Shown here: piece by piece, positions 1 to 64,000 of the stretch
How positions within the stretch are numbered: the first letter of the stretch is position 1
How the letters are laid out: every line of letters begins with the position of its first letter
Source: Deroplatys truncata
Taxonomy: Eukaryota; Arthropoda; Insecta; Mantodea; Mantidae
DNA: 64,000 nt
Direction of reading: 5' to 3'
Assembly: GCA_030765065.1 (NCBI GenBank)
Contig: CM060985.1
Span: forward strand, 8,804,001 to 8,868,000
The notes under the pieces: generated by a model
Told to the model about the DNA's origin: nothing
The model's input: the letters and a program-made list of their open reading frames with translations, nothing else
Database searches by the model: none
Position numbers and translations under genes: made by a program

Positions 1-94
1 AGCATCTCCTTTTGTAAAGTTGGTAAGTAAAGCCTTTAAAAGTAGTTTTAAGAATTATTACTTTTAAATTGGAAGACATAGTGAAAAGATTAAA

Positions 95-178
95 TATAAT
101 ATATAGAAGTGGTTGCAAATATACAATTTCACTATTTTAGTGAAGTTTGTATATTTGCAACCACTTCTATATATTATA
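95..178. repeat. near-perfect palindrome
   Basis: The 32 bp arm 95-126 (contains GAAGTGGTTGCAAATATAC) is the reverse complement of 147-178. The centre (127-146) continues the pairing with TTTCACT/AGTGAAG around a loop of about 6 bp. I saw no coding content. It is probably a fold-back element or hairpin scar. Confidence 0.85.
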
Positions 179-334
179 GTTTTAAAAATTTTGTATGGTT
201 TCATCTGCGCCTTTCTATGATAGCGGCAGACGGCAACGAGCGCCAAGGATACGAACAGGAAAAACACGGTGCAGCCGGTTCGGAGTCTTTTGGCTCACTC
301 TGTACATCCACATCTACAATATGCAATTAAGGTA

Positions 335-560
335 TGGATAGCACTTGTCTAGCCAACATGAATAGATTACTGATTCTGCAGAAGAAATGTATAAGATGTA
401 TATATACACATATAGTATGTCCCTATTTTATTTCATATGTTCTATATTCTATGTAATATTTATGTTTATATGTAATTTTTGTACATTTTCATGAGATGTT
501 TTATGTTCACAAGCCTTTATGGCTGCTAGTGTACTCACAGAATGCAATCCAATCTAATCC
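335..560 (+). mobile_element. LINE 3' end fragment
   Basis: The segment from 357 reads MNRLLILQKKCIRCIY, the same motif as MNRVLVLQKKCLRCIY in the better LINE at 22.6-23.3 kb. The frame then decays into an AT-rich tail ending near CCAATCTAATCC. The copy is heavily truncated. Confidence 0.6.
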
Positions 561-744
561 AAGGTAAACAGAAGAGAATCGTGTAGAAAGTTCTTTATAG
601 AAAACAAAATATTAACTGTAGTATCTTTATATGTCTATAAAGTAATTATTTTTGTAACCAGTGATGAGGGATCTCATAACTTCAATAAGAACTATCAAAA
701 GTATGAAACAAGGATACAAAATAATTACTACAGAATAAATGTAA

Positions 745-1638
745 ATAAAAAGAAAATCTGATGTGTTACACTCACATGACTTTCTCTACTCTTGTACAAT
801 CTATTTTTACAAACGCCTATTCTCCATATGCTTTATGTTAATCGAGATATCGAGATGTCAATCTTATTGGTAATTTTCTTGTAGATGCAAGGGGAATATG
901 GTAGCTTTTAAGCGATGGTCAAATATTTTAACGCTGGTTGCTATGCGGCGCATTCCATTCTCTTTGCAAGTCCAGGACATAAAAAAATGAATAACGAATT
1001 TGAGAAAAAGTATAAGTATTGGAAAATTTAAGGGAATAACAAGCAATATCTCGAAAACGGTTCACTCAACAAAAGAAATGTATATGACATAAGTTGTGTA
1101 TTTTAACGAGATCTACATTTTTTGTGTAGTAAAATTTTGTCTATCTCTTATGGTTTACCAGTTATGCAAAAGTCGTTCACAATGAAGAATACTTTTGGAG
1201 ACATTCCCAGAAAATTCGAGATATACATTTCATTTCTCATGACATTGTCTTAAACATATGATATTTTAATCAAAATCGTTAGAGCCATTTTTGAGAAAAT
1301 TAAAATTTTCGAAAAATGTTCCATGTAAAGGGTAGTCTGGGGTGCGGGGATTTTCTTGAAAACCTTCGTGTCGCATCTCTGGAAGATACTGAACCTAAAT
1401 ACCAAGTTTGGTGTTTATCCGACTGTTCGTTTTTGAGTTATGCTGTTCACAGACACACACACAGACACACACACAGACACACAGACACACACACAGACAC
1501 ACACACGGACATGTTTCCAAAAATGCTTTTTTTGGATTCAGGGAGTATCAAAACATGTATTTCCGGTGAAATCTCGGTATCGAATTTTTGGGTGGAATGC
1601 AATACTTCCCCTACTTACTATACGTAGTAGAGAAAGTA
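745..1638 (+). repeat. repeat A, near-complete copy
   Basis: It starts in GTGTTACACTCACATGACT and ends in GTAGAGAAAGTAA. The ends share an inverted ACTTTCTCTAC motif. An ACACAG microsatellite sits internally at about 1450-1508. The sequence is strongly similar to the copy at 42950-43863. I see no gene in it; frames over it look incidental. It is likely a non-autonomous interspersed repeat. Confidence 0.8.
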
Positions 1639-1870
1639 ATAACAGGTACAAATCCCTTAATAATGGGCAAAATATTGTTTAATGAACTACCAAAGACTCT
1701 AAAGACAACTAAAGGCAAACTATTTAAAAGTGAATTAAAGAATTTTTTAATACAAAAGTGTATGTATAGGCTGGATGAACTATAAATAACTGTATATACT
1801 TGTAATAATGTTTTAACGTATTCCGACAACCTGAATATGTTACTATGAATGAAAATAAATTGAACTGAAT
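1639..1870 (+). mobile_element. LINE 3' end fragment
   Basis: It encodes NELPKTLKTTKGKLFKSEL and KCMYRLDEL followed by a stop and an AT-rich tail. This is the same C-terminal end as the LINE at 22.6-23.3 kb (KCLYRLDKL). It directly abuts the end of repeat A. Confidence 0.7.
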
Positions 1871-3592
1871 TATTGCTAGATAAGAAATGAAAGGAATTGA
1901 GGCTTCATATAATTGCCTCACATGTGTTACCAAAGAGTTGCTGGAGTATAGCTCTTAATAGACCTTAACTGTGTTTCCTGTGGGTGAATCAATGCAACAT
2001 TCCATAGACTCTTATGTCTAAATGAAAACATACAAAACAATGGGAGAAGCAGTAGAGGTACTCATGTAACATGGAGTGTTAACTGAGCTGTGAATGAAGC
2101 TGACACACTAAATCACATGGCCTGATGACTTACTCTCAGCTACTACATTTACCTACTCCGGTGACCCAAATCTGTGAATTCAGCAGAAACAAATCAGAAC
2201 TTAATATGTGGTATAATACCTACAGTGGAAGGAAATATTTGTTCTTTCCTTCCATTTATTAGTTTGTGTTTACACAAGTCAAACTTTTGTATTAAACATG
2301 TAGTATGAGAGAGAGGCTTAAGTCACAAATTTACTGTTTGCAAGTGTTGTATGGCTTACTACCAGATGAAAACAGACTTAAGCTATATGGTAGTGTGAAT
2401 AGGGGTAGAATGGTGTAACAGATGCTGTTTGAGTTTCATGTAAAATATATATTAGTTTATGTTTTCAAGACTGCAGAATAAAGAAAACCTGCTAGTATTT
2501 GTTTTTCTGTGAATAGAAAATTGTTTAAAACAAAGTTTTCACCACAAAATATACTTACATAAAAAGGGAAGCAAAGAAATTATCACCATCCTTGACTAAC
2601 AATAGAGATGTACAGCCTGTAGCATTATCAAGATAAAAGAATTGCTGCCAATGTGAAACAGGAACAATCTTCGAATTAGCATACAATACAAAATTGGTTA
2701 CTTGTGCTTGTACACAGAAATCTACCGATAAGAACAAGGTATGGTCTTTACAGTATTTTATACAGTGAGTATTGAATTTCGGTGCAAAAGCATCAGTATC
2801 AGTGTTGAGTTTTAAGAAATAGTGGCATCGTCCCATCACTGAATATTTTACCCTGAAACTGCATTTAATGTATGGCTGTATATTATAGAATACGAGTTTG
2901 CTGTTCTTTAGCTTGTAAACTGTCCGTAGATTTTAAAGTTATTTCCTTTTACAAAGCCTATTGCAATTACTAAATAGCAAGTAAAATGTTTTTATTTTTT
3001 TTTATTTTACAAGTAAAGCTAAAACAACATTGAAATTGACATACTTTTCTTTCACTGATCAATGTTAACCTTAAAGACATGTGAAACCTTGTGTTAATTT
3101 AACATCAGGTTTAAGGTAAGTCATAAAATTGCCGCTGTAAATGAAGATGGTAAATTACCAGATTTGCGAGTTAAAACATCGTTGCTAACAAACAGCTGCA
3201 GATAAAGGAGAAGAAAATGTTTAGTGGAGGTGTAAGCTTCAATAGTGGCGGTTAGTGACATTATGGATGTTGTATCAGAAGACATCACATACCCTCCAAT
3301 GAGCAGTGAAATGTAGTGTTCATAACTATGGCAAAATTATTTATATCATGATGCAAAACAGATGTCCATCAAGAAACAGTGCTGCAAAAAAGAAAAAGCA
3401 AATTAATTTTCTTCACTTCAGATACCACTCAGTATCCAAATAAATGCCGACTCATACCTAAAGTAATATCAACATACTGAGTGAGGCAGCCGAGTTGCAA
3501 AAATGAGACTGTGACTCTCTAAGGCTAGCAGTTTTGTGGAAACAAATCTCCCTCCCTCCCTCCCTTGTTAACCCATGTTACAGCTGAAATAC
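1871..3592. other. TSC2 intron sequence, nothing recognised
   Basis: The stretch is AT-rich. A 94-codon minus-strand open frame at 2555-2839 resembles no family I know and lacks splice context. No TSC2 exon was found here. Confidence 0.5.
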
Positions 3593-3761
3593 CTTCTCAA
3601 GAATATCCATGAGTTCCAGACAGCGCTTGTTCTCGCACTCCACACAGAGATCCACCAGAAGCTGTGCTGCAGCATTCCTGACAACCAGATCTGCATCTGT
3701 ATCAACATGCTGCAGGTGCGGCACCACAATCCTCTCTATCAGGTCATCCTCATATATTGCC
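3593..3761 (-). CDS. TSC2: TSC2 exon 10 (last one in window)
   Basis: 169 nt from TGTGACAG|GGC to GAGAAG|GTATTT. It encodes RAIYEDDLIERIVVPHLQHV, then VRNAAAQLLVDLCVECENK and LMDILEK, matching vertebrate VRKLATQLLVDLAEGC and LLDIIEKV. It ends in phase 0, and its downstream partner lies outside the window. Confidence 0.96.
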
Positions 3762-6700
3762 CTGTCACAAACATACACCAAAACATTAAAAAAATCAGTT
3801 TTATTTATGGACGCTCTTTAACTACTATGATCCTTAAGAGTTCCATTCTATATCCGGTGTGAAAGACTGGAAATTTGGCTCAGAGGCCTCTTTATCAGGC
3901 TTGAGCTTCTTTTACGTGCCATAAATCTCGACACAGGACCACTGGCTTCGCTTACCTTCTGAAAGAAGCCATGCCAAGCATTTTTATGACTGAAAAAAAT
4001 CCATCCCCTCCACTCTGATGAACTTGCAACCTCGGGAACTAGAGACTAGCACGGTAGTACCACTAGAGCAAGGAGGATGACACAACAAATAAACATCTCA
4101 GTTCCATTTTTTATAATTAATTTCATTTACCTTCCCCTGTTTTCTTTATAAAATTATTGTACAATCAGCTAAAAGATTTTTATGGTGAATCCTCCTTTTC
4201 ACTACTTGTACAGCCATGGGAAACTCCTGAAATATCCCCTCATATTCACACAAATGTGCATGAAATATTGAAAGTTCTGAAAATGTTGTAGAACCTGAAG
4301 CTTTTGATACAATTACGAATTGGTAATCTGAGTAGGTGAAATTTTGAATTTCTAAACCTTTCCTTTGATCCACTATTTAGTAAGTAAGTAATTTATTAAT
4401 CCAGTAAATTATCAGGCACAGAAAGTACAATCAATCAATTTTTTTTTTAATGTAGAGTCGACTGAAAAATTCAACGCCACAGCTGGGATTTGAACACAGT
4501 TCTCCCGCTCTCTGTGCGATTGCTCTAACCATTGAGCTACTGTGACATGCCGGTGGGACATTGACTTGCCAAGACCAGGCTAAGGTCTAATAAGAGTATA
4601 ATCAATTTATACAACAATTAAAAAAAAAAAAAGGTACAATCAATCTTGGACACATCAAAATAAAATTAACAAATACTTACAAAATTATTACAAAATTATC
4701 ACTAAAATATGTATAATACAAAGAATAAAAACTAAATGTATGACATAGAAAAATTGGATATATATAAATTATTTATTTATTTTCGTTAGGAAATCTTGGA
4801 TTGAGTAGAAGCAGTGGTTGATTAGATATGCCTTTAAAAAGTATTAGTAATTCTTTTTTTTTTTTTTGCTGTATTCTTTTAAAAAATTCTGGTAGGTTGT
4901 TGTATATTTCTATTCCGGAGTTCAATATACCTTTTTGGCACAAAGATGTATTATGTTGATTGATATGTAAATTAAATTGTTCATGGTGGTTTCCTTATAT
5001 GTATATAAGGTAATACTGCATATTGTAAATAAGAATATACATATAACACATTGTAATACACAATTTCATAACTACAACACACATGGCAAGAACAATATAT
5101 ATAGGATTAGCATTAATAAAGGCAAACTGAACGAGACCTACTTATAAGTGGTGTCAAGTTATATAATTTATTACTAATTTCCTAAAAGGCAAACAAGCTA
5201 CAAATTTCAAAAAGGAATTAAAGAAGTATTTAATAAGTAAATGTTTATACAGGGTAGATGAACTGTAAATAGTTTTTAAGTATAAATTATAAGACCAATT
5301 GTATATCACTGGAATTGAAATGTATTGTGCTCTCGCTTGTAAATATATCATAACTTGGCGATGCCTGGAACATACCTGTTGTATCATCCCATTATACAAT
5401 TATTATTATTATTATTATTGTTGTTGTTATATATGAGGTATTGCTCCATGTTAAGACAAAGATACATGAATTTCAAACGAACTCACTTGTACACTCGCAC
5501 CACACCCAGAATAAGAACAAATTGTCAATTATGTCTCACGACATCAATTTATGTGACGAAAGCTTCAAGTATAAAGGAATAATGCTGTACAACAAGCTAC
5601 AGCTTTGAAGTCTTTTAAGAGAAAATGAAATAAATTTATGCACGAGTACTGTTTTGATAGGTAGCCTGGGAACCTGATAATTGTTTGTTAAATTTCACTT
5701 ATCATTAAACATGTAACATGTATATTACATCATTGTGAAAATAATGCCTCCTATTTATTTTCATAGAAACTACAACAGATACGGAAAGCAGAATAACACA
5801 GTTAAATAGAGCAAGATTTCAGTTACATACTGTTACTTTTCCACATAATCACCACCATTCGTTATGCACTTTTACCAACGATGAACAACAGCATACCACG
5901 CTCATAAAAAATCTGAACCAGCTGAGGCTAGCCACTGTCTTACAGCTGTGACAACAGCATCTGAGTCTGGAAAATGTTGGCTACATAGTGCATCTTTCAT
6001 AGGCCTAAAGAGATGGAAGTCCGAAGGTGCTAAATCAGGACTGTACGGTGCATGTGGTAGGACAGTCCAGCCAAATTTGGTAATGAGCTCCATGCTCGCC
6101 AAACTGGTGTGGGGCTTTTGTTCTTGTAAATCTGCGGCACCTATCTCACACACACTTTGTGATAATTAAGTTTGTGTAACATCTTGTCTAAGGCATTACA
6201 GCCGACATTCAGCTCTATACACAATTCCTTGGTCGTAATCCATCGATCATTACAGACGAGTTGATCGAGACGCTGTTCATTATTTGCTGTGACAGCCGAG
6301 CAGGGTTAACCAGGGTGTGGCTTGTCCTGCACATCCTTTTCAGCACTTTTGAAATGCTGTATCCATCGCCTCACGTTACTCACATTTTCTGTATTGTCTC
6401 CATACACCTTTAGCAAGCGTCAATGAATTTCAATTGGCGCAATTTGTTCAGCAGTAAGGAATTCAATCACACATCTCTGTTTCATACGCACCTCGATGTC
6501 AGTAGCCATTTTGGAATGCTCTCCTGCTGCTATCTATCGCAGGACAAAACTAACAGGACACTAGCGGGAAAGTTCAACAATTAATACTACAACATTATAA
6601 TCTGGGTCGGACATTCAAAGGCAACACAAAAAATGGAAGGCATTACTTTCAGCTTGACCCTCGTATGAATATCATCATGTGTATGTTGGATGGAACTCAA

Positions 6701-9700
6701 ATTGCTGTGCATGCGTGTGCGTGCGTGCACGTGTGCGTGTGTATTGTATATTGCTTTGAATGAAATATGTGCACCTTGCGTCTCATTTTTACATACATTT
6801 TCTGTAGCATAACTATTTCTACTCCATGACATTCTCAAACATTTTGTGTTACAGTTCCAACATGTTGTATGCTAATATTTACGCATTGTAAATTCTTTTC
6901 CCTTTTAGTGTTTTACAAGTCAATCCAGTGACACTGAACTTTAAGGTGGAATACAATTCTTGCTCAGTGGTACTTGGGGAAGTAAGACTACAAAGTGTGA
7001 GCTGTATGGAGTACCTGTTTGTGTGTATGACACTGGAGAGAATGTCAAGCACCTTCACTCTGATGTTGGTACGACTCTCCAACTTGAAGTATTTATCCAG
7101 AAGAGAGTTCAGTCTGCTTAACCACAAGGAACATGTTGGTGCTATGGATCCTGACAGATGACTCACAAGACGGAGAACTGACGCCTCCTTCACATGCAAA
7201 CAAGTCAAACATTAAATCACAAACATTAAAAATCTGCTTTATAAATTAGTATCTTTTTTTTTAATGATTAAGTTTTCCAAGTTGCAGGGAGTTGATGAAG
7301 CAAAACTGGTATACGTATATATTCAAGCTTTCCTCATTAATTTAGCTTTTAATTTTTCATTTGTCAATTACAAGTACTTTTAACATATTTATAATTACTT
7401 TCCTGGGAGTTATATCATTTTTCTCCTACATTATTTTTTTTATTTCTATAATTGTATTTGTATTATTTATGTATTTATTTATTCTCTGCTTTGATTCAAC
7501 TAGGCATCAAGGTAGCTTATTCCAATATGTTTTCCTCTTCTCTATTGGTGGTTGGTACAAATTGTAAAAATGGTGAGATTTGGTGATTTGTACATTTAAT
7601 ATATACAAGAAGCAGTACACGATGTAATGCTGCATAATACAAAAACATGGAATAGAATCACTTTTAAGAGCTTTCCACCAAACAAAATCATGACATTGTT
7701 CTCGCTTCGCAATTATGTTAACCAATCCTCCTCTTGCTTATAATGTTTCTTAGCTAACTTAATGAAGCTCTCAAACTCTACAAATAATTATCATGACAAG
7801 CATTTGTTAACCTCAATAATTAAATTATGAAACAGTATTTTCTTCCATACTTAATGAGTATACTTTAATGTTTATAATCATGTCTTTTTTGTATTAATTA
7901 TAGTGATAGCAGGCGTAATTATGTCATTTTATAAATAAGTTGTATGTATTCTGTTTAACATTTTTGTCATATGTACTTTACGAATATACAAGACACATGA
8001 TAGTTCCACTTCTACGCACAAACTTATCCAGGACACATACAAAGACAAGAGGAAACTTTTGGTGCAAACAATGATCTTTTATTAAGGTGTAGAGTAAGAA
8101 AGACTTCTTCCATCAACTCTTGAGGAAACCCCAATTAACTGGAGCCTAGGGAGTCCTAGCACGTGATTCAGAGAGGATGAATCAGTAAACTCCAAATTTT
8201 CTTAAACTTGCAAATCGCAAGGTCCAACAAGCCAATAAGAAAATTCCTGATGAAATTGAAACCAACGAGAACTCAGGCTATATAAGCCGTGGGAGAAATA
8301 TTTTGAGTCGCCTATCGAATTTCATCATGTGACAAAGCTGTGTAACTCAAGAGTAAAAATCTGTGCCAAACTGACAAAGGATTAACAACAAAGATGTGAA
8401 ATCATGTGCGCACATATTAAGTTGGTGAAAGTGATTTAACAAAGTTTAACTTAGTGTTAAGAAACAATGACTAATTAAAATCTTCACCGACAATAATTAC
8501 TATTAATCTGATCATAGTGTAAATGCATCAGAATAAGAAAAGCAACAAAGTATTGTAAGCACCACAGAGTTTAAGATTTTGTTCTCATCATAATTTCATC
8601 ATAATTAAATATTTCATATATATATTCAAGGCATGTCTTCAGCCATATTCTTTCTTATGCACCACACCTTTTGAGATCTCCATACCCAGCCTCATGCTAA
8701 TTTATAAGTAGGTTCCGACAGTAGCTGTGGCAACGAAGTCAACAGTGAAAGATTCTTCCACCACTTCGTTGGGAATGTCCACTTCGAAGAAGATACTAGA
8801 CTCATAATTTGACAACTGCATAATTAGTTACAATGCTTGGAGTCAAGCAACTACAAAATAATGTTGCAATTACCAAAAAAAAAAAACTATCCATACTCAT
8901 GACATTACTTAAGAAAATATTGAAATGGCATGCTCAAGCAGCTAAGTGGATAAGCAGATGGCAAGGCAAGCACATGGATCTTTTTCTAACAAATGCTTGG
9001 GGGTCAGGGATCTCAAAACATACATTTTAGTGAAACATTGAGTGTGTGGTAGGATTCTTTAAGAATCGGTGATTGGTGTGCTGGGTTCAAATTTCAGTTG
9101 CATTGATTCTTTAGTGCTGCATCTGAAGTTGCTTTGTATTTTTCTTGAAGCAATGAGATCTCTTGTATTTTATCAGACTCGTGGTACAGGGAAGATAAGT
9201 TTATCTCATTTTTAATTTTGTTACCTTTTATTTCAAAATCGAGATGTTACTTTTTTTAATAGTAATAATAACAATAGTGAATTGACTAATTTTGAAGATT
9301 TAGAAGCTAGTAACAGTGATGTGTCATAATTTAAAATAGAGAGTTGAGGGTTGTTACACTACATCACTATAATATTATAGTGATGTAGTGTAACAACCCT
9401 CAACTCTCTATTTTAAAAAATAGTGAAAATGATTTTGTTGTATATTTTAAACATGCCAATAGTTGTACAAATATATTAAAGTTATGATACACATCTACTG
9501 AAGATTGACTGAATACTAATGATTATGCCTGTCCAGAAAACTGAGGAGTAATGGCTTCTCTCCTGAAAATTTTCCATATATACAGGTTGGACCATTTAAG
9601 TTGAGACTGTGCAATATCTCCAAAACTAAGTGTTGTAGAAAGAAATGTCTTGAATAAAACTGGCTTGTTATTATGGGGGAAAGTAAATGCCATTAGTCAT

Positions 9701-12700
9701 GTTTTGTTTGGAGAACATTATGATAGTCATTTTAGGGTCAATTTAATTTTTTTAAATTCAAACCTACAATTAGGATCAAATTAAATTTACCGTAAAATGA
9801 CTATCACAACATCCTCCAAATAATACACAACTAATGGCATTTACTTTCCCCCATAATATCAAGCAACTTTTATTAAAGACATTTCTTCCTATAACGCTTA
9901 GTTTTGGAGATACTGTACAGTCCCAAATTAAATGGTTCACCCTGTATACACACTATCTCCTTGGCAGTTCATCAACAACCATTCTTAGTTATTATTTTTC
10001 TATGGTTATACACAAAAGGTAAAATTTTTTCCTTATTGCCAATGTATATTAAGGTTGGTCATGTACATTTTAAATTTTGGTTATTTTAATATTTTTTCTA
10101 ATCATAACAGATATGTACGCAGATTGAAATATATAAATATAATTAATAACAAATAAAGAAACATGATAGCTGTATTAAATAAGGAACATAAGTGGACAAC
10201 AAATCTGTTAACACATGACACATCAGGTAAGTTTTCTATTATAACTGCTTCAAGTGGAATGAAACACTTTCTTTATCAAATGGAAGATAAAGTAAATATA
10301 ACTCACTGGACGAACAGTCGAGCATCTCTCTATGAGTTCAAACACTCTGCGAACTGAACCGTTGAACTGTCCGAGCTCTATCAGCTGTTCAATGGTGGAG
10401 ATGGTGTCATGAAGATGATTGGCTACCATTGCTGTTGGGTTCTTATCTGTCAATGAAATTGTAACATTTCTCATATACATACACACTCTTGGACAACTAA
10501 ACAAATATCAATTTGGAAAGGTGATATCAGATGAAAAATTCAATGCCATTTGTCTTATTGGGAAAAATATAAGTCAGTTGGTGAATTCAGTGTCATCCGG
10601 CATGTAGCCATGGTAGTTGAGTTGGTTACAGCAACAGCACAGATCTGTGGCATTGAATTTTTCAGTCTCATTCCACCTTTCCAACTTTAGCCTACACACG
10701 GCTTGTGTGGAAGAACTACAAGGGTGAATCAAATATAAACCAGACTGGCTCTGAGAGGATGTTGGTCTGTGTCACACACCGCAGAGTGCCCGCTCAGTTC
10801 AGTACACACGTGCAGAACAACATCAAGTTTCTGGTGAAAGAAGGAACCAAAGCTTCGGCAATTTTGAGAAGGCTCTATGCACAGTTTGGGGAAGCAACCC
10901 TTTCAAAGTCCCAAGTGTATGAATGGCAGGATAGGAAGCAGTGGGAAGTGAGCCCCACCAAAGACGACCACGGAGAAACATCAGTGCAGACAACATTCTT
11001 GCTGTACATGACCTTATTGAAGAAGATCAGCTCATAGCAATTTCTGAAATTGCTTCACTCGTAGAAATAAGCTTTGGAAATGTTCAAGCCATGATCAACT
11101 CAACTTCCACAAATTGTCTGCCAATGCAAGGCTACACATTGCTACCTTAACACGGAGGAAATGCACTGGAACATCCTCCTTACAGTCCAGATTTGTCATC
11201 CTGTGACTTCCATTTGTTTGGGCCACTGAAAGGAGAACTAGGAGGAAAAGTAATTTGATGACAATGCAGCAGTAGAGCAGTACATATGCAAGTGTGTTCC
11301 TCTTCTTTCTTCAAGGATGGCCAAAATGTGTCACATTCGGTATGTAGAAAAATGAGGTGGTTGTTTTATTTTTCTATGTGGATTCAATAAAACCGTAAAA
11401 AATAATTCTGGTTTGTTTGATTCACCCTCATATTACTTATTATTGATTAACCTAATAATGGTTAACTATGAATCCCAAGAGTTACAGCTAGTTTCACCAA
11501 TAGATATTAAATTTTAATACAATCATAAACTGATTTGGCACTGAAGTCAACATAAATTCTGTTTTTAACCAAACAATGTTAGCCGTAACACTGTGTTACG
11601 TCATTTAACAATGTTAAAAGTTGAAAAAAAGCTCTCCACAAACCAAGTTTGATGTGCAGTTAGAGTATTTACACCTTTTTTATGCTGCTCCTAACTGAAG
11701 AAGCGCAGTGTGTCATAATGAATTTGAAGACCTGCAAAAAGGGGAATTTTTAAAGCAGTAGAGACTGTCAGAAGCAGTCATGAGCAGGGTTGTAGAAGAA
11801 TTTTATTATTGGTTGTTAATGACAGTATTGCAATTAACATTTTGCACTCTGAGCCATTGTTGACAGCATACTTGAAGTTTGTAATACAGGCATTGCTTTC
11901 CTAATGGCAGCAGTTGCATGTAATAATAAAATAGTGGCTACTTACCATAACAAAGCACACGTTAAATGGTCAACTACAAAAAAACTACTGGTTTGCGACC
12001 GGAAAATCAATCAGTTTACTTTTAACTCATCGCTTTACTCATTAATATAGAGTGGCGCAGAAATAGTTGACACATTTAATATTGTCACAACACTTTTATT
12101 TCTCAAATGAAAATTTTCAAATTTTACACACAGGTAGTATGGTCCATGGAAATATATTTCACTTCATCACATATTAAATATGTGCTCCATGTTCTGTTTC
12201 ATGGAAATGTTGTAGAGATCGTGCTGCTGCAATGTTGCCAGTCCCTTGTTTCACAGTCAGCATCTCGCCATGGTCAAGCATGGACGTTTATCTGTTGAGC
12301 AGTGTGTTAAGGCAGTTCTCCTTTATGCTGAATTGAAAAGTGTCACAGCAATGCAGAGAAGATTTAGGGCAATACTCCACATGTGTTGGGTTCCATCAAG
12401 GAACACAATTCTCCGATTAATGAGAAAGTTTGAAGAAGGCAGTTTGTTGGAGGGGAAACGACCTCAGAGACCGACTGTTCATTCTCCAGAAAACATCAAA
12501 GTGCTATGGGTTGCCATGCAATGAAGTCCAAACAAGTCAACCCATGGGGATATTTGAAAGAGAAACTCTTTCCTTATGGAAATGCATGCCTGGATGATGC
12601 AATGAGATAGATGAAGACTTGTGTCGCAAAGTTGTAAGAGATACGAGTATTCGCCTTCGCAAAGCTGTCTGCTGGAATGGAGCGCATATTGAATACTTGA

Positions 12701-14965
12701 TGAAGTGAGATGCATTTCCATGGACGATACTACCTGTGTGTAAAATTGGAAACTTTTCATTTCAAAAATAAAACAATATTAAATCTGTCAACTGTTCGAG
12801 TGCCACATTGTATGATGGCTTCATTGTTTTCTACTTCCCACATGGGCAGCAAAAACAGAATAGCGACCTAAAAAGACTAGGCTTATTTCATTGCAAATGC
12901 AACAATAGTACATAACAGACTCAGAAATAATTACAAACCAGCGTGGGAGTGTAAGGCTTATTCAAGAGAGAAATTACTTAACAGTAATGGGGTTTACCGT
13001 AAAGAGTATGTAGTAACTGAAGAGTGGAAATTTGAAGAAATAATGTTTCCACTTCATTAAGGAAATAGTGGAATTAACTATTACATTTAATATGTGGTAT
13101 ATGATATTTCTACAGTCTTGTGTAATGCCAAAATGTGCTATGAATAAATGAGCGTGCCTATTTTAAGTCTTTTAGCACATGATACTAACCCAAGTATTTG
13201 ATGATAACTTCTATGACGGACAGAAGCAGATCCCAGGCTGGGTCTTGCAGCTCTAGACCGTACTTGTTCACCAGTCGCTGTATACTCAGCGTCACCTCAA
13301 ACATCACTAGTGTGTGTCCACACTCCAAAACCTGCAACAACACTTAACTTCTGTAAACAAGTTGTTTTACTTCTTTGAGCCACTTTTAGCAATTTATATT
13401 AAAGTTTAACACAATGTTAAAGTGATTTACATTGAAGTTAATGTAAACTCTAACATCACGTATCCTTCTGTTAAGACATTTAACAATCTGGAAAATTGCT
13501 GCTGCAAAGCAAGCTGTTGACGTAGAATTGCTGTGTAATACCATTCATAACCAAAACAGCTGCATCTTAATTAAGTTTAAAACCAGCATGAGGAGGAATT
13601 TTTAAAGTGATACAGACTGTCCAAAGTGATCATGAGCAGGGGTGTACAGGGAATATGAGAGAGGTTAGAATACCACCAACAGAAACATGCCAACACTTTC
13701 TCTTATGTTACAAGTGTTAATTACTCTTGAGATTTCATGGTACTGGCACTTTTCATTTAATGATAGCATTAGAATTTCAAGTTACTGTTTGTGACTTTAT
13801 CTGGAAAGCAATTGCTTCAAGAAGTGAACACTATATTTGTTCAAGCTGACTGATCCTAAATCACTAACAACACACTTCTGTCCACTTTAGTTTCAATGTA
13901 GTATTCACTACCAGCTTTAAATTACTCCAAATACTCTTCATACTTGACATTTTGGGTGCTGAATTAATGTTAACATATGAGAAATGCATCAATTGCAATT
14001 TAATGCCTTGCAGAGTTTTCCCAGGCTGCATCCTTTTCCTTTAATTTAAGTCAGTTGTTTTTCTTTTCCATGTACACAATAGGTAGAGAAGGTATGGCAT
14101 TTCACCCAAAGTTGTTTTGTTACGTATTGTTTATTTTTCGTAAACTTGAAGGTGGTTTGTTGTGCTTTCATAATAAATTACATAATTTATTATTTGCTTT
14201 AAGGAGTTTGCAACACACTTTGGGCGTCGGTTTGAATTTATTGATTACATAATAGTTACTGTTATTACGCACTATGCTACAACGTATGAGAAACTGATTT
14301 CAAGATGTGTTTTTTGTTATTACACTCCAAGTTTTACAATATAATATTTAACTGTGTTATTAAAACTGCTTCTATATATTATTTATGTTTGAATCTGCCT
14401 CGGCTGCATCAGTAATGTTTCTAGAGTCATGTATCTTAGTCAAGGTGCGGTGCAACAAGAATTGTAGACATACACCGATTTTTAAATTTTTAAATTCACT
14501 TGTTTTATTTATCCTTTGCACAATTTATATAAAGCACTACACTTTTTAAGAACTGTGAGAATCTTTGATACTTTCACTTAGCTAACGCGTAGACATATTT
14601 TACAATTCACACGTAGTATCTCTGTAGAGAACACATCTTCCATCTGTTCACTACCAAGGTTTGCCAGCAACTGAGTAACTTTCAACGGTCAAAACTCGTA
14701 AGCTTCGGTATTTTAAGTCTCTGATTGGCTAATTCTAGTCCAATAGAATATCTGCATTTTACTTAAAGCTTTTCTTTGCTGTTGATTGGCTAATTTTAAA
14801 CTGTTACTGAATTTACATTATCGTTGCTTTAATCATGACTAGTAATTTTCAAACTCAACTCATTATTACCTCATTGTTAGCAACTTAAAACTTACTATTC
14901 TCAAAGCTATTAAAGCACTATTAAAGTAAATAATGTATTCACATAACATTATTAAATATGTTTAC

Positions 14966-15019
<54 letters not shown>

Positions 15020-18000
15020 CATTTGCAATGCCTGTTACATACAATTCAAATAATTATTACATACATATTGTTTGAAGGTGGGCTGTTATTGAATTTACTT
15101 ATTATAAAAATACAATTGAAATTATTCAGGTATTAAAATACTGCCTCAATTTTCATCCGGAAGCAATTTTGTACAATCTTGTATAACTGGTAAACGTTAA
15201 GCATTACACAAAAACATACCACAAAAAATGTAGATCTCTTTAAAACACACAATTTACTTCAAATAAAACTTTTTGTGGCATCAGGCGTTTCTAAGATATG
15301 CATTTATCAGTGGTTCGAATTGTTCAATACTTAGTCATTCTTTTAAAGTATTGTCAGTATTCAGTTGTTTCTCGAGATTGCCTGGAAACAGTATGGAATT
15401 TTAAGGCAGCATATATGACTTTATTTACAATGATTTCTAACATAAAAATATTGGTTTTGTCAAATTTAAATAAGTGTTATAATACAATAAGTAAGAACAT
15501 GAAATAACCAAAATGTGAATACTGACAAATACAAACATAATATTGCATAATAAAACTATACTCTTTCAAAATATTCATCCACTGAATAAAAACAACTTGT
15601 ATTAAGAATTTCTTCAATTCTTTTTTTAAATATTGCTTAAGGTATTGATTTCTTAAAAAATGGAGGGAGTCTTTTGTATAATTGAATACCATTATAATGA
15701 AGACTTGCTTCATATAAAGTTATTTTATGCCCTGTAATGTGTAACTCAAGTTTACTTCTAGTATTATAATCATGAATGTCTGCATTTAACTGGTTATATG
15801 TTATTACCAGTGTTTCATACATGTAAATTGATGGAACTGTTAGAATGTTTAATAATTTGAAATAAGGTCTACAGTTTGTGCCGCTGCAAAGGTTCAGCAT
15901 TAGTCTGATTACCCTCTTTTGTATTATAAAAATTATATTATTATGGCTTGACTTTCCCCTGACGATAAATGTGAATGGAAGTATGCATGCAAAGTAGGCT
16001 ATTTTTGGCACATCAAAATTTACTGCAGATCTTAAGGCATATAACGCAAAACATATTTGGCATAATTTACTGGCTAAAACATTAATATGCATTCCCCAGT
16101 CAAGACAACTATCAACATAAACTCCAAGAAATTTAATTTTTTCCAATAAAGTTACTAATTCATTTTCTAAAAAAATATCAGGAAAATGTACATTTTTGTT
16201 AACTTGGTGATGAAATCCAACAGCAATACTTTTGCTCAATTTTTGAAGATTTAGAAGCTTGTAACAGTGATGTGTCATAATTTAAAATAGAGAGTTGAGG
16301 GTTGTTACTCTACATCACTATGATATTCTTACTTGAACGCGTTTCGGGAGACGGCTTGTTCCCATCGTCAGCATTTTCTCTCAACATGAGAGAACAACCC
16401 TCAACTCTCTATTTTAAATAAAAGCAATACTTTTGTTTTTGTTAATTATAAGTTTATTTTCTTTAAACCAACTACCTTATCTGTTGCCAAGTCAATGTTA
16501 TCTTGTTTGTCTTTAGTGGAAATTAAAACACTTGTATCATCAGCAAAAAGAGTAAATTTAGCATTAATGAGGTCACTGTTTTTAGCCAGGCCATTAATAT
16601 ACAATAAAAATAATAAGGGACCCAAAATCAAGCCCTGCAGCACTCCATATTTAACATTTTCAACACTAGAGCGAGGAGCTTTAATTTCGTTTGAGTCACT
16701 GTCTACAAATTCAATTTCAGCTAGATGCTTTCTATTCCTAAGGTATGATTTGAACCACTTCAAAAATAAGTTCCTCTTATACCTTCGTGGTCAACCAGAT
16801 GTAAAACTTTTGGTTGATAAGAAATATTCCCATGCACTGATTTCCAGTACCTAGCTTTTTATGTACTTCTTCAATAATGTTCTGCAATGCCAAGTTAGTA
16901 GATTTCCCTTGCTGAAGCCCATGCTGTACTTTTGATATAATATTATATTTATTTAAAAATAATAACACCCTATTGTACACCACCTTCTCAATTACTTCAG
17001 AAAAACTAAAGAGACAGAAATAGGCCTGTAGTTTTCTAGCTCAGACCTTTCTATGCAGAGACTTAGTCTTTGAGACTTTTAAGCTCTGAAGGAAGTATCC
17101 TGCTTTCAGTGATTGGTTCATTTATTAAATATTTGACTATCGTTATTCCCTTTGTAGCTATAATGAAGTGTGTAATGTAGCTATTTCTGGAAATGTTTAT
17201 CTTGATTAAAATGAAGTAGGCAGAAAAATAAACTTTTGTAAGAATATAAGAACGTAGGTTTTCACGGCCGGTGTCACAATTATAACTAATATGATTTTCC
17301 GGGCTGTTATGCCGTGGTCTGCTGAAGAAAGATTTCCCAGACGTTTCGTCCACAACTGCGGTGGACATCTTCAGTGGCGCGGACGAAGTCTTCTCGGTGA
17401 AAGTATCGCAGCGTCTGATGCGTTGGCCGTTAGTGCCGCTCTCTTTATAGTGTGGTACCACACAGCGGAGCGCTAACACCAGACTGAGCGAACACAAAAG
17501 AAACTGCCGCCTGGGCCATACAGAAAAATCGGCAGTCGCCGAACATGCCATTGAAGCCGAGGGCGAACACATTATTAGATTTCAGGACACCAACATTCTT
17601 TCCTCCATAAAGCATTACCATACCCGGCTACAACGCGAAGCAATAGAGATTTATAAACATCCCAATAATTTCAATAGGAAAGAAGAAGCATTGAAACTCA
17701 ACAGTAACTGGCATCTAGTCATCAAAAACAAGAAAGGTCATACAAAACCGAAAAACACTGCGAGCCAATCAGAAGAGAGCAACAACACAGCCGGCGCCAG
17801 CCCCCTCACACCAGCGGGCCAATCAGCAGAGAGCGCCCACACTATAAAGAGAGCGGCACTAACGGCCAACGCATCAGACGCTGCGATACTTTCACCGAGA
17901 AGACTTCGTCCGCGCCACTGAAGATGTCCACCGCAGTTGTGGACGAAACGTCTGGGAAATCTTTCTTCAGCAGACCACGGCATAACAGCCCGGAAAATCA

Positions 18001-21000
18001 TATTAGTTATAATTTTGTAAGAATAATTTGTATACCCATTAATAAGCCAAAGACGGAGGAGAAAATCACGTGAATGTATGATAGAAACGTAAAAACTTAG
18101 TTCCCATCCTCTGTTCAGCTTTTAAAGGCAAACAAATGTTACAGCATTTTTAACATCAACTGTTGAAACCGGCCCTTACTGTTAAAAAGCCTACTGGAAT
18201 AACTATAAAAATCAGATGAAACTTTACACTTGCTAACATGCCACAGAATTGTAAGTGCAGTATTTTTAAAATATTAGCAATTACATAGACTTCTGTTACT
18301 CTTCTACCATCCACGTTTGACTCCTTTACTTAGCTTCATTTTAACTACTTCCCATGATGCTCTTGTTCTCTATCTGATTTATAAATTTGTCATTATGTAG
18401 TCTTCTTCCTGTTTGAATCAGTCTTTTATAAATTTGTTTGAAAATTGTCAATCACCGTTTGTTTTATATGAACCCACCCCATCCCTTGAACCAAGTGCCT
18501 CTATACTTACACAGAGAAATGATGGCAGAACTGAGGTGGGCGTACATCTGAGGTTTGTGACCTTCTTGGTGCCCCAGAGTCCCATAGTGATGTGAAATAT
18601 AGCTCCACGTAACAGAAACTCATCACCCCACATTGTCTGGTCTTGCAAGAGACGACACATGGTGTAGAGTGCTGCATGGCCCAGGTGAGTTCCCAGCAAG
18701 TTCCTCATCACCTGCAACAACAACACTTCATTCTCAATCCACATTAAAGCTAAGTGCATACACAAACCTTTGTCTCCGATATTTCACATTTATTTATAGG
18801 CAATCTGGAATGTAAAATTCTAAAATCTTTCCTTCACATTGTTACTCTCTCTGCTAATTACCTATAGTAAGTAAAGAGTATTTTACTCCAACCAAAAATT
18901 CAACACCAAGATTTCAACAGAACTGCTCGTTTTGAGGTACCTTGACTTTCTTTTTAAAGAGCATTTAAAAAATACTAGTGCATGTGTGTGTGCGTGCGTG
19001 CGTATGAACAGCATAACTCAAAAATGAAAAGTCAGTTAAATACCAAACTTGGTATTTGAGCATCTTCCAAAGATGCGACACAAAGATTTTCAAGAAAATA
19101 CCCCCATCCCAAACTACCCTTTATATGAAACATTTTCTCAAAACAGCTCTAACAATTTTGATTAAAATACCACAGGTTTAAAATATTTACATGACAATGT
19201 ATATCTTGAATTTTCTGTGAGCAACCTGTGAAGTCTTCTTCATTCAGAAAGAATTTTGTATAACTGGTAAATGTTGAAGTAGACAAAAATGCACTACACA
19301 AAAATTGCTGGTCTCTCTAAAACACACAATTTATCTCAAATAGCCTTTTCTGTGGTATCAGACATTTCGTGGCACCCATTAATATTGTTTTCAACTGTTC
19401 ATAACTTTGTGAAAAAGTTTTCTACAAATTCACATACCACCCAACAGCTTTCTACAAATTCCAGAGAATCTTTAAACAGCACATCATTTTAGCCCCACCC
19501 CCCAAAAAACTGTTACTCCATCAAGAACATCTTAAATTTTAAATTAAAAGGTGACATCTCATAGGATAAGAAACTGGAATATACCAGGTCAGCTGCAAAA
19601 AAAGTCTACATTGAGAAAACTAAAGGAAATTTAAGCACAAGAGCAAAAGAACACACCAGGAACATAAATAAAAAGCAGGAAGACAAATCAGCGGTAACCT
19701 GGCACTTTTGAAGAGACCAACATACCATAAACAGAAATTTGAAAATACTAAAAAAACATAACTTACATTGGGAAAACATTTACATTTGGAAAAACCGCAA
19801 CTGCATTTTCAATTTTGAAATCCCACCAGGCAACATACTTGTGCAGAGATTTATCAAATTGCCACCAGGGACAAGGCCAATCAGCAAAAGGGATGATCCC
19901 AGCAGTCGACCAGGAACTGATGCTTGGAGCCCCAGAAACATGTTTTCCATTTCAAAATATAGCGAGTGATGTAGTGTCACAAATCAACTCAAGAATTAAT
20001 CTAAATTATTAGGGTACATTACTGTCACAAAGTCCACCATACTTAATACTAAGTGTAAGTTAGACATTTGTATAATTTAGATGACTTGTAAATAATTCCT
20101 CTATTTTATTAGTTTGAATGTTTCAATTTCGTCTAGATTAATTTACCTGTTCTTGACTAATTTTGAAGATTTAGAAGCTAGTAACAGTGATGTGTCATAA
20201 TTTAAAATAGAGAGTTGAAGGTTGTTACACTACATCACTATAATATAATAGTATATTATAGTGATGTAGTGTAACAACCCTCAACTCTCTATTTTAAATT
20301 ACCTGTTCTTTTTAACTGTAATTTTGACAATGTCAGAAATTTGTAGATAAATCTATTGATAATTATTATTAATTGAATCTTGAGCTGGATGATACACCAT
20401 AACTTCAATTACTTACAACTTCACTCACTTTCAGTTGAAAAAAAATCAAAAGTGATACATTCACATCACTTTCTCTACCTTCTATCTTTATTAGAGGGTA
20501 TATACAAACTATTCTTACTAAAGCTTATTTTTCTATCTACTGCATTTTAACTGCTTTCATGACATTGCAAGAAACAATTGAATGTTGACAGCACTTTAAG
20601 AGAATGACCAAGTAATGAGCAATTCAAACAATTAATAACAAATATCTCAGAAATGACTTATGCCACAAAAAAACTTATTTGAAATAAATTGTGTGTTTTC
20701 AAAAGACCTTCATTTTTTGTGTTGTATGTTTTTGTCTATTACTTAATGTTTATCAGTTATACAAGATTATAGAAAATTCCTTCCAAATGAAGAGGGCTTC
20801 ATACGCTATTCTCAGCAAATTCAAGATATAGATTTTACTTGTGATATGAATAGCTTTAATATATGGTATTTTAATCAAAATCATTAAAAGCCATTTTTTA
20901 GAAAATAAAAAATTTCGAAAAAGTTCCACATAAAGGGTAGCTGGGGGTGAAGAAATTTTCTTGAAAATCTTTGTGTCGCATCCTTGGAACGTACAGAATT

Positions 21001-23480
21001 TAAATACCAAGTTTGGTACTTATCCGATTTTTCATTTTTTAATTATGCTGTTCGCACGCACCTTTTTCTAAAAATGCTATTTTTTAATTTAGGGAGCCTC
21101 AAAGCATATATTTCTGGTGAAATTTTGGTATCAAATTTTTGGGTGGAATGCAATATCTTCCTCACCTACTATGTACATGGTAGAGAAAGTAAAAAGCTGA
21201 AAATGAAACATGTTTGAATAAATTTCAAGTAAATTAAAGTGCATCAGTCAGCTCTAGATTCAATTAAATTAGAATTTGGTATTTATAGTAAAGCCACATA
21301 TAGAGAGAATTACATCAATACTGATGCTTTTAACCCAATAATGCAAAAACATGTAGTCCTAAATAACTTTGCTTAAAGACTGATTTATACTGCTATGAGT
21401 AAAGACAAATACTGAAAGTAGCATATCAGAAAAGAAGAAGAAACATAAATAGAGGAAAACCTAAATCAAGTTCACCACTCTATCTTTGATTAATGAATAA
21501 AATGTTTACAGTTAATTTTTGGTGGATATGTGTTTACTAAATGAAAGAAGGATGCTGATACCTTCCAGCTGCTCTGACAGTAGATCTCGTTCACAGTGCG
21601 ACAGAGAGCGCTGACAAACGTAAGGAGAGAGTCAGATGGAAGGTTTGTGTAACACAATACTGTGTCCATCACTTGGAGACAAGCCTGGACCACAGGCTCA
21701 GAGTTGCTGTTCCTGCACAGGTAGCAAGTGTTTCTGCAAACAGAAAACACATATGTAGCCAGCTTAACCTCCTCCCCATTCTTCATGAAATTACTGTACA
21801 ATCATCAGAACATTTTTACACTGAATCCTCCCCTTTATCTGTTTGTACAGCGCTGGCTGTTACTAATAATGGATGTTAAGTCCTGATATTCACACCAAAG
21901 CATGTTAAACATCAGCAGAACGTCTGACTTTCTTAACCTTCCTCCCGCACTGTTCTCAAAATGCTACTTAGTCTATAAGTACCCTTTGGTTGAGTAAATA
22001 AATAAATATTTTGTTTGTTAATGGCACTGTCAATTGCCAGAATCATATTAGTGCTGCTGGTGTGCTGGAATTTCGTCCTGCAGGAGTTCTTTTACATGCA
22101 AGTAAATCTACTGACATGCACACTTAAAAACCATTGGTCTGGGCCAGGTTTGAACCTGTGACCTCAGGATCAGAAGGCCAGCACCTAACCAACTGAGCCA
22201 CCCAGACCGACCTTGGTCAAATAACTTGTTAGATAATTAACAGTAGGTGACATTTAAGTCTTTGTAGTAGCTAGCCACAATATGAGTGCAAGCAGTGGAA
22301 GAGGAACTAAACAGTTACCGAATAAGTGGGCAACAGTCAGGTAACAAAATATCTGCAGTTCTAGTTGCGAGACTTGCTAGCGGGCTGAGTCCTGCAAATG
22401 TAGTGCAACTGTACATTCCACTATTGCCTAGGCTTGAAGTTAGGCACTGTCCACAAACACACTGGCACCCTCCTCCAAGTGCACTCATATCATGGCTGAC
22501 ATGGTTGGTCCCACAGTTATTTAATAGCATAAAAGCTACACAGTTTTCACATAACACATACAAAAAAATAGAGGTGAAGCTGGTGAATATGAAGATTCTC
22601 TTATCCCAGGCCTAATGGAAAAGTAAACTGATCCTATTTGAACATCACCAAGTGAATAAAGAAGCTGATCTTGCTGCAATTTTAAATAATAATAATAAAA
22701 TTGAAAAAGTTGACAATCACAAATTCTTAGGCATACACATAGATAATAAACTAACTTGGGAAGTTCATGTTGACTACATATGTAATAAAATAAGCTCCAA
22801 TATATATGCAATAAGACAACTATCATTGTACCTAGACAAAAAAATGCTACAAATGTTATACTTTGGAATCATTTACCCCTATATCTCCTATGCTATAGCA
22901 TTATGGGGAAGCGCCAGTATTTCTAACATGAATAGGGTTTTAGTATTACAGAAAAAATGTTTACGATGTATATATGGTCTAACTAACACAGAGTCGTGTA
23001 GAAATGTTTTCAGAGAAAATAAACTTCTTACTGTGGTAGGATTATATCTGTATAAGGTACTAGTTATTGCAATAGAGAAACAAAATAATGGATTATGTAA
23101 CAGTATGCTTTATAGCCATGATACTATAGGTAAGGACAATTATCACAGAGAACAAGTTAACCTCAAATCTATGTGTAACGATCCGTTAATCAAAGGACTG
23201 AATTTATACAATAAACTACCAATGACTGTTAAATTACACAAAGGAAAGAGATTTAAAAGCAAACTTAAAACATACCTAACACACAAATGTTTATATAGGT
23301 TAGACAAACTTTAGCTTATTATGTAAATAGAAATCTATTGTAAAGATATGTAAAAACGTAAATACTATGTCCTATACAATAGGTGAAAATAGTAAATGTA
23401 GATTCCTTGATAATGTCTGAAACTTGTATGAAATCTATGGACAATAAAACATTTTGTTCTCGTTCTCGTTATCATTGTTA

Positions 23481-23562
<82 letters not shown>

Positions 23563-26500
23563 GTTAACCTCTTTGGAAAATACACAGAGCCTGCAACCAT
23601 TGAGAAAAATAATCTTCAGTTGTTAATTATAAAATATCAGTTCACTGATTTCTAATGTTAGCTGGACACAGTTTTCTATTTTAATATACGAGGGCTGTAA
23701 AGAAAGTAGTGGCAAAATGGTCCCCACATTCACAGGAGAGCGGGATATGGGAGCAATCAGGTGACTAGTGTCGATGTGTGGTGTGCATTGGTCGGGCTGC
23801 CAGTTGAGAGTGTGTTGCTGTGTAGCGTTGAAGTGAACAGTGTCAAGTGCACCGTTCTAAAGCATGTTTACCAAAGGCGATCAGCGTTCGGGATTAAAAT
23901 CGAGGTTGTCCGTGGCAAAAATGCATCAGCATGTTATCGAGGATTACGTGAAGCCTGTGGCGGGAACGCATTGCTGTACAGGACGGTTGCACGATGGGTC
24001 AAGGCGTTTCGTGCAGGTCGGACTGAAACTGCGGATTTGCACCACACAGGTCGGCCGTCCATTCCGCAAGATCAGATTGACATCGTGAGTGGTCCCGTTG
24101 CCATGGACCATCGATGGGCTGTCCGGGAGTTATCCGTAGAGATTGGTCTCAGTCATCAAACTGTGTGGCATATCCTGATGAAATGTCTTCACCTGAGGAA
24201 AATTGCGTCCCGTTGGGTTCCACATCGACTCACTGAGGTACAGGAATGGCATCGGTATGCACTGGCTGGCATCCACCTGGACAGATACTGCAACGAAGGA
24301 GACGCATTTCTGCAGCGTATTGTCGCCATTGATGAGACATGGGCACGAGCCTATGAGCCGGAATTGAAGTGTCAGTCGAATGAATGGCATCACCCAGGTT
24401 CACCACGTCCACAGAAAGTTCGACAGGAACCCAGTCGGGTGAAGCTGATGCTGATTGTGGCATACGACGAGGGGGTTATTCTTACGCATGCTGTGCCTGA
24501 GGGACAAAACGTCAACAGTGACTACTATTGCTGATTTATGGAGCGACATCTTCGTCCGGCTATGCAGCACAAACGTCCACGTTTATTGCGAGACGATCAC
24601 CCCATAGTGTTGTATGACAATGCACATTATCATGTCGCAAACAATGTCCAGCTCTTATTGCAACAGTGGCATTGGGAGGTTTAGGAGCATCCTCCATACT
24701 CACCAGACATGAGTCCTTGTGACTTCGACCTGTTTCCAAAGTTGAAGGAACCCCTCCGAGGCCGCCAATTTCCTGACATGGCATCTGTAGTCCGCGCAGT
24801 AGGGCGCTCCATCGCAGTCATCAACAGAGATTGCCTTGCCAACGGTCCCCAACGGCTGCCCTACATTTGGCAAAAGGTCAGGGACTTTGCAGGTGACTAC
24901 ATTGAAGGAATGTAATGCAATTGTACTTGTGAGTTCAATAAATATTGTGTTCTATCAATGTTGCCACTACTTTATTTACAGCCCTCGTAATTATCTAACA
25001 TATCTTCTAACAAACTTTATTACAGCACAAGCAGTAAGAAAATAAAGCATAACTTTCTTACATGAGGGTAATTAAAATATTTTGGTATCGTATGTGTATC
25101 ATAGTGTTATAAGGTGATTTGATTTTCTTTTGTATTACTGTGTCTTAGTAGCTGAATTGTGAGTATCTATGTATATTATCTGGAATGAAATATTGGCAGC
25201 ATTTGCCTTATTTTACATGAATATACTCTGGAGTAACAACAACTATTTTCTACTCTTTGGCATGTCAACTAGAAATCAAAGCCTTGCTCATAAGTATGTT
25301 GTTTATAACTCCAATGTGTACGATATTCTGCTAGAAGGGATTTTTAAATCCTTTTTAGTCTTTTAGTAGTTTATGAATTCAAATTATCTGTTTTATAGCT
25401 CACGTCTTGTCAGAAAGTATCTGGCTTTTTAATGGTGAAAGAATTATCAAAATCGTTAAATGGTTTTTGAGATTACCCTATGTTGTAAATCAACAAGGTC
25501 CAATGGACTGTTTTACACACAGTTTTTGAGATCATGACACAGCGGTGGTAGTGTAATTAGTTAAGATAATGAAGTACAGATGGCACCACCATGCTCCTTG
25601 CAGCGAACTAATGAGCTACGGGCTCAGGTATAAAAGGGAGAGGGAATCAGTCAGCCAGCAGTCACTGCATAGCTACTTAACTGGGCCGTACCTCTCAAGC
25701 TTAACTATGCAAACTCGCTTTCTTCATTTCCTGAAGCATAGGGTGGTCCTGGTCTTAGTTGCCGAACCTGTCCTGCATCTCTGAGCTCATCAAGGTAACA
25801 GCCCTCTAACCTTCTTGGTACATACACATTCTTAGTATGGATTGCACGTGCTTCCTAACAACCATATGTGACACTTACTGCACTAATCCTGATACAATCT
25901 CCTCATCAACGTAAGCTGCATTAAACTTGATGACGTTGACCAACATGGAGAGGAACTCTTGTGTTCGTCCTGCTACCATAACGGCAGACATCCACTCCAA
26001 CATGAACGGTCCCATCTCTTCTTCAAAGTAATGGATATCTTTTCCATTCTCTGTCAAACTCTGCAGCAGCTCAAACCTGAAACACAATTTGTTTAAACCA
26101 CTAGAAACTGTCTAGCTACACAATTTTTAAGTTACATATATATTTCCATTATTTAAATAGAGTTTAAAGCAATGCATAGTTTAATTTTGTAAAAAAATGT
26201 GAAAATGTTTGACTTTTGTTGTCATTTTACTTTCTCTACTATGTATAGTAAGTAGGGGAAGTATTGTATTCCACCCAAAAATTTGATACCGAGATTTCAC
26301 CGGAAACACATGTTTTGAGACCCCCTGAATCCAAAAAAAGTATTTTTGGAAACATGTCTGTGTGTCTGTCTGTGAACAGCATAACTCAGAAACGAACAGT
26401 CGGATAAACACCAAACTTGGTATTTAGGTTCAGTATCTTCCAGAGATGCGACACGAAGGTTTTCAAGAAAATCCCCCACCCCAGATTACCCTTTACATGG

Positions 26501-29500
26501 AAGATTTTTTTAAAATTTTAATTTTCTCAAAAATGGCTCTAACGATTTTGATTAAAATATATGTTTAAGATATTTTCATGACAAATGAAATGTATATCTT
26601 GAATTTTCTGGGAATGTCTCCAAAAGTATTCTTCATTGTGAACGACTTTTGCATAACTGGTAAACCATAAGAGATAGACAAAACTTTACTACACAAAAAA
26701 TGTAGATCGCATTAAAATACACAATTTATGTCATATACATTTTTTTTGTTGAGTGAACCATTTTCGAGATATTGCTTGTTATTCCCTTAAATTTTTCAAT
26801 ACTTATTTTCTCAAATGGGAATTCGTTATTCATTTTTTGTCTTGGATATGCAAAGAGTATTAATCTGTGGCAAAGGGAATGGTGCTGCATCTAGCAACCA
26901 GCTATTAAGACATATGTATGTGCTTAAAGGCTACTGTATTTCTATATTGCCCTTGTAAATATATATTCCCCTTACATCTACAAGAAAATTAGCAATAAGA
27001 TAGAGTCTGCATATGTTTATCTCGATTAACATGAAGTAGATGGAGAATAAGCGTTTGTAAAAATAGTTTGTACAAGAGTAGAGAAAGTCATGTGAGTGTA
27101 ACACATAAGATTTTTTTTGTCCTGGTAATGCAAAGAAAATGAAATACTCCACATAGCAACCAGCTCTTAAAATATTTGACTATCGCTTAAAGCCTACCAA
27201 TTCCCCTTGCATCTACAAGAAAATTAGCAATAAGATTAACATCCCGATATCTCGATTAACATGAAGCATATGGAGAATAAGTGTTTATAAAAATAGTTTG
27301 TACAAGAGTAGAGAAAGTCATGTGAGTGTAACACATCAGATTTTTTATTATGCTTACAACTTGTACTTTCATGCCACACGGTTATTTCTTTTAACATCAA
27401 CTATTTTAAAGCCACTAATTCCTATTTGATCGGTCCTGTACCATTTAGTAAATCACTGCATTGAACTTTATAAACCCATTTTTCTCAATTACTTTTTTTT
27501 AGCATTTTTCATTATTCAAAATGCTCTTTGGACCACCCTTTATAATTTATTAGCTTGAAATTTTTAGGATAGCTCCAGGAATAATGGATGTAAAAACTGT
27601 TTTGCACATGTTAAAAAATAGTTTAGTTAATGCTCTAGATTAGATGGTTGTGCAATGATTCCATAAAGCACAGCGGTAGGTATATGAAATTAATTAAAAC
27701 AACATTCGAGTTCACAAAGCTACCCATGAAACACGTAAGCCAGATACTGTTTTATTAAAGCACATTTACAAATTTTGTCTTTGTCCAATGTTTGGAAATA
27801 ATTTTCTCTCTCTCTTATGACCTTAGATTTCCCTGTTGCCTGATAAATACAACTCTGCCATGATTAATATTGCTAGTCACAAGAACTGTGTCAGTCCGGA
27901 GTGTGAAAATTTCTTGTTTGTCGCATAATGGATGTATTGGTTACTCCAATTAGCTGAAAACTTATTGACAAAGACGTCTTCCGAGTGGTGCTACGCAGAG
28001 ATTCTAGAACAGCAATAGCTTTATCAGTAATTTATTGGCAGAGTGTAGAACTGGCCGTATGTCTGTTAACATTCTGCGCAGCGATAATACATTCCGCAAA
28101 GATGCATAATATGGTGGATGGGCGTGGCCTGTAGAACAAGAAACACATGCAGGTAGAAACTTGAATAACAATTGGCTACCTATAAGACAAAAACCGTTGT
28201 TTTTAATATAGGTATAGCTAATTATGCTCATGCTAACACTTAAGCAAGGGAAGAATAGTATTACGGTACCTATTGTTGTGGAATCACTGCCCAGCCTTGG
28301 CTTACCTTAAATTCTGAACCTGAGATCCCTTGGTACTTTGCAATCTCATGTGCTTTAAACATGTGTTACAGGGCGACCATTGTTCCTTGTTTTAACAACC
28401 TACTCCAATGCTTTTTTATCGACTTCTTTCTACTTTCCTTTCTGAATTTCACAAAAGGATTTATGGTCTGTCTCATCTAGCAATAGTTGATTCTTCTGAT
28501 TGTACCAATATCCAATCATTTTAGCTTATGCGTTGAATTCATGAAATCCTGTTCTTACGCCATTTTTATTTGCACACTTGACGGAATTTAATTTAAGAGA
28601 GGCTGTAAAACTCATCCTGTGATTCCTAGTACTTATTTTGTAAGTTTTCACACTCACAGTACGCAATGAAGATAAAGCCTGGCTATCTTCAAAGTTTGCA
28701 CTTTGTTTAGTGGCCATGTGAGTAAGTGGGAACCAGGAGGGGGTTGGTTTTACCCTTCTTCTTCTTCTATGGTGAAGACCAGAGCCTGAAAGACTAATTG
28801 TCACTGGGTTTTATTGCGCCATTTGCTTGTCACAGAAGCTAATAAGGCAACTTGTCAGATCTGGGTTGACATAAGTAAAGAACTCATCAATTTCCTAGCA
28901 TTTTTTATTTTTACTCTCAAACATTAAGGAGATTACTATAGGCAATGGGGTCCTTTAGCCGAGTAAACATGGTAATCATCACAAAAGAATGGAGATTTGA
29001 TATTTACAAAGCACATTTTCAATATTGCCACCATTTTGTTGCAACAACTCTTGAAGATGAATGCTGATATTTCCTACCACTTGTCGCTGAAGACTTGCAA
29101 GATACTGGCCTAGGAGTTCCCAGATATTGAAGATTCATTCTTTTAGGAATTCCCAAAGCAAATAACAACAGGGATTGATGTGAGGGCCAAATGTGGGCAC
29201 ACTACTCTTTCTCCATACATTTCATGCAGCAATTCCAAAACAGCATTAGCTGCATTAGGCTGAGCCCCAACCTGCGTGTGCTGGTTTCATAGCATAAGAA
29301 CAAAAGCCCGATTATCCTGTGACTTGAAGTTGCAGCACAAACCCTTTTTCACCATAATTGTCCCTTTTATGAAATTGCTCGGGACCTTCATTAGCCCATT
29401 GTTTTATTCACCACAACATTCACATGGGAATAAGCCTCATCAAAGTGCCACATGTTATCAAGGATGCCTGCCATCTGCATTGTCCACGCCCTCATAGAGA

Positions 29501-32500
29501 ATGCAGCACTGTCATCTTATACAGAACAACTGAAGATTTTTTTTCTAAGAATGTGCTGAATAGTGTGACAAGAGATTCCAAGTGCTGCTGCAGCTCTTCT
29601 TGTTGAGTTGCCGGGACTGTGTTGCATTGCTTCCACATTCTCCAGCAATCGGACTTGGGAAGCACGTGGGTACTTTGGCTCTAACACATTTCCTTGGGTT
29701 TCAAATATCTTTGACAATCTACAGATTGTGTTTTTAAACGAAGCCCCTCTTCTGTTGAAATACTGTTGGAAACATCTCTGTGTAACAATTAAGACTCTTG
29801 GTTTCTGCACACAGAAGCACCAACTTTGCTTGTTGTTTAACAGTAAGCAGTCTTTAATCAGCTATTGTTACCAACTGATCAGCGGTGACATATAGAGTTA
29901 TTTCCATACAACACTGCATTTATCTGTGAGTTTTGAAAGGTCACAATTCTAATAGTGTGACAAAAAGTGGAAAACAAATGGTTCAACATCTTGTGTGCCA
30001 CCCTGCAATATTTGGGCTTATAAAAGTTGGGGTCTTTTTGTATTAATGACATTACTGAAAAAGGGGGGAGGGCTGAAATGTTAAAATGCAAGTTATGAGT
30101 TATTTACCTGTGTGCCACATCTTCTGCTACATTGTGTGTCCTGACCACATTGAAGAAGTGCGCTCTCATGATGTCTAGCTTATCATACTGGCCCTGTATG
30201 AGACAGCGGAAGAAAGAGAAAGCCAAATGTCTGTACTCTCTCGGTACATCCTGGTGCAGCAAGTCCTTCAGACAAGACCACAGCTTCTCCACAGCACTCT
30301 AAACAAGAAAACACAGAAACTGTCACATCATGTGTTTCTGTAACATTAAGCATTTCCAAGATATTTTTGCTCTTGGCTTGAATTTTGCCACACTTTTATA
30401 TTTTGGAAGTGTACAACATTAATTTCTACCTTTCCAACTTGAGCCTACACACGGCTTGTGTGGAAGAACAATAAATTAAAACTGATTGACCCATAGATAT
30501 GAAACCAACCCGGGACTTAAAGTACTTATGAAATTGTAAGTTGCTATTGGGGTATATTATCTCAAAATGAATTTGATATTGCCTTATGTTTACAGGGAAA
30601 ACGTGAGTGAGTTGGGGAATTTGGTGTTGTACTGGCATGTTGCCTAGTTCAGTTGGTTAGAGCAGCAGCACAGAAAGCTGAAGCTCCGTGGTTCAAATCC
30701 TGGCTATGGCATTCAATTTTTTAGTCTGAATCTATCTTTCAATCATACTTTTGTTTTCTGTGGTGGAATTTCTAAGCCAAGTTGTAGCAACATGCTTTTT
30801 AAAGATCTGACCATTGCTTTAGCTTTGTATCCATAACAAACAAAATCTGTAATTACTGCTAACATTTTTCTTGGTTAACATAAAGTAGGCAGAAAATTAA
30901 CCTTTTGTAGGAACAGTTTGCAGAAGACAGCTAAAAATAAGTGATAGTGGGTAGAGAAAGTTATGCAAATGAGGAAAGAGACAGACAGAGAGAGAGACTG
31001 TACATTTGCAGCATAATTCCAAAAGATGGATAAATATTAAAATTCCTACTTACATCATGTTTCACAAAAATTTTCACTACATTCCCCAAGGAGAAATTTT
31101 AATTCTTTTTTATTTTCTCAAAAATGGCTCTAACAATTTTTATTAAAATACCATATGTTTAAGATATTTGCATGATAAATGAAATGTATATGAATTTATT
31201 ATGAATTTTCTGCCATTCCACATTGGCAGTGATAATGGATTTTTTCTGATTATGAGTATAAAATATTTATTTTGAAGTTTGCATGCTGTACAACTTTTCA
31301 AACAGCAATTAGATCCGAGTCAAAGCATTTATATGCCGTTATTCAAGAATATTTATCTGCAGAAACCACTGTCTTTTTTTCCCCTAAATGATATGCAATT
31401 GTATGAAGAAGTCAAGATTTGAGCAGATCATTTTTTGGTCTTGTTGTAGTCATGTTAAGCACTTTTATCACACGTCGTCCTCCGTGGACTAGTGGTACCG
31501 TGCTAGCCTCTAGTTCCCAAGGTCGCGGGTTCAAACCCGGCGGAGGGCGATGGATTTTTTCGGGCGTAAAAATCCTTAGCACGGCTTCCTTCGGAAGGGA
31601 AGTAAAGCCAGTGGTCCCGTGTCGTAGATTTACGGCACGTAAAAGAACCTCAAGCCTGATAAAGAGGCCTCTGAGCAAAATTACCTGTGTTTCACGCCCA
31701 ATATAGAATGGGACGCTAAAAACCATAGTAGTTAAAGAGCATCCATAAATAAAACTCAATTTCATTTTCATTTCACTTTTATCACATTGTAACTGAAAAA
31801 ATGGCATAGTCTACATTTAGCTAACTATGAAAGCGCTACGTAAAAATTGGAAACTGGAAACAATGCAATATTGTTCTCATTATTGACAATGTTAACAGCG
31901 TGCACATGTTCACCACGTGGCTGCTGCAATAGCACGACTATTACAGGTGCCAGCAAAGTAATACATTTCTGCCGCTTTGTTTACATCGCCCCACATGATT
32001 TAATGGTAGGTCAGTATCAGCAATTGGATTAAACTATGCTATCGTCGAAATTTGAAGATATTGTAAACCATGGGAGCTTAAGTTGAATCAAATAAATCTA
32101 GGATGGCGTGGAAATGTGGGGGATAGACCATGGATGTCATCGCAAGAGCATTTTGTAAATTAATGCTGGGAGTGCCTCAGAATACAGCTAACTGGGTTCA
32201 ACTGGGGAAGGTGAATGCTGCTGGAAACAGTAATGTATTGGTATAGGGTGAGTCAGCTGCCAGAGAAAATATTTTAAAATGTCGTCTTAAGTACCAAGAA
32301 AAACATTTGAGTGCTGGTTGAGTAAAATTAAGGCTCATTTGGAGATGTGTGGTTTGGGTGGTTTATGAGAACATGGAACAGCCCAGGGCTTCAGAAATAT
32401 GTGTACTCAAGAAATGAGGATATAGATAGACAAAGAATATGGGCAGAGGTGAATGACAAAAGTCATTAGCCTTATATAATAAACTTAAGATAGATCAAGT

Positions 32501-35500
32501 AAATAATATGTAATAAAAAACAGACAGAATATATTGCACAGTTTCATTTAGGTGTGGAGCAATATAATGCAAGATATGTGTCCAATTTGCAGGCAAAGTG
32601 AAAATGGACTACACATTTTATTGGAATAGAGAGTAATTGATGATTGGAGGAATAACTTAGAAGTAAGAGTTATGTAATGATTAGCAGAATTTTTGTGGAA
32701 TGTTAGAACCAAATGGAAACGACAAGTGGGCTGATACAACTGGGTTGAATGCGGCTGATGTAGGGGGGATAGAGGTGATACGATATGTAAAACAGTGTAC
32801 AGAAGATATATTGTGAAAGTATCAGATGTATATGGGACAAGTGGCAGGGGCCGATTCCTAAACACTCTTCATGCAATTGACTTGGTACTAAATAAAGAAA
32901 TTAAATTTAAAAAATCTACAGATGTTTTTACTACAAGAACCAATGCACAATGAATCTGAGGAAGTCAGGACACACATTTGCTGGAATTTCTTCCAGTTTC
33001 ATTTTCCCAGCTTGCGACTAGAGAGAGGGCCGCTTTATGTCACAGCTGCCTTGAAGGGTACAATGTGGATCTAATATGCCATGCCCGAGAGGGAAAAAGT
33101 TTAAATTTGACCAAGCCTTCTTTCCTGTTCCCGGGACCTCCTGATAATTGTGAACACTCATATTATAATACATTATTTTAACTTTGTCATTCTCGTTCTG
33201 GTTTCCATTCTTGCTTATTGTCAACCAGCCTTTAACTTTTGTTTTTGAGTTATGCTGCACCCCTGCCATACACATATCGTTTTCAAAAAAATCTTCTTTT
33301 TTTTCTTTCTTTATGATTCCAGGGACAGAGAAGATCTGCAGGAGATAATATAAAAGCTGAAGAAATAGGTTACAGAAAATAAATTGTACATACACACGGA
33401 AAAAAACCATGTGGATGATATTCTGACCACCAGTAGAAGAACCCCTGAAAATTGCTGATACATCTGTAAAGGTGGAAAATAAAGTTAAATATTTAGGTTT
33501 AATCATGCAGACAACTTCATCTTTCAGACAGCATATACAAGAAAGAACAATGGCAGCCACTAGAGCAATTATAGTATCAAAAATCTAATTAGACTGTCAA
33601 TGCTATGTTATTATTTGACACCACAATATCACCTATCATCACTTATGGAATAGGACTTATATGGGGAGAAATTAACTATCACTGAGCTGATAGAAAAGGT
33701 AAAAGCCTGCTTCTTAAAATGTGCGATGTGAATAGTAAAAACACCCTCAAGGCTGGCCCAAGAGCTGGCAAAGGAAACGTTTTATATGGAAGATCTAAGA
33801 ATCAACAACCTTCTACCATTTACAGATCCTTACAATAGAGTGTTGGAGAAAAGAAGACAGAAGCAAAGACTCTAGAAGAGGAGTTCTACGCAACAGGCGT
33901 AATGATGGACAGAAACTGGACTATGGAAAACCAGAATTTATGGCATGTAGTTACAAGATTCACTGTACATGGATTTCATCCAAAATATGTAAAAGTAAGA
34001 AATTCCATGAGCTGGTGCAATGTGTGATATGTGACAACCCTTGTAATCATTATCATGCATCAAAATGCTCCAAAGTTTGTCTCGCTGACTGTCCTTAGCA
34101 AAGATAGAAGGAAATTATGTAATGCCCACTCAGGCACACCTTCTTCATTATTTATGATTCAGGGGACCTCAAAACATATATTCAGATGAAATCTTGGCTA
34201 TTTTGCTCTTCTGGTGTCCCCATTGAAAATGCTGAAGAAAGCAAGAAGGAATGGAATAAATTACCTTAAGAGTGAGGAAATAAGTAGATGTGATCTTGCC
34301 AATACCTGGTGGCCACCTGCCTGCCCCTTTTAGGTGTTTTACTTTTATAGGAAAATTACGATATAAACACAACAAACGTAGCCATCTTCCCACTAAAACA
34401 GACGCTGAACGGGAAGTGCCAACCTAAATAAGAAGTGAAATCCGCGAAATAAGGAATTTCTGCAAACGTGAATCATTCGAGTTTTAGATGAGCAGATCCC
34501 TCGGCTACGCTTTGAGGCTGAGGGCCCTCAATTCCTCGGCTACGCCTTGAGCCTGAGTATCTTACCGGCTTTGGTGGCATTAGTTATTCATATGTTGCCA
34601 GCATTGCATTAGAGGTAGAGAATGACACAGAGTGACATCTGTAGGACATATAAGACATCACTTCCATCGCTGTCGGGGACCCCGTAACAGCAATTTACCT
34701 GAAATCTCTATATTGAATTTTTGAGTGGAATACAATACTTTACTCTTACCTACTATGAGTAAGTGGTAGAGAAAGTAACAAGCAAGAGTAACAGTTATTT
34801 AAGATAATCATTTCTAACAAAAAGCCTTCAATAAAAGCATGTAAATTGCTAAAGTATATTAAAAAAATTATAATTTACATTTTGTTATTAAGTTTGTAGA
34901 ATTAATGCTTACATCTTCTAGGTGATTTTTCAGCACAGCATCACTCAGTTCCTTAATAGCTTTTCCTCGATGGCTCAGGGGAACATCTGGACCAAGATCC
35001 TTTTCGATGTCCTGAGGAAGGGGAAGGTCTACCCGTCCTTTGAAATTTCCTGCTCCAAACAGCAAAACAGGAAAAAATTGTCAAGGTTATATTCCTCTGT
35101 ACAGGAAGTCTTTGATAAGTGTGATGGTGGCTACCTACGTGTAAGTTCACAACCTTATATCAGCTTGATACAAATAATGTGCTCTTTTGAGTTAATTGGT
35201 AATGTTGCTCCAGAGGTCGACATGTCATGGTGGACGATGTAAATGCGCAATGCCAGGTACCAACTGTTAAACGGAAAAAATGCTGTCGCGTTAGTAAAAC
35301 CGGAAATAGTTTGGTATTCTTGTGAACTGTTATACACTGTCGTAATACAAAAGCGCAAAATAGTGAATAAATGCAATAAAACTGAATAATAACTGCGAAG
35401 CAATAAAAAATATTGTTATTGCGTAGCGTTTAGTAATGACCATTGGTGCTCGTGCACTCTAAATAAATGTAAAGAACCTCAAGCCTAATAATCAGACCTC

Positions 35501-37279
35501 TGAGCAAAATTACCAGTCTTTCACACCCGATATAGAATGGGATGCTAAGGACCACAGCAGTTAAAGAGTGCCCATAAATAAAATTCAATTTAATGTTTCA
35601 ACTGAATAATTACTATGCAACAGTAAGCAAATGTAATATAACTAAATAATTACTGTGTGGCAGTAAACAAATGTAACAGAACTAAATAATTACCACATAG
35701 CAGTAAACAAATGTAATATAACTAAATAATTACTGTGTGGCAGTAAACAAATGTAACAGATCTAAATAATTACCACATAGCAGTAAACAAATGTAATAGA
35801 ACTAAATAATTATCGTGTAGCAGTAAACAAATGTAACAGATCTAAATAATTCTGCGACGCAATAGACAAATGTAATACAACTAAATAATGAATGCTACTA
35901 TAATTATGTCCAAGGACATATCTGCTCTTTCACGATGCAATTGTTAGCCTTAATAAAGGCTGTTTTGCATCAATGCATATAAGACAATGAAGAATATAAA
36001 ATTTTGGAAGAAAAGAAAGATGAAAAGGAAGTTCTGAGGGAGAATACGAACCAAAAGAGAGCTGCAAAGATGTTATGTTATATGATAATTCTCGGAGAGT
36101 GTCACAAGAAAATTCTGAAAAACACTCTGAATGGGACAGCTGTTCCTGTACATGAACTCATGCAAGTATGAGTTGAAGAGAAGTGCCGAACTGCCTCCTA
36201 AGCTTGCTAGCTCTTCTGCAAGTTGTTCTATGTCCCAATTTTCCATTAGGACAGCGTCATTATTTAAGATCTAATTCTCCGCAACGATGCGTAAGTTGTC
36301 CATGTTGACTGTTGGCAAAATCACACCAGAATACATAACCAATTCAATAAATTGTGACAGAATACATAACGGAAGTGCTTAAACAACTTTGGGACATTTA
36401 AAAAGCCAAATATTACATATTCGCGGAATTTTAGCGATGTTTTTTCTACAGGGTAGCCTGCCTGACGTTGCGCGGCACCCACCATGATACGTCGACCTCT
36501 GGAGCAACATTACCAGTTAATTATGTACATGAAATGTACCTGCATTATCTATACTGTATAAACTATCATTGTTTTGCACTGCATGGCTTATTAACTATGG
36601 TGGTGGATGAAAACTTTGTCCTATGTTTAATTGAATTTATTTCCGAATAAATATAATCTCATAACTATGATTATATACTGTACAACCTCTAATACAAATT
36701 ATTATTGCTACTAAAAATAGAAATAAAAATCTTACTTATCTACTCTCAATATGGCCTTTATAAAGTTGCTTGTCTAAACATACTTAGTCCCAACACGCAC
36801 AACTCCAAATTGTCCTATATGGTATTTATGATTTGAATGATCAGTGGTGGTGTAAAAGTGTAAAGAAATACTTGCATTGGGAGGTATTCAATCATCAGCT
36901 ATCAAAATGATTATGAAATCATTTAATATTAATGACCTAGTATAATTGTAACAAAAGAAATAGAGGCAGACAGAAACAGTAAGAACACAATCTATTGATG
37001 GGCTAACAGTGATATTTTATTAGTTTGTACAGTCACATAGCATACAGTAACCTTTGTTTGAGTTAATATATTCATCTGTTGACATCTGGGTGTAAGTACT
37101 TAAATGTTACAGAGGGAAATGTCCTTCAATACCAAATTCTAACCTGCATACAAAACCCACTGCTTACTTTTATATAAAATCTCAAACTTTAATTTCCTAC
37201 CTGTTCCACCTTTATTCAAGCGGAAGAAGTTTTTCAACTTTTCGTGGAAAGTTTTACTTTCCTTTTCTTTGATGCTCAT
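3593..37279 (-). CDS. TSC2: TSC2/gigas (tuberin), N-terminal ten exons, continues left of window
   Basis: Tuberin is the GTPase-activating subunit of the TSC1-TSC2 complex, which switches off Rheb and so restrains TORC1. Ten minus-strand exons are visible: 37279-37201, 35049-34913, 30298-30108, 26076-25879, 21733-21562, 18711-18511, 13331-13190, 10446-10307, 7187-7015 and 3761-3593. Together they give 1602 nt, exactly 534 codons, with every GT-AG junction in phase. Matches to vertebrate tuberin recalled from memory include MRNLLGTHLGH, PTSVLPSF, VRxKVLDxLS and AAQLLVDL. The visible part covers the alpha-helical N-terminal region (DUF3384, which contacts TSC1) and the start of the tuberin domain. 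The Rap/Ran-GAP domain must lie in exons beyond position 1. Introns run from about 1.8 to 5.2 kb and are filled with transposons. I saw no convincing further exon between 1 and 3592. Confidence 0.96.
3782..4082 (-). mobile_element. tRNA-derived SINE, family I
   Basis: The reverse complement begins with a tRNA-like head (CTAGTGGTACTACCGTGCTAG) and runs into a body with AAAGAGGCCTCTGAG and a CATAAATAAAA tail. It matches the better copy at 31473-31773. Confidence 0.8.
4376..5015 (-). mobile_element. LINE 3' fragment, split by a SINE
   Basis: The reverse complement reads SLCQKGILNSGIEIYNNLP and EFFKRIQ, typical of the C-terminal end of jockey/CR1-like LINE ORF2. A long AT-rich 3' UTR follows, ending AATTACTTACTTA. 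The SINE at 4437-4633 is nested in the UTR. Confidence 0.65.
4437..4633 (-). mobile_element. tRNA-derived SINE, family II
   Basis: The reverse complement has A-box-like TAGCTCAATGGTTAGAGC and B-box-like GTTCAAATCCC, followed by GTGGCGTTGAATTTTTCAG as in the 30.4 kb copy. It is flanked by the direct repeat GTACAATCAATC (4425-4436 and 4634-4645), a 12 bp target-site duplication. Confidence 0.85.
5030..5425 (+). mobile_element. LINE 3' end with (TTA)n tail
   Basis: Degenerate C-terminal codons (FKKELKKYL, KCLYRVDEL) are followed by a stop and a TTA microsatellite at 5399-5420. This is the same end structure as the LINE at 22.6-23.56 kb. Confidence 0.7.
5736..6560 (-). mobile_element. mariner transposon, internally deleted
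   Basis: The reverse complement starts MATDIEVRMKQRCVIEFLTA at 6511 and continues through a helix-turn-helix region (VSNVRRWIQHFKSAEKDVQ). It then jumps to the C-terminal signature LPHAPYSPDLAPSDFHLF. The central catalytic part between the first two acidic residues is missing, and several stops and shifts are present. Terminal repeats were not resolved. Confidence 0.8.
6600..6850. repeat. GTGCGTGC microsatellite in TSC2 intron
   Basis: A short alternating purine-pyrimidine run (about 6708-6742) lies in otherwise unremarkable intron sequence. No gene is seen. Confidence 0.5.
7015..7187 (-). CDS. TSC2: TSC2 exon 9
   Basis: 173 nt from GTGAAG|GAGGCG to AACAG|GTACTC. It encodes EASVLRLVSHLSGSIAP, then LDKYFKLESRTNIRVKVLDI and LSSVIHTN, parallel to vertebrate [20 protein letters not shown] and VLSFVLLIN. 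The acceptor has a weak pyrimidine tract, so the exact start could shift by a codon. It ends in phase 2. Confidence 0.93.
7190..9283. other. TSC2 intron, nothing recognised
   Basis: The stretch is AT-rich, without a supported ORF, SINE head or terminal repeats. It may contain old repeats I cannot name. Confidence 0.4.
9284..9418. mobile_element. mini Penelope-derived hairpin element
   Basis: It begins GACTAATTTTGAAG and carries a 5' tail. A roughly 40 bp arm (GAGAGTTGAGGGTTGTTAC...) is then repeated in inverted order after a loop of a few bases, ending CTCTATTTTAAA. It is flanked by AATAGTGAATT (9273-9283) and AATAGTGAAAA (from 9419). The sequence equals the ends of the PLE at 55698-57767 with the interior removed. 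Confidence 0.85.
9590..9950. mobile_element. fold-back MITE with TA duplication
   Basis: The two halves are inverted copies for about 160 bp each. Shared words include TATCTCCAAAACTAAG and ATGGGGGAAAGTAAATGCC. The ends read TATACAGG and CCTGTATA, consistent with a TA target duplication. It is non-coding. Confidence 0.85.
10307..10446 (-). CDS. TSC2: TSC2 exon 8
   Basis: 140 nt from TTGACAG|ATAAG to CGTCCA|GTGAGT. It encodes DKNPTAMVANHLHDTISTIE, then QLIELGQFNGSVRRVFELIE and RCSTVRP, matching vertebrate HDLLTTVEELCDQNEFHG and YFELVERCADQRP. It ends in phase 0. Confidence 0.95.
10500..10718 (+). mobile_element. SINE family II, damaged copy
   Basis: It has the A-box-like TAGTTGAGTTGGTTACAGC and the GTGGCATTGAATTTTTCAG body, but the B box is missing. 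Its tail (CCTACACACGGCTTGTGTGG) also occurs at 30440-30463. A mariner sits directly at its right end. Confidence 0.65.
10719..11430 (+). mobile_element. mariner, internally deleted, with terminal repeats
   Basis: The ends are AGGGTGAATCAAATATAAACC and, inverted, AGGGTGAATCAAACAAACC, each next to TA. The 5' part encodes NNIKFLVKEGTKASAILRRL and SKSQVYEWQDRKQWE, a mariner helix-turn-helix. The 3' part has PYSPDLSSCDFHLFGPLK with the third catalytic Asp. The middle is lost: 712 bp against about 1.3 kb for a full element. Confidence 0.88.
11500..13115. repeat. repeat B, split by a DNA transposon
   Basis: The right and left parts match the copy at 63.5-64.0 kb (AATAATAAAATAGTG, then CATTAATATGATGG, and TTACAAACCAGC). 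An internal part (GGAATTTTTAAAG, CATGAGCAGG) matches 13370-13690. It is interrupted by the element at 12050-12811. No coding content is recognised and the true borders are unknown. Confidence 0.65.
12050..12811 (+). mobile_element. Tc1/mariner-type element with 120 bp TIRs
   Basis: The terminal parts (about 12052-12190 and 12690-12810) are inverted copies sharing TTTTACACACAGGTAGTAT and GTCCATGGAAAT. TA lies on both sides. The interior keeps only a DUF4817-type helix-turn-helix (NTILRLMRKFEEGSLLEGKR, HSPENIKVLWVAM). The catalytic domain is absent. Confidence 0.85.
13190..13331 (-). CDS. TSC2: TSC2 exon 7
   Basis: 142 nt from TTGCAG|GTTTTGG to TTGG|GTTAGT. Read directly it gives VLECGHTLVMFEVTLSIQRL, VNKYGLELQDPAWDLLLSVI and EVIIKYL. 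This matches vertebrate YEIVLSITRLIKKY and VAWDILLNIIERLLQ. It ends in phase 1. The exon has no long upstream ORF and is easily missed by ORF scanning. Confidence 0.93.
13370..13690 (+). repeat. repeat B fragment
   Basis: It matches 11560-11800 over AGGAATTTTTAAAG, GACTGTC and CATGAGCAGGGGTGTA with scattered differences. Confidence 0.5.
13700..14960. other. TSC2 intron, nothing recognised
   Basis: AT-rich sequence without supported genes or repeats. Confidence 0.4.
14964..15018. repeat. (AAT)n microsatellite
   Basis: About 17 uninterrupted AAT units. Such runs terminate LINEs elsewhere in this window, but no LINE body is recognisable next to this one. Confidence 0.95.
15150..15470 (-). repeat. 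repeat A, first part of an interrupted copy
   Basis: The reverse complement carries AGAGATCTACATTTTTTGTG and TTTACCAGTTATACAAGA of repeat A. The copy seems to resume at about 17080 after a LINE. Confidence 0.65.
15480..17060 (-). mobile_element. LINE ORF2 fragment (jockey/CR1-like)
   Basis: Going down the minus strand, 16983-16777 gives NIISKVQHGLQQGKSTNLAL (RT fingers). 16763-16446 gives GVLQGLILGPLLFLLYINGL and FTLFADDTSVL (RT palm, catalytic ADD). 16278-15637 gives FLGVYVDSCLDWGMHI (thumb) and IHDYNTRSK (C-terminal motif). Frameshifts break it. A small hairpin element is inserted at 16235-16422. The LINE itself seems to lie inside a repeat A copy. Confidence 0.85.
16235..16422. mobile_element. 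mini Penelope-derived element inside the LINE
   Basis: It is flanked by a 13 bp perfect duplication, AGCAATACTTTTG (16222-16234 and 16423-16435). It has the same 5' tail and 3' end as the elements at 9284 and 20155. It also keeps a minus-strand hammerhead-like block at 16341-16371 (CTGACGA, a stem, then GAAAC). Confidence 0.88.
17080..18110 (-). repeat. repeat A, second part, hosting a Penelope-like element
   Basis: 17100-17246 and 18026-18090 together resemble the continuous copy at 46190-46430 (GTAATGTAGCTATT, AAAATGAAGTA, TAAGAATAAT). The intervening 766 bp is the PLE at 17247-18012. Confidence 0.75.
17247..18012 (+). mobile_element. Penelope-like element, second family, short fossil copy
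   Basis: It is flanked by a 13 bp duplication, TTTTGTAAGAATA (17234-17246 and 18013-18025). The terminal repeat at 17836-18012 occurs in inverted form at 17279-17456, with an extra 32 bp tail outside it. The middle encodes only the end of a PLE ORF: RLSEHKRNCRLGHTEKSAVA and then REAIEIYKHPNNFNRKEEAL, the C-terminal side of a GIY-YIG endonuclease. A TATAAA box and hammerhead-like blocks lie in the terminal repeat. It is a 5'-truncated copy and looks fairly recent, because its two terminal repeats are nearly identical. Confidence 0.9.
18511..18711 (-). CDS. TSC2: TSC2 exon 6
   Basis: 201 nt (67 codons) from TTGCAG|GTG to CTCTGT|GTAAGT. It encodes VMRNLLGTHLGHAALYTMC, then LLRGAIFHITMGLWGTKK and PTSVLPSFLC. 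This is the most conserved stretch of the N-terminal half and makes the identification certain. Confidence 0.97.
18865..19500 (-). repeat. repeat A partial copy
   Basis: Plus-strand words AACAGCATAACTCAAAAATG, AATACCAAACTTGG and CTAACAATTTTGATTAAAAT are the reverse of repeat A. A GTGTGCGTGCG microsatellite sits at the same internal position as in other copies. Confidence 0.75.
19590..20110 (+). mobile_element. Penelope-like element remnant (GIY-YIG end)
   Basis: The open text reads VYIEKTKGNLSTRAKEHTRN and EDKSAVTWHF, then LHWENIYIWKNRNCIFNFEI. These are the GIY-YIG endonuclease end of a PLE. It is old and broken, with a handful of breaks and no recognisable terminal repeats. Confidence 0.75.
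20155..20298. mobile_element. mini Penelope-derived hairpin element
   Basis: It is flanked by a perfect 12 bp duplication, TTACCTGTTCTT (20143-20154 and 20299-20310). It begins GACTAATTTTGAAG. Inverted arms of about 40 bp surround a short AT loop. It is near-identical to the element at 9284-9418. Confidence 0.9.
20440..21195 (+). repeat. repeat A copy
   Basis: It runs from GATACATTCACATCACTTTCTCTAC to GGTAGAGAAAGTA with the internal AATCAAAATCATTA and CATAAAGGGTAG blocks of the family, about 750 bp. It lacks the microsatellite. Confidence 0.75.
21562..21733 (-). CDS. TSC2: TSC2 exon 5
   Basis: 172 nt from TTTGCAG|A to TGGAAG|GTATCA. It encodes NTCYLC, then LQVMDTVLCYTNLPSDSLL and ALCRTVNEIYCQSSWK, parallel to vertebrate LQVLDAVVCYNCLPAESL and TLCRTINVKELCEPCWK. 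It ends in phase 0. Confidence 0.95.
21990..22215 (-). mobile_element. tRNA-derived SINE, family III
   Basis: The reverse complement starts with a tRNA-like head: GGTGGCTCAGTTGGTTAGGT (A box) and GGTTCAAACCTGG (B box). The body contains TGCAGGACGAAATTCCAGC and ends near TAACAAACAAAATATTT. A 5'-truncated relative is at 60836-61012. Confidence 0.88.
22600..23565 (+). mobile_element. LINE 3' half with (TTA)n tail
   Basis: An open 220-codon frame (22652-23314) starts NKEADLAAILNNNNK and carries FLGIHIDNKLTWEVH (RT thumb), FGIIYPYISYAIALWG and MNRVLVLQKKCLRCIYGL, ending KCLYRLDKL. It is the C-terminal part of a jockey/CR1-like ORF2. A 150 nt 3' UTR and a roughly 28-unit TTA run at 23481-23562 close it. 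It is 5'-truncated and the least decayed LINE here. Confidence 0.88.
23689..24987 (+). mobile_element. full-length mariner, nearly intact
   Basis: The 28 bp terminal inverted repeats (CGAGGGCTGTAAAGAAAGTA... against CGAGGGCTGTAAATAAAGTA...) differ at one base and are bordered by TA. Length is 1299 bp, the usual mariner size. The transposase begins at ATG 23864 (MFTKGDQRS). It shifts frame within the next few codons into SACYRGLREACGGNALLYR and continues to 24531. A stop lies at 24532, after NSDYYC, and a second at 24682. Catalytic residues are visible: Asp in VAIDETWARAYEP, Asp in VLYDNAHYH, and Asp in SPDMSPCDFDLF. The last two are 34 residues apart (DD34D). It is defective but recent. Confidence 0.95.
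24990..25500. other. TSC2 intron, nothing recognised
   Basis: No supported gene or repeat between the mariner and the GC-richer block at 25.5 kb. Confidence 0.4.
25535..25800 (+). promoter_or_regulatory. promoter-like block with TATA box, possibly a solo terminal repeat
   Basis: A GC-richer island contains GTATAAAAGGGAGAGGG, followed about 25 bp later by CAGTCAGCC/CAGTCACTGC, which could serve as an initiator. It sits in the TSC2 intron on the opposite strand and ends about 80 bp from exon 4. Such TATA blocks are common in retroelement terminal repeats. I could not find paired ends or a duplication. Confidence 0.35.
25879..26076 (-). CDS. TSC2: TSC2 exon 4
   Basis: 198 nt from TTTCAG|GTTTGAG to GTGCA|GTAAGT. 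It encodes FELLQSLTENGKDIHYFEEE followed by LSMLVNVIKFNAAYVDE, closely matching vertebrate ALTDNGRHITYLEEE and LVNLVKFNSCYLDEY. It ends in phase 2, with CA+A giving Gln. Confidence 0.95.
26225..27345 (-). repeat. repeat A copy with duplicated 5' end
   Basis: The right end motif ACTTTCTCTACTATGTATAG is at 26228-26247. The left end motif GAGAAAGTCATGTGAGTGTAA occurs twice (about 27080 and 27310), so the copy carries a partial tandem duplication of its 5' 200 bp. A TGTCTG microsatellite is at 26355-26375. Confidence 0.8.
27350..28950. other. TSC2 intron, nothing recognised
   Basis: Short open frames here match nothing I know. AT-rich, without clear terminal repeats. Confidence 0.4.
28960..29900 (-). 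mobile_element. Tc1/mariner-type transposase fossil (DUF4817 head)
   Basis: The reverse complement of 29810-29517 reads TQRCFQQYFNRRGASFKNTI, then STRRAAAALGISCHTIQHIL. This is the paired helix-turn-helix of DUF4817-type transposases. The region to its left is decayed catalytic sequence. Ends were not resolved. Confidence 0.65.
30108..30298 (-). CDS. TSC2: TSC2 exon 3
   Basis: 191 nt from TTTAG|AGT to CACAG|GTAAAT. It encodes SAVEKLWSCLKDLL through to THNVAEDVAH, parallel to the vertebrate AVEALWKAVADLLQ segment followed by RALFFKVIKDY. It ends in phase 2; the split codon AG+G gives Arg. Confidence 0.94.
30425..30760 (+). mobile_element. SINE family II, longer copy
   Basis: It contains TAGTTCAGTTGGTTAGAGC (A box) and GGTTCAAATCCTGG (B box), then TATGGCATTCAATTTTTTAG. 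The preceding 200 bp, including CCTACACACGGCTTGTGTGG, is shared with the 10.5 kb copy, so the unit may be a composite. Confidence 0.75.
30850..31250 (-). repeat. repeat A fragments
   Basis: AACATAAAGTAGGCAGAAAA, GTAGAGAAAGTTATGC and CTCAAAAATGGCTCTAACAA mark two rearranged pieces of the minus-orientation repeat. Confidence 0.6.
31473..31773 (+). mobile_element. tRNA-derived SINE, family I, best copy
   Basis: The tRNA-like head is CCGTGGACTAGTGGTACCG (A box) and GCGGGTTCAAACCCGGC (B box with paired T-arm). The body contains CTTCCTTCGGAAGGGAAG and AAAGAGGCCTCTGAGC, with tail CATAAATAAAACTCAATTTC. It is flanked by a perfect 13 bp duplication, CACTTTTATCACA (31460-31472 and 31774-31786). Confidence 0.95.
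32060..32920 (+). mobile_element. LINE C-terminal fragment with zinc-knuckle motif
   Basis: The reading near 32575 gives MCPICRQSENGLHILLE, a CxxC...H end motif like CPLCRLKVKEWHIVLEC at 41.1 kb. Several stops are present. The 3' end is AT-rich at about 32890-32920. Confidence 0.55.
33235..33330 (+). repeat. repeat A, part left of a LINE insertion
   Basis: GTTTTTGAGTTATGCTG followed by TTTATGATTCCAGGGA matches the microsatellite-side region of repeat A. It continues at 34145. Confidence 0.6.
33331..34135 (+). mobile_element. LINE ORF2 3' fragment
   Basis: Degenerate frames include VKYLGLIMQTTSSFRQHIQE and then a late CNVCYVTTLVIIIMHQN region with cysteines. A TTTATGATTCC/TTTATGATTCA repeat on either side suggests a duplication of about 14 bp in repeat A. 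Confidence 0.65.
34145..34775 (+). repeat. repeat A right part with a foreign block
   Basis: The repeat resumes with GGGGACCTCAAAACATATAT and ends GTGGTAGAGAAAGTAA. About 500 bp between (34200-34700) is not repeat A. It contains two copies of CCTCGGCTACGCYTTGAG at about 34499 and 34536. Confidence 0.6.
34913..35049 (-). CDS. TSC2: TSC2 exon 2
   Basis: 137 nt, acceptor CAG|GA and donor GAT|GTAAGC. It encodes a helix ending with KELSDAVLKNHLED, corresponding to the vertebrate segment just before AVEALWKAV. It ends in phase 0 and joins SAVEKLW of exon 3. Confidence 0.93.
35466..35597 (+). mobile_element. SINE family I, 5'-truncated
   Basis: AAAGAACCTCAAGCC through CATAAATAAAATTCAATTT is the 3' part of the 31473-31773 SINE. 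The tRNA head is absent. Confidence 0.85.
35601..35889. repeat. 40 bp minisatellite, seven units
   Basis: The unit is ACTAAATAATTAC... with CAGTAAACAAATGTAA, exactly 40 bp, starting at 35601, 35641, 35681, 35721, 35761, 35801 and 35841. Two variants (GTGTGG...CAGA and CACATAG...TATA) partly alternate, suggesting an 80 bp higher-order unit. Decayed units appear before the SINE at about 35340-35420. Confidence 0.95.
36521..37200. other. TSC2 intron 1, nothing recognised
   Basis: AT-rich, no repeat or ORF identified. Confidence 0.4.
37201..37279 (-). CDS. TSC2: TSC2 exon 1 (start codon exon)
   Basis: The ATG is at 37279-37277 and opens with MSIKEKESKTFHEKLKNFF, like the vertebrate start (SGLKEKFKILLG). 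The exon gives 26 codons plus one base and ends CAG|GTAGG. The next exon supplies GA to complete a glycine codon. Any 5' UTR exon upstream was not identified. Confidence 0.9.
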
Positions 37280-38690
37280 GATGTCTTGCTAAGAACTATT
37301 GGTGCCGGTTTATTTTCGCTGAATGATATTTGTATCTGATATCTAAGTTGCTAAGCGGCTGGGTAATTTCGAAGATGTTGAACAGAAACATTAAAACTAC
37401 AGTATTTGAAGTTTAGATGGTAATACTTCAACAACAATTACATGTTTCTGCCAAAATCAGCTGTGCCGCTCCATTACGGAGATTAGGCTCTGCTGTAATG
37501 ACAATGCCGCAAACAGAAGCACTTGTCATTATTCAATTGTCACCCTGGTTTTGAAGTAGTGAGTGACAACCGATACACACATTCATGTGGTTAATCGCGA
37601 TAAGGAGGTCACTTTCTTTCTCCTAAACATATACCCTGGACTTGGAATCATATAAAACTAAGAAAAAGACAACATAAATTCCAGTCATTACCATAACATT
37701 CGTGTTACTATAAAAAAAATTCTTCCTCATATTTACACGAGGGAATACATGTAATGTAGGACTACCGTGTCCTTGCTTGATATAATACATGAATTTGAAA
37801 TGAATGAAGCAGCAGTATAAGTAGTTTATGGATTTTATTATATTATAGGAAAGGAAAGTGCTCTTAGTGGTTATGTTGGCTAGGCTGAAATGATTTAAAC
37901 AATGGCGCGCTGCGCATAATAAACCAAATTAAACTTGAGAGGACGTAAACCTTTTCTATGCATTAAGTTTATTATGCTGAAACCGAAATTGCTAAATGAA
38001 AAAGACGAGTGTCAGAGTGCTAATAGAGCAAGCCAACTCAATGTATCATATTCCTCTCCTCTTGGCACACTACACATTCCTACCAAAAAGGTGCGACCAT
38101 GTTATGGCTAACTTCCAGTACGTGAACTAAAATCTAAGTCAAATACAAACCGCGAAGAGCACAAAATACTTTATTAAATCAAACTGTCCACACACAGACA
38201 GTACTTATATTATCTAGAATGATCTAAAATTTTTCAACAAGATAAAATTAAAGAGAATAGAGAGCCAGAGGTCTTTGCAGCTTATTTTAACATTGTACAC
38301 ATGGAGGGCATTTCACGTTACTAAACATACAACGACGTTAGGGGAAACAGGAGTTTGCATTGAAAGTGTATTTATACCTGAACACTGCCTCCTTAGAAAT
38401 CATTGAAATTATAATAGAAGATACAGTTAGATAGTTGTAAAGTTTAAACTGTTGAAATTATTTTGGGCGTTGAATTACGTAGCGAGGGTAATGTAAAATG
38501 ATAAAATACATAACATCTTGCGTACTGTGAATACAAATGAGGTTTGTACCTTCCATTAAATTGATATTTAAACATCATGAATACACATTAGAGAAACTGA
38601 AGGCTTTCTTGTTAGAATTTATATAAAATACTAATTTCTATGACGACGTATCCTGCTTGAATTTCGAAATAAACCCCTTTCTGAATATTT
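37280..38690. promoter_or_regulatory. 5' flank of TSC2, no recognisable promoter element
   Basis: This stretch lies immediately upstream of the TSC2 start codon and is one of the few parts without an obvious repeat, so the TSC2 promoter is expected here. I saw no clear TATA box, CpG-rich block or ORF. It is inferred from position only. Confidence 0.3.
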
Positions 38691-39190
38691 TATTTATTTA
38701 ATGTTTACTGCCTCTACCACTTACCTAGTGGTAAGCCCAAAATTCGATATTTCAGCGGAAAATTTTTGAGAAATCCAAAAGAGCCTATTGGAAAAAGGGC
38801 CATGTGTTTCTTTTCAAACAGACATATGCCAAACTTTGTACTGCAAAATGGAGATTATAAAGGAATTTCCCCACCTCTGATAGTATGTTATATGGAATAT
38901 TTTTGCTAATTTTTTTTTTCTGAAAAAATGACTTCTATGATTTTTATTGATTGAAGCATCCAAAACAATATGTTAAAAAAAGGACTGTATTTCTATCCAG
39001 ATATTAATAAATTTTGTGATTAAGTCTGCAAGACAAAGTTGCTTTTAATAGAATTCTCCAGCCCCAGATTCCCCTGTACATAGAACATTTTAAATTATTT
39101 TGCATTTCTCAAAAATGGCTTTTATGATATGTTCTATTGCAACAACAAAATTCACATCTTGAATTCTCTATAACCACCTATTAAGTCCTG
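38690..39190 (-). repeat. repeat A, old copy
   Basis: CTCTACCACTTACC, AAAATTCGATATTTCAGCGG and CTCAAAAATGGCTTTTATGA follow the repeat A order in reverse, with many differences. Confidence 0.55.
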
Positions 39191-40370
39191 AATTTTCTTG
39201 TGGGTCGTCATTAAATATTAGTACAAAAGCTTATAAAATCCATAACATTTTTCAAAATATACTGTGGATTGGAAGTTTCCAATGCTCTAAGTAACACACT
39301 TTGAAATGTTAAGTGGTCATTAATTTGTTCATACAAAGAGTACCTATGACAAAACGTGTTCAAATACCTAACTTTGTATGTAGCTAGGAAGTACATAGAT
39401 GTAGGAGAGGAATGAAAGAAAATATCATGTGACTCCTTCCCATCAGTTTTAACTTTGTGATTATGGTTTATTGACATGTTTTGCATTACAAGCGTTTACC
39501 CAATGTTGCACACACAGTGTGATTGAAAACTGGCCACAGTTCTTTGTTTACATTTTAATAAATTTGTTGAACTAACAGGCACATGAACTTTAAGTGAGCA
39601 AAACTAGAATTTCCACTTTTAGGCAACATTTTCTTGGAAACAACTCCACGTGTCTATGCATATTTCTGGATATACTTACAATGTTTCTGGTGGAGAATGC
39701 CTTTACACACTTGTTATTTTAACCCCTTCAGCGATATGGACATGATATGACGTTTTGTGCAGGCACTTTTAAATAATCAACTGCTAAATAAGTGAAAGCT
39801 ACTTTACTTCACAGTTAATGAGATCAGACAGTGCTGCAACTATCATGTGTTCAGATGGCCAAGCATTTTAAGGCATTGTGACATGATATGGTTACGTTAC
39901 ATAGTCAGAGGTTTGCGCCCCAAAGGTAGAACTTTTTTTTATTTTTATTCTTACTTCAAGAGGAATACACCTCACCTCATTGGGTATCCTTGAAGGGGTT
40001 AATGAAGGTACAGAAGCTCAGTTGATTTATTTAAGCCAAGGGATCCACAAATCATTCACTATTTGCAACCCCCTGCAAAAGTAATGCTTGGAAAATTGTG
40101 CTTAGTCGTATGTTAACAAATGTACTCAAATGCTATGAAGTATGAATGAGCATTTATTTCTCAACACTCACAATTACATAATTAAACTACATAAATTTTA
40201 AAGTATAATAATATTTTAAAATATTAGGCTATTAACACTATAAATCCACATCTTGGTTGCTTGCCTATTCTAATCTGCAGTCTCAATACACACAACTCCT
40301 GGTCTTCTGTGTATTGATGATCCATTGTCTACTTGCTTACATTATTTTGTCTTCTTTGTAGTCATTCTTA
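39191..40370. other. intergenic, nothing recognised
   Basis: Intergenic between TSC2 and the ZnT gene. A 91-codon minus frame (39211-39486) matches no known family. Confidence 0.4.
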
Positions 40371-40870
40371 ATCATTTATTTTTGTTTTTACCCAAATAGT
40401 TAACCATAGCTTTTATATTTTTATCCCCATTTACCTCAGAATCTTCCGTATTAACACTTCCCATCCAAGTTTTTCCATTTCTGTTGCCAAACTTGTTCTC
40501 TCCATTTCTTTGTTTGATTCCAATGTAATATATAGTGGAAATCTGTGAATACTTCACCATACATTGGGCATTTTCCTACATCTTTGTCATGCCTCATGCC
40601 TTTCAAACTCCTGTTCTTGTCCTAATTTATTCTATATCTCTATGTACTTTTCGCTCCCCCATATTGTTATTTTTATTTCCCTATATATCCTCAAAGAGCT
40701 TTTGTTTCTTGTATTGCCAAAATATCTTGTCTGTCAATATTTTCTGCTTTAGTTCTACTTCATTCCAAAAGCCTCTAATGTGATATTCTAATTTATCCAC
40801 ACCTCTCCCATACCTATCTGTTCCATGACTTCCTGAATTTTTAATAACCATGACCCTTTCCACTTATTTT
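40371..40870 (-). mobile_element. coding-looking transposon fragment
   Basis: Minus-strand text such as GRGVDKLEYHIRGFWNEVEL, KILTDKIFWQYKKQKLF and NRNGKTWMGSVNTEDSEVN is unusually protein-like but broken into several frames. I cannot assign it. It adjoins a LINE end on the other strand. Confidence 0.35.
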
Positions 40871-40889
40871 TGTCTTGTGTATTTGTATT

Positions 40890-41645
40890 TATTTTGTTTA
40901 GCTGAATACAAGATACGAGTGGAATTGGCGTTCAGCCCAGACTCATTTGCTTCTCCCACTCACACAGATTATACAGAGAAATGAAAGTAGTATGTAGCAG
41001 GGAACAGTATGTTAATATATGTGATAAAACAGCAAGAGCAGGATTTGCATGGGCTAGGACAGGGGTGGTGACTTTGAAAGGTTTGAAAAAAGAGATTGAT
41101 TTGGAGAAATGCCCACTGTGCCGCCTGAAAGTCAAAGAATGGCATATAGTTTTAGAGTGCGAAGAAACGAAGTTGCTTAGAAAAAGGATAGGGAAGAGAG
41201 AATGGTTAAATTTACCAATACAAATTCAAGCTAAAAAGTTAGTAAATGTAAAATCTAGGAAAAATATAATAGAAGTAGGGAACTTTTTGGGCAGAGTAAG
41301 AGCAAAATGAATGAGGAAAATTAGCAAGGAAGAGGCAAATGAGTATTAAATTACAGTAGTTTTTATTTGATATGTCGCAAGTAGGACCCAACAACTCGAC
41401 AACCTCAAGGTTTGAGTTTGTTGGGGCCCAAGGAAAGCAACTCAAGGTAGAGTTAGAGTTAGTATTGGAGATTGAATAAATTGATAATTGTACTTTTAGA
41501 TTAGGAGGAATGCTGGCTACCAGTAGTTAAGAGGTTAGTTTTTTTATATTCTATTTTATTGTTATTTTTAATAACTGGGTTAAGAATAAATTTATAAAGT
41601 TGTTGTAAATTTGTGCAATTAACTGGGTTAACAATAAAATTACTT
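40890..41645 (+). mobile_element. LINE C-terminal fragment with CxxC...H...C motif
   Basis: A 109-codon frame (40981-41310) reads SREQYVNICDKTARAGFAW, then CPLCRLKVKEWHIVLECEET and further basic residues. The C-x2-C-x8-H-x4-C arrangement follows the RT of several LINE clades. It ends AATTACTTACTTA, the same tail as the LINE at 4376-5015. Confidence 0.65.
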
Positions 41646-41647
41646 AC

Positions 41648-42120
41648 TTACCTTTTATGAGCATGGATATATGCACAATATGCATTTCTAAGGACTTGTG
41701 CGCTTGTTACCCTTTTCAATGTATTTAATATGTAGCATCCTACACTGAGTTTCCTGGTTAGCATATTTATATGATCCCCCCATTTTAGGTCTTCTGTTAT
41801 AATTATTCCCAAAAATTTGGTTTCTTCTTGATATCTTATAATTTTGCTTTCTAGCTTTATTTGCGACTTTACCATATTTCTATGATGGCTTGCATGAAAG
41901 TTCATAGCAACGGTTTTTTGTGTGTTTATTAGCAGCCTATTTACCTTAAAGCATGATATCAATTTTAATATATTAGCATTTGCTTTCTCCTGTAGATCTG
42001 AATCATTATTTGCCTTTATGAGTAGATTTGTATCGTCAGCAAATAACACCACTTCAGACTCCTGAACACACAATGGCAGATCATTTACATAAAGTAGGAA
42101 AAGAAGTGGCCCCATGACAT
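41648..42120 (-). mobile_element. LINE reverse transcriptase fragment
   Basis: The minus frame reads GPLLFLLYVNDLPLCVQESE, VVLFADDTNLLIKANN (catalytic ADD), MNFHASHHRNM and FLGIIITEDLKWGDHI. These are RT palm and thumb of a jockey/CR1-like LINE. It joins repeat A at about 42120. Confidence 0.88.
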
Positions 42121-42880
42121 CATAAGAAACATCTGAATGTTGATAAGACTTCAAGACAATGACCAAATATTGTACAATTTGAACCATTAATAATTGATAC
42201 CTCAGAAATGGCTTATGCCACAAAAAAATTTATTTAAAATAAATTGTATGTTTTAAAGAGATCTACATTTTTTGTGTAGTATGTTTTCACCTATTGCTTA
42301 ACATTTACCAATTATACAAGATTATACAAAATTCCTTACAAATGAAGAGGACTTCATAGGTGATGCCCAGAAAATTCAAGACATACATTTTATTTGTCAT
42401 GTAAATACCTTTAATACGTAGTGTTTTAATCAAAATTGTTAAGAGCCATTTTTAAGAAAATAAAAAGTTTCAAAAAAATCTTCCATGTAAAGGGTAGTTT
42501 GAGGTGGAAGAGATTTTATTGAAAATATTCATGTCACATTTTGAAACGTACTGAAGTTTGGTATTTATCTAACTCTTTGGTTTTCAGTTATGCTGTTTCT
42601 CTCTTCTAAAAATGCTTCTTCTTTTATTCAGTGGATCTCAAAACATGTATTTCTGGTGAAATCTGGATATAAAATTATTTTGTGGAATGCAATACCTACT
42701 GGGTACATGGTAGAGAGAGAGATACAATCTTCCAAACAAAGTGTAGTTTGGGTGAGAGATTTTCTTGAAAATCTTGTTGCATCTTTGGAAGATGCTGAAC
42801 TCAAATAACAAGTTTGGTATCTATCAAACTTTTCATCTTTGAGCTATGCTGTTCACAGACACACACAAAAAAATCGGCAT
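42121..42880 (+). repeat. repeat A copy
   Basis: AGAGATCTACATTTTTTGTG, AATGAAGAGGACTTCATAGG, CTCAAAACATGTATTTCTGG and GGTAGAGAGAGAGATAC follow family order. A partial duplicate of the central block follows at 42730-42870. Confidence 0.75.
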
Positions 42881-42949
42881 TTCCGTCTTGATGCTAAATA
42901 AACAAAGATGTGATGTGTTGCATTCAAATGATTTTCTCTACCAGCTCTT

Positions 42950-43863
42950 CTATAAATTACTGAAAAAAATCTGATGTGTTACACTCACATGACTTTCTCT
43001 ACTCTTGTACAAACTATGTTTACAAACGCTTATTCTCCATCTAGTTCATGTTAATCGAGATAAACATTTGCAGACTCTATCTTATTGCTAATTTTCTTGT
43101 AGATGTAAGGGGAAAATATATTTACAAGGGCAATATAGAAAAACAGTAGCCTTTAAGCACATACATATCTCTTAATAGCTGGTTGCTAGGTGCAGCACCA
43201 TTCTCTTTGCCACAGATTAATACTCTTTGCATATACAAGACAAAAAAATGAATAACGAATTCCCATTTGAGAAAATAAGTATTGAAAAATTTAAGGGAAT
43301 AACAAGCAATATCTCAAAAATGGTTCACTCAACAACAAAATGGTATAAATTGTGTATTTTAACGCGATCTACACTTTTTGTGTAGTAAAATTTTGTCTAT
43401 CTCTTATGGTTTACCAGTTATGCAAAAGTCGTTCACAATAAAGAATACTTTTGGAGACATTCCCAGGAAATTCAAGATATACATTTTATTTGCCATAAAA
43501 ATATCTTAAACATATGATATTTTAATCAAAATCGTTAGAGCCATTTTTGAGAAAATTAAAATTTTCGAAAAATGTTCCATGTAAAGGGTAGTCTGGGGTG
43601 GGGGGATTTTCTTGAAAACCTTCATGTCACATCCTTGGAAGATACTGAACCTAAATACCAAGTTTGGTGTTTATCCGACTGTTCGTTTCTGAGTTATGCT
43701 GTTCACAGACACACACACACACACACACACGGACATGTTTCCAAAAATGCTTTTTTTGGATTCAGGGGGTCTCAAAACATGTATTTCCGGTGAAATCTCG
43801 GTATCGAATTTTTGGGTGGAATACAATACTTCCCCTACTTACTATACGTAGTAGAGAAAGTAA
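42950..43863 (+). repeat. repeat A, best full copy
   Basis: It runs from GTGTTACACTCACATGACT to GTAGTAGAGAAAGTAA, about 910 bp, nearly identical in its right half to 745-1638. The internal microsatellite is (AC)n at 43709-43730. Confidence 0.85.
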
Positions 43864-43989
43864 AAAGCTTAGCTATTCTTGTTTAATAAGATAAACTTTA
43901 TTACACATTTGTTTGTAAGTAAAAGGAAGATGCAGTGATAGATTTTTAAAAACCAGGTTGTAAGTGATGGCTTTGAAGTTCATGCTCTT

Positions 43990-44660
43990 TACAAGACGGC
44001 AACAAAATGAATACTTGAAAAAGTATAAGTATTTTAAAACCCAACCCAATAACGACGAATACAGAACAAAAGATTTTATTTGACATGAATTATGTTCTTT
44101 AACGACATCTACATTTTTTTGTAGTATGTGTTTATCTATCTCTTATGGTCTAAAAATTACACAATATTCATTCAGAATGAAGAGGAGTTCAAAGGCCATA
44201 TTATTTTATTTGTCATGCACATATCTTAAACATGTGGTATTTTGACCAAAAACGTTAACAGAAATTTTGGATAAAACCAGAACCAGAAGTAACAAAAAAT
44301 CTTGTTTGTGTCGCATCCTTAGAAGATACTGAACTTATACAAAAACTTTGGTATTTATTGGGCATTTTGTTTTTGGGTTATGCTCTTTACACTCAAACAG
44401 ACCTTTTGCTATCTCTACCACATACATAGTAGGTAGAGAAGTTATTGTATTACACCCAAAAATTGGATGCTGAGATTTCATCAGAAATACATGTTTTGAG
44501 GCCCCCTGAATAAAAAAAAGCATTTTAAGAAAACAGTGCATGTGTGTGTGTGCGTGCGTGCGTGCGCGCACGCCCCTTTTTTGTTTGTTCATTTGGTTCC
44601 ACTGTGAGCAACGCTCAGGAGCATTGAACACGTCATACAATTATGAAATATGCAGCATAA
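43990..44660. repeat. repeat A pieces in opposite orientations
   Basis: 43990-44400 is a plus-orientation, diverged piece. 44410-44600 is minus-orientation with a GTGTGTGCGTGCG microsatellite. The two meet near the ends marked by CTCTACCACATACATAGTAGG. Confidence 0.6.
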
Positions 44661-44755
44661 CTAATAAACATACCCAGCACCAAGAACTTCTTAAATAATA
44701 ACATACCCAGCACCAAGAACTTGTTTAACTTGTAAACATACCCAACACCAAGAAC
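44655..44755. repeat. short tandem repeat, about three units
   Basis: AACATACCCAGCACCAAGAAC recurs three times (about 44668, 44699 and 44737) with spacer of variable length. Confidence 0.8.
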
Positions 44756-44899
44756 ATTTCTCCCTCTCCACACCATGCATTATTTAAGAACTGAAAATTT
44801 GCAAACCCTCAACATTCTTTCCCCCCCCCCAAGAGTAAACATTTCAACATGCATTACAGTAGAACAATAACAAATAAGTGTAGGTCACTATCATATGCC

Positions 44900-45640
44900 A
44901 TCTGCCCTATGTATTGAATATTCATATGTTGCACGACATATTAAAAAATTCCTCCATAGTATATGGGGAGTGAGTATATAAGAAGAACTTTAGCTCTTTC
45001 TTAAAGACGTTATGTTGATTAGGCATGCCTAATAGTTTTAAGTAGCATGGAAGGTTATTATAAATTGTTATTGCAGAATAGTAACATCCTTTTTGGAACA
45101 GTTTTAAGCTATTTGCTGTCTATGCATATCTCTTGCATGCCTTGTATTGTAGTCAAGGTTCATTGTGAAGTTATCATAATTATGTGTATGGTAGCTCAAG
45201 AGAGAATACATGTATTCACCAGTGAGAGTAAGAATTTGTTGGGTTTTGAACAAGGGTTTACAGGAATGATGGGACCCAACACCACAGATAATACGCATGG
45301 CCTTTTTTTGTAATATAAATATTTTCTTGCTATGTGTCGAATTACCCCAGAACATTATTCCATATCACAACAGGGAGTGAAAGTAGGCAAAATATGCTGT
45401 TCTTAAGGAATTTTGGTAAGCCGAGCTTAGTTTTGGCAGCATGATTTTTATTTGTTTTCTCCAGTTGAGCTCTCCATCTATTTGAAGCCCAAGAAATTTT
45501 GTATCAGATACCTTATTTGTGGTGTAATTGTTAATTCACTCGTTTATGCTTCGTTTGAAATTAAATAAAATTGGTTTTATCATTGTTTAATGAAAGCTTA
45601 TTAGCTTCAAATCAAAAGTTGAGTTGTTCGAACACTTTAT
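44900..45640 (-). mobile_element. LINE ORF2 C-terminal fragment
   Basis: The minus text reads MFWGNSTHSKKIFILQKKAM, RIICGVGSHHSCKPLFK and LDYNTRHARDMHR. These are the LQKKAxRII and YNTR motifs of jockey/CR1-like LINEs. Upstream (to 45640) is degenerate RT thumb. Confidence 0.75.
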
Positions 45641-45679
45641 TGGCAGAAGTTATTAATTGCTGATGTGACTTGTCAGATA

Positions 45680-46435
45680 TAAGTACATATGCGCGAACAG
45701 CATAACTCAAAAATGAGAAGTCAGATAAATACCAAACTTGTATTTAAGTACAGTATCTTCTAAAGATGCAACATGAAAATTTTCAAGAAAATCCTGCCAA
45801 TCCCAACTACCCTTTATATGGAACATTTTTCAAAATGTTTGATTTTCAAAAAAATGGTTCTAATGATTTTGATTAAAATATCATATATTTATGTGATGAA
45901 TAAAATGTATATCTTGAATTTTCTGGGAATAGCTTCTGAAGTCCTCTTCATTAGGAAGGAATTTTGTATACTCTTGTATAACTGGTAAATGTTAAGCGTG
46001 ATAGATGAAAACATACTACACAAAAAATGTAGATATTTTTAAAACACACAATTTATTTCAAATAACTTTTTTGTGGCAGAAACCATTTCTGAGATATCTG
46101 TTATTAATGGCTCCAATTGTTCATTATTTGGTCATTCTTTTAAAGTCTTATCAACTTTCAGTTGTTTCTCATAATTACATAGAAAGAGAGTGGAATTTTA
46201 AGGCCAGCGTATGTCTAGTTCTTAAACATTTGACTATTACTGTTTTCTTTATATCTATAACAAATGGTGTAATGTAGCTATTCCTGCAAATGTTAAAAAA
46301 ACAAAACAAAATGTCAAAAAGGATTAAAATGAAGTAAATATAAAAATAAGCTTTAGTAAGAATAATCTGTTTATTCACTAATAAGTGATAGAGGATAGAG
46401 AAAGTCATGTGAATGTATCACATCTGGCTTTTAAA
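45680..46435 (-). repeat. repeat A copy
   Basis: It runs from AACAGCATAACTCAAAAATG to GAGAAAGTCATGTGAATGTA in reverse family order. An uninterrupted stretch at 46190-46410 shows what the 17.1-18.1 kb copy looked like before its PLE insertion. Confidence 0.8.
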
Positions 46436-46439
46436 AAAA

Positions 46440-46560
46440 ACTTCTTCTTTTTTTTTTTAACCAGAGGGCCTCAAAATATGTATTTCTCATGAAACCTCAA
46501 TAACACATTTTTGGGTGGAATGCAACTCTACTGATAAGGTACTTGGCACAAAAAGTAAAA
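46440..46560 (+). repeat. repeat A right-end fragment
   Basis: CCTCAAAATATGTATTTCTC and TTTTTGGGTGGAATGCAAC match the right end of the family. Confidence 0.65.
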
Positions 46561-46564
46561 ATAA

Positions 46565-47180
46565 AATAATGAACAAATAGAAATGTAATTACAAAATATC
46601 CAAGAATGATTACTTGACGTACATTTAAAAGTTCAACATTAGAGATGGATGACTGCATTGTTAAGACAACTTTTTATACGTTCAACTGCCATGTGTTTAA
46701 ATATCAACTGCAGATCTTTCCAAAAATGTGTTATCAGTTGCAAATTATCTTGTTGTAGAACTTTGACCTCTCATTATTATCTCTGTACACATGGCCTCAG
46801 TAAACATTACGGTGACAGCTTCACAATTTATGTCTCAGTCAGGGACAAGGTATCTGCACAATGAGAAGACATGGCTACAGAAAGGGACAACTTGGTCATG
46901 TAAGTTTTCTAACAAGCTTGGTCTACTAATACATAGACACAGTTTCTTTTGATTGGGCTCATCACCAAACATTTTCTTCATTACTGGTTCCATATTAAGC
47001 TTCAAACAATGTCTGGTTTTGCAAGGAAACATGTAGCACTTGCATTAACAGAATTAAAATTATTTTGCAAAAGATTAGTAAAGGAATTGATATTGAAATT
47101 CAGGAAACGTTTGGTAGTTCTAAAAACAAAAAGTCATGAACATTTACAGAGATTTAAAGTTATAGGGGAAGGGAAGATTA
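46565..47180. other. intergenic, nothing recognised
   Basis: Short open frames only, none recognised. Confidence 0.35.
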
Positions 47181-47184
47181 TGTA

Positions 47185-48266
47185 GAAAAATCTGATGTGT
47201 TACATTCACATGACTTTCTCTTCTCTTCTACAAATTATTCTTACAAAATCTCATTCTTCTATCTACTTCTTGTTAATAGAGATAAACATTCAATACTCTC
47301 TTACACATTTTGTTTTTGGTATAAGAAGAATACAGTAGCTTAAAGCAATAGTCACATTTTTATGTAATGGCTTTGGAATTTCATGCTCTTTGTCTATGAG
47401 AAAAAAAATAAAACCCAATAGAAGCTTCCCAGGTGAGAAAAGTGGAAGTATTTGAAAATGCAAATCAATAAGGAATACCTTGGAAATGGTTAACTCCACA
47501 AAAAAAATTTGACAAATTGTGTACTTTAACGAAATCTGTATTTTTTATGCAGTAAGATTTTGTTATCTCTTACGTCTACAAATTATACAGAAGTAATTCA
47601 GAATGACTCCTGCACCATGGTGCAGTGGGCTGGAGTATGGTGCTTTGGTTCCTGGCCACGGAATGAGCTTGGTTCAATCCCACCTGTGGGGGTGTGATTT
47701 CAAGTTCCAGATATAGAACTGGTGTTCACTCAGTATCTTGAGAAAAGTTAGGAGCTGCAATGGGCAGTGGTCCTGGCCTTGTAAACCAACTTTCCGGCTG
47801 GGGGATGCATGATGCTGACCATATTACCTGCGTGTATTGTTTGGATGATCACCCACCTTTCTGTGGGAGTCAGGTTGGCAGGATTTGTAATTCAGAATGA
47901 AGGTGACTTTACAGGCTATTTCCAGAAAATGCAAGATTTACATATTTAAATGTAAATATTGTAAACATATGGTATTGTAATAAAAATCAAAACCGTTTTG
48001 AAAAAATAAAAATTAACATTTTACCATGAAAGGGTAGCTTGGAGTGGGGGAATTTACTTGAAAATTGCATCACATATTTGGAAGAAATGCCAACTTTGGT
48101 ATTTGTTTGAACATTTTGTTTTTGAGTTATGCTGTTCACAGACATGGACATTTCTCTTTTTAATCAGGGGGCCTCAAAACATATTTTTGGTGAAGTTCTG
48201 GTATCAAATTTTTTGGTTGGAGTACAATACTTCCTCTACTTACTGTTATAAGAAGTAGAGAAAGCA
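47185..48266 (+). repeat. repeat A copy split by a SINE
   Basis: It runs from GTGTTACATTCACATGACT to AGTAGAGAAAGCAATAA with the usual blocks. It is interrupted by the 280 bp SINE at 47607-47886. The ZnT N-terminal exon candidate begins about 90 bp after it. Confidence 0.8.
47607..47886 (+). mobile_element. tRNA-derived SINE, family IV
   Basis: The head is CAGTGGGCTGGAGTATGGTG (A-box-like) and GCTTGGTTCAATCCC (B-box-like). The body includes GTAAACCAACTTTCCGGC. It is flanked by a perfect 14 bp duplication, GTAATTCAGAATGA (47593-47606 and 47887-47900). Only one copy is seen here. Confidence 0.88.
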
Positions 48267-48352
48267 ATAAATGAAGTGATGTTACTGAAACTATTATTTC
48301 ACATCATTGTTACCAAAAACAAATTAATCACAAGACAAATGCTGCTGTACAG

Positions 48353-48558
48353 TTTCAGACAGAGCCCTCTACAATACGGCAGTGTACCACGTGCCACACG
48401 TTCCTTGTCAGATCCAGAGGATGGTCGTTCAACACTACGACACATCATCTACTGTGTACATGGGAAACCTAATGGCTGTTGTGTGGTCACGGAATGTGAA
48501 GTCTACACGTCTGCACAGGATTCAGAATCTCCGCCACAAGATGTCTCATCAATAAATG
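48353..48558 (+). CDS. probable N-terminal coding exon of the ZnT gene
   Basis: An open frame reads SPLQYGSVPRATRSL, then HIIYCVHGKPNGCCVV and ends DVSSIN at AATG|GTATAG. It leaves one base (G), exactly the phase needed by the next exon, which begins TT; together they give Val before GEHCHR. Codon use is more coding-like than the surrounding repeat DNA, and a Cys-rich leader just before the HCH motif fits cytosolic N-termini of ZnT2/8-like proteins. The 5' border is uncertain: acceptors at 48350-48352 or 48356-48358 are possible, or an in-frame ATG at 48339 could start translation. It lies just after a copy of repeat A. Confidence 0.55.
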
Positions 48559-51500
48559 GTATAGTGCACACTTACCTATGGCAGATAGAGGACGTATCAT
48601 TATTAAAAGGATTGCACATTTCACTGTAAATACCTGTTTTGAAGTCCCATGAAGCCAAAGAAAAGTGTACATTTTTAAAATACCAAATGTAACATCTAAT
48701 CATAGAGAATATATTGTGTTACAAGTGCAGTGCTTGGTGAGCTACTACATGGCCGATGCTACTCAGACTCCTGCCAAAACAGTTAAAATATCCTTGCAAC
48801 CACCTCACATTCTCATAGTTACAATTACAATGATAGTAAGCACATGCTATGTGATAGCACACTCTTGTAAGGAAGTTAGAAGATGATTTAAAACAAAATT
48901 TTCTGGTTTACCCATTCCCACACAGATAAACGATGCAAAGTCTTGTGAATAAATTTCAGGAAGTTGAGTGTATTCTCTGTAGAAAGCGAAGAGTAAATAA
49001 GCAAGTTCTTACTGAAAACAAGCTGGATGAATGTTTAGAACACTCTGCTTGAAAATCTCTATGGGTGCTTGAACACAAAACAGAAGTTTCTATGAGCTCA
49101 ACATGGCAAGCAAGGTACTTAACTATGATAGACCAGAGCTTATCTGTGCGTCTATCCTTCATCATGATCATGGTCCCCTTCACTGGGCTGCAACAAAATG
49201 TATAGTGTGTGGATTTGAACCACTAGTGACCTCTAGTAACCAGGGCATGAACATTCAGTAATGGATGATGTGAATAGCAAATTCAACTCCCTGACGTAAA
49301 TTATCTTATTCATGTTCTATGACTGTAGGATATATGTTTCCCATTTTTTGTCAGTTTTTGTTTATAGTTAATGTTATAAAGTGTAAAATATGGACTAGAA
49401 ATCTGTGTATAGTCTATGATGGGGTGTTCTTTGCTTTAATATTTATTTATTGTGATACCAGGAAGAGTTTCACAAGTAATACTACCAGATCTTCATGAAT
49501 TCTTATAGAATGGAATTCAGTTTTATTTTACATGGAATTTTTGCACATTTACTGCACTGAACATTTTACACATTGTAAATTTCATGTCATCACAAAATTA
49601 TTATGCTTTGCTGGACGAGGGAAAGTTTTAGGGGTTTCAGTTTCTGGAACTTGGCAAGAATGCAATGAAGTAGGGTTAAAACTAGTGAATATGAAGATTG
49701 CTCAGTCAACAAATTAAACATTTTGGTAAACAGTGTGTAATCACCAAGAAAAAGAATCTGTTTACTATACCTACACTAGTAATGAAATTGATTACAAATA
49801 CAGCAAAACTTTTTTGCATACAAATTATTAAAAATGTTGATACAAGTATTGAATACATATACTATTCTTATAGATAGATCTGACTGTCTTATGCTTTGCT
49901 CTCCTTCATTTTCTCAGTTGTTAAATCTATGTGTATTGCCTGGGATATGTCCACAGTTTCTGTCTTAATTTTACTCACTGCAGTGAGTAATAACTCTTTT
50001 CTGCTCTATGACATTCTCAAGCAAAAGTCAGATCCTTCTGGTAATCATATTCTTTTATGCTCCAAAATGTTCATATTATAATGTGCAGGTTTTGTAAATC
50101 CTAGTTTTTTGGTCATTTACAGATTGAAATTAAAAACTGTCCTATAGCCCATGTCTGTTGGGAAGAACATGCTTTTCAATAACGAAAGAAATATAAAAAT
50201 AAAGCAGTTATGTAATATCTGATATTTCATACACCCACAGATTTTCTCTTTTTATATTATTAAAGATTTTTGGGTAATGAAAGTTAAAGTTGGAAAACTG
50301 GCAAGGCATGCAATGAACATGCGAAATATGTTTTATACAGGATAAAAGTGTGTGCAGCTGAATTTTATGTTTTAATTGTAATGAAAGTTATGGTGTTCTG
50401 CAGTTGGCGAACACTGTCACCGCACGCAGTACAACAAAGTGGATCAGAAGGCGAGAAGAAAGCTGGTGATTGCCAGTGTCCTGTGCGTCATCTTCATGAT
50501 AGGTGAAGTTATAGGTGAGTTGTGTGACTATCTCAGTGCACACATTTCTGTAACATTCGACATTTACAAGCAAATGTACAACACGTTGTAGGTGGGGTGC
50601 TGTCAAACAGTCTCGCCATAGCAACAGATGCTGCTCATCTTCTCACAGACTTTGCCAGCTTTATGATCTCGTTATTCTCGCTATGGATGGCCAGCAGACC
50701 TGCAACTAGGAAGTTAAGCTTTGGATGGCATCGAGCAGAAGTGATTGGTGCTTTAACGTCAGTGTTGATGATTTGGCTAGTCACTGGCATCCTGGTGTAC
50801 ATGGCTGTCCTCCGAGTTGTGCACAGAGACTTTGAGATTGACTCCGAAATAATGCTCATTACTTCAGCTGTTGGCATCCTTGTAAATCTCATGTGAGTTT
50901 CTTACTACATTCTTCTGGAAAAGGAGGTGCATCAACTCAAATGCTAGGCAGTAAATGACATTAATGTGTTACTAGGAAGAGTAGTGCGAGTCAAGTTTTA
51001 AGACACTTATAGTTCCACTTAATATGTGTTTTGAAGATGCTCATTTTCATCTTCAGCGGTTCATCGACTGGTGTTTGAAGAGGAAGTTCCTGTCATAGTT
51101 GTGTCTGTGCTGTCATTTGGTTTTATGGAAGGTAATCTTAAGACGTTATCTGCATATATTAAGTGTGCATGTTTCTTAATCTCCCAAGTTGCAAGTTCCG
51201 ATCCTGTTTTCACGTCATTGATGTGGTAAGGTGTCCAGAAGTATGGGATACTGCAGATTTTTTAATTTGTTTACATTTTAGGGTAAATCTTCACAACCCA
51301 GACAGAAAAAGAAGGTTAATTACTGTTTTTAGATTTGAAAATCACGTGACACAAAAACTGAATAGAATTTGGTATATTCAGGAAATCCACCCATACACAC
51401 AGCTACATCAAGAAAACGTCTAACATATTACAGTCATATGTCTTTATCTACCCTCTATCGTTTATTAGTGGGTAGGTATACAAATTATTCTTAAGAAAGT

Positions 51501-54500
51501 TTATTTTTCTATCTACTTCATTTTAATTGATATAAACCTTTAAAGAAATGGCTGTATTACACATTTCATTATAAATACAAAGGTGAGCGGTCTCTCAGCG
51601 CTTTGGCCAGGAATTGCATGGCAGTCTTGTGCGACACGTCTGAATGAACTCAAGGCCACGGGCTCTTCCACTTATCAGACATGTGCCAGCAGGCTTCAGG
51701 CAGCTATTATTGCTTCTTGTGTATACACGCAGACGCGTGTGTATTTGTGTGCAATTGAATTATCGGATTATTACAACCCAGAAATAATACTCAAATTTTC
51801 ACTTGAACAAAGACTTTTTATGTATGACACTTATGTGAAAACCGACTCATGTAGATAGGTGTGTAGGCAATTTCATGATAAATTTCCTGGTGTTCCAGTT
51901 CCGAGTAGAGAAACAGATAACTAGTGAATAAAGTGAAGAGAATGGGATCATTTAATATTGTAAGTTGTAAAAAGAAACGCAGGGTTCTAATGGAAGAAAA
52001 ACTAAAGGGTTATGGCTGGCTCGATCGTAGGATCTTACTGTGTGTGACTTTTATATGTGGGGAACTCTCAGAAATAGAGTCTATAGGAATAATCCTCGCA
52101 TCATAGATGATCTTAAAAACAATATAAGAACAGAAATTATGGAAATTACGCAACAAGAACTTATGTGTGTGAATAGTAATTTCATCAGAAGGTGCCAAGA
52201 ATGTTTATCTGCCGAAGGACTCCACTTTCAACGCCGACTGTGAAAAGGTTAGTACTGATAGTAATTATGTTTGTTCAATAGGTAATCAATATATCATAAT
52301 AATCATCATAAAATCAGTAATATGGTATCAGTATGAATAATGAGAATAATAAACAAACACACTGAATATAGCGCGCGGTGACTACTGGCCAGATGGCTGA
52401 GGGACCGCTCTGTATAATGATAGTCAAATGTTTTAGAACTGGAAGTTATATGCTGGCCTTAAAATTCCATACTCTTCCTGTGACATGCGAGAAACTACTG
52501 AAAAGAATGACAGTATGGAACAATTCAAACCAACAATAATGGATATCTCAGAAATGGCCTATGCACAAAAAGGTGTGTTTTATGCAATTTATGTTTTTTT
52601 GTGTAGTATGTTTCTGTGAATTGCTTAGCACTTACTAGTTATACAAGATTATACAAAATTCCTTTTGAATGAAGAGGACTTCATAGGGTATTCCCAGAAA
52701 ATTCAAGATATAAATTTTATTTGTCGTGTAAATATCTTTAATATATGATATTTTAATCAAAATCATTAGAGCTATTTTTGAGAAAATATAACATTTAGAA
52801 AAATGTTCCATGTAAAACGTAGTTTGCGGTTAGTGGGGAGATTTTCTTGAAAATGTGTCGTGTCCTTGGAAGATAGTGAAGTTTGGTATTTATCCAGCTT
52901 TTTGTTTGCGTTATGCACACATACAGGACCTTTTTCTATGAGGGGCATTTAAAAAGTTTTGCAAGTGTCATCTTAAAGTCCAAACTAAGGATGGAATACA
53001 AAAACTTACCCTCACAATCCTTCAAAGTAGTCTCCACACACAGTTGCAATCACTTGTCAAAAGCACTGAGGTACTGTCAACAGAGATGAATTTATAGCCT
53101 CAGCAAGGTCCTGCACTCGTTTAAAAGGTTTCCAGCAATGCCAGAAGTGCAAGGTCAGGACTGTACTTAGCGGCTTGCAGTTTCCTCAAATTTGCCACTG
53201 CTCTGTGAGGGTACGCAAAAGCAACAGCCGTGAATTTCCTACCTTTGGACACCGCCGCCTCAGCTCTTCAAAACAAGAGCCACAGTATTCTGCATTCATT
53301 GTCATTCCTTCTGGCATGCAGTCAACCACTAATGGTTCTTCATAGTTGAACACAGTGAACATTCACTTCCAAGAACGAAAGTCTTGTCAAAGAATGACTG
53401 GTCTTGGATCATTCTCATTTACCCAGACACAATTCTGAGCTTTATTACGTGTGGTATAATAACAAAACCAACTTTCATCATGAGGGCATACATCTTTCAA
53501 ACGTTTAGGGCCATTAGGTGGAAACATCCTCAGTAGTTTTCTTCTCTTCACTGGCTAGAGAATGTGGAACCCTTTTTGCAGCTTTAAATGTTCATGCTGC
53601 CAACACTGATACCAACTTCCAAACTTAGCATTTCAAAAGTGATATGTCAATTTTCTTCCACCAAGTTCCTCATTCTTTCTTTCACAGCAGTCAGAATGAG
53701 GGTTGTCTTTGTAAGTCTCTCACCTCATGGACTTTTTTTTCTCTCTTTCACCTAGCTTGTAGCATGTGAAAATGTAGAATCTAATGTTCTGTTTAGAAAT
53801 AACCATCATTTTTTCACAGCTATAGACACAGGACTGAACTCTACGACTATGAGTATTGAAGTTTAAACTTATACTTATGCATATTTTGATACCTTAAGGT
53901 CAACTGTTGCCAGCCATATTAGTTACATTATTGTCCAACAATAGACAGGCTGGTTGCAAAACTTTTTGAATGTCCCCTGTAAAAATGCTTTTTTTTGGAT
54001 GATTCAAGGTGCCTCAAAGCATGCATTTCTGTTCAACTCTTGATATCAAATTTTGGGGTGGAATACAATACTTGCTCTTACCATGTACATATAGGTGGCA
54101 CAGAGAATAATATTTCAAGATCATAAATACAATATTAGAACGTATATATTGTAATGAAAAGAAGCTAGAAACAGTGATGTGTATTGAATTTATTGAATTC
54201 AGTCGAATTAACCTTCTGAGGATGGGAACAACCGTTTCCCGAAACATGTTAAGTGAGTAAACTTAAGTGATGTTAGTGTAACAATTCCGACTCACCTTTA
54301 AATAAATAAAATATTAGAAATTTACTAAATCACCCATTAAAAGGCACCAATCAATCCAGTATATACCAAATAAACTGAGGATTGTCCAAAAGTACATCAG
54401 CTAAACTAAGAGAAACTTACAAACATGTCTGAGGTACCAAAAACAAACAAATTCACAAATCTTTAATATCCCATTCACTTCTGGACTGCTCACCTCAACA

Positions 54501-57500
54501 TCAAACATGTAAAAACAACAGTAGAACTCGCAATTTGAGAGAAAATACAGATTAAGAAAAGTGCACAGTTAATTATGAATTTTGAAATACCAGCAGACGA
54601 CTTCTCAGGAGTAGCGCGCATAAAACCAGAAGCAGCAGGAACTTACTCTTCAAAAACCAGTTAAAAAACCCCTGAAGACGAAGATGACATCTTCAAAACA
54701 TGTACGAGGTAAATTACTGTATTGGCCCTTAAAATAAGTCGCCCTTCCATCAGACTCACCCTCAGAATTTGAGTTGGAAACATAAAAATAAGCTGCATCT
54801 GGATTGAGGCAACAAAGATGAGTATAAATGTTTATTTTCTTGCACTTATATGCATGTAAACATTTTTCCTAGCACAAGGTACATCACAATTGTTCACTCT
54901 GTTGGTTGTGGTTTTGACATAAAGAACAACTGAAGCTTGCATCGTAACTATACTGAATCCCTGACTTTATATGCTTCTTGCTCTAAATGATCATTTATTG
55001 CGGCAAAAACTTACCAGTGTGCAGCTTCTCTCTAAAACTGAACAGAATTAGGTAGATGCTAACAAAACAATATACACAATGTTAATGCCAAAACACCAGT
55101 AAAAGTTCACATTGTTGTGTAATAGAATGCCACCAGCTTCATTTGTATATGCAAGTTGTATTGTCACAAATGAGCATTCATTATAACAGCAAAGGTGTGT
55201 AAAAAGCCAAGGTAGCAAATATAAGCCACAAGCCAACTTTTGCCCTTGAAATTTGGACCAAAAGTGCAACTTATTTTTAGGCCATTACTAAGTAAGGGAA
55301 ACTATGATTGTCTTAAAAGTCGACTGACACTACTTTTCCTAGTATTATGAAAGTTTCACTGTTTATAACACTTCTCATGTATATTTTGTGTGATAAAATA
55401 AATATATGTTGCTGTGAAAATTCAGTAAGTGCATCTGAACAATGTTACTCTTTAACAAACATTTGTGTCTATATGAGGAAGACCAGTGCTTCCAATCTAA
55501 GAAGATAAATCTACACTAATATTATACAGAGAAAATTTGTGTTTATCTACACAGGGTGAGTCAGCTAACACTTCCACTGCAATTAATACCTCTCAAACAA
55601 AAACAGGAATTTAAAAACAACTTTGAAGTTAGGAGAGGGGCTCATTAAAGTAGATGATATAGTTCATTCAAAATATAAACAAAAATGATAAACATATTAA
55701 TTAATTTTGAAGATTGAGAAGCTAGTAACAGTGATGTGTCATAATTTAAATGGAGAGAGTTGAAGGTTGTTACACTACATCACTAAAATGTTCTTACTTG
55801 AACGCATTTCGGGAGAACGGAAAATACAAAAAACTTTGATGCTGATATCGAAATAGCCTCCAATCGCCTAACAGATAATGATAAAAGAATAATAAAATCA
55901 CAGTGTGAATCAATATTGGACCAGATACAAGCCCAAAAACACCACTACATACCACATCAAAAAATTATCAAATCTCTGAAGTCAAAGCCTGTAGTATACA
56001 CCAAAGCAGACAAAGGAAAAACATTAGTGATATTAGACCAAGAAGATTATGAAACTAGGGTTATGCATTTACTACATAGCCCAGAGTACATAGAAATTAA
56101 CAAAAATCCATTAAAAGAATGCACCACGTCACTCCAAAACATATTGATAGAAACCAAAACATTACAAAAACCGAAAAATCCAGAATTAAACCAAATTTTC
56201 CCGCCATACCTAGGCAATATGTACTACAAAAATACACAAACTCGGCAACAAAATGAGGCCCATAACGAAGAAAATAAACTCTCCCACATATAAACTAGCA
56301 AAATAGCTTTCAAATACCTTCAACTCCATGCCTGTGTTCAAAAGTCTAAGCATAAAAAATTCATTAGAATTAACCAGTCACCTTTCAAATATAAATATAT
56401 CACCCACAGACATGATGGTATCATTTGATGTCACTGCACTCTTCCCAAGCATACTATAAGAAGAATTATTACCACTCCTAGAAGCTTGGATATTAAACAA
56501 TGGCACACCTAGAGCACAAACAGAAGATTACTTAAAACTAACAAAATTATGTCTGGACCAGAATTTTTTTTCATTCCAGAACAAAATCTTTAAACAAACC
56601 ACAGGCCTACTATAGGAAACCCCCTTTCACCATTTTTAGCAGAACTATATATGAGTCATTTTGAATGCCATATTACTAAATCTTTCCCATATCTATTCAA
56701 AACCTGGTATAGGTACGTAGATGATATTTTTGCTATTGTTCCAAAAAAACAGGAGATGCTTTGAAATTATTGAATTTACAAAAAAGATCTATTAAATTCA
56801 CAATAGAAAAAGAATAAAATGGCCAATTACCTTACCTAGACATCAGGATCATCGGAAATAAAGCACACAACAAACTAACATCAGCATTTACAGGAAACGT
56901 AACTCACACAGAAAATTATGTTAAAAACAATCCTACAAGCCACAAATATGCAATTTTAAATAGCATTACAAACAGGTTAGTACATATACCATTGGAGAAA
57001 GAGGAATACCAGAAAGAATACCAACACATTATCAACATAGCCACTATGAATGTATATGAGAAAAAAACAATAGATAAGAAGATAAAAAAGTTTGAAAGAC
57101 AGAAATACATCCAACAAACAACTACTTTACTTAGACAACAAAAACCACAAGCATATAAGAAGTTCACTTACCACCCTTGGACACATAAATTTCAAAGGAT
57201 TTTCAAGAAATACATCACCACCCTGTCTCCAGAGAATAACCACAATATACAGAAACTACTATGCAACAGAACAAAATATCCTATTCCCAACCATAAGTCA
57301 GGTGGTGTATATCAAATTGTTTGTAATCACTGTAACCTGGTATACATAGGAAGAACCAAAAGAAATCTTGAAATAAGACTTAAAGAGCATATGAGATGCA
57401 TTTACCAAAAACAGACAGATAAATCAGCAGTAGCACATCATTTCTGGTCTTCAAACGATGAAATCACTCCAAACATAAAAATCTTAAAACCAATCAACAG

Positions 57501-60500
57501 CAGCAATGAATTGGACAACTGGGAAAAAAATACATATCGTCAAACACAGGAATCATCTAAATTTCGAACTACCGCCAGCCAGCAACTTTTGGAGGTTTAT
57601 CAACCCAGCACCAAAGAACACCACTAACCACACACGTTCACCAGACAGTAACCGGCAAAATCCGTTGGAAACATGCTGACGATGGGAGCAAACCGTTCTC
57701 CCAAAACGCGTGCAAGTAAGAACATTTTACTGATGTAGTGTAACAGCCTTCATCTCTCTCTATTTTGAATGATAAATATATGTTTATGTTTTTAAATGGA
57801 AACTCTGTATTATTTTAACACAATGGAAAATAACATTAACCTTGATGTTTGTTACATAGGACTAGGTCAACTACATATTTCAGTACTATAGGACTAACGT
57901 AGCAAAGAAGCGCACACTTCACATAACAATACAACAACTTATCCACAAGTATTCAAAACATAAAAGAGCTTAGGTCATTGTTATTAACTCGTTTTATTTA
58001 GTTGTTAGATATGTAATTCTGTATGATACAATTGCTTAAGTACCTAACTACAATGCTGTTCCTTGACAGTGTGACCACCACAGCTCATACTCCTGCCGAA
58101 ACAGTTATAATATTGCCACAATCACCTCAAGTTCTCATAGTTACAATAATAATGATGTTTATTCATCTATAGACATTATACAGGATGTTTCAGGCATCGT
58201 CAAATTACAATATTTGCTAATACAAGATCATCCAATGTCAATAAGGATGTATCTTATCATAACGGATGTTAGAAATGCTGTCCACACATTTCTGGCATCT
58301 TCTCGGAAAATTTTCATTCATGCTCAATGGTTTAATATCTGAAATTGAATGAATTTCTTGCCTGATGTTTTCTTTTAGTTTTCTAATGTATGGGGTTTGT
58401 TGCAAACACCATATTTTTCAAGTTCCTCGATAGATAAAAATCACAGGATCATAATTGTTTATTAATTACCCTATCTTCAAACATTTCCTGAACTAGATTT
58501 AATGACTCATCAGTTGTAAGCATGATAGCAGAGTCTTGTTGGAAAAACCCAACCTGACATATGTCATTCAGCTGTTCAAAAAATGGTGTGTCATTCCCAT
58601 ACCTTTCTATTTATTTTTTGTTTAAAAAATATTGGTCCTGTTATTGTGTCTGCATTTACAGTACACTAATTTTTATGTCATGCAAGGGAATGGCATGTGT
58701 AAAATTGGTTTTGCTGTACTGAATATCTCTATTTTGTGATGAAACATAACCTCAAAAAGGTACCATGTTTCGCCAGAGAATATTAAGCATGGGTCAATTA
58801 CTCTTATCATTTTGCAAAATCCAATTACAGAAATTTACCAACTGTAATGATCACATGAAAAATATGGTGCATCCATCAAACCCAACCCCATATACTGTAA
58901 GAAGGAAAGGAAAACATTCACTCAGTTTCAGATACTGAACTCTCCAGAAATGTGTAGATGGAAAAGGACATTTCTAACACCTTTTATGATAAGGTATATG
59001 CTTGTTTTAATTGCAATGCAATTGTGTGAATGTGAGTCCGAGCTGTATCAGTTGGCATGTAAGTGGTGGTCGTACTGTAGCCACAGAAGGAAAAGCATCG
59101 TAGTTCTTGGTTTCTCTACCTATTATTGTGTTATTTGTCTTTTTCATTTATTTAAGTATTATGTGTATACGTTTTTTATATTGACAAACTCAAGAAAATT
59201 TAATTTTTTCAAATGGTGAATAAAGAAAACTATAAAATACTACTATACAGGAACTTTCATAAGTAAGGAATAGTGCAAATAAAACTAAAATTAACTGATG
59301 TTTTAAAAAATGATCGGACACGCCAAATGTAATATTTTGAAAGGAAAACTTTACAAAAAAGAAACAAAATTTTTAGCCATTATTGTACAGGTGTAACATC
59401 ATGTATAAACATTTTAGATGACAATATATTATTTTTTTCACTTTTTTATGAATGGTAGTTATCATATGAACAACTTTATTTGTCTCATAGTAAAGGTTTG
59501 GTTGCTATGGGAATGGATCTCTTTCCACTTGATGGGTATGTTTGAAATGTAGAGTCTTTGTTATGAGGCCTGCTAATATGGAGGAGTTAAAAATGAGGAT
59601 CAGAGATATACCAGCAGCAGTGATTGAAAAGTACTGAACAAGAATTCAAGATATAACTTAGCTGCTGCCAGATTGTAAATGGAAAGCACTTGAACACCTT
59701 ATTAAATAATTAGAATTTAATTTGTTACAGTAGCTGTGTAAATTATGGAGAAAATTATTGAAGAAGCCAACAATTAAACTGTTCCCATAGCAACCAAATG
59801 CTTTGCATGAAACAAATGAAATTGTTCATGCAACAAATAAGATAACTAACTTACAGAAAAAAATGAGAAAGAATGTGTTGTGATTTAAAATTTTTGTTGA
59901 TGATGTCACACACTGTACTATAATTTATTTTTTTTTGGTAAAATTTTTATTTGATGTGTCTGAGCATTTTTTTAAAAAAAGAGTTAATTTTAGTTTTATT
60001 TGTATTAATGGCTTACTTGAGAAAGACCTTGTATAGTAGAATAATGATAAGGAATCAATAAGTTATTATTTCGATAATATTTATGCATCTAATGTCATGT
60101 ATATGATGTAACCAGAATATAAATAAACAATAAAGAAATGACTTACAACCCATATAAGTAAATAAGTCTTCAAAACTTAAATAAGCAGAGTTTGCAATAT
60201 TAACAATTTTAATAAGTTCAACAAATTTTTACGTTCATGTTGCAGAATGGGATGTTCACTTCACCAGCATGGTCACTCACATACGTCTGCCTCTGAATCA
60301 CAACAGAATATCAATGTACGAGCTGCCTTCATTCATGTGATTGGTGACTTCATACAGAGTCTTGGAGTCTTTGTTGCAGCTCTCATCGTTTACTTCAAGG
60401 TATGCTTCAGCTCTTTCAAAACTCACAGCATAATATCTACACTAACATTAAAAAAAGAAGCAATAGCTACAGAAAATGAAAGATACCCAGAAAAAGAATG

Positions 60501-63268
60501 GCTCAGAATATATACAGATGGATCCCTCATCAATAAAAAAATGATAGTGCAGGAGTATACTGTAAACATTTTGCACAGTATCTAACATTAGATGAAACGT
60601 CAAACCACTATGATGGAGAATTAACAGCTATAAAAGCAGCATTACAGAACATTTTATATAGACCATACATAAAACAAAAAATAGTCATCTTATCAGACTC
60701 AGTATCAGCCAATAGTAAATTACAATAATAAAACAAGAAGAAATATTAAAGAAATAAGAAGCCTAATTAAAGCAGTTGAAACTAGAAATCATGTCACTCT
60801 ACAATGGATCTCAGCTCATGTCGGACTTTTGGGCAATCCTGGCCCAGACCCATGGTTTTTAAGTGTGCTTAAAAGTGATAGCCACATGTCAGTAGATTTA
60901 CTGGCATGTAAAAGAACTCCTGCAGGACGAAATTCTGGCACACTGGCAGCACTATGATCCTGGCGATTGACAGCATTGTTAAACAAAATATTCTTTTTTT
61001 TCACACTAGACTCTTCACGTACAGATTATTCAAGGCAGCTATGACATGAAACAGCCACTAGTTCTCTCTAGTCACAAGCTAGGAAAATGAAACTACAAGA
61101 AATTCTAGCATATATACATCCTAACCTCAAATCCATTGAGCGCTGGTTCTTCTATCGAAAACATCATCTGTAGTTTGTTTATATGCAACTGCCTCAAAAG
61201 CAATAGCACGAAACTAACAGCAAAAACTGGTAGAAAGTAACAAAGACCAACAAATAACTTTAATGTACACTATTAATAAAAGAATGAAGCTTGGTGCGAC
61301 AAAGGAATCAGAAATAGTAATGGATGTGCATCAAAGTTTGACGTTGATTCTACTTTTCTAACCCACATTATTTTCTCTGAATTGGAAGCAGGTAAAAACA
61401 TATTAGTGGTCAGTTAAAACAAATGAAATACCAATGTGCAAAATTGACTTTCTATTTTATCATCGATACAGTCATGAATATGCATTTACATTCTTATTAC
61501 CAGGCTATTGTGTACCTAAATCCTGTATCTGCTTTGCTCCCCTTTCTCTTTTCAATTTCATAATTGCAGATAAATATGATTGCATCCTCTCATGTCAAAT
61601 ATTTGCTTTGTGAAAATTGCTGATATCAGAGAAACCTACACTATTCCATACTCCTCTATCGGTTTCAAAAAGAATACAAGGCCAACAAAATTATTTGTCT
61701 CTTGATTTACATGCAGTTAGCCATTTTGAAATGACATATGTACATAGTTTTTCATTTGTGTTCTCATAGAAACGTCTGGAGTAGGCCTACCCTTTATAGT
61801 AAATGTCTTGCTTTTCCTGAAAACCCAAAGTTACTTAACAAACAATCCAAAACACAACACTGTGACTGTTGGCAGGCGTGACTGGCTGTGCTGTCAAATG
61901 ATGATTCAGCTGATGTGAGAGGACTTGTATACTGAACCCAGTCCCTCTCTGTGAATATTAAACATGTAAAACACACAATATTGTTTTAATCCATGCGACA
62001 TTTAACTCAAAAACAATAAACATATTCGAATGGATACGACTGCCTGACCGTGTGGTACGAGGAACACATGCAGTGCAGTTAGTCCTAGGAAGCTGAGAGC
62101 AAGGTAGAAGTAGAGTGTTGGTTAAGGTACAGGCGCTAAGCAAATGAAAAAACATCTAAAGTTAAAACATGAAATTTAATAAAGTTTATGCATAAGCTGA
62201 GGGGACTAGCTTTGTCCTCTGAACAGCACGCTCCAGTCAGATAATATAACAACTCTCTTAAATTTGTTTATTTGATATAGAAGATTTTGTAAGCCGAGAA
62301 GAATTGCTAAAATTTCACCATCAAAATTTGTAGAGTTTGAACTTAATCTTATATGAAAAGAAAAGAGTGAGCATTCTCCACCAGCACCATCGTTATTTGG
62401 TAAGTTGGATCCATCAGTGTAGACATGTAGCCATTCATTAGCGGGATATTTTAAATTTATTGTTTCAAAATGCATAGAGAGGTTTCAAATAAATTTTTAA
62501 AATTCTTCTGCTAACTGTACATAGTATTCAATATCAAATAGATCTAAATGGTTATTTTTGTTTTTAAGTTATCTTTTAAATATGTGAGTTTTAATTTCTG
62601 TTTGATTTCTTGGACTTTGCCAAGTTTTTAAGTTTATTGTGTCCCCCCCCCCCCCAATTGCTATACATTAGTCTGATTAATTTTTCATATTGTTTGGTAT
62701 CTGCTTTTTCAATGTCAAGATTAAGTCCTGAGTTATTTGTTAAGAGTTTGCAGAGCAAATACTGGGGCAGCTCCATTTACTAAACTAAGAATTTGGTTTT
62801 GTAAAATGTTAAGTTTTTCTACTTTTGCAGTTATTAACATAACTAAAATTAAACAAGTAATTGAATTGCATCACATTACTTTTTTTCCAGTTATTAGTTC
62901 ATTTTTAGAATATATTTTTAGGCAATTTAGAGGTCTTCAACTTCCGAACTCTAGATGCTTACAGGTTAAAACAACATTTGCAGAACTTGAAAGACTGTTA
63001 GAAGCATATTTTTTACCCATTTCCATGAATATCAGGGGCTTTAATGAGCTAAAAGGGGAGGTTTCAACATAAAAATCTCCTAGATCATTTTACAGGGTAG
63101 GTAAATGAAGTTTACCTGATGTAATGTAAGTGTGACTTTGAACTTTCTGTAATATGTTGCAGCCGGATTGGGTGTTGGTTGATCCAATATGTACATTCAT
63201 CTTCTCTGTGCTAGTCATGGTGACAACATTTGCAATAATCAAGGACACAATGTTGGTTTTGATGGAAG
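48353..63268 (+). CDS. SLC30A/ZnT zinc transporter, N-terminal part, continues right
   Basis: A cation-diffusion-facilitator zinc exporter of the ZnT2/3/8 type, which loads zinc into vesicles in exchange for protons. Four secure plus-strand exons (50404-50514, 50592-50892, 60246-60399, 63163-63268) join in phase. They read through TM1 (LVIASVLCVIFMIGEVIGG), TM2 with the zinc site HLLTD, TM3-TM4, a His loop (HQHGHSH), TM5 with the second HxxxD site (HVIGD), and TM6 ending at VLMEG. The cytosolic C-terminal domain is off the right edge. A fifth, N-terminal exon ending at 48558 is probable. The 9.35 kb intron between the second and third secure exons holds mariners and PLEs. Paralogue assignment within ZnT2/3/4/8, or to fly ZnT35C/33D, is not safe from this part alone. 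Confidence 0.93.
48559..50403. other. putative ZnT intron, nothing recognised
   Basis: No repeats or genes were identified. It counts as an intron only if the 48353-48558 exon is real. Confidence 0.35.
50404..50514 (+). CDS. ZnT exon with HCH motif and TM1
   Basis: 111 nt from TTCTGCAG|TTGG to ATAG|GTGAGT. It encodes GEHCHRTQYNKVDQKARRKL and VIASVLCVIFMIGEVI. The HCH cluster followed by a basic KARRKL stretch and the FMIGEVIG signature of TM1 is diagnostic of ZnT2/3/8 proteins. It ends in phase 1. Confidence 0.93.
50592..50892 (+). CDS. ZnT exon with TM2-TM4 and zinc site
   Basis: 301 nt from TTGTAG|GTGG to CTCAT|GTGAGT. It encodes GGVLSNSLAIATDAAHLLTD, then SLFSLWMASRPATRKLSFGW, HRAEVIGAL and membrane segments up to GILVNL. 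HLLTD supplies the His and Asp of the transport zinc site. Phase 2 at its end joins A of the next exon to give NLIMG. Confidence 0.96.
51425..51545 (+). repeat. repeat A 5' end fragment
   Basis: Diverged ATATTACAGTCATATGTCTTTATCTAC is followed by TTATTTTTCTATCTACTTCA, as at 20460-20530. Confidence 0.5.
51560..52320 (+). mobile_element. DUF4817-type DNA transposon, internally deleted
   Basis: The head reads FSLEQRLFMYDTYVKTDSCR, then QFHDKFPGVPVPSRE and KKRRVLMEEKL. After a deletion the tail reads CDFYMWGTLRNRVYRNNPR (third catalytic Asp) and NSNFIRRCQECLSAEGLHFQ. The first two catalytic Asp residues are missing. Confidence 0.8.
52390..54110 (+). repeat. repeat A copy split by a mariner
   Basis: Left part 52390-52938 (GAATGAAGAGGACTTCATAGG, TCCATGTAAAACGTAG) and right part 53980-54110 (AAAATGCTTTTTTTTGG, TTTTGGGGTGGAATACAATA) join smoothly across the mariner. 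Confidence 0.8.
52939..53979 (-). mobile_element. decayed mariner with terminal repeats
   Basis: The ends are AGGGGCATTTAAAAAGTTTT and, inverted, AGGGGACATTCAAAAAGTTTT, each beside TA (52937-52938 and 53980-53981). The minus strand holds a strongly decayed transposase. Length 1041 bp indicates internal loss. Many stops are present. Confidence 0.85.
54141..54309 (+). mobile_element. mini Penelope-derived element with hammerhead-like core
   Basis: It is flanked by a 10 bp duplication, AATATTAGAA (54131-54140 and 54310-54319). It holds the GAAGCTAGAAACAGTGATGTG tail of the PLE family, a short inverted arm (AGTCGAATT / AATTCCGACT), and a plus-strand block CTGAGGA (54216-54222), stem, GAAAC (from 54241). 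Confidence 0.8.
54320..54790 (+). mobile_element. possible old Penelope-like remnant
   Basis: AATTATGAATTTTGAAATACC resembles the end of the remnant at 19.8 kb, and CCTGAAGACGAAGATGACAT resembles a decayed PLE terminal block. It is too decayed to be sure. Confidence 0.3.
54791..55550. other. ZnT intron, nothing recognised
   Basis: AT-rich. A GGTGAGTCAGCTAACAC end-like motif at 55556 may be a transposon terminus. Confidence 0.35.
55698..57767 (+). mobile_element. Penelope-like element, most complete copy (fossil)
   Basis: It is flanked by AATGATAAACATAT (55684-55697) and AATGATAAATATAT (57768-57781). The left end carries the terminal sequence in inverted form (55735-55815, against about 57690-57767 at the right), as is usual for PLEs. 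The ORF remains run in order. First is an N-terminal and RT region (KSKPVVYTKADKGKTLVILD near 55990, with a YVDDIFAIV palm motif near 56720). Last is a GIY-YIG endonuclease (GGVYQIVCNHCNLVYIGRTK, LEIRLKEHMRC) at 57300-57430. A hammerhead-like block is near 57676-57715. It is broken, with roughly five to ten breaks, and shorter than typical PLEs. Confidence 0.93.
57782..58170. other. ZnT intron, nothing recognised
   Basis: No supported feature. Confidence 0.35.
58175..58850 (-). mobile_element. Tc1/mariner-type transposase fossil, C-terminal part
   Basis: The reverse complement reads IRKLKENIRQEIHSISDI, then MNENFPRRCQKCVDS, the C-terminal end of DUF4817-type transposases (compare NSNFIRRCQECLSAEG at 52.2 kb). 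The left edge ACAGGATGTTTCAGGC may be the terminal repeat. Confidence 0.7.
58851..59450. other. ZnT intron, nothing recognised
   Basis: No supported gene or repeat. Confidence 0.35.
59456..59853. mobile_element. MITE with about 60 bp TIRs and a transposase scrap
   Basis: The left end TAGTTATCATATG...TTTGGTTGCTATGGGAA recurs inverted at the right end (TTCCCATAGCAACCAAATG...AGATAACTA). Between them a fragment reads RPANMEELKMRIRDI, the C-terminal stretch of a Tc1/mariner transposase. This marks it as a deletion derivative of an autonomous element. Confidence 0.8.
60246..60399 (+). CDS. ZnT exon with His-rich loop and TM5
   Basis: 154 nt from TTGCAG|AATGG to TTCAAG|GTATGC. It encodes MGCSLHQHGHSH, then NVRAAFIHVIGDFIQSLGVF and VAALIVYFK. 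HQHGHSH is the His-rich loop between TM4 and TM5; HVIGD gives the second half of the zinc site. A LINE RNase H fragment begins within a few tens of bases of its donor. Confidence 0.95.
60405..61200 (+). mobile_element. LINE RNase H fragment, split by a SINE
   Basis: It reads WLRIYTDGSLINKK (RNase H first Asp), then YDGELTAIKAALQ (Glu), IVILSDS (Asp) and VTLQWISAHVGLLGNP (His motif). This is a DEDx RNase H as found downstream of RT in several LINE clades. It is interrupted by the SINE at 60836 and resumes near 61013. It begins within tens of bases of a ZnT splice donor. Confidence 0.85.
60836..61012 (+). mobile_element. SINE family III, 5'-truncated
   Basis: TACTGGCATGTAAAAGAACT, CCTGCAGGACGAAATTCTGG and AAACAAAATATTCTTTTTTT match the 21990-22215 SINE in opposite orientation. 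The tRNA head is missing. Confidence 0.85.
61201..62200. other. ZnT intron, nothing recognised
   Basis: No gene or repeat that I can support. Confidence 0.35.
62206..63090 (-). mobile_element. LINE RNase H and upstream fragment, opposite strand
   Basis: The minus frame 62475-62206 reads YPANEWLHVYTDGSNLPNND, FDGEILAILLGLQNLLY and VVILSDWSVL, the same RNase H type as at 60.4 kb. Further left on the minus strand, KLNILQNQILSLVNGAAPVF is the region between RT and RNase H. A poly-C run (62644-62655) interrupts it. It ends about 70 bp from a ZnT acceptor. Confidence 0.8.
63163..63268 (+). CDS. ZnT exon with TM6
   Basis: 106 nt from TTGCAG|CCGG to GAAG|GTAAGT. It encodes PDWVLVDPICTFIFSVLVMV and TTFAIIKDTMLVLMEG, matching the family signature VDPICTFxFS...VLMEG. 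It ends in phase 1, so at least one more exon (C-terminal domain) follows beyond the window. Confidence 0.95.
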
Positions 63269-63499
63269 GTAAGTATTGTTACTATCAGTATAATCTTTGT
63301 AAGATTAGATCTTGGTATTTGTCTGGTTTGTTTAGAATCATAGACTTATTATATATAAATGGACCAAAATATACTAATTTTATAGTACCCAGTTGTATAG
63401 TGGGTGCCTTTTCATAGCTTAAGAGCTTATTATGGCTTTCTACCCTATAATGAGAACCTTTAATCAGGTTTTTACCTATTGTAATTTCATTACTTTTGT

Positions 63500-64000
63500 T
63501 ATTGGCGCTTATTTACTAATGTGATGTTAACTTTAATATTTTGCACTTGTAAGCCAATGAGTTATTGTTCACAATGTTCCTTTTCTAACATCAGCAATCA
63601 CATTGTTTTGTGTAATAATAAAATAGTGACTACGTAGCGCAATGAAGTGTATGGTAAATTGATCATTTTTAGTATTAACTCTTTGCTTTGTTCATTAATA
63701 TGATGGGTTTGTTGTTTTCTGCTTCCAACATGGGCGCGAAAACACAGTAGTGATCTAAAACAACTACACTTATTTTATTGCAAATGCAACAACAGTCTAT
63801 TTAAGAATAAAACATAACAGACTCAATATTAATTACAAACCAGCATGGGAGTGTAAAACTTATTCAAAAGAGAAATTAGTTAAAGATTTACAATAATAAA
63901 ATACATAGTAGGTACTGAAGAGTGTAAATTTAAAGAACTAAAGTTTACAGTTTACACTCCATTAAGAGAATAGTGAAAATAAGTAAATTTAATATAATAT
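63500..64000 (+). repeat. repeat B copy, runs off the window
   Basis: It matches 11880-12050 plus 12812-13110, with the intact junction CATTAATATGATGGG where the other copy carries a transposon. Confidence 0.75.

Follow-up and report, generated by a model that had tools for sequence, protein, structure and literature searches.

Four short elements in a window of 64,000 nucleotides, i.e. the whole stretch of Deroplatys truncata DNA that was analysed, are probably the shortest products of Penelope-like elements (PLEs). The ends, the target duplications and the inverted arms of these minis are directly observed. About even weight, for and against, is given to the proposal that they are PLE insertion products, twin-primed from two RNA starts, with the resulting cDNAs joined head to head.

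Mini elements and their insertion sites

All four minis were confirmed at the places given in the first-pass annotation. They are accompanied in the window by a larger decayed PLE, an old relic of the same pLTR and a second, unrelated PLE-like element (family B):

9284-9417, plus strand: mini 1, the tail and then a 44+44 bp perfect palindrome of the 3' part of the pLTR, lacking a ribozyme core
16235-16422, plus strand: mini 2, the tail and inverted pLTR with a whole hammerhead-like core, then a short right pLTR arm
16336-16371, minus strand: hammerhead-like core of mini 2, CTGACGA...CCCGAAACGCGTT, from the pattern scan
17247-18012, plus strand: family B, a left tail of about 28 nt and 181-bp inverted arms with a remnant between them
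19880-20041 (approximate limits), plus strand: old pLTR relic of the same kind, its ribozyme core decayed and its tail in direct orientation
20155-20298, plus strand: mini 3, the tail and then hairpin arms, 49/50 paired and 4 nt apart
54141-54309, plus strand: mini 4, of a diverged subfamily, with the tail inverted and fused to a pLTR in direct orientation that has a hammerhead-like core
54216-54250, plus strand: hammerhead-like core of mini 4, CTGAGGA...CCCGAAACATGTT, from the pattern scan
55697-57769, plus strand: decayed PLE, comprising inverted pLTR and tail, frame-broken RT-like stretches, a GIY-YIG endonuclease and the right pLTR
57676-57712, plus strand: hammerhead-like core of the PLE, situated in its right pLTR and reading AAAA instead of GAAA

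Each mini had been described as a separate insertion with a 9-14 bp duplication of its own, and this holds for all four in the window. The duplications are exact and lie 0-2 nt from the element ends: AATAGTGAA (9 bp, 9273-9281/9419-9427) for mini 1, AGCAATACTTTTG (13 bp, 16222-16234/16423-16435) for mini 2, TTACCTGTTCTT (12 bp, 20143-20154/20299-20310) for mini 3 and AATATTAGAA (10 bp, 54131-54140/54310-54319) for mini 4. When 20000 pairs of positions were picked at random in the window and a slack of 6 nt was allowed on either side, repeat words of equal or greater length occurred in 0.1%, 0.035%, 0.04% and 0.06% of pairs for minis 1, 2, 3 and 4, respectively. The duplication of the PLE is exact over 7 nt, a length reached by 0.6% of random pairs, and matches at 12/13 positions by eye; that of family B is TTTTGTAAGAATA (17234-17246/18013-18025). 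The flanks of these six elements are AT-rich (mean 0.796 versus 0.653 in the window, P 0.0001).

Empty-site evidence was obtained for two of the six elements. A paralog search with the flanks of all six gave matches extending to the insertion point for family B alone, with three uninterrupted paralogous empty sites, and found no empty sites for minis 1, 3 and 4 or the PLE. Mini 2 was judged through the reading frame of a LINE RT, which is broken by the insertion; the LINE is itself a remnant, whose frame is already shifted some 12 residues ahead of the joint.

Structure, ends and ribozyme-like cores

The arms of mini 1 (9330-9373/9374-9417) pair at 44/44 positions with a spacer of 0, and those of mini 3 (20198-20247/20252-20301) enclose a 4-nt spacer with a sequence absent from the pLTR. 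RNA fold z-scores of these two hairpins are -14.3 to -16.5. Over 91 aligned left bases minis 1 and 3 differ by one substitution, with a further difference of 10 nt at the tip, and their internal joint is nearly the same; minis 2 and 4 are joined at different places. The inverted arms of mini 2 are exact over 27 bp, or span about 34 nt if two 1-nt gaps are allowed. The hairpin shape ascribed to the minis thus applies to minis 1 and 3, whereas minis 2 and 4 consist of pLTR with a ribozyme-like core.

Family B is laid out on the same plan as the minis and the PLE, with the tail on the left, in unrelated sequence. Its arms pair at 180/181 positions, and each arm contains a hammerhead-like core. 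Its interior is an endonuclease-like remnant, named by look, that had no Pfam match; a search of IMG/VR for relatives gave seven pattern matches, none of which was confirmed. In the PLE the GIY-YIG endonuclease is recognised by Pfam (E 1.8e-6). Its RT-like stretches lie in separate frames and are presumed to be RT from motifs recognised by eye. Relatives of its C-terminal protein in IMG/VR amounted to three pattern matches, with none confirmed.

Mini 4 was recovered at E 0.0041 by a profile of the left end made from the other three minis and the PLE, in which it was not included. A right-end profile made from mini 4, mini 2 and the PLE recovered the right arm of mini 3 at E 2.6e-10 and that of mini 1 at E 4.3e-9, neither of which was in the profile. 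The PLE 3' end attributed to the minis is thereby borne out, as is the resemblance to the larger element, since the mini ends match those of the decayed PLE at about 55697-57769. From this match in sequence it follows that PLE machinery most likely made the minis. The common 5' tail is retained for minis 1-3, whereas mini 4 shares it solely over approximately AGAAGCTNGNAACAGTGATGTGT. The relic was found with nhmmer by the left profile at E 0.00029 and by the right profile at E 0.03, below the inclusion threshold.

With arm end points set by the target duplications and mini 2 taken as the reference, the tail of mini 2 is 46 nt long, and in minis 1, 2 and 3 and the PLE the right arm stops 55-56 nt past the predicted ribozyme cut, ending in CTATTTTAAA in minis 1-3, while the left arms continue. 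The tail of family B measures about 28 nt; the two lengths fall slightly above and slightly below the published 30-40 bp. In all six duplicated elements (four minis, PLE and family B) the left end is inverted and tailed and the right end is tail-less. Under independent site choice the probability of this arrangement is <=0.5 for each element and 0.016 for six, for a rule drawn from the same six elements of one window with joint positions picked by eye. A weak fold, UGACA[CAUCAC]UGUUA (-1.5 kcal/mol), is predicted for the tails of minis 1, 2 and 3 and the PLE; no AC-rich stem-loop is predicted in mini 4 (0.0), and family B folds differently. Searches with the tail pattern gave 0 matches in IMG/VR and 0 in bacterial and archaeal genomes. 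A MITE, foldback or miniature DNA transposon identity was rejected because the ends are asymmetric, the left tail extending about 46 nt beyond the inverted arm.

By pattern scan the core motif is present in minis 2 and 4, with none in minis 1 and 3. Across the window there were 11 strict matches, two of them in minis (2 and 4), two matches to the 'PLE style' pattern (mini 2 and PLE) and six to the loose pattern, four of which lie in mini 2, mini 4 and both arms of family B. The remaining matches outside these elements are regarded as chance. The Rfam hammerhead models gave no match at gathering score across the window, nor any in the right end of the PLE, mini 2, mini 4 and one family B arm when E values up to 10 were allowed, so that the ribozyme claim depends on the core motif.

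Minis 1-3 share diagnostic variants that are absent from the only larger PLE of the family in the window: GATTTAG versus GATTGAG, AAAATAGAG versus AAATGGAGAG and CTATRATAT versus CTAAAATGT. They are therefore not simple deletions of that PLE. The local PLE is not supported as the driver of the minis, since its frame is broken and its arms are mismatched at 7/73 positions versus 1/121 in minis 1-3 (Fisher 0.005). Judged by its sequence, it is older than minis 1-3 and not their source.

Proposed paired priming and competing explanations

Under paired priming, the PLE endonuclease would make staggered cuts in both strands of an AT-rich target, giving rise to the 9-13 bp duplications, and pLTR RNA would be reverse-transcribed from both cut ends. 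One cDNA, from the distal RNA start, would become the left, inverted and tailed end, and the other, from the proximal RNA start, the right pLTR end. For an Anolis PLE, cutting and extension of both strands have been published along with two RNA starts (PMC11167929), and would apply here by analogy. The two same-sense cDNAs would then meet head to head and be joined; we infer this joining, as well as that the two starts are paired. Element size would be set by how far the cDNAs run before joining, nearly equal short runs giving the hairpins (minis 1 and 3) and unequal short ones minis 2 and 4, while the elements of 0.8 kb and 2 kb would come from a right run that was long. If insertions of 134 bp to 2 kb are regularly tailed and inverted on the left and tail-less on the right, the genome would record both-strand priming from two RNA starts. 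Such priming could be tested on the minis, whose two cDNAs are short enough to be read from one end to the other.

In favour of paired priming count the six duplications, the two empty sites, the common stop of the right arms, the tail on the left in all six elements, the AT-rich flanks, the weak fold of four tails and the palindromes at the joints of mini 2 and family B. Against it count the near-identity of minis 1 and 3, which also fits the copying of one mini, the 4 nt foreign to the pLTR between the arms of mini 3, the lack of an above-chance joint palindrome in mini 4 and of any in the PLE, and the lack of the stem-loop fold in mini 4 and family B. Copying is central to a propagating non-autonomous family, in which a hairpin mini of single origin would have given a transcript bearing the tail and start, to be copied in trans by the protein of a PLE. 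In its favour, minis 1 and 3 agree in start, tail and arms and almost in their joint, their tips differ by a simple 10-nt length change, and variants common to minis 1-3 are absent from the local PLE. However, just two such copies are known, their tips are unlike and minis 2 and 4 are joined elsewhere; moreover, the Anolis enzyme requires RNA beyond the start site (PMC11167929), which a mini that stops there would lack unless the flank serves. This origin is held as a minority possibility. An inverted arm would also result if a single cDNA primed itself (snap-back), with an antisense or cDNA strand as template, and in the portion of the bdelloid Penelope study covered here Arkhipova (2013) inferred self-priming on an antisense template for similar structures (PMC3846280). 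Palindromes at the joints of mini 2 (8+3+8) and family B (7+0+7) favour it, since of 5000 random places just 19 and 66, respectively, have arms of those lengths or more; the joint palindrome of mini 4 is at chance level (5-nt arms, 594/5000 random places) and the PLE has none. Self-priming alone leaves unexplained the tail-less stop of the right end at the proximal site and the strongly unequal arms of mini 2, mini 4, family B and the PLE, and is considered unlikely.

Internal deletion of full-length PLEs after insertion would account for mini ends that equal those of larger elements. It is nevertheless very improbable, needing two separate events that left near-perfect arms of 44 and 50 bp with nearly the same meeting point; moreover, the one larger PLE of this family in the window is of greater age and has other bases at the diagnostic sites. 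Animal retrozymes, small ribozyme-bearing elements that move via circular RNA, come to mind from minis 2 and 4, which have a hammerhead-like core and sizes of 188 and 169 bp, but at most one core is present per mini, with no tandem ribozyme copies and no core in minis 1 and 3, and the Rfam models miss both cores even at E up to 10; this identity is given hardly any credence. Paired priming can also be extended to a broader scheme, which we hold to be distinctly doubtful, in which it is the normal mode of PLE integration and the hairpins, as its minimal products, have turned into a class of 'retro-foldback' elements that propagate themselves and give transcripts which also make long dsRNA directed at the parent PLE. 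The earlier suggestion of a non-autonomous, PLE-driven family survives in part: the minis are separately inserted, non-autonomous and have PLE ends, but that they make up one family is not supported, mini 4 being diverged and minis 2 and 4 having other joints and a ribozyme-like core.

Comparison with known systems

The minis are a modest structural novelty, and a new family is not proven. The view that they belong to no named group is partly right. Hairpin-shaped PLE minis were found in none of the listed matches from the openly licensed PMC literature, most of them judged by title and the first lines of the abstract, but inverted pLTR, tail and palindromic junction are already Penelope anatomy in the excerpts of PMC3846280. 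Short non-autonomous Penelope elements, as here, are in print for heliconiine butterflies, where the part of PMC6685494 covered mentions them without structure. Metazoan retrozymes, as described in extracts of PMC7229834 and PMC7761336, are likewise small, non-autonomous and thought to use PLE machinery; they carry type I hammerheads in tandem and form circRNA, whereas a core is lacking from minis 1 and 3 and occurs once in each of minis 2 and 4.

The PAc protein of the Anolis PLE cuts and extends both target strands, with AT-rich sites preferred and no strand difference in start use (PMC11167929). Its two adjacent internal RNA start sites match the genomic tail and lie in an AC-rich stem-loop, and the enzyme needs the first 172 nt of the ORF, with starts at 111-118 (PMC11167929). 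Comparable with the elements described here are the two RT starts defining the tail, the ATG at stem II and the pLTR, whose minimal hammerhead may have its counterpart in the core motif of minis 2 and 4; that study is, however, in vitro enzyme work, and its main text describes neither head-to-head products nor minis (PMC11167929).

Within the sections of PMC3846280 covered, Penelope/Poseidon PLEs of Adineta vaga resemble the minis in that one end has a pLTR in inverted orientation bearing a tail of 31 bp, the inverted junctions contain palindromes and the duplications are short, at 8-10 bp, and pLTR-framed sequences are described there as mobilised in trans. The pLTRs of A. vaga enclose an ORF or captured sequence, or occur solo without duplications (PMC3846280, same sections), whereas minis 1 and 3 consist of two pLTR arms 0 or 4 nt apart within one duplication.

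Insertions and their target sites

Four short insertions (mini1 to mini4) lie where the first-pass annotation placed them, each carrying, as it had proposed, a duplication of its own (exact over 9, 13, 12 and 10 bp for minis 1-4, 0-2 nt from the element ends). Words as long as these are shared by 0.035-0.1% of 20000 random position pairs from the same window, which has a GC content of 34.7%. For the local Penelope-like element (PLE), the duplication is exact over 7 bases, a length reached in 0.6% of random pairs; by eye it is 12/13.

Elements of the window
9284-9417, mini1
16235-16422, mini2
20155-20298, mini3
54141-54309, mini4
55697-57769, the PLE, decayed, with GIY-YIG endonuclease and RT-like stretches
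17247-18012, family B, PLE-like, unrelated in sequence but of the same plan; ~28-nt tail confined to the left, arms of 181 bp that agree at 180/181
~19880-20041, old relic of the minis' pLTR; decayed ribozyme core, tail direct and adjoining the pLTR, ~110 bp from mini3

With mini2 and one duplication removed, the flanks together carry a reading frame like that of a LINE reverse transcriptase, which continues through the joint and can be aligned there with another LINE copy of the window (38%, 97 residues, E 1e-13); mini2 is therefore an insertion into a LINE, itself a remnant with a frame shift ~12 residues upstream of the joint. Family B, with duplication TTTTGTAAGAATA and junction palindrome GTGTGGTACCACAC, sits in a repeat of which three uninterrupted copies in the window span the site (51568-51429, minus; 46322-46418; 20550-20455, minus), and its insertion is apparently recent. 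The stretch between its arms we take, by look, to be an endonuclease-like remnant; Pfam gives no match for it. Since family B has the same plan in unrelated sequence, the plan is not peculiar to one sequence family. All six elements (minis, PLE and B) share one orientation in the window; chance is the one explanation we can offer.

Mini4 and the PLE lie between two cation-efflux (zinc transporter-like) stretches within 50528-60585, of which the first clears the Pfam cut-off well and the second narrowly misses it, and are perhaps in an intron. Together with the GC content, these stretches give the window a eukaryotic look. Other features include a MITE-like inverted repeat ~160 bp from mini1 (9579-9948; 171-nt arms, 87%, 28 nt between), a Mos1/mariner-like transposase remnant (23710-24534; Pfam Transposase_1, HTH_48) and two tRNA matches above the Rfam gathering score (4475-4546 and 22136-22207, minus), either genes or SINE parts.

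Arms, ends and predicted ribozymes

Arm coordinates follow the minus strand of mini2 as a ruler, and the duplications define where each element ends. The predicted hammerhead cut falls at 55, site 1 (the proximal end) at 110 and site 2 (the tail end) at 156. Right arms of minis 1-3 and the PLE end at 110 or 111, where the right end of mini4 also aligns, with gaps. Left arms align up to 150 in minis 1, 3 and the PLE and up to 138 in mini4, whose left arm is tail plus a few bases only. Inner limits vary: both arms of mini1 begin 8 nt after the predicted cut; those of mini3, 9 (left) and 6 nt (right) after it. The left arm of mini2 spans the whole core and the right begins 20 nt after the cut. 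The PLE left arm begins 19 nt before the cut, the right arm of mini4 54 nt before it, and the PLE right arm spans the core and continues into coding sequence.

Two minis had been described as hairpins, and this is borne out: mini1 forms a 44+44 palindrome without a mismatch, and in mini3 49/50 are paired, with 4 nt between. As RNA they fold at -69.5 to -72.2 kcal/mol (z -14.3 to -16.5). A long near-perfect hairpin also occupies 61-190 (35-bp arms, 97%, 20 nt between, -55 kcal/mol), with an extra stretch at left only and, by eye, a possible 7-bp TTTTAAA duplication; it is possibly a third PLE family, with no clear relation to the minis.

By pattern scan, CTGANGA...GAAA cores occur in mini2 (minus) and mini4 (plus), two of the 11 strict matches in the window; a degenerate hammerhead-like core lies in the PLE right pLTR and a similar core in both family B arms. 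The scan finds none in minis 1 and 3 because their arms end short of the core. No hammerhead in the window reaches the Rfam gathering score, and the stretches searched at E up to 10 give none either. Passages of PMC7761336 describe PLE hammerheads as minimal variants without helix III or loop-loop contacts, a form that may account for Rfam missing the predicted ones. A likeness to the Anolis PLE is an ATG at the start of stem II in both (PMC11167929). With arms ending 6-9 nt from the predicted cut, minis 1 and 3 may stem from RNA that the ribozyme had cleaved; Anolis PLE ribozyme mutants still insert in vitro (PMC11167929).

Source and mode of insertion

A PLE had been put forward as driver of the minis. 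The local one is not their source: its reading frame is broken, its arms carry more mismatches (7/73 vs 1/121 pooled over minis 1-3; Fisher 0.005), and it lacks the diagnostic variants that are common to minis 1-3 (the PLE being one local larger copy). A younger PLE copy, unseen, is the expected source.

In work with the purified PLE protein of Anolis, both target strands were cut and extended, AT-rich sites were favoured, and synthesis began at two adjacent sites inside the RNA that match the genomic tail (PMC11167929). Here, in each of the six elements with duplications the two kinds of end occur once each, on opposite strands, and the flanks are AT-rich (mean 0.796 vs 0.653, P 0.0001). With confidence evenly balanced, we infer that paired priming made the minis and the larger elements alike. 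One cDNA would be primed on each target strand, the distal start (site 2) giving the left end and the proximal start (site 1) the right, and the two would be joined head to head. Palindromes at the joint exceed chance in mini2 and B, not in mini4 or the PLE. The direct tail of the relic, left out of the six because its ends are undefined, would be expected from read-through or a tandem copy.

Self-priming, which passages of PMC3846280 propose as the maker of inverted arms, requires an antisense template, unlike paired priming, which is a single rule for minis and larger elements; we consider it unlikely here. That the hairpins were copied as such agrees with the close likeness of minis 1 and 3 and seems rather unlikely. 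Against paired priming, the Anolis in vitro work reports no apparent start-site difference between strands and calls the tail optional (PMC11167929), so those experiments give no backing to a strictly paired use of the starts. The paired-priming rule itself is derived from the same six elements of one window, small numbers.

Relation to known Penelope elements

Passages of PMC3846280 report inverted pLTRs, tails, junction palindromes and trans mobilisation for Penelope, and part of PMC6685494 makes mention of Penelope elements in heliconiine butterflies that are short and non-autonomous. Searches of open-access papers, most of them judged by title and opening of the abstract, turned up no hairpin Penelope elements without an interior.
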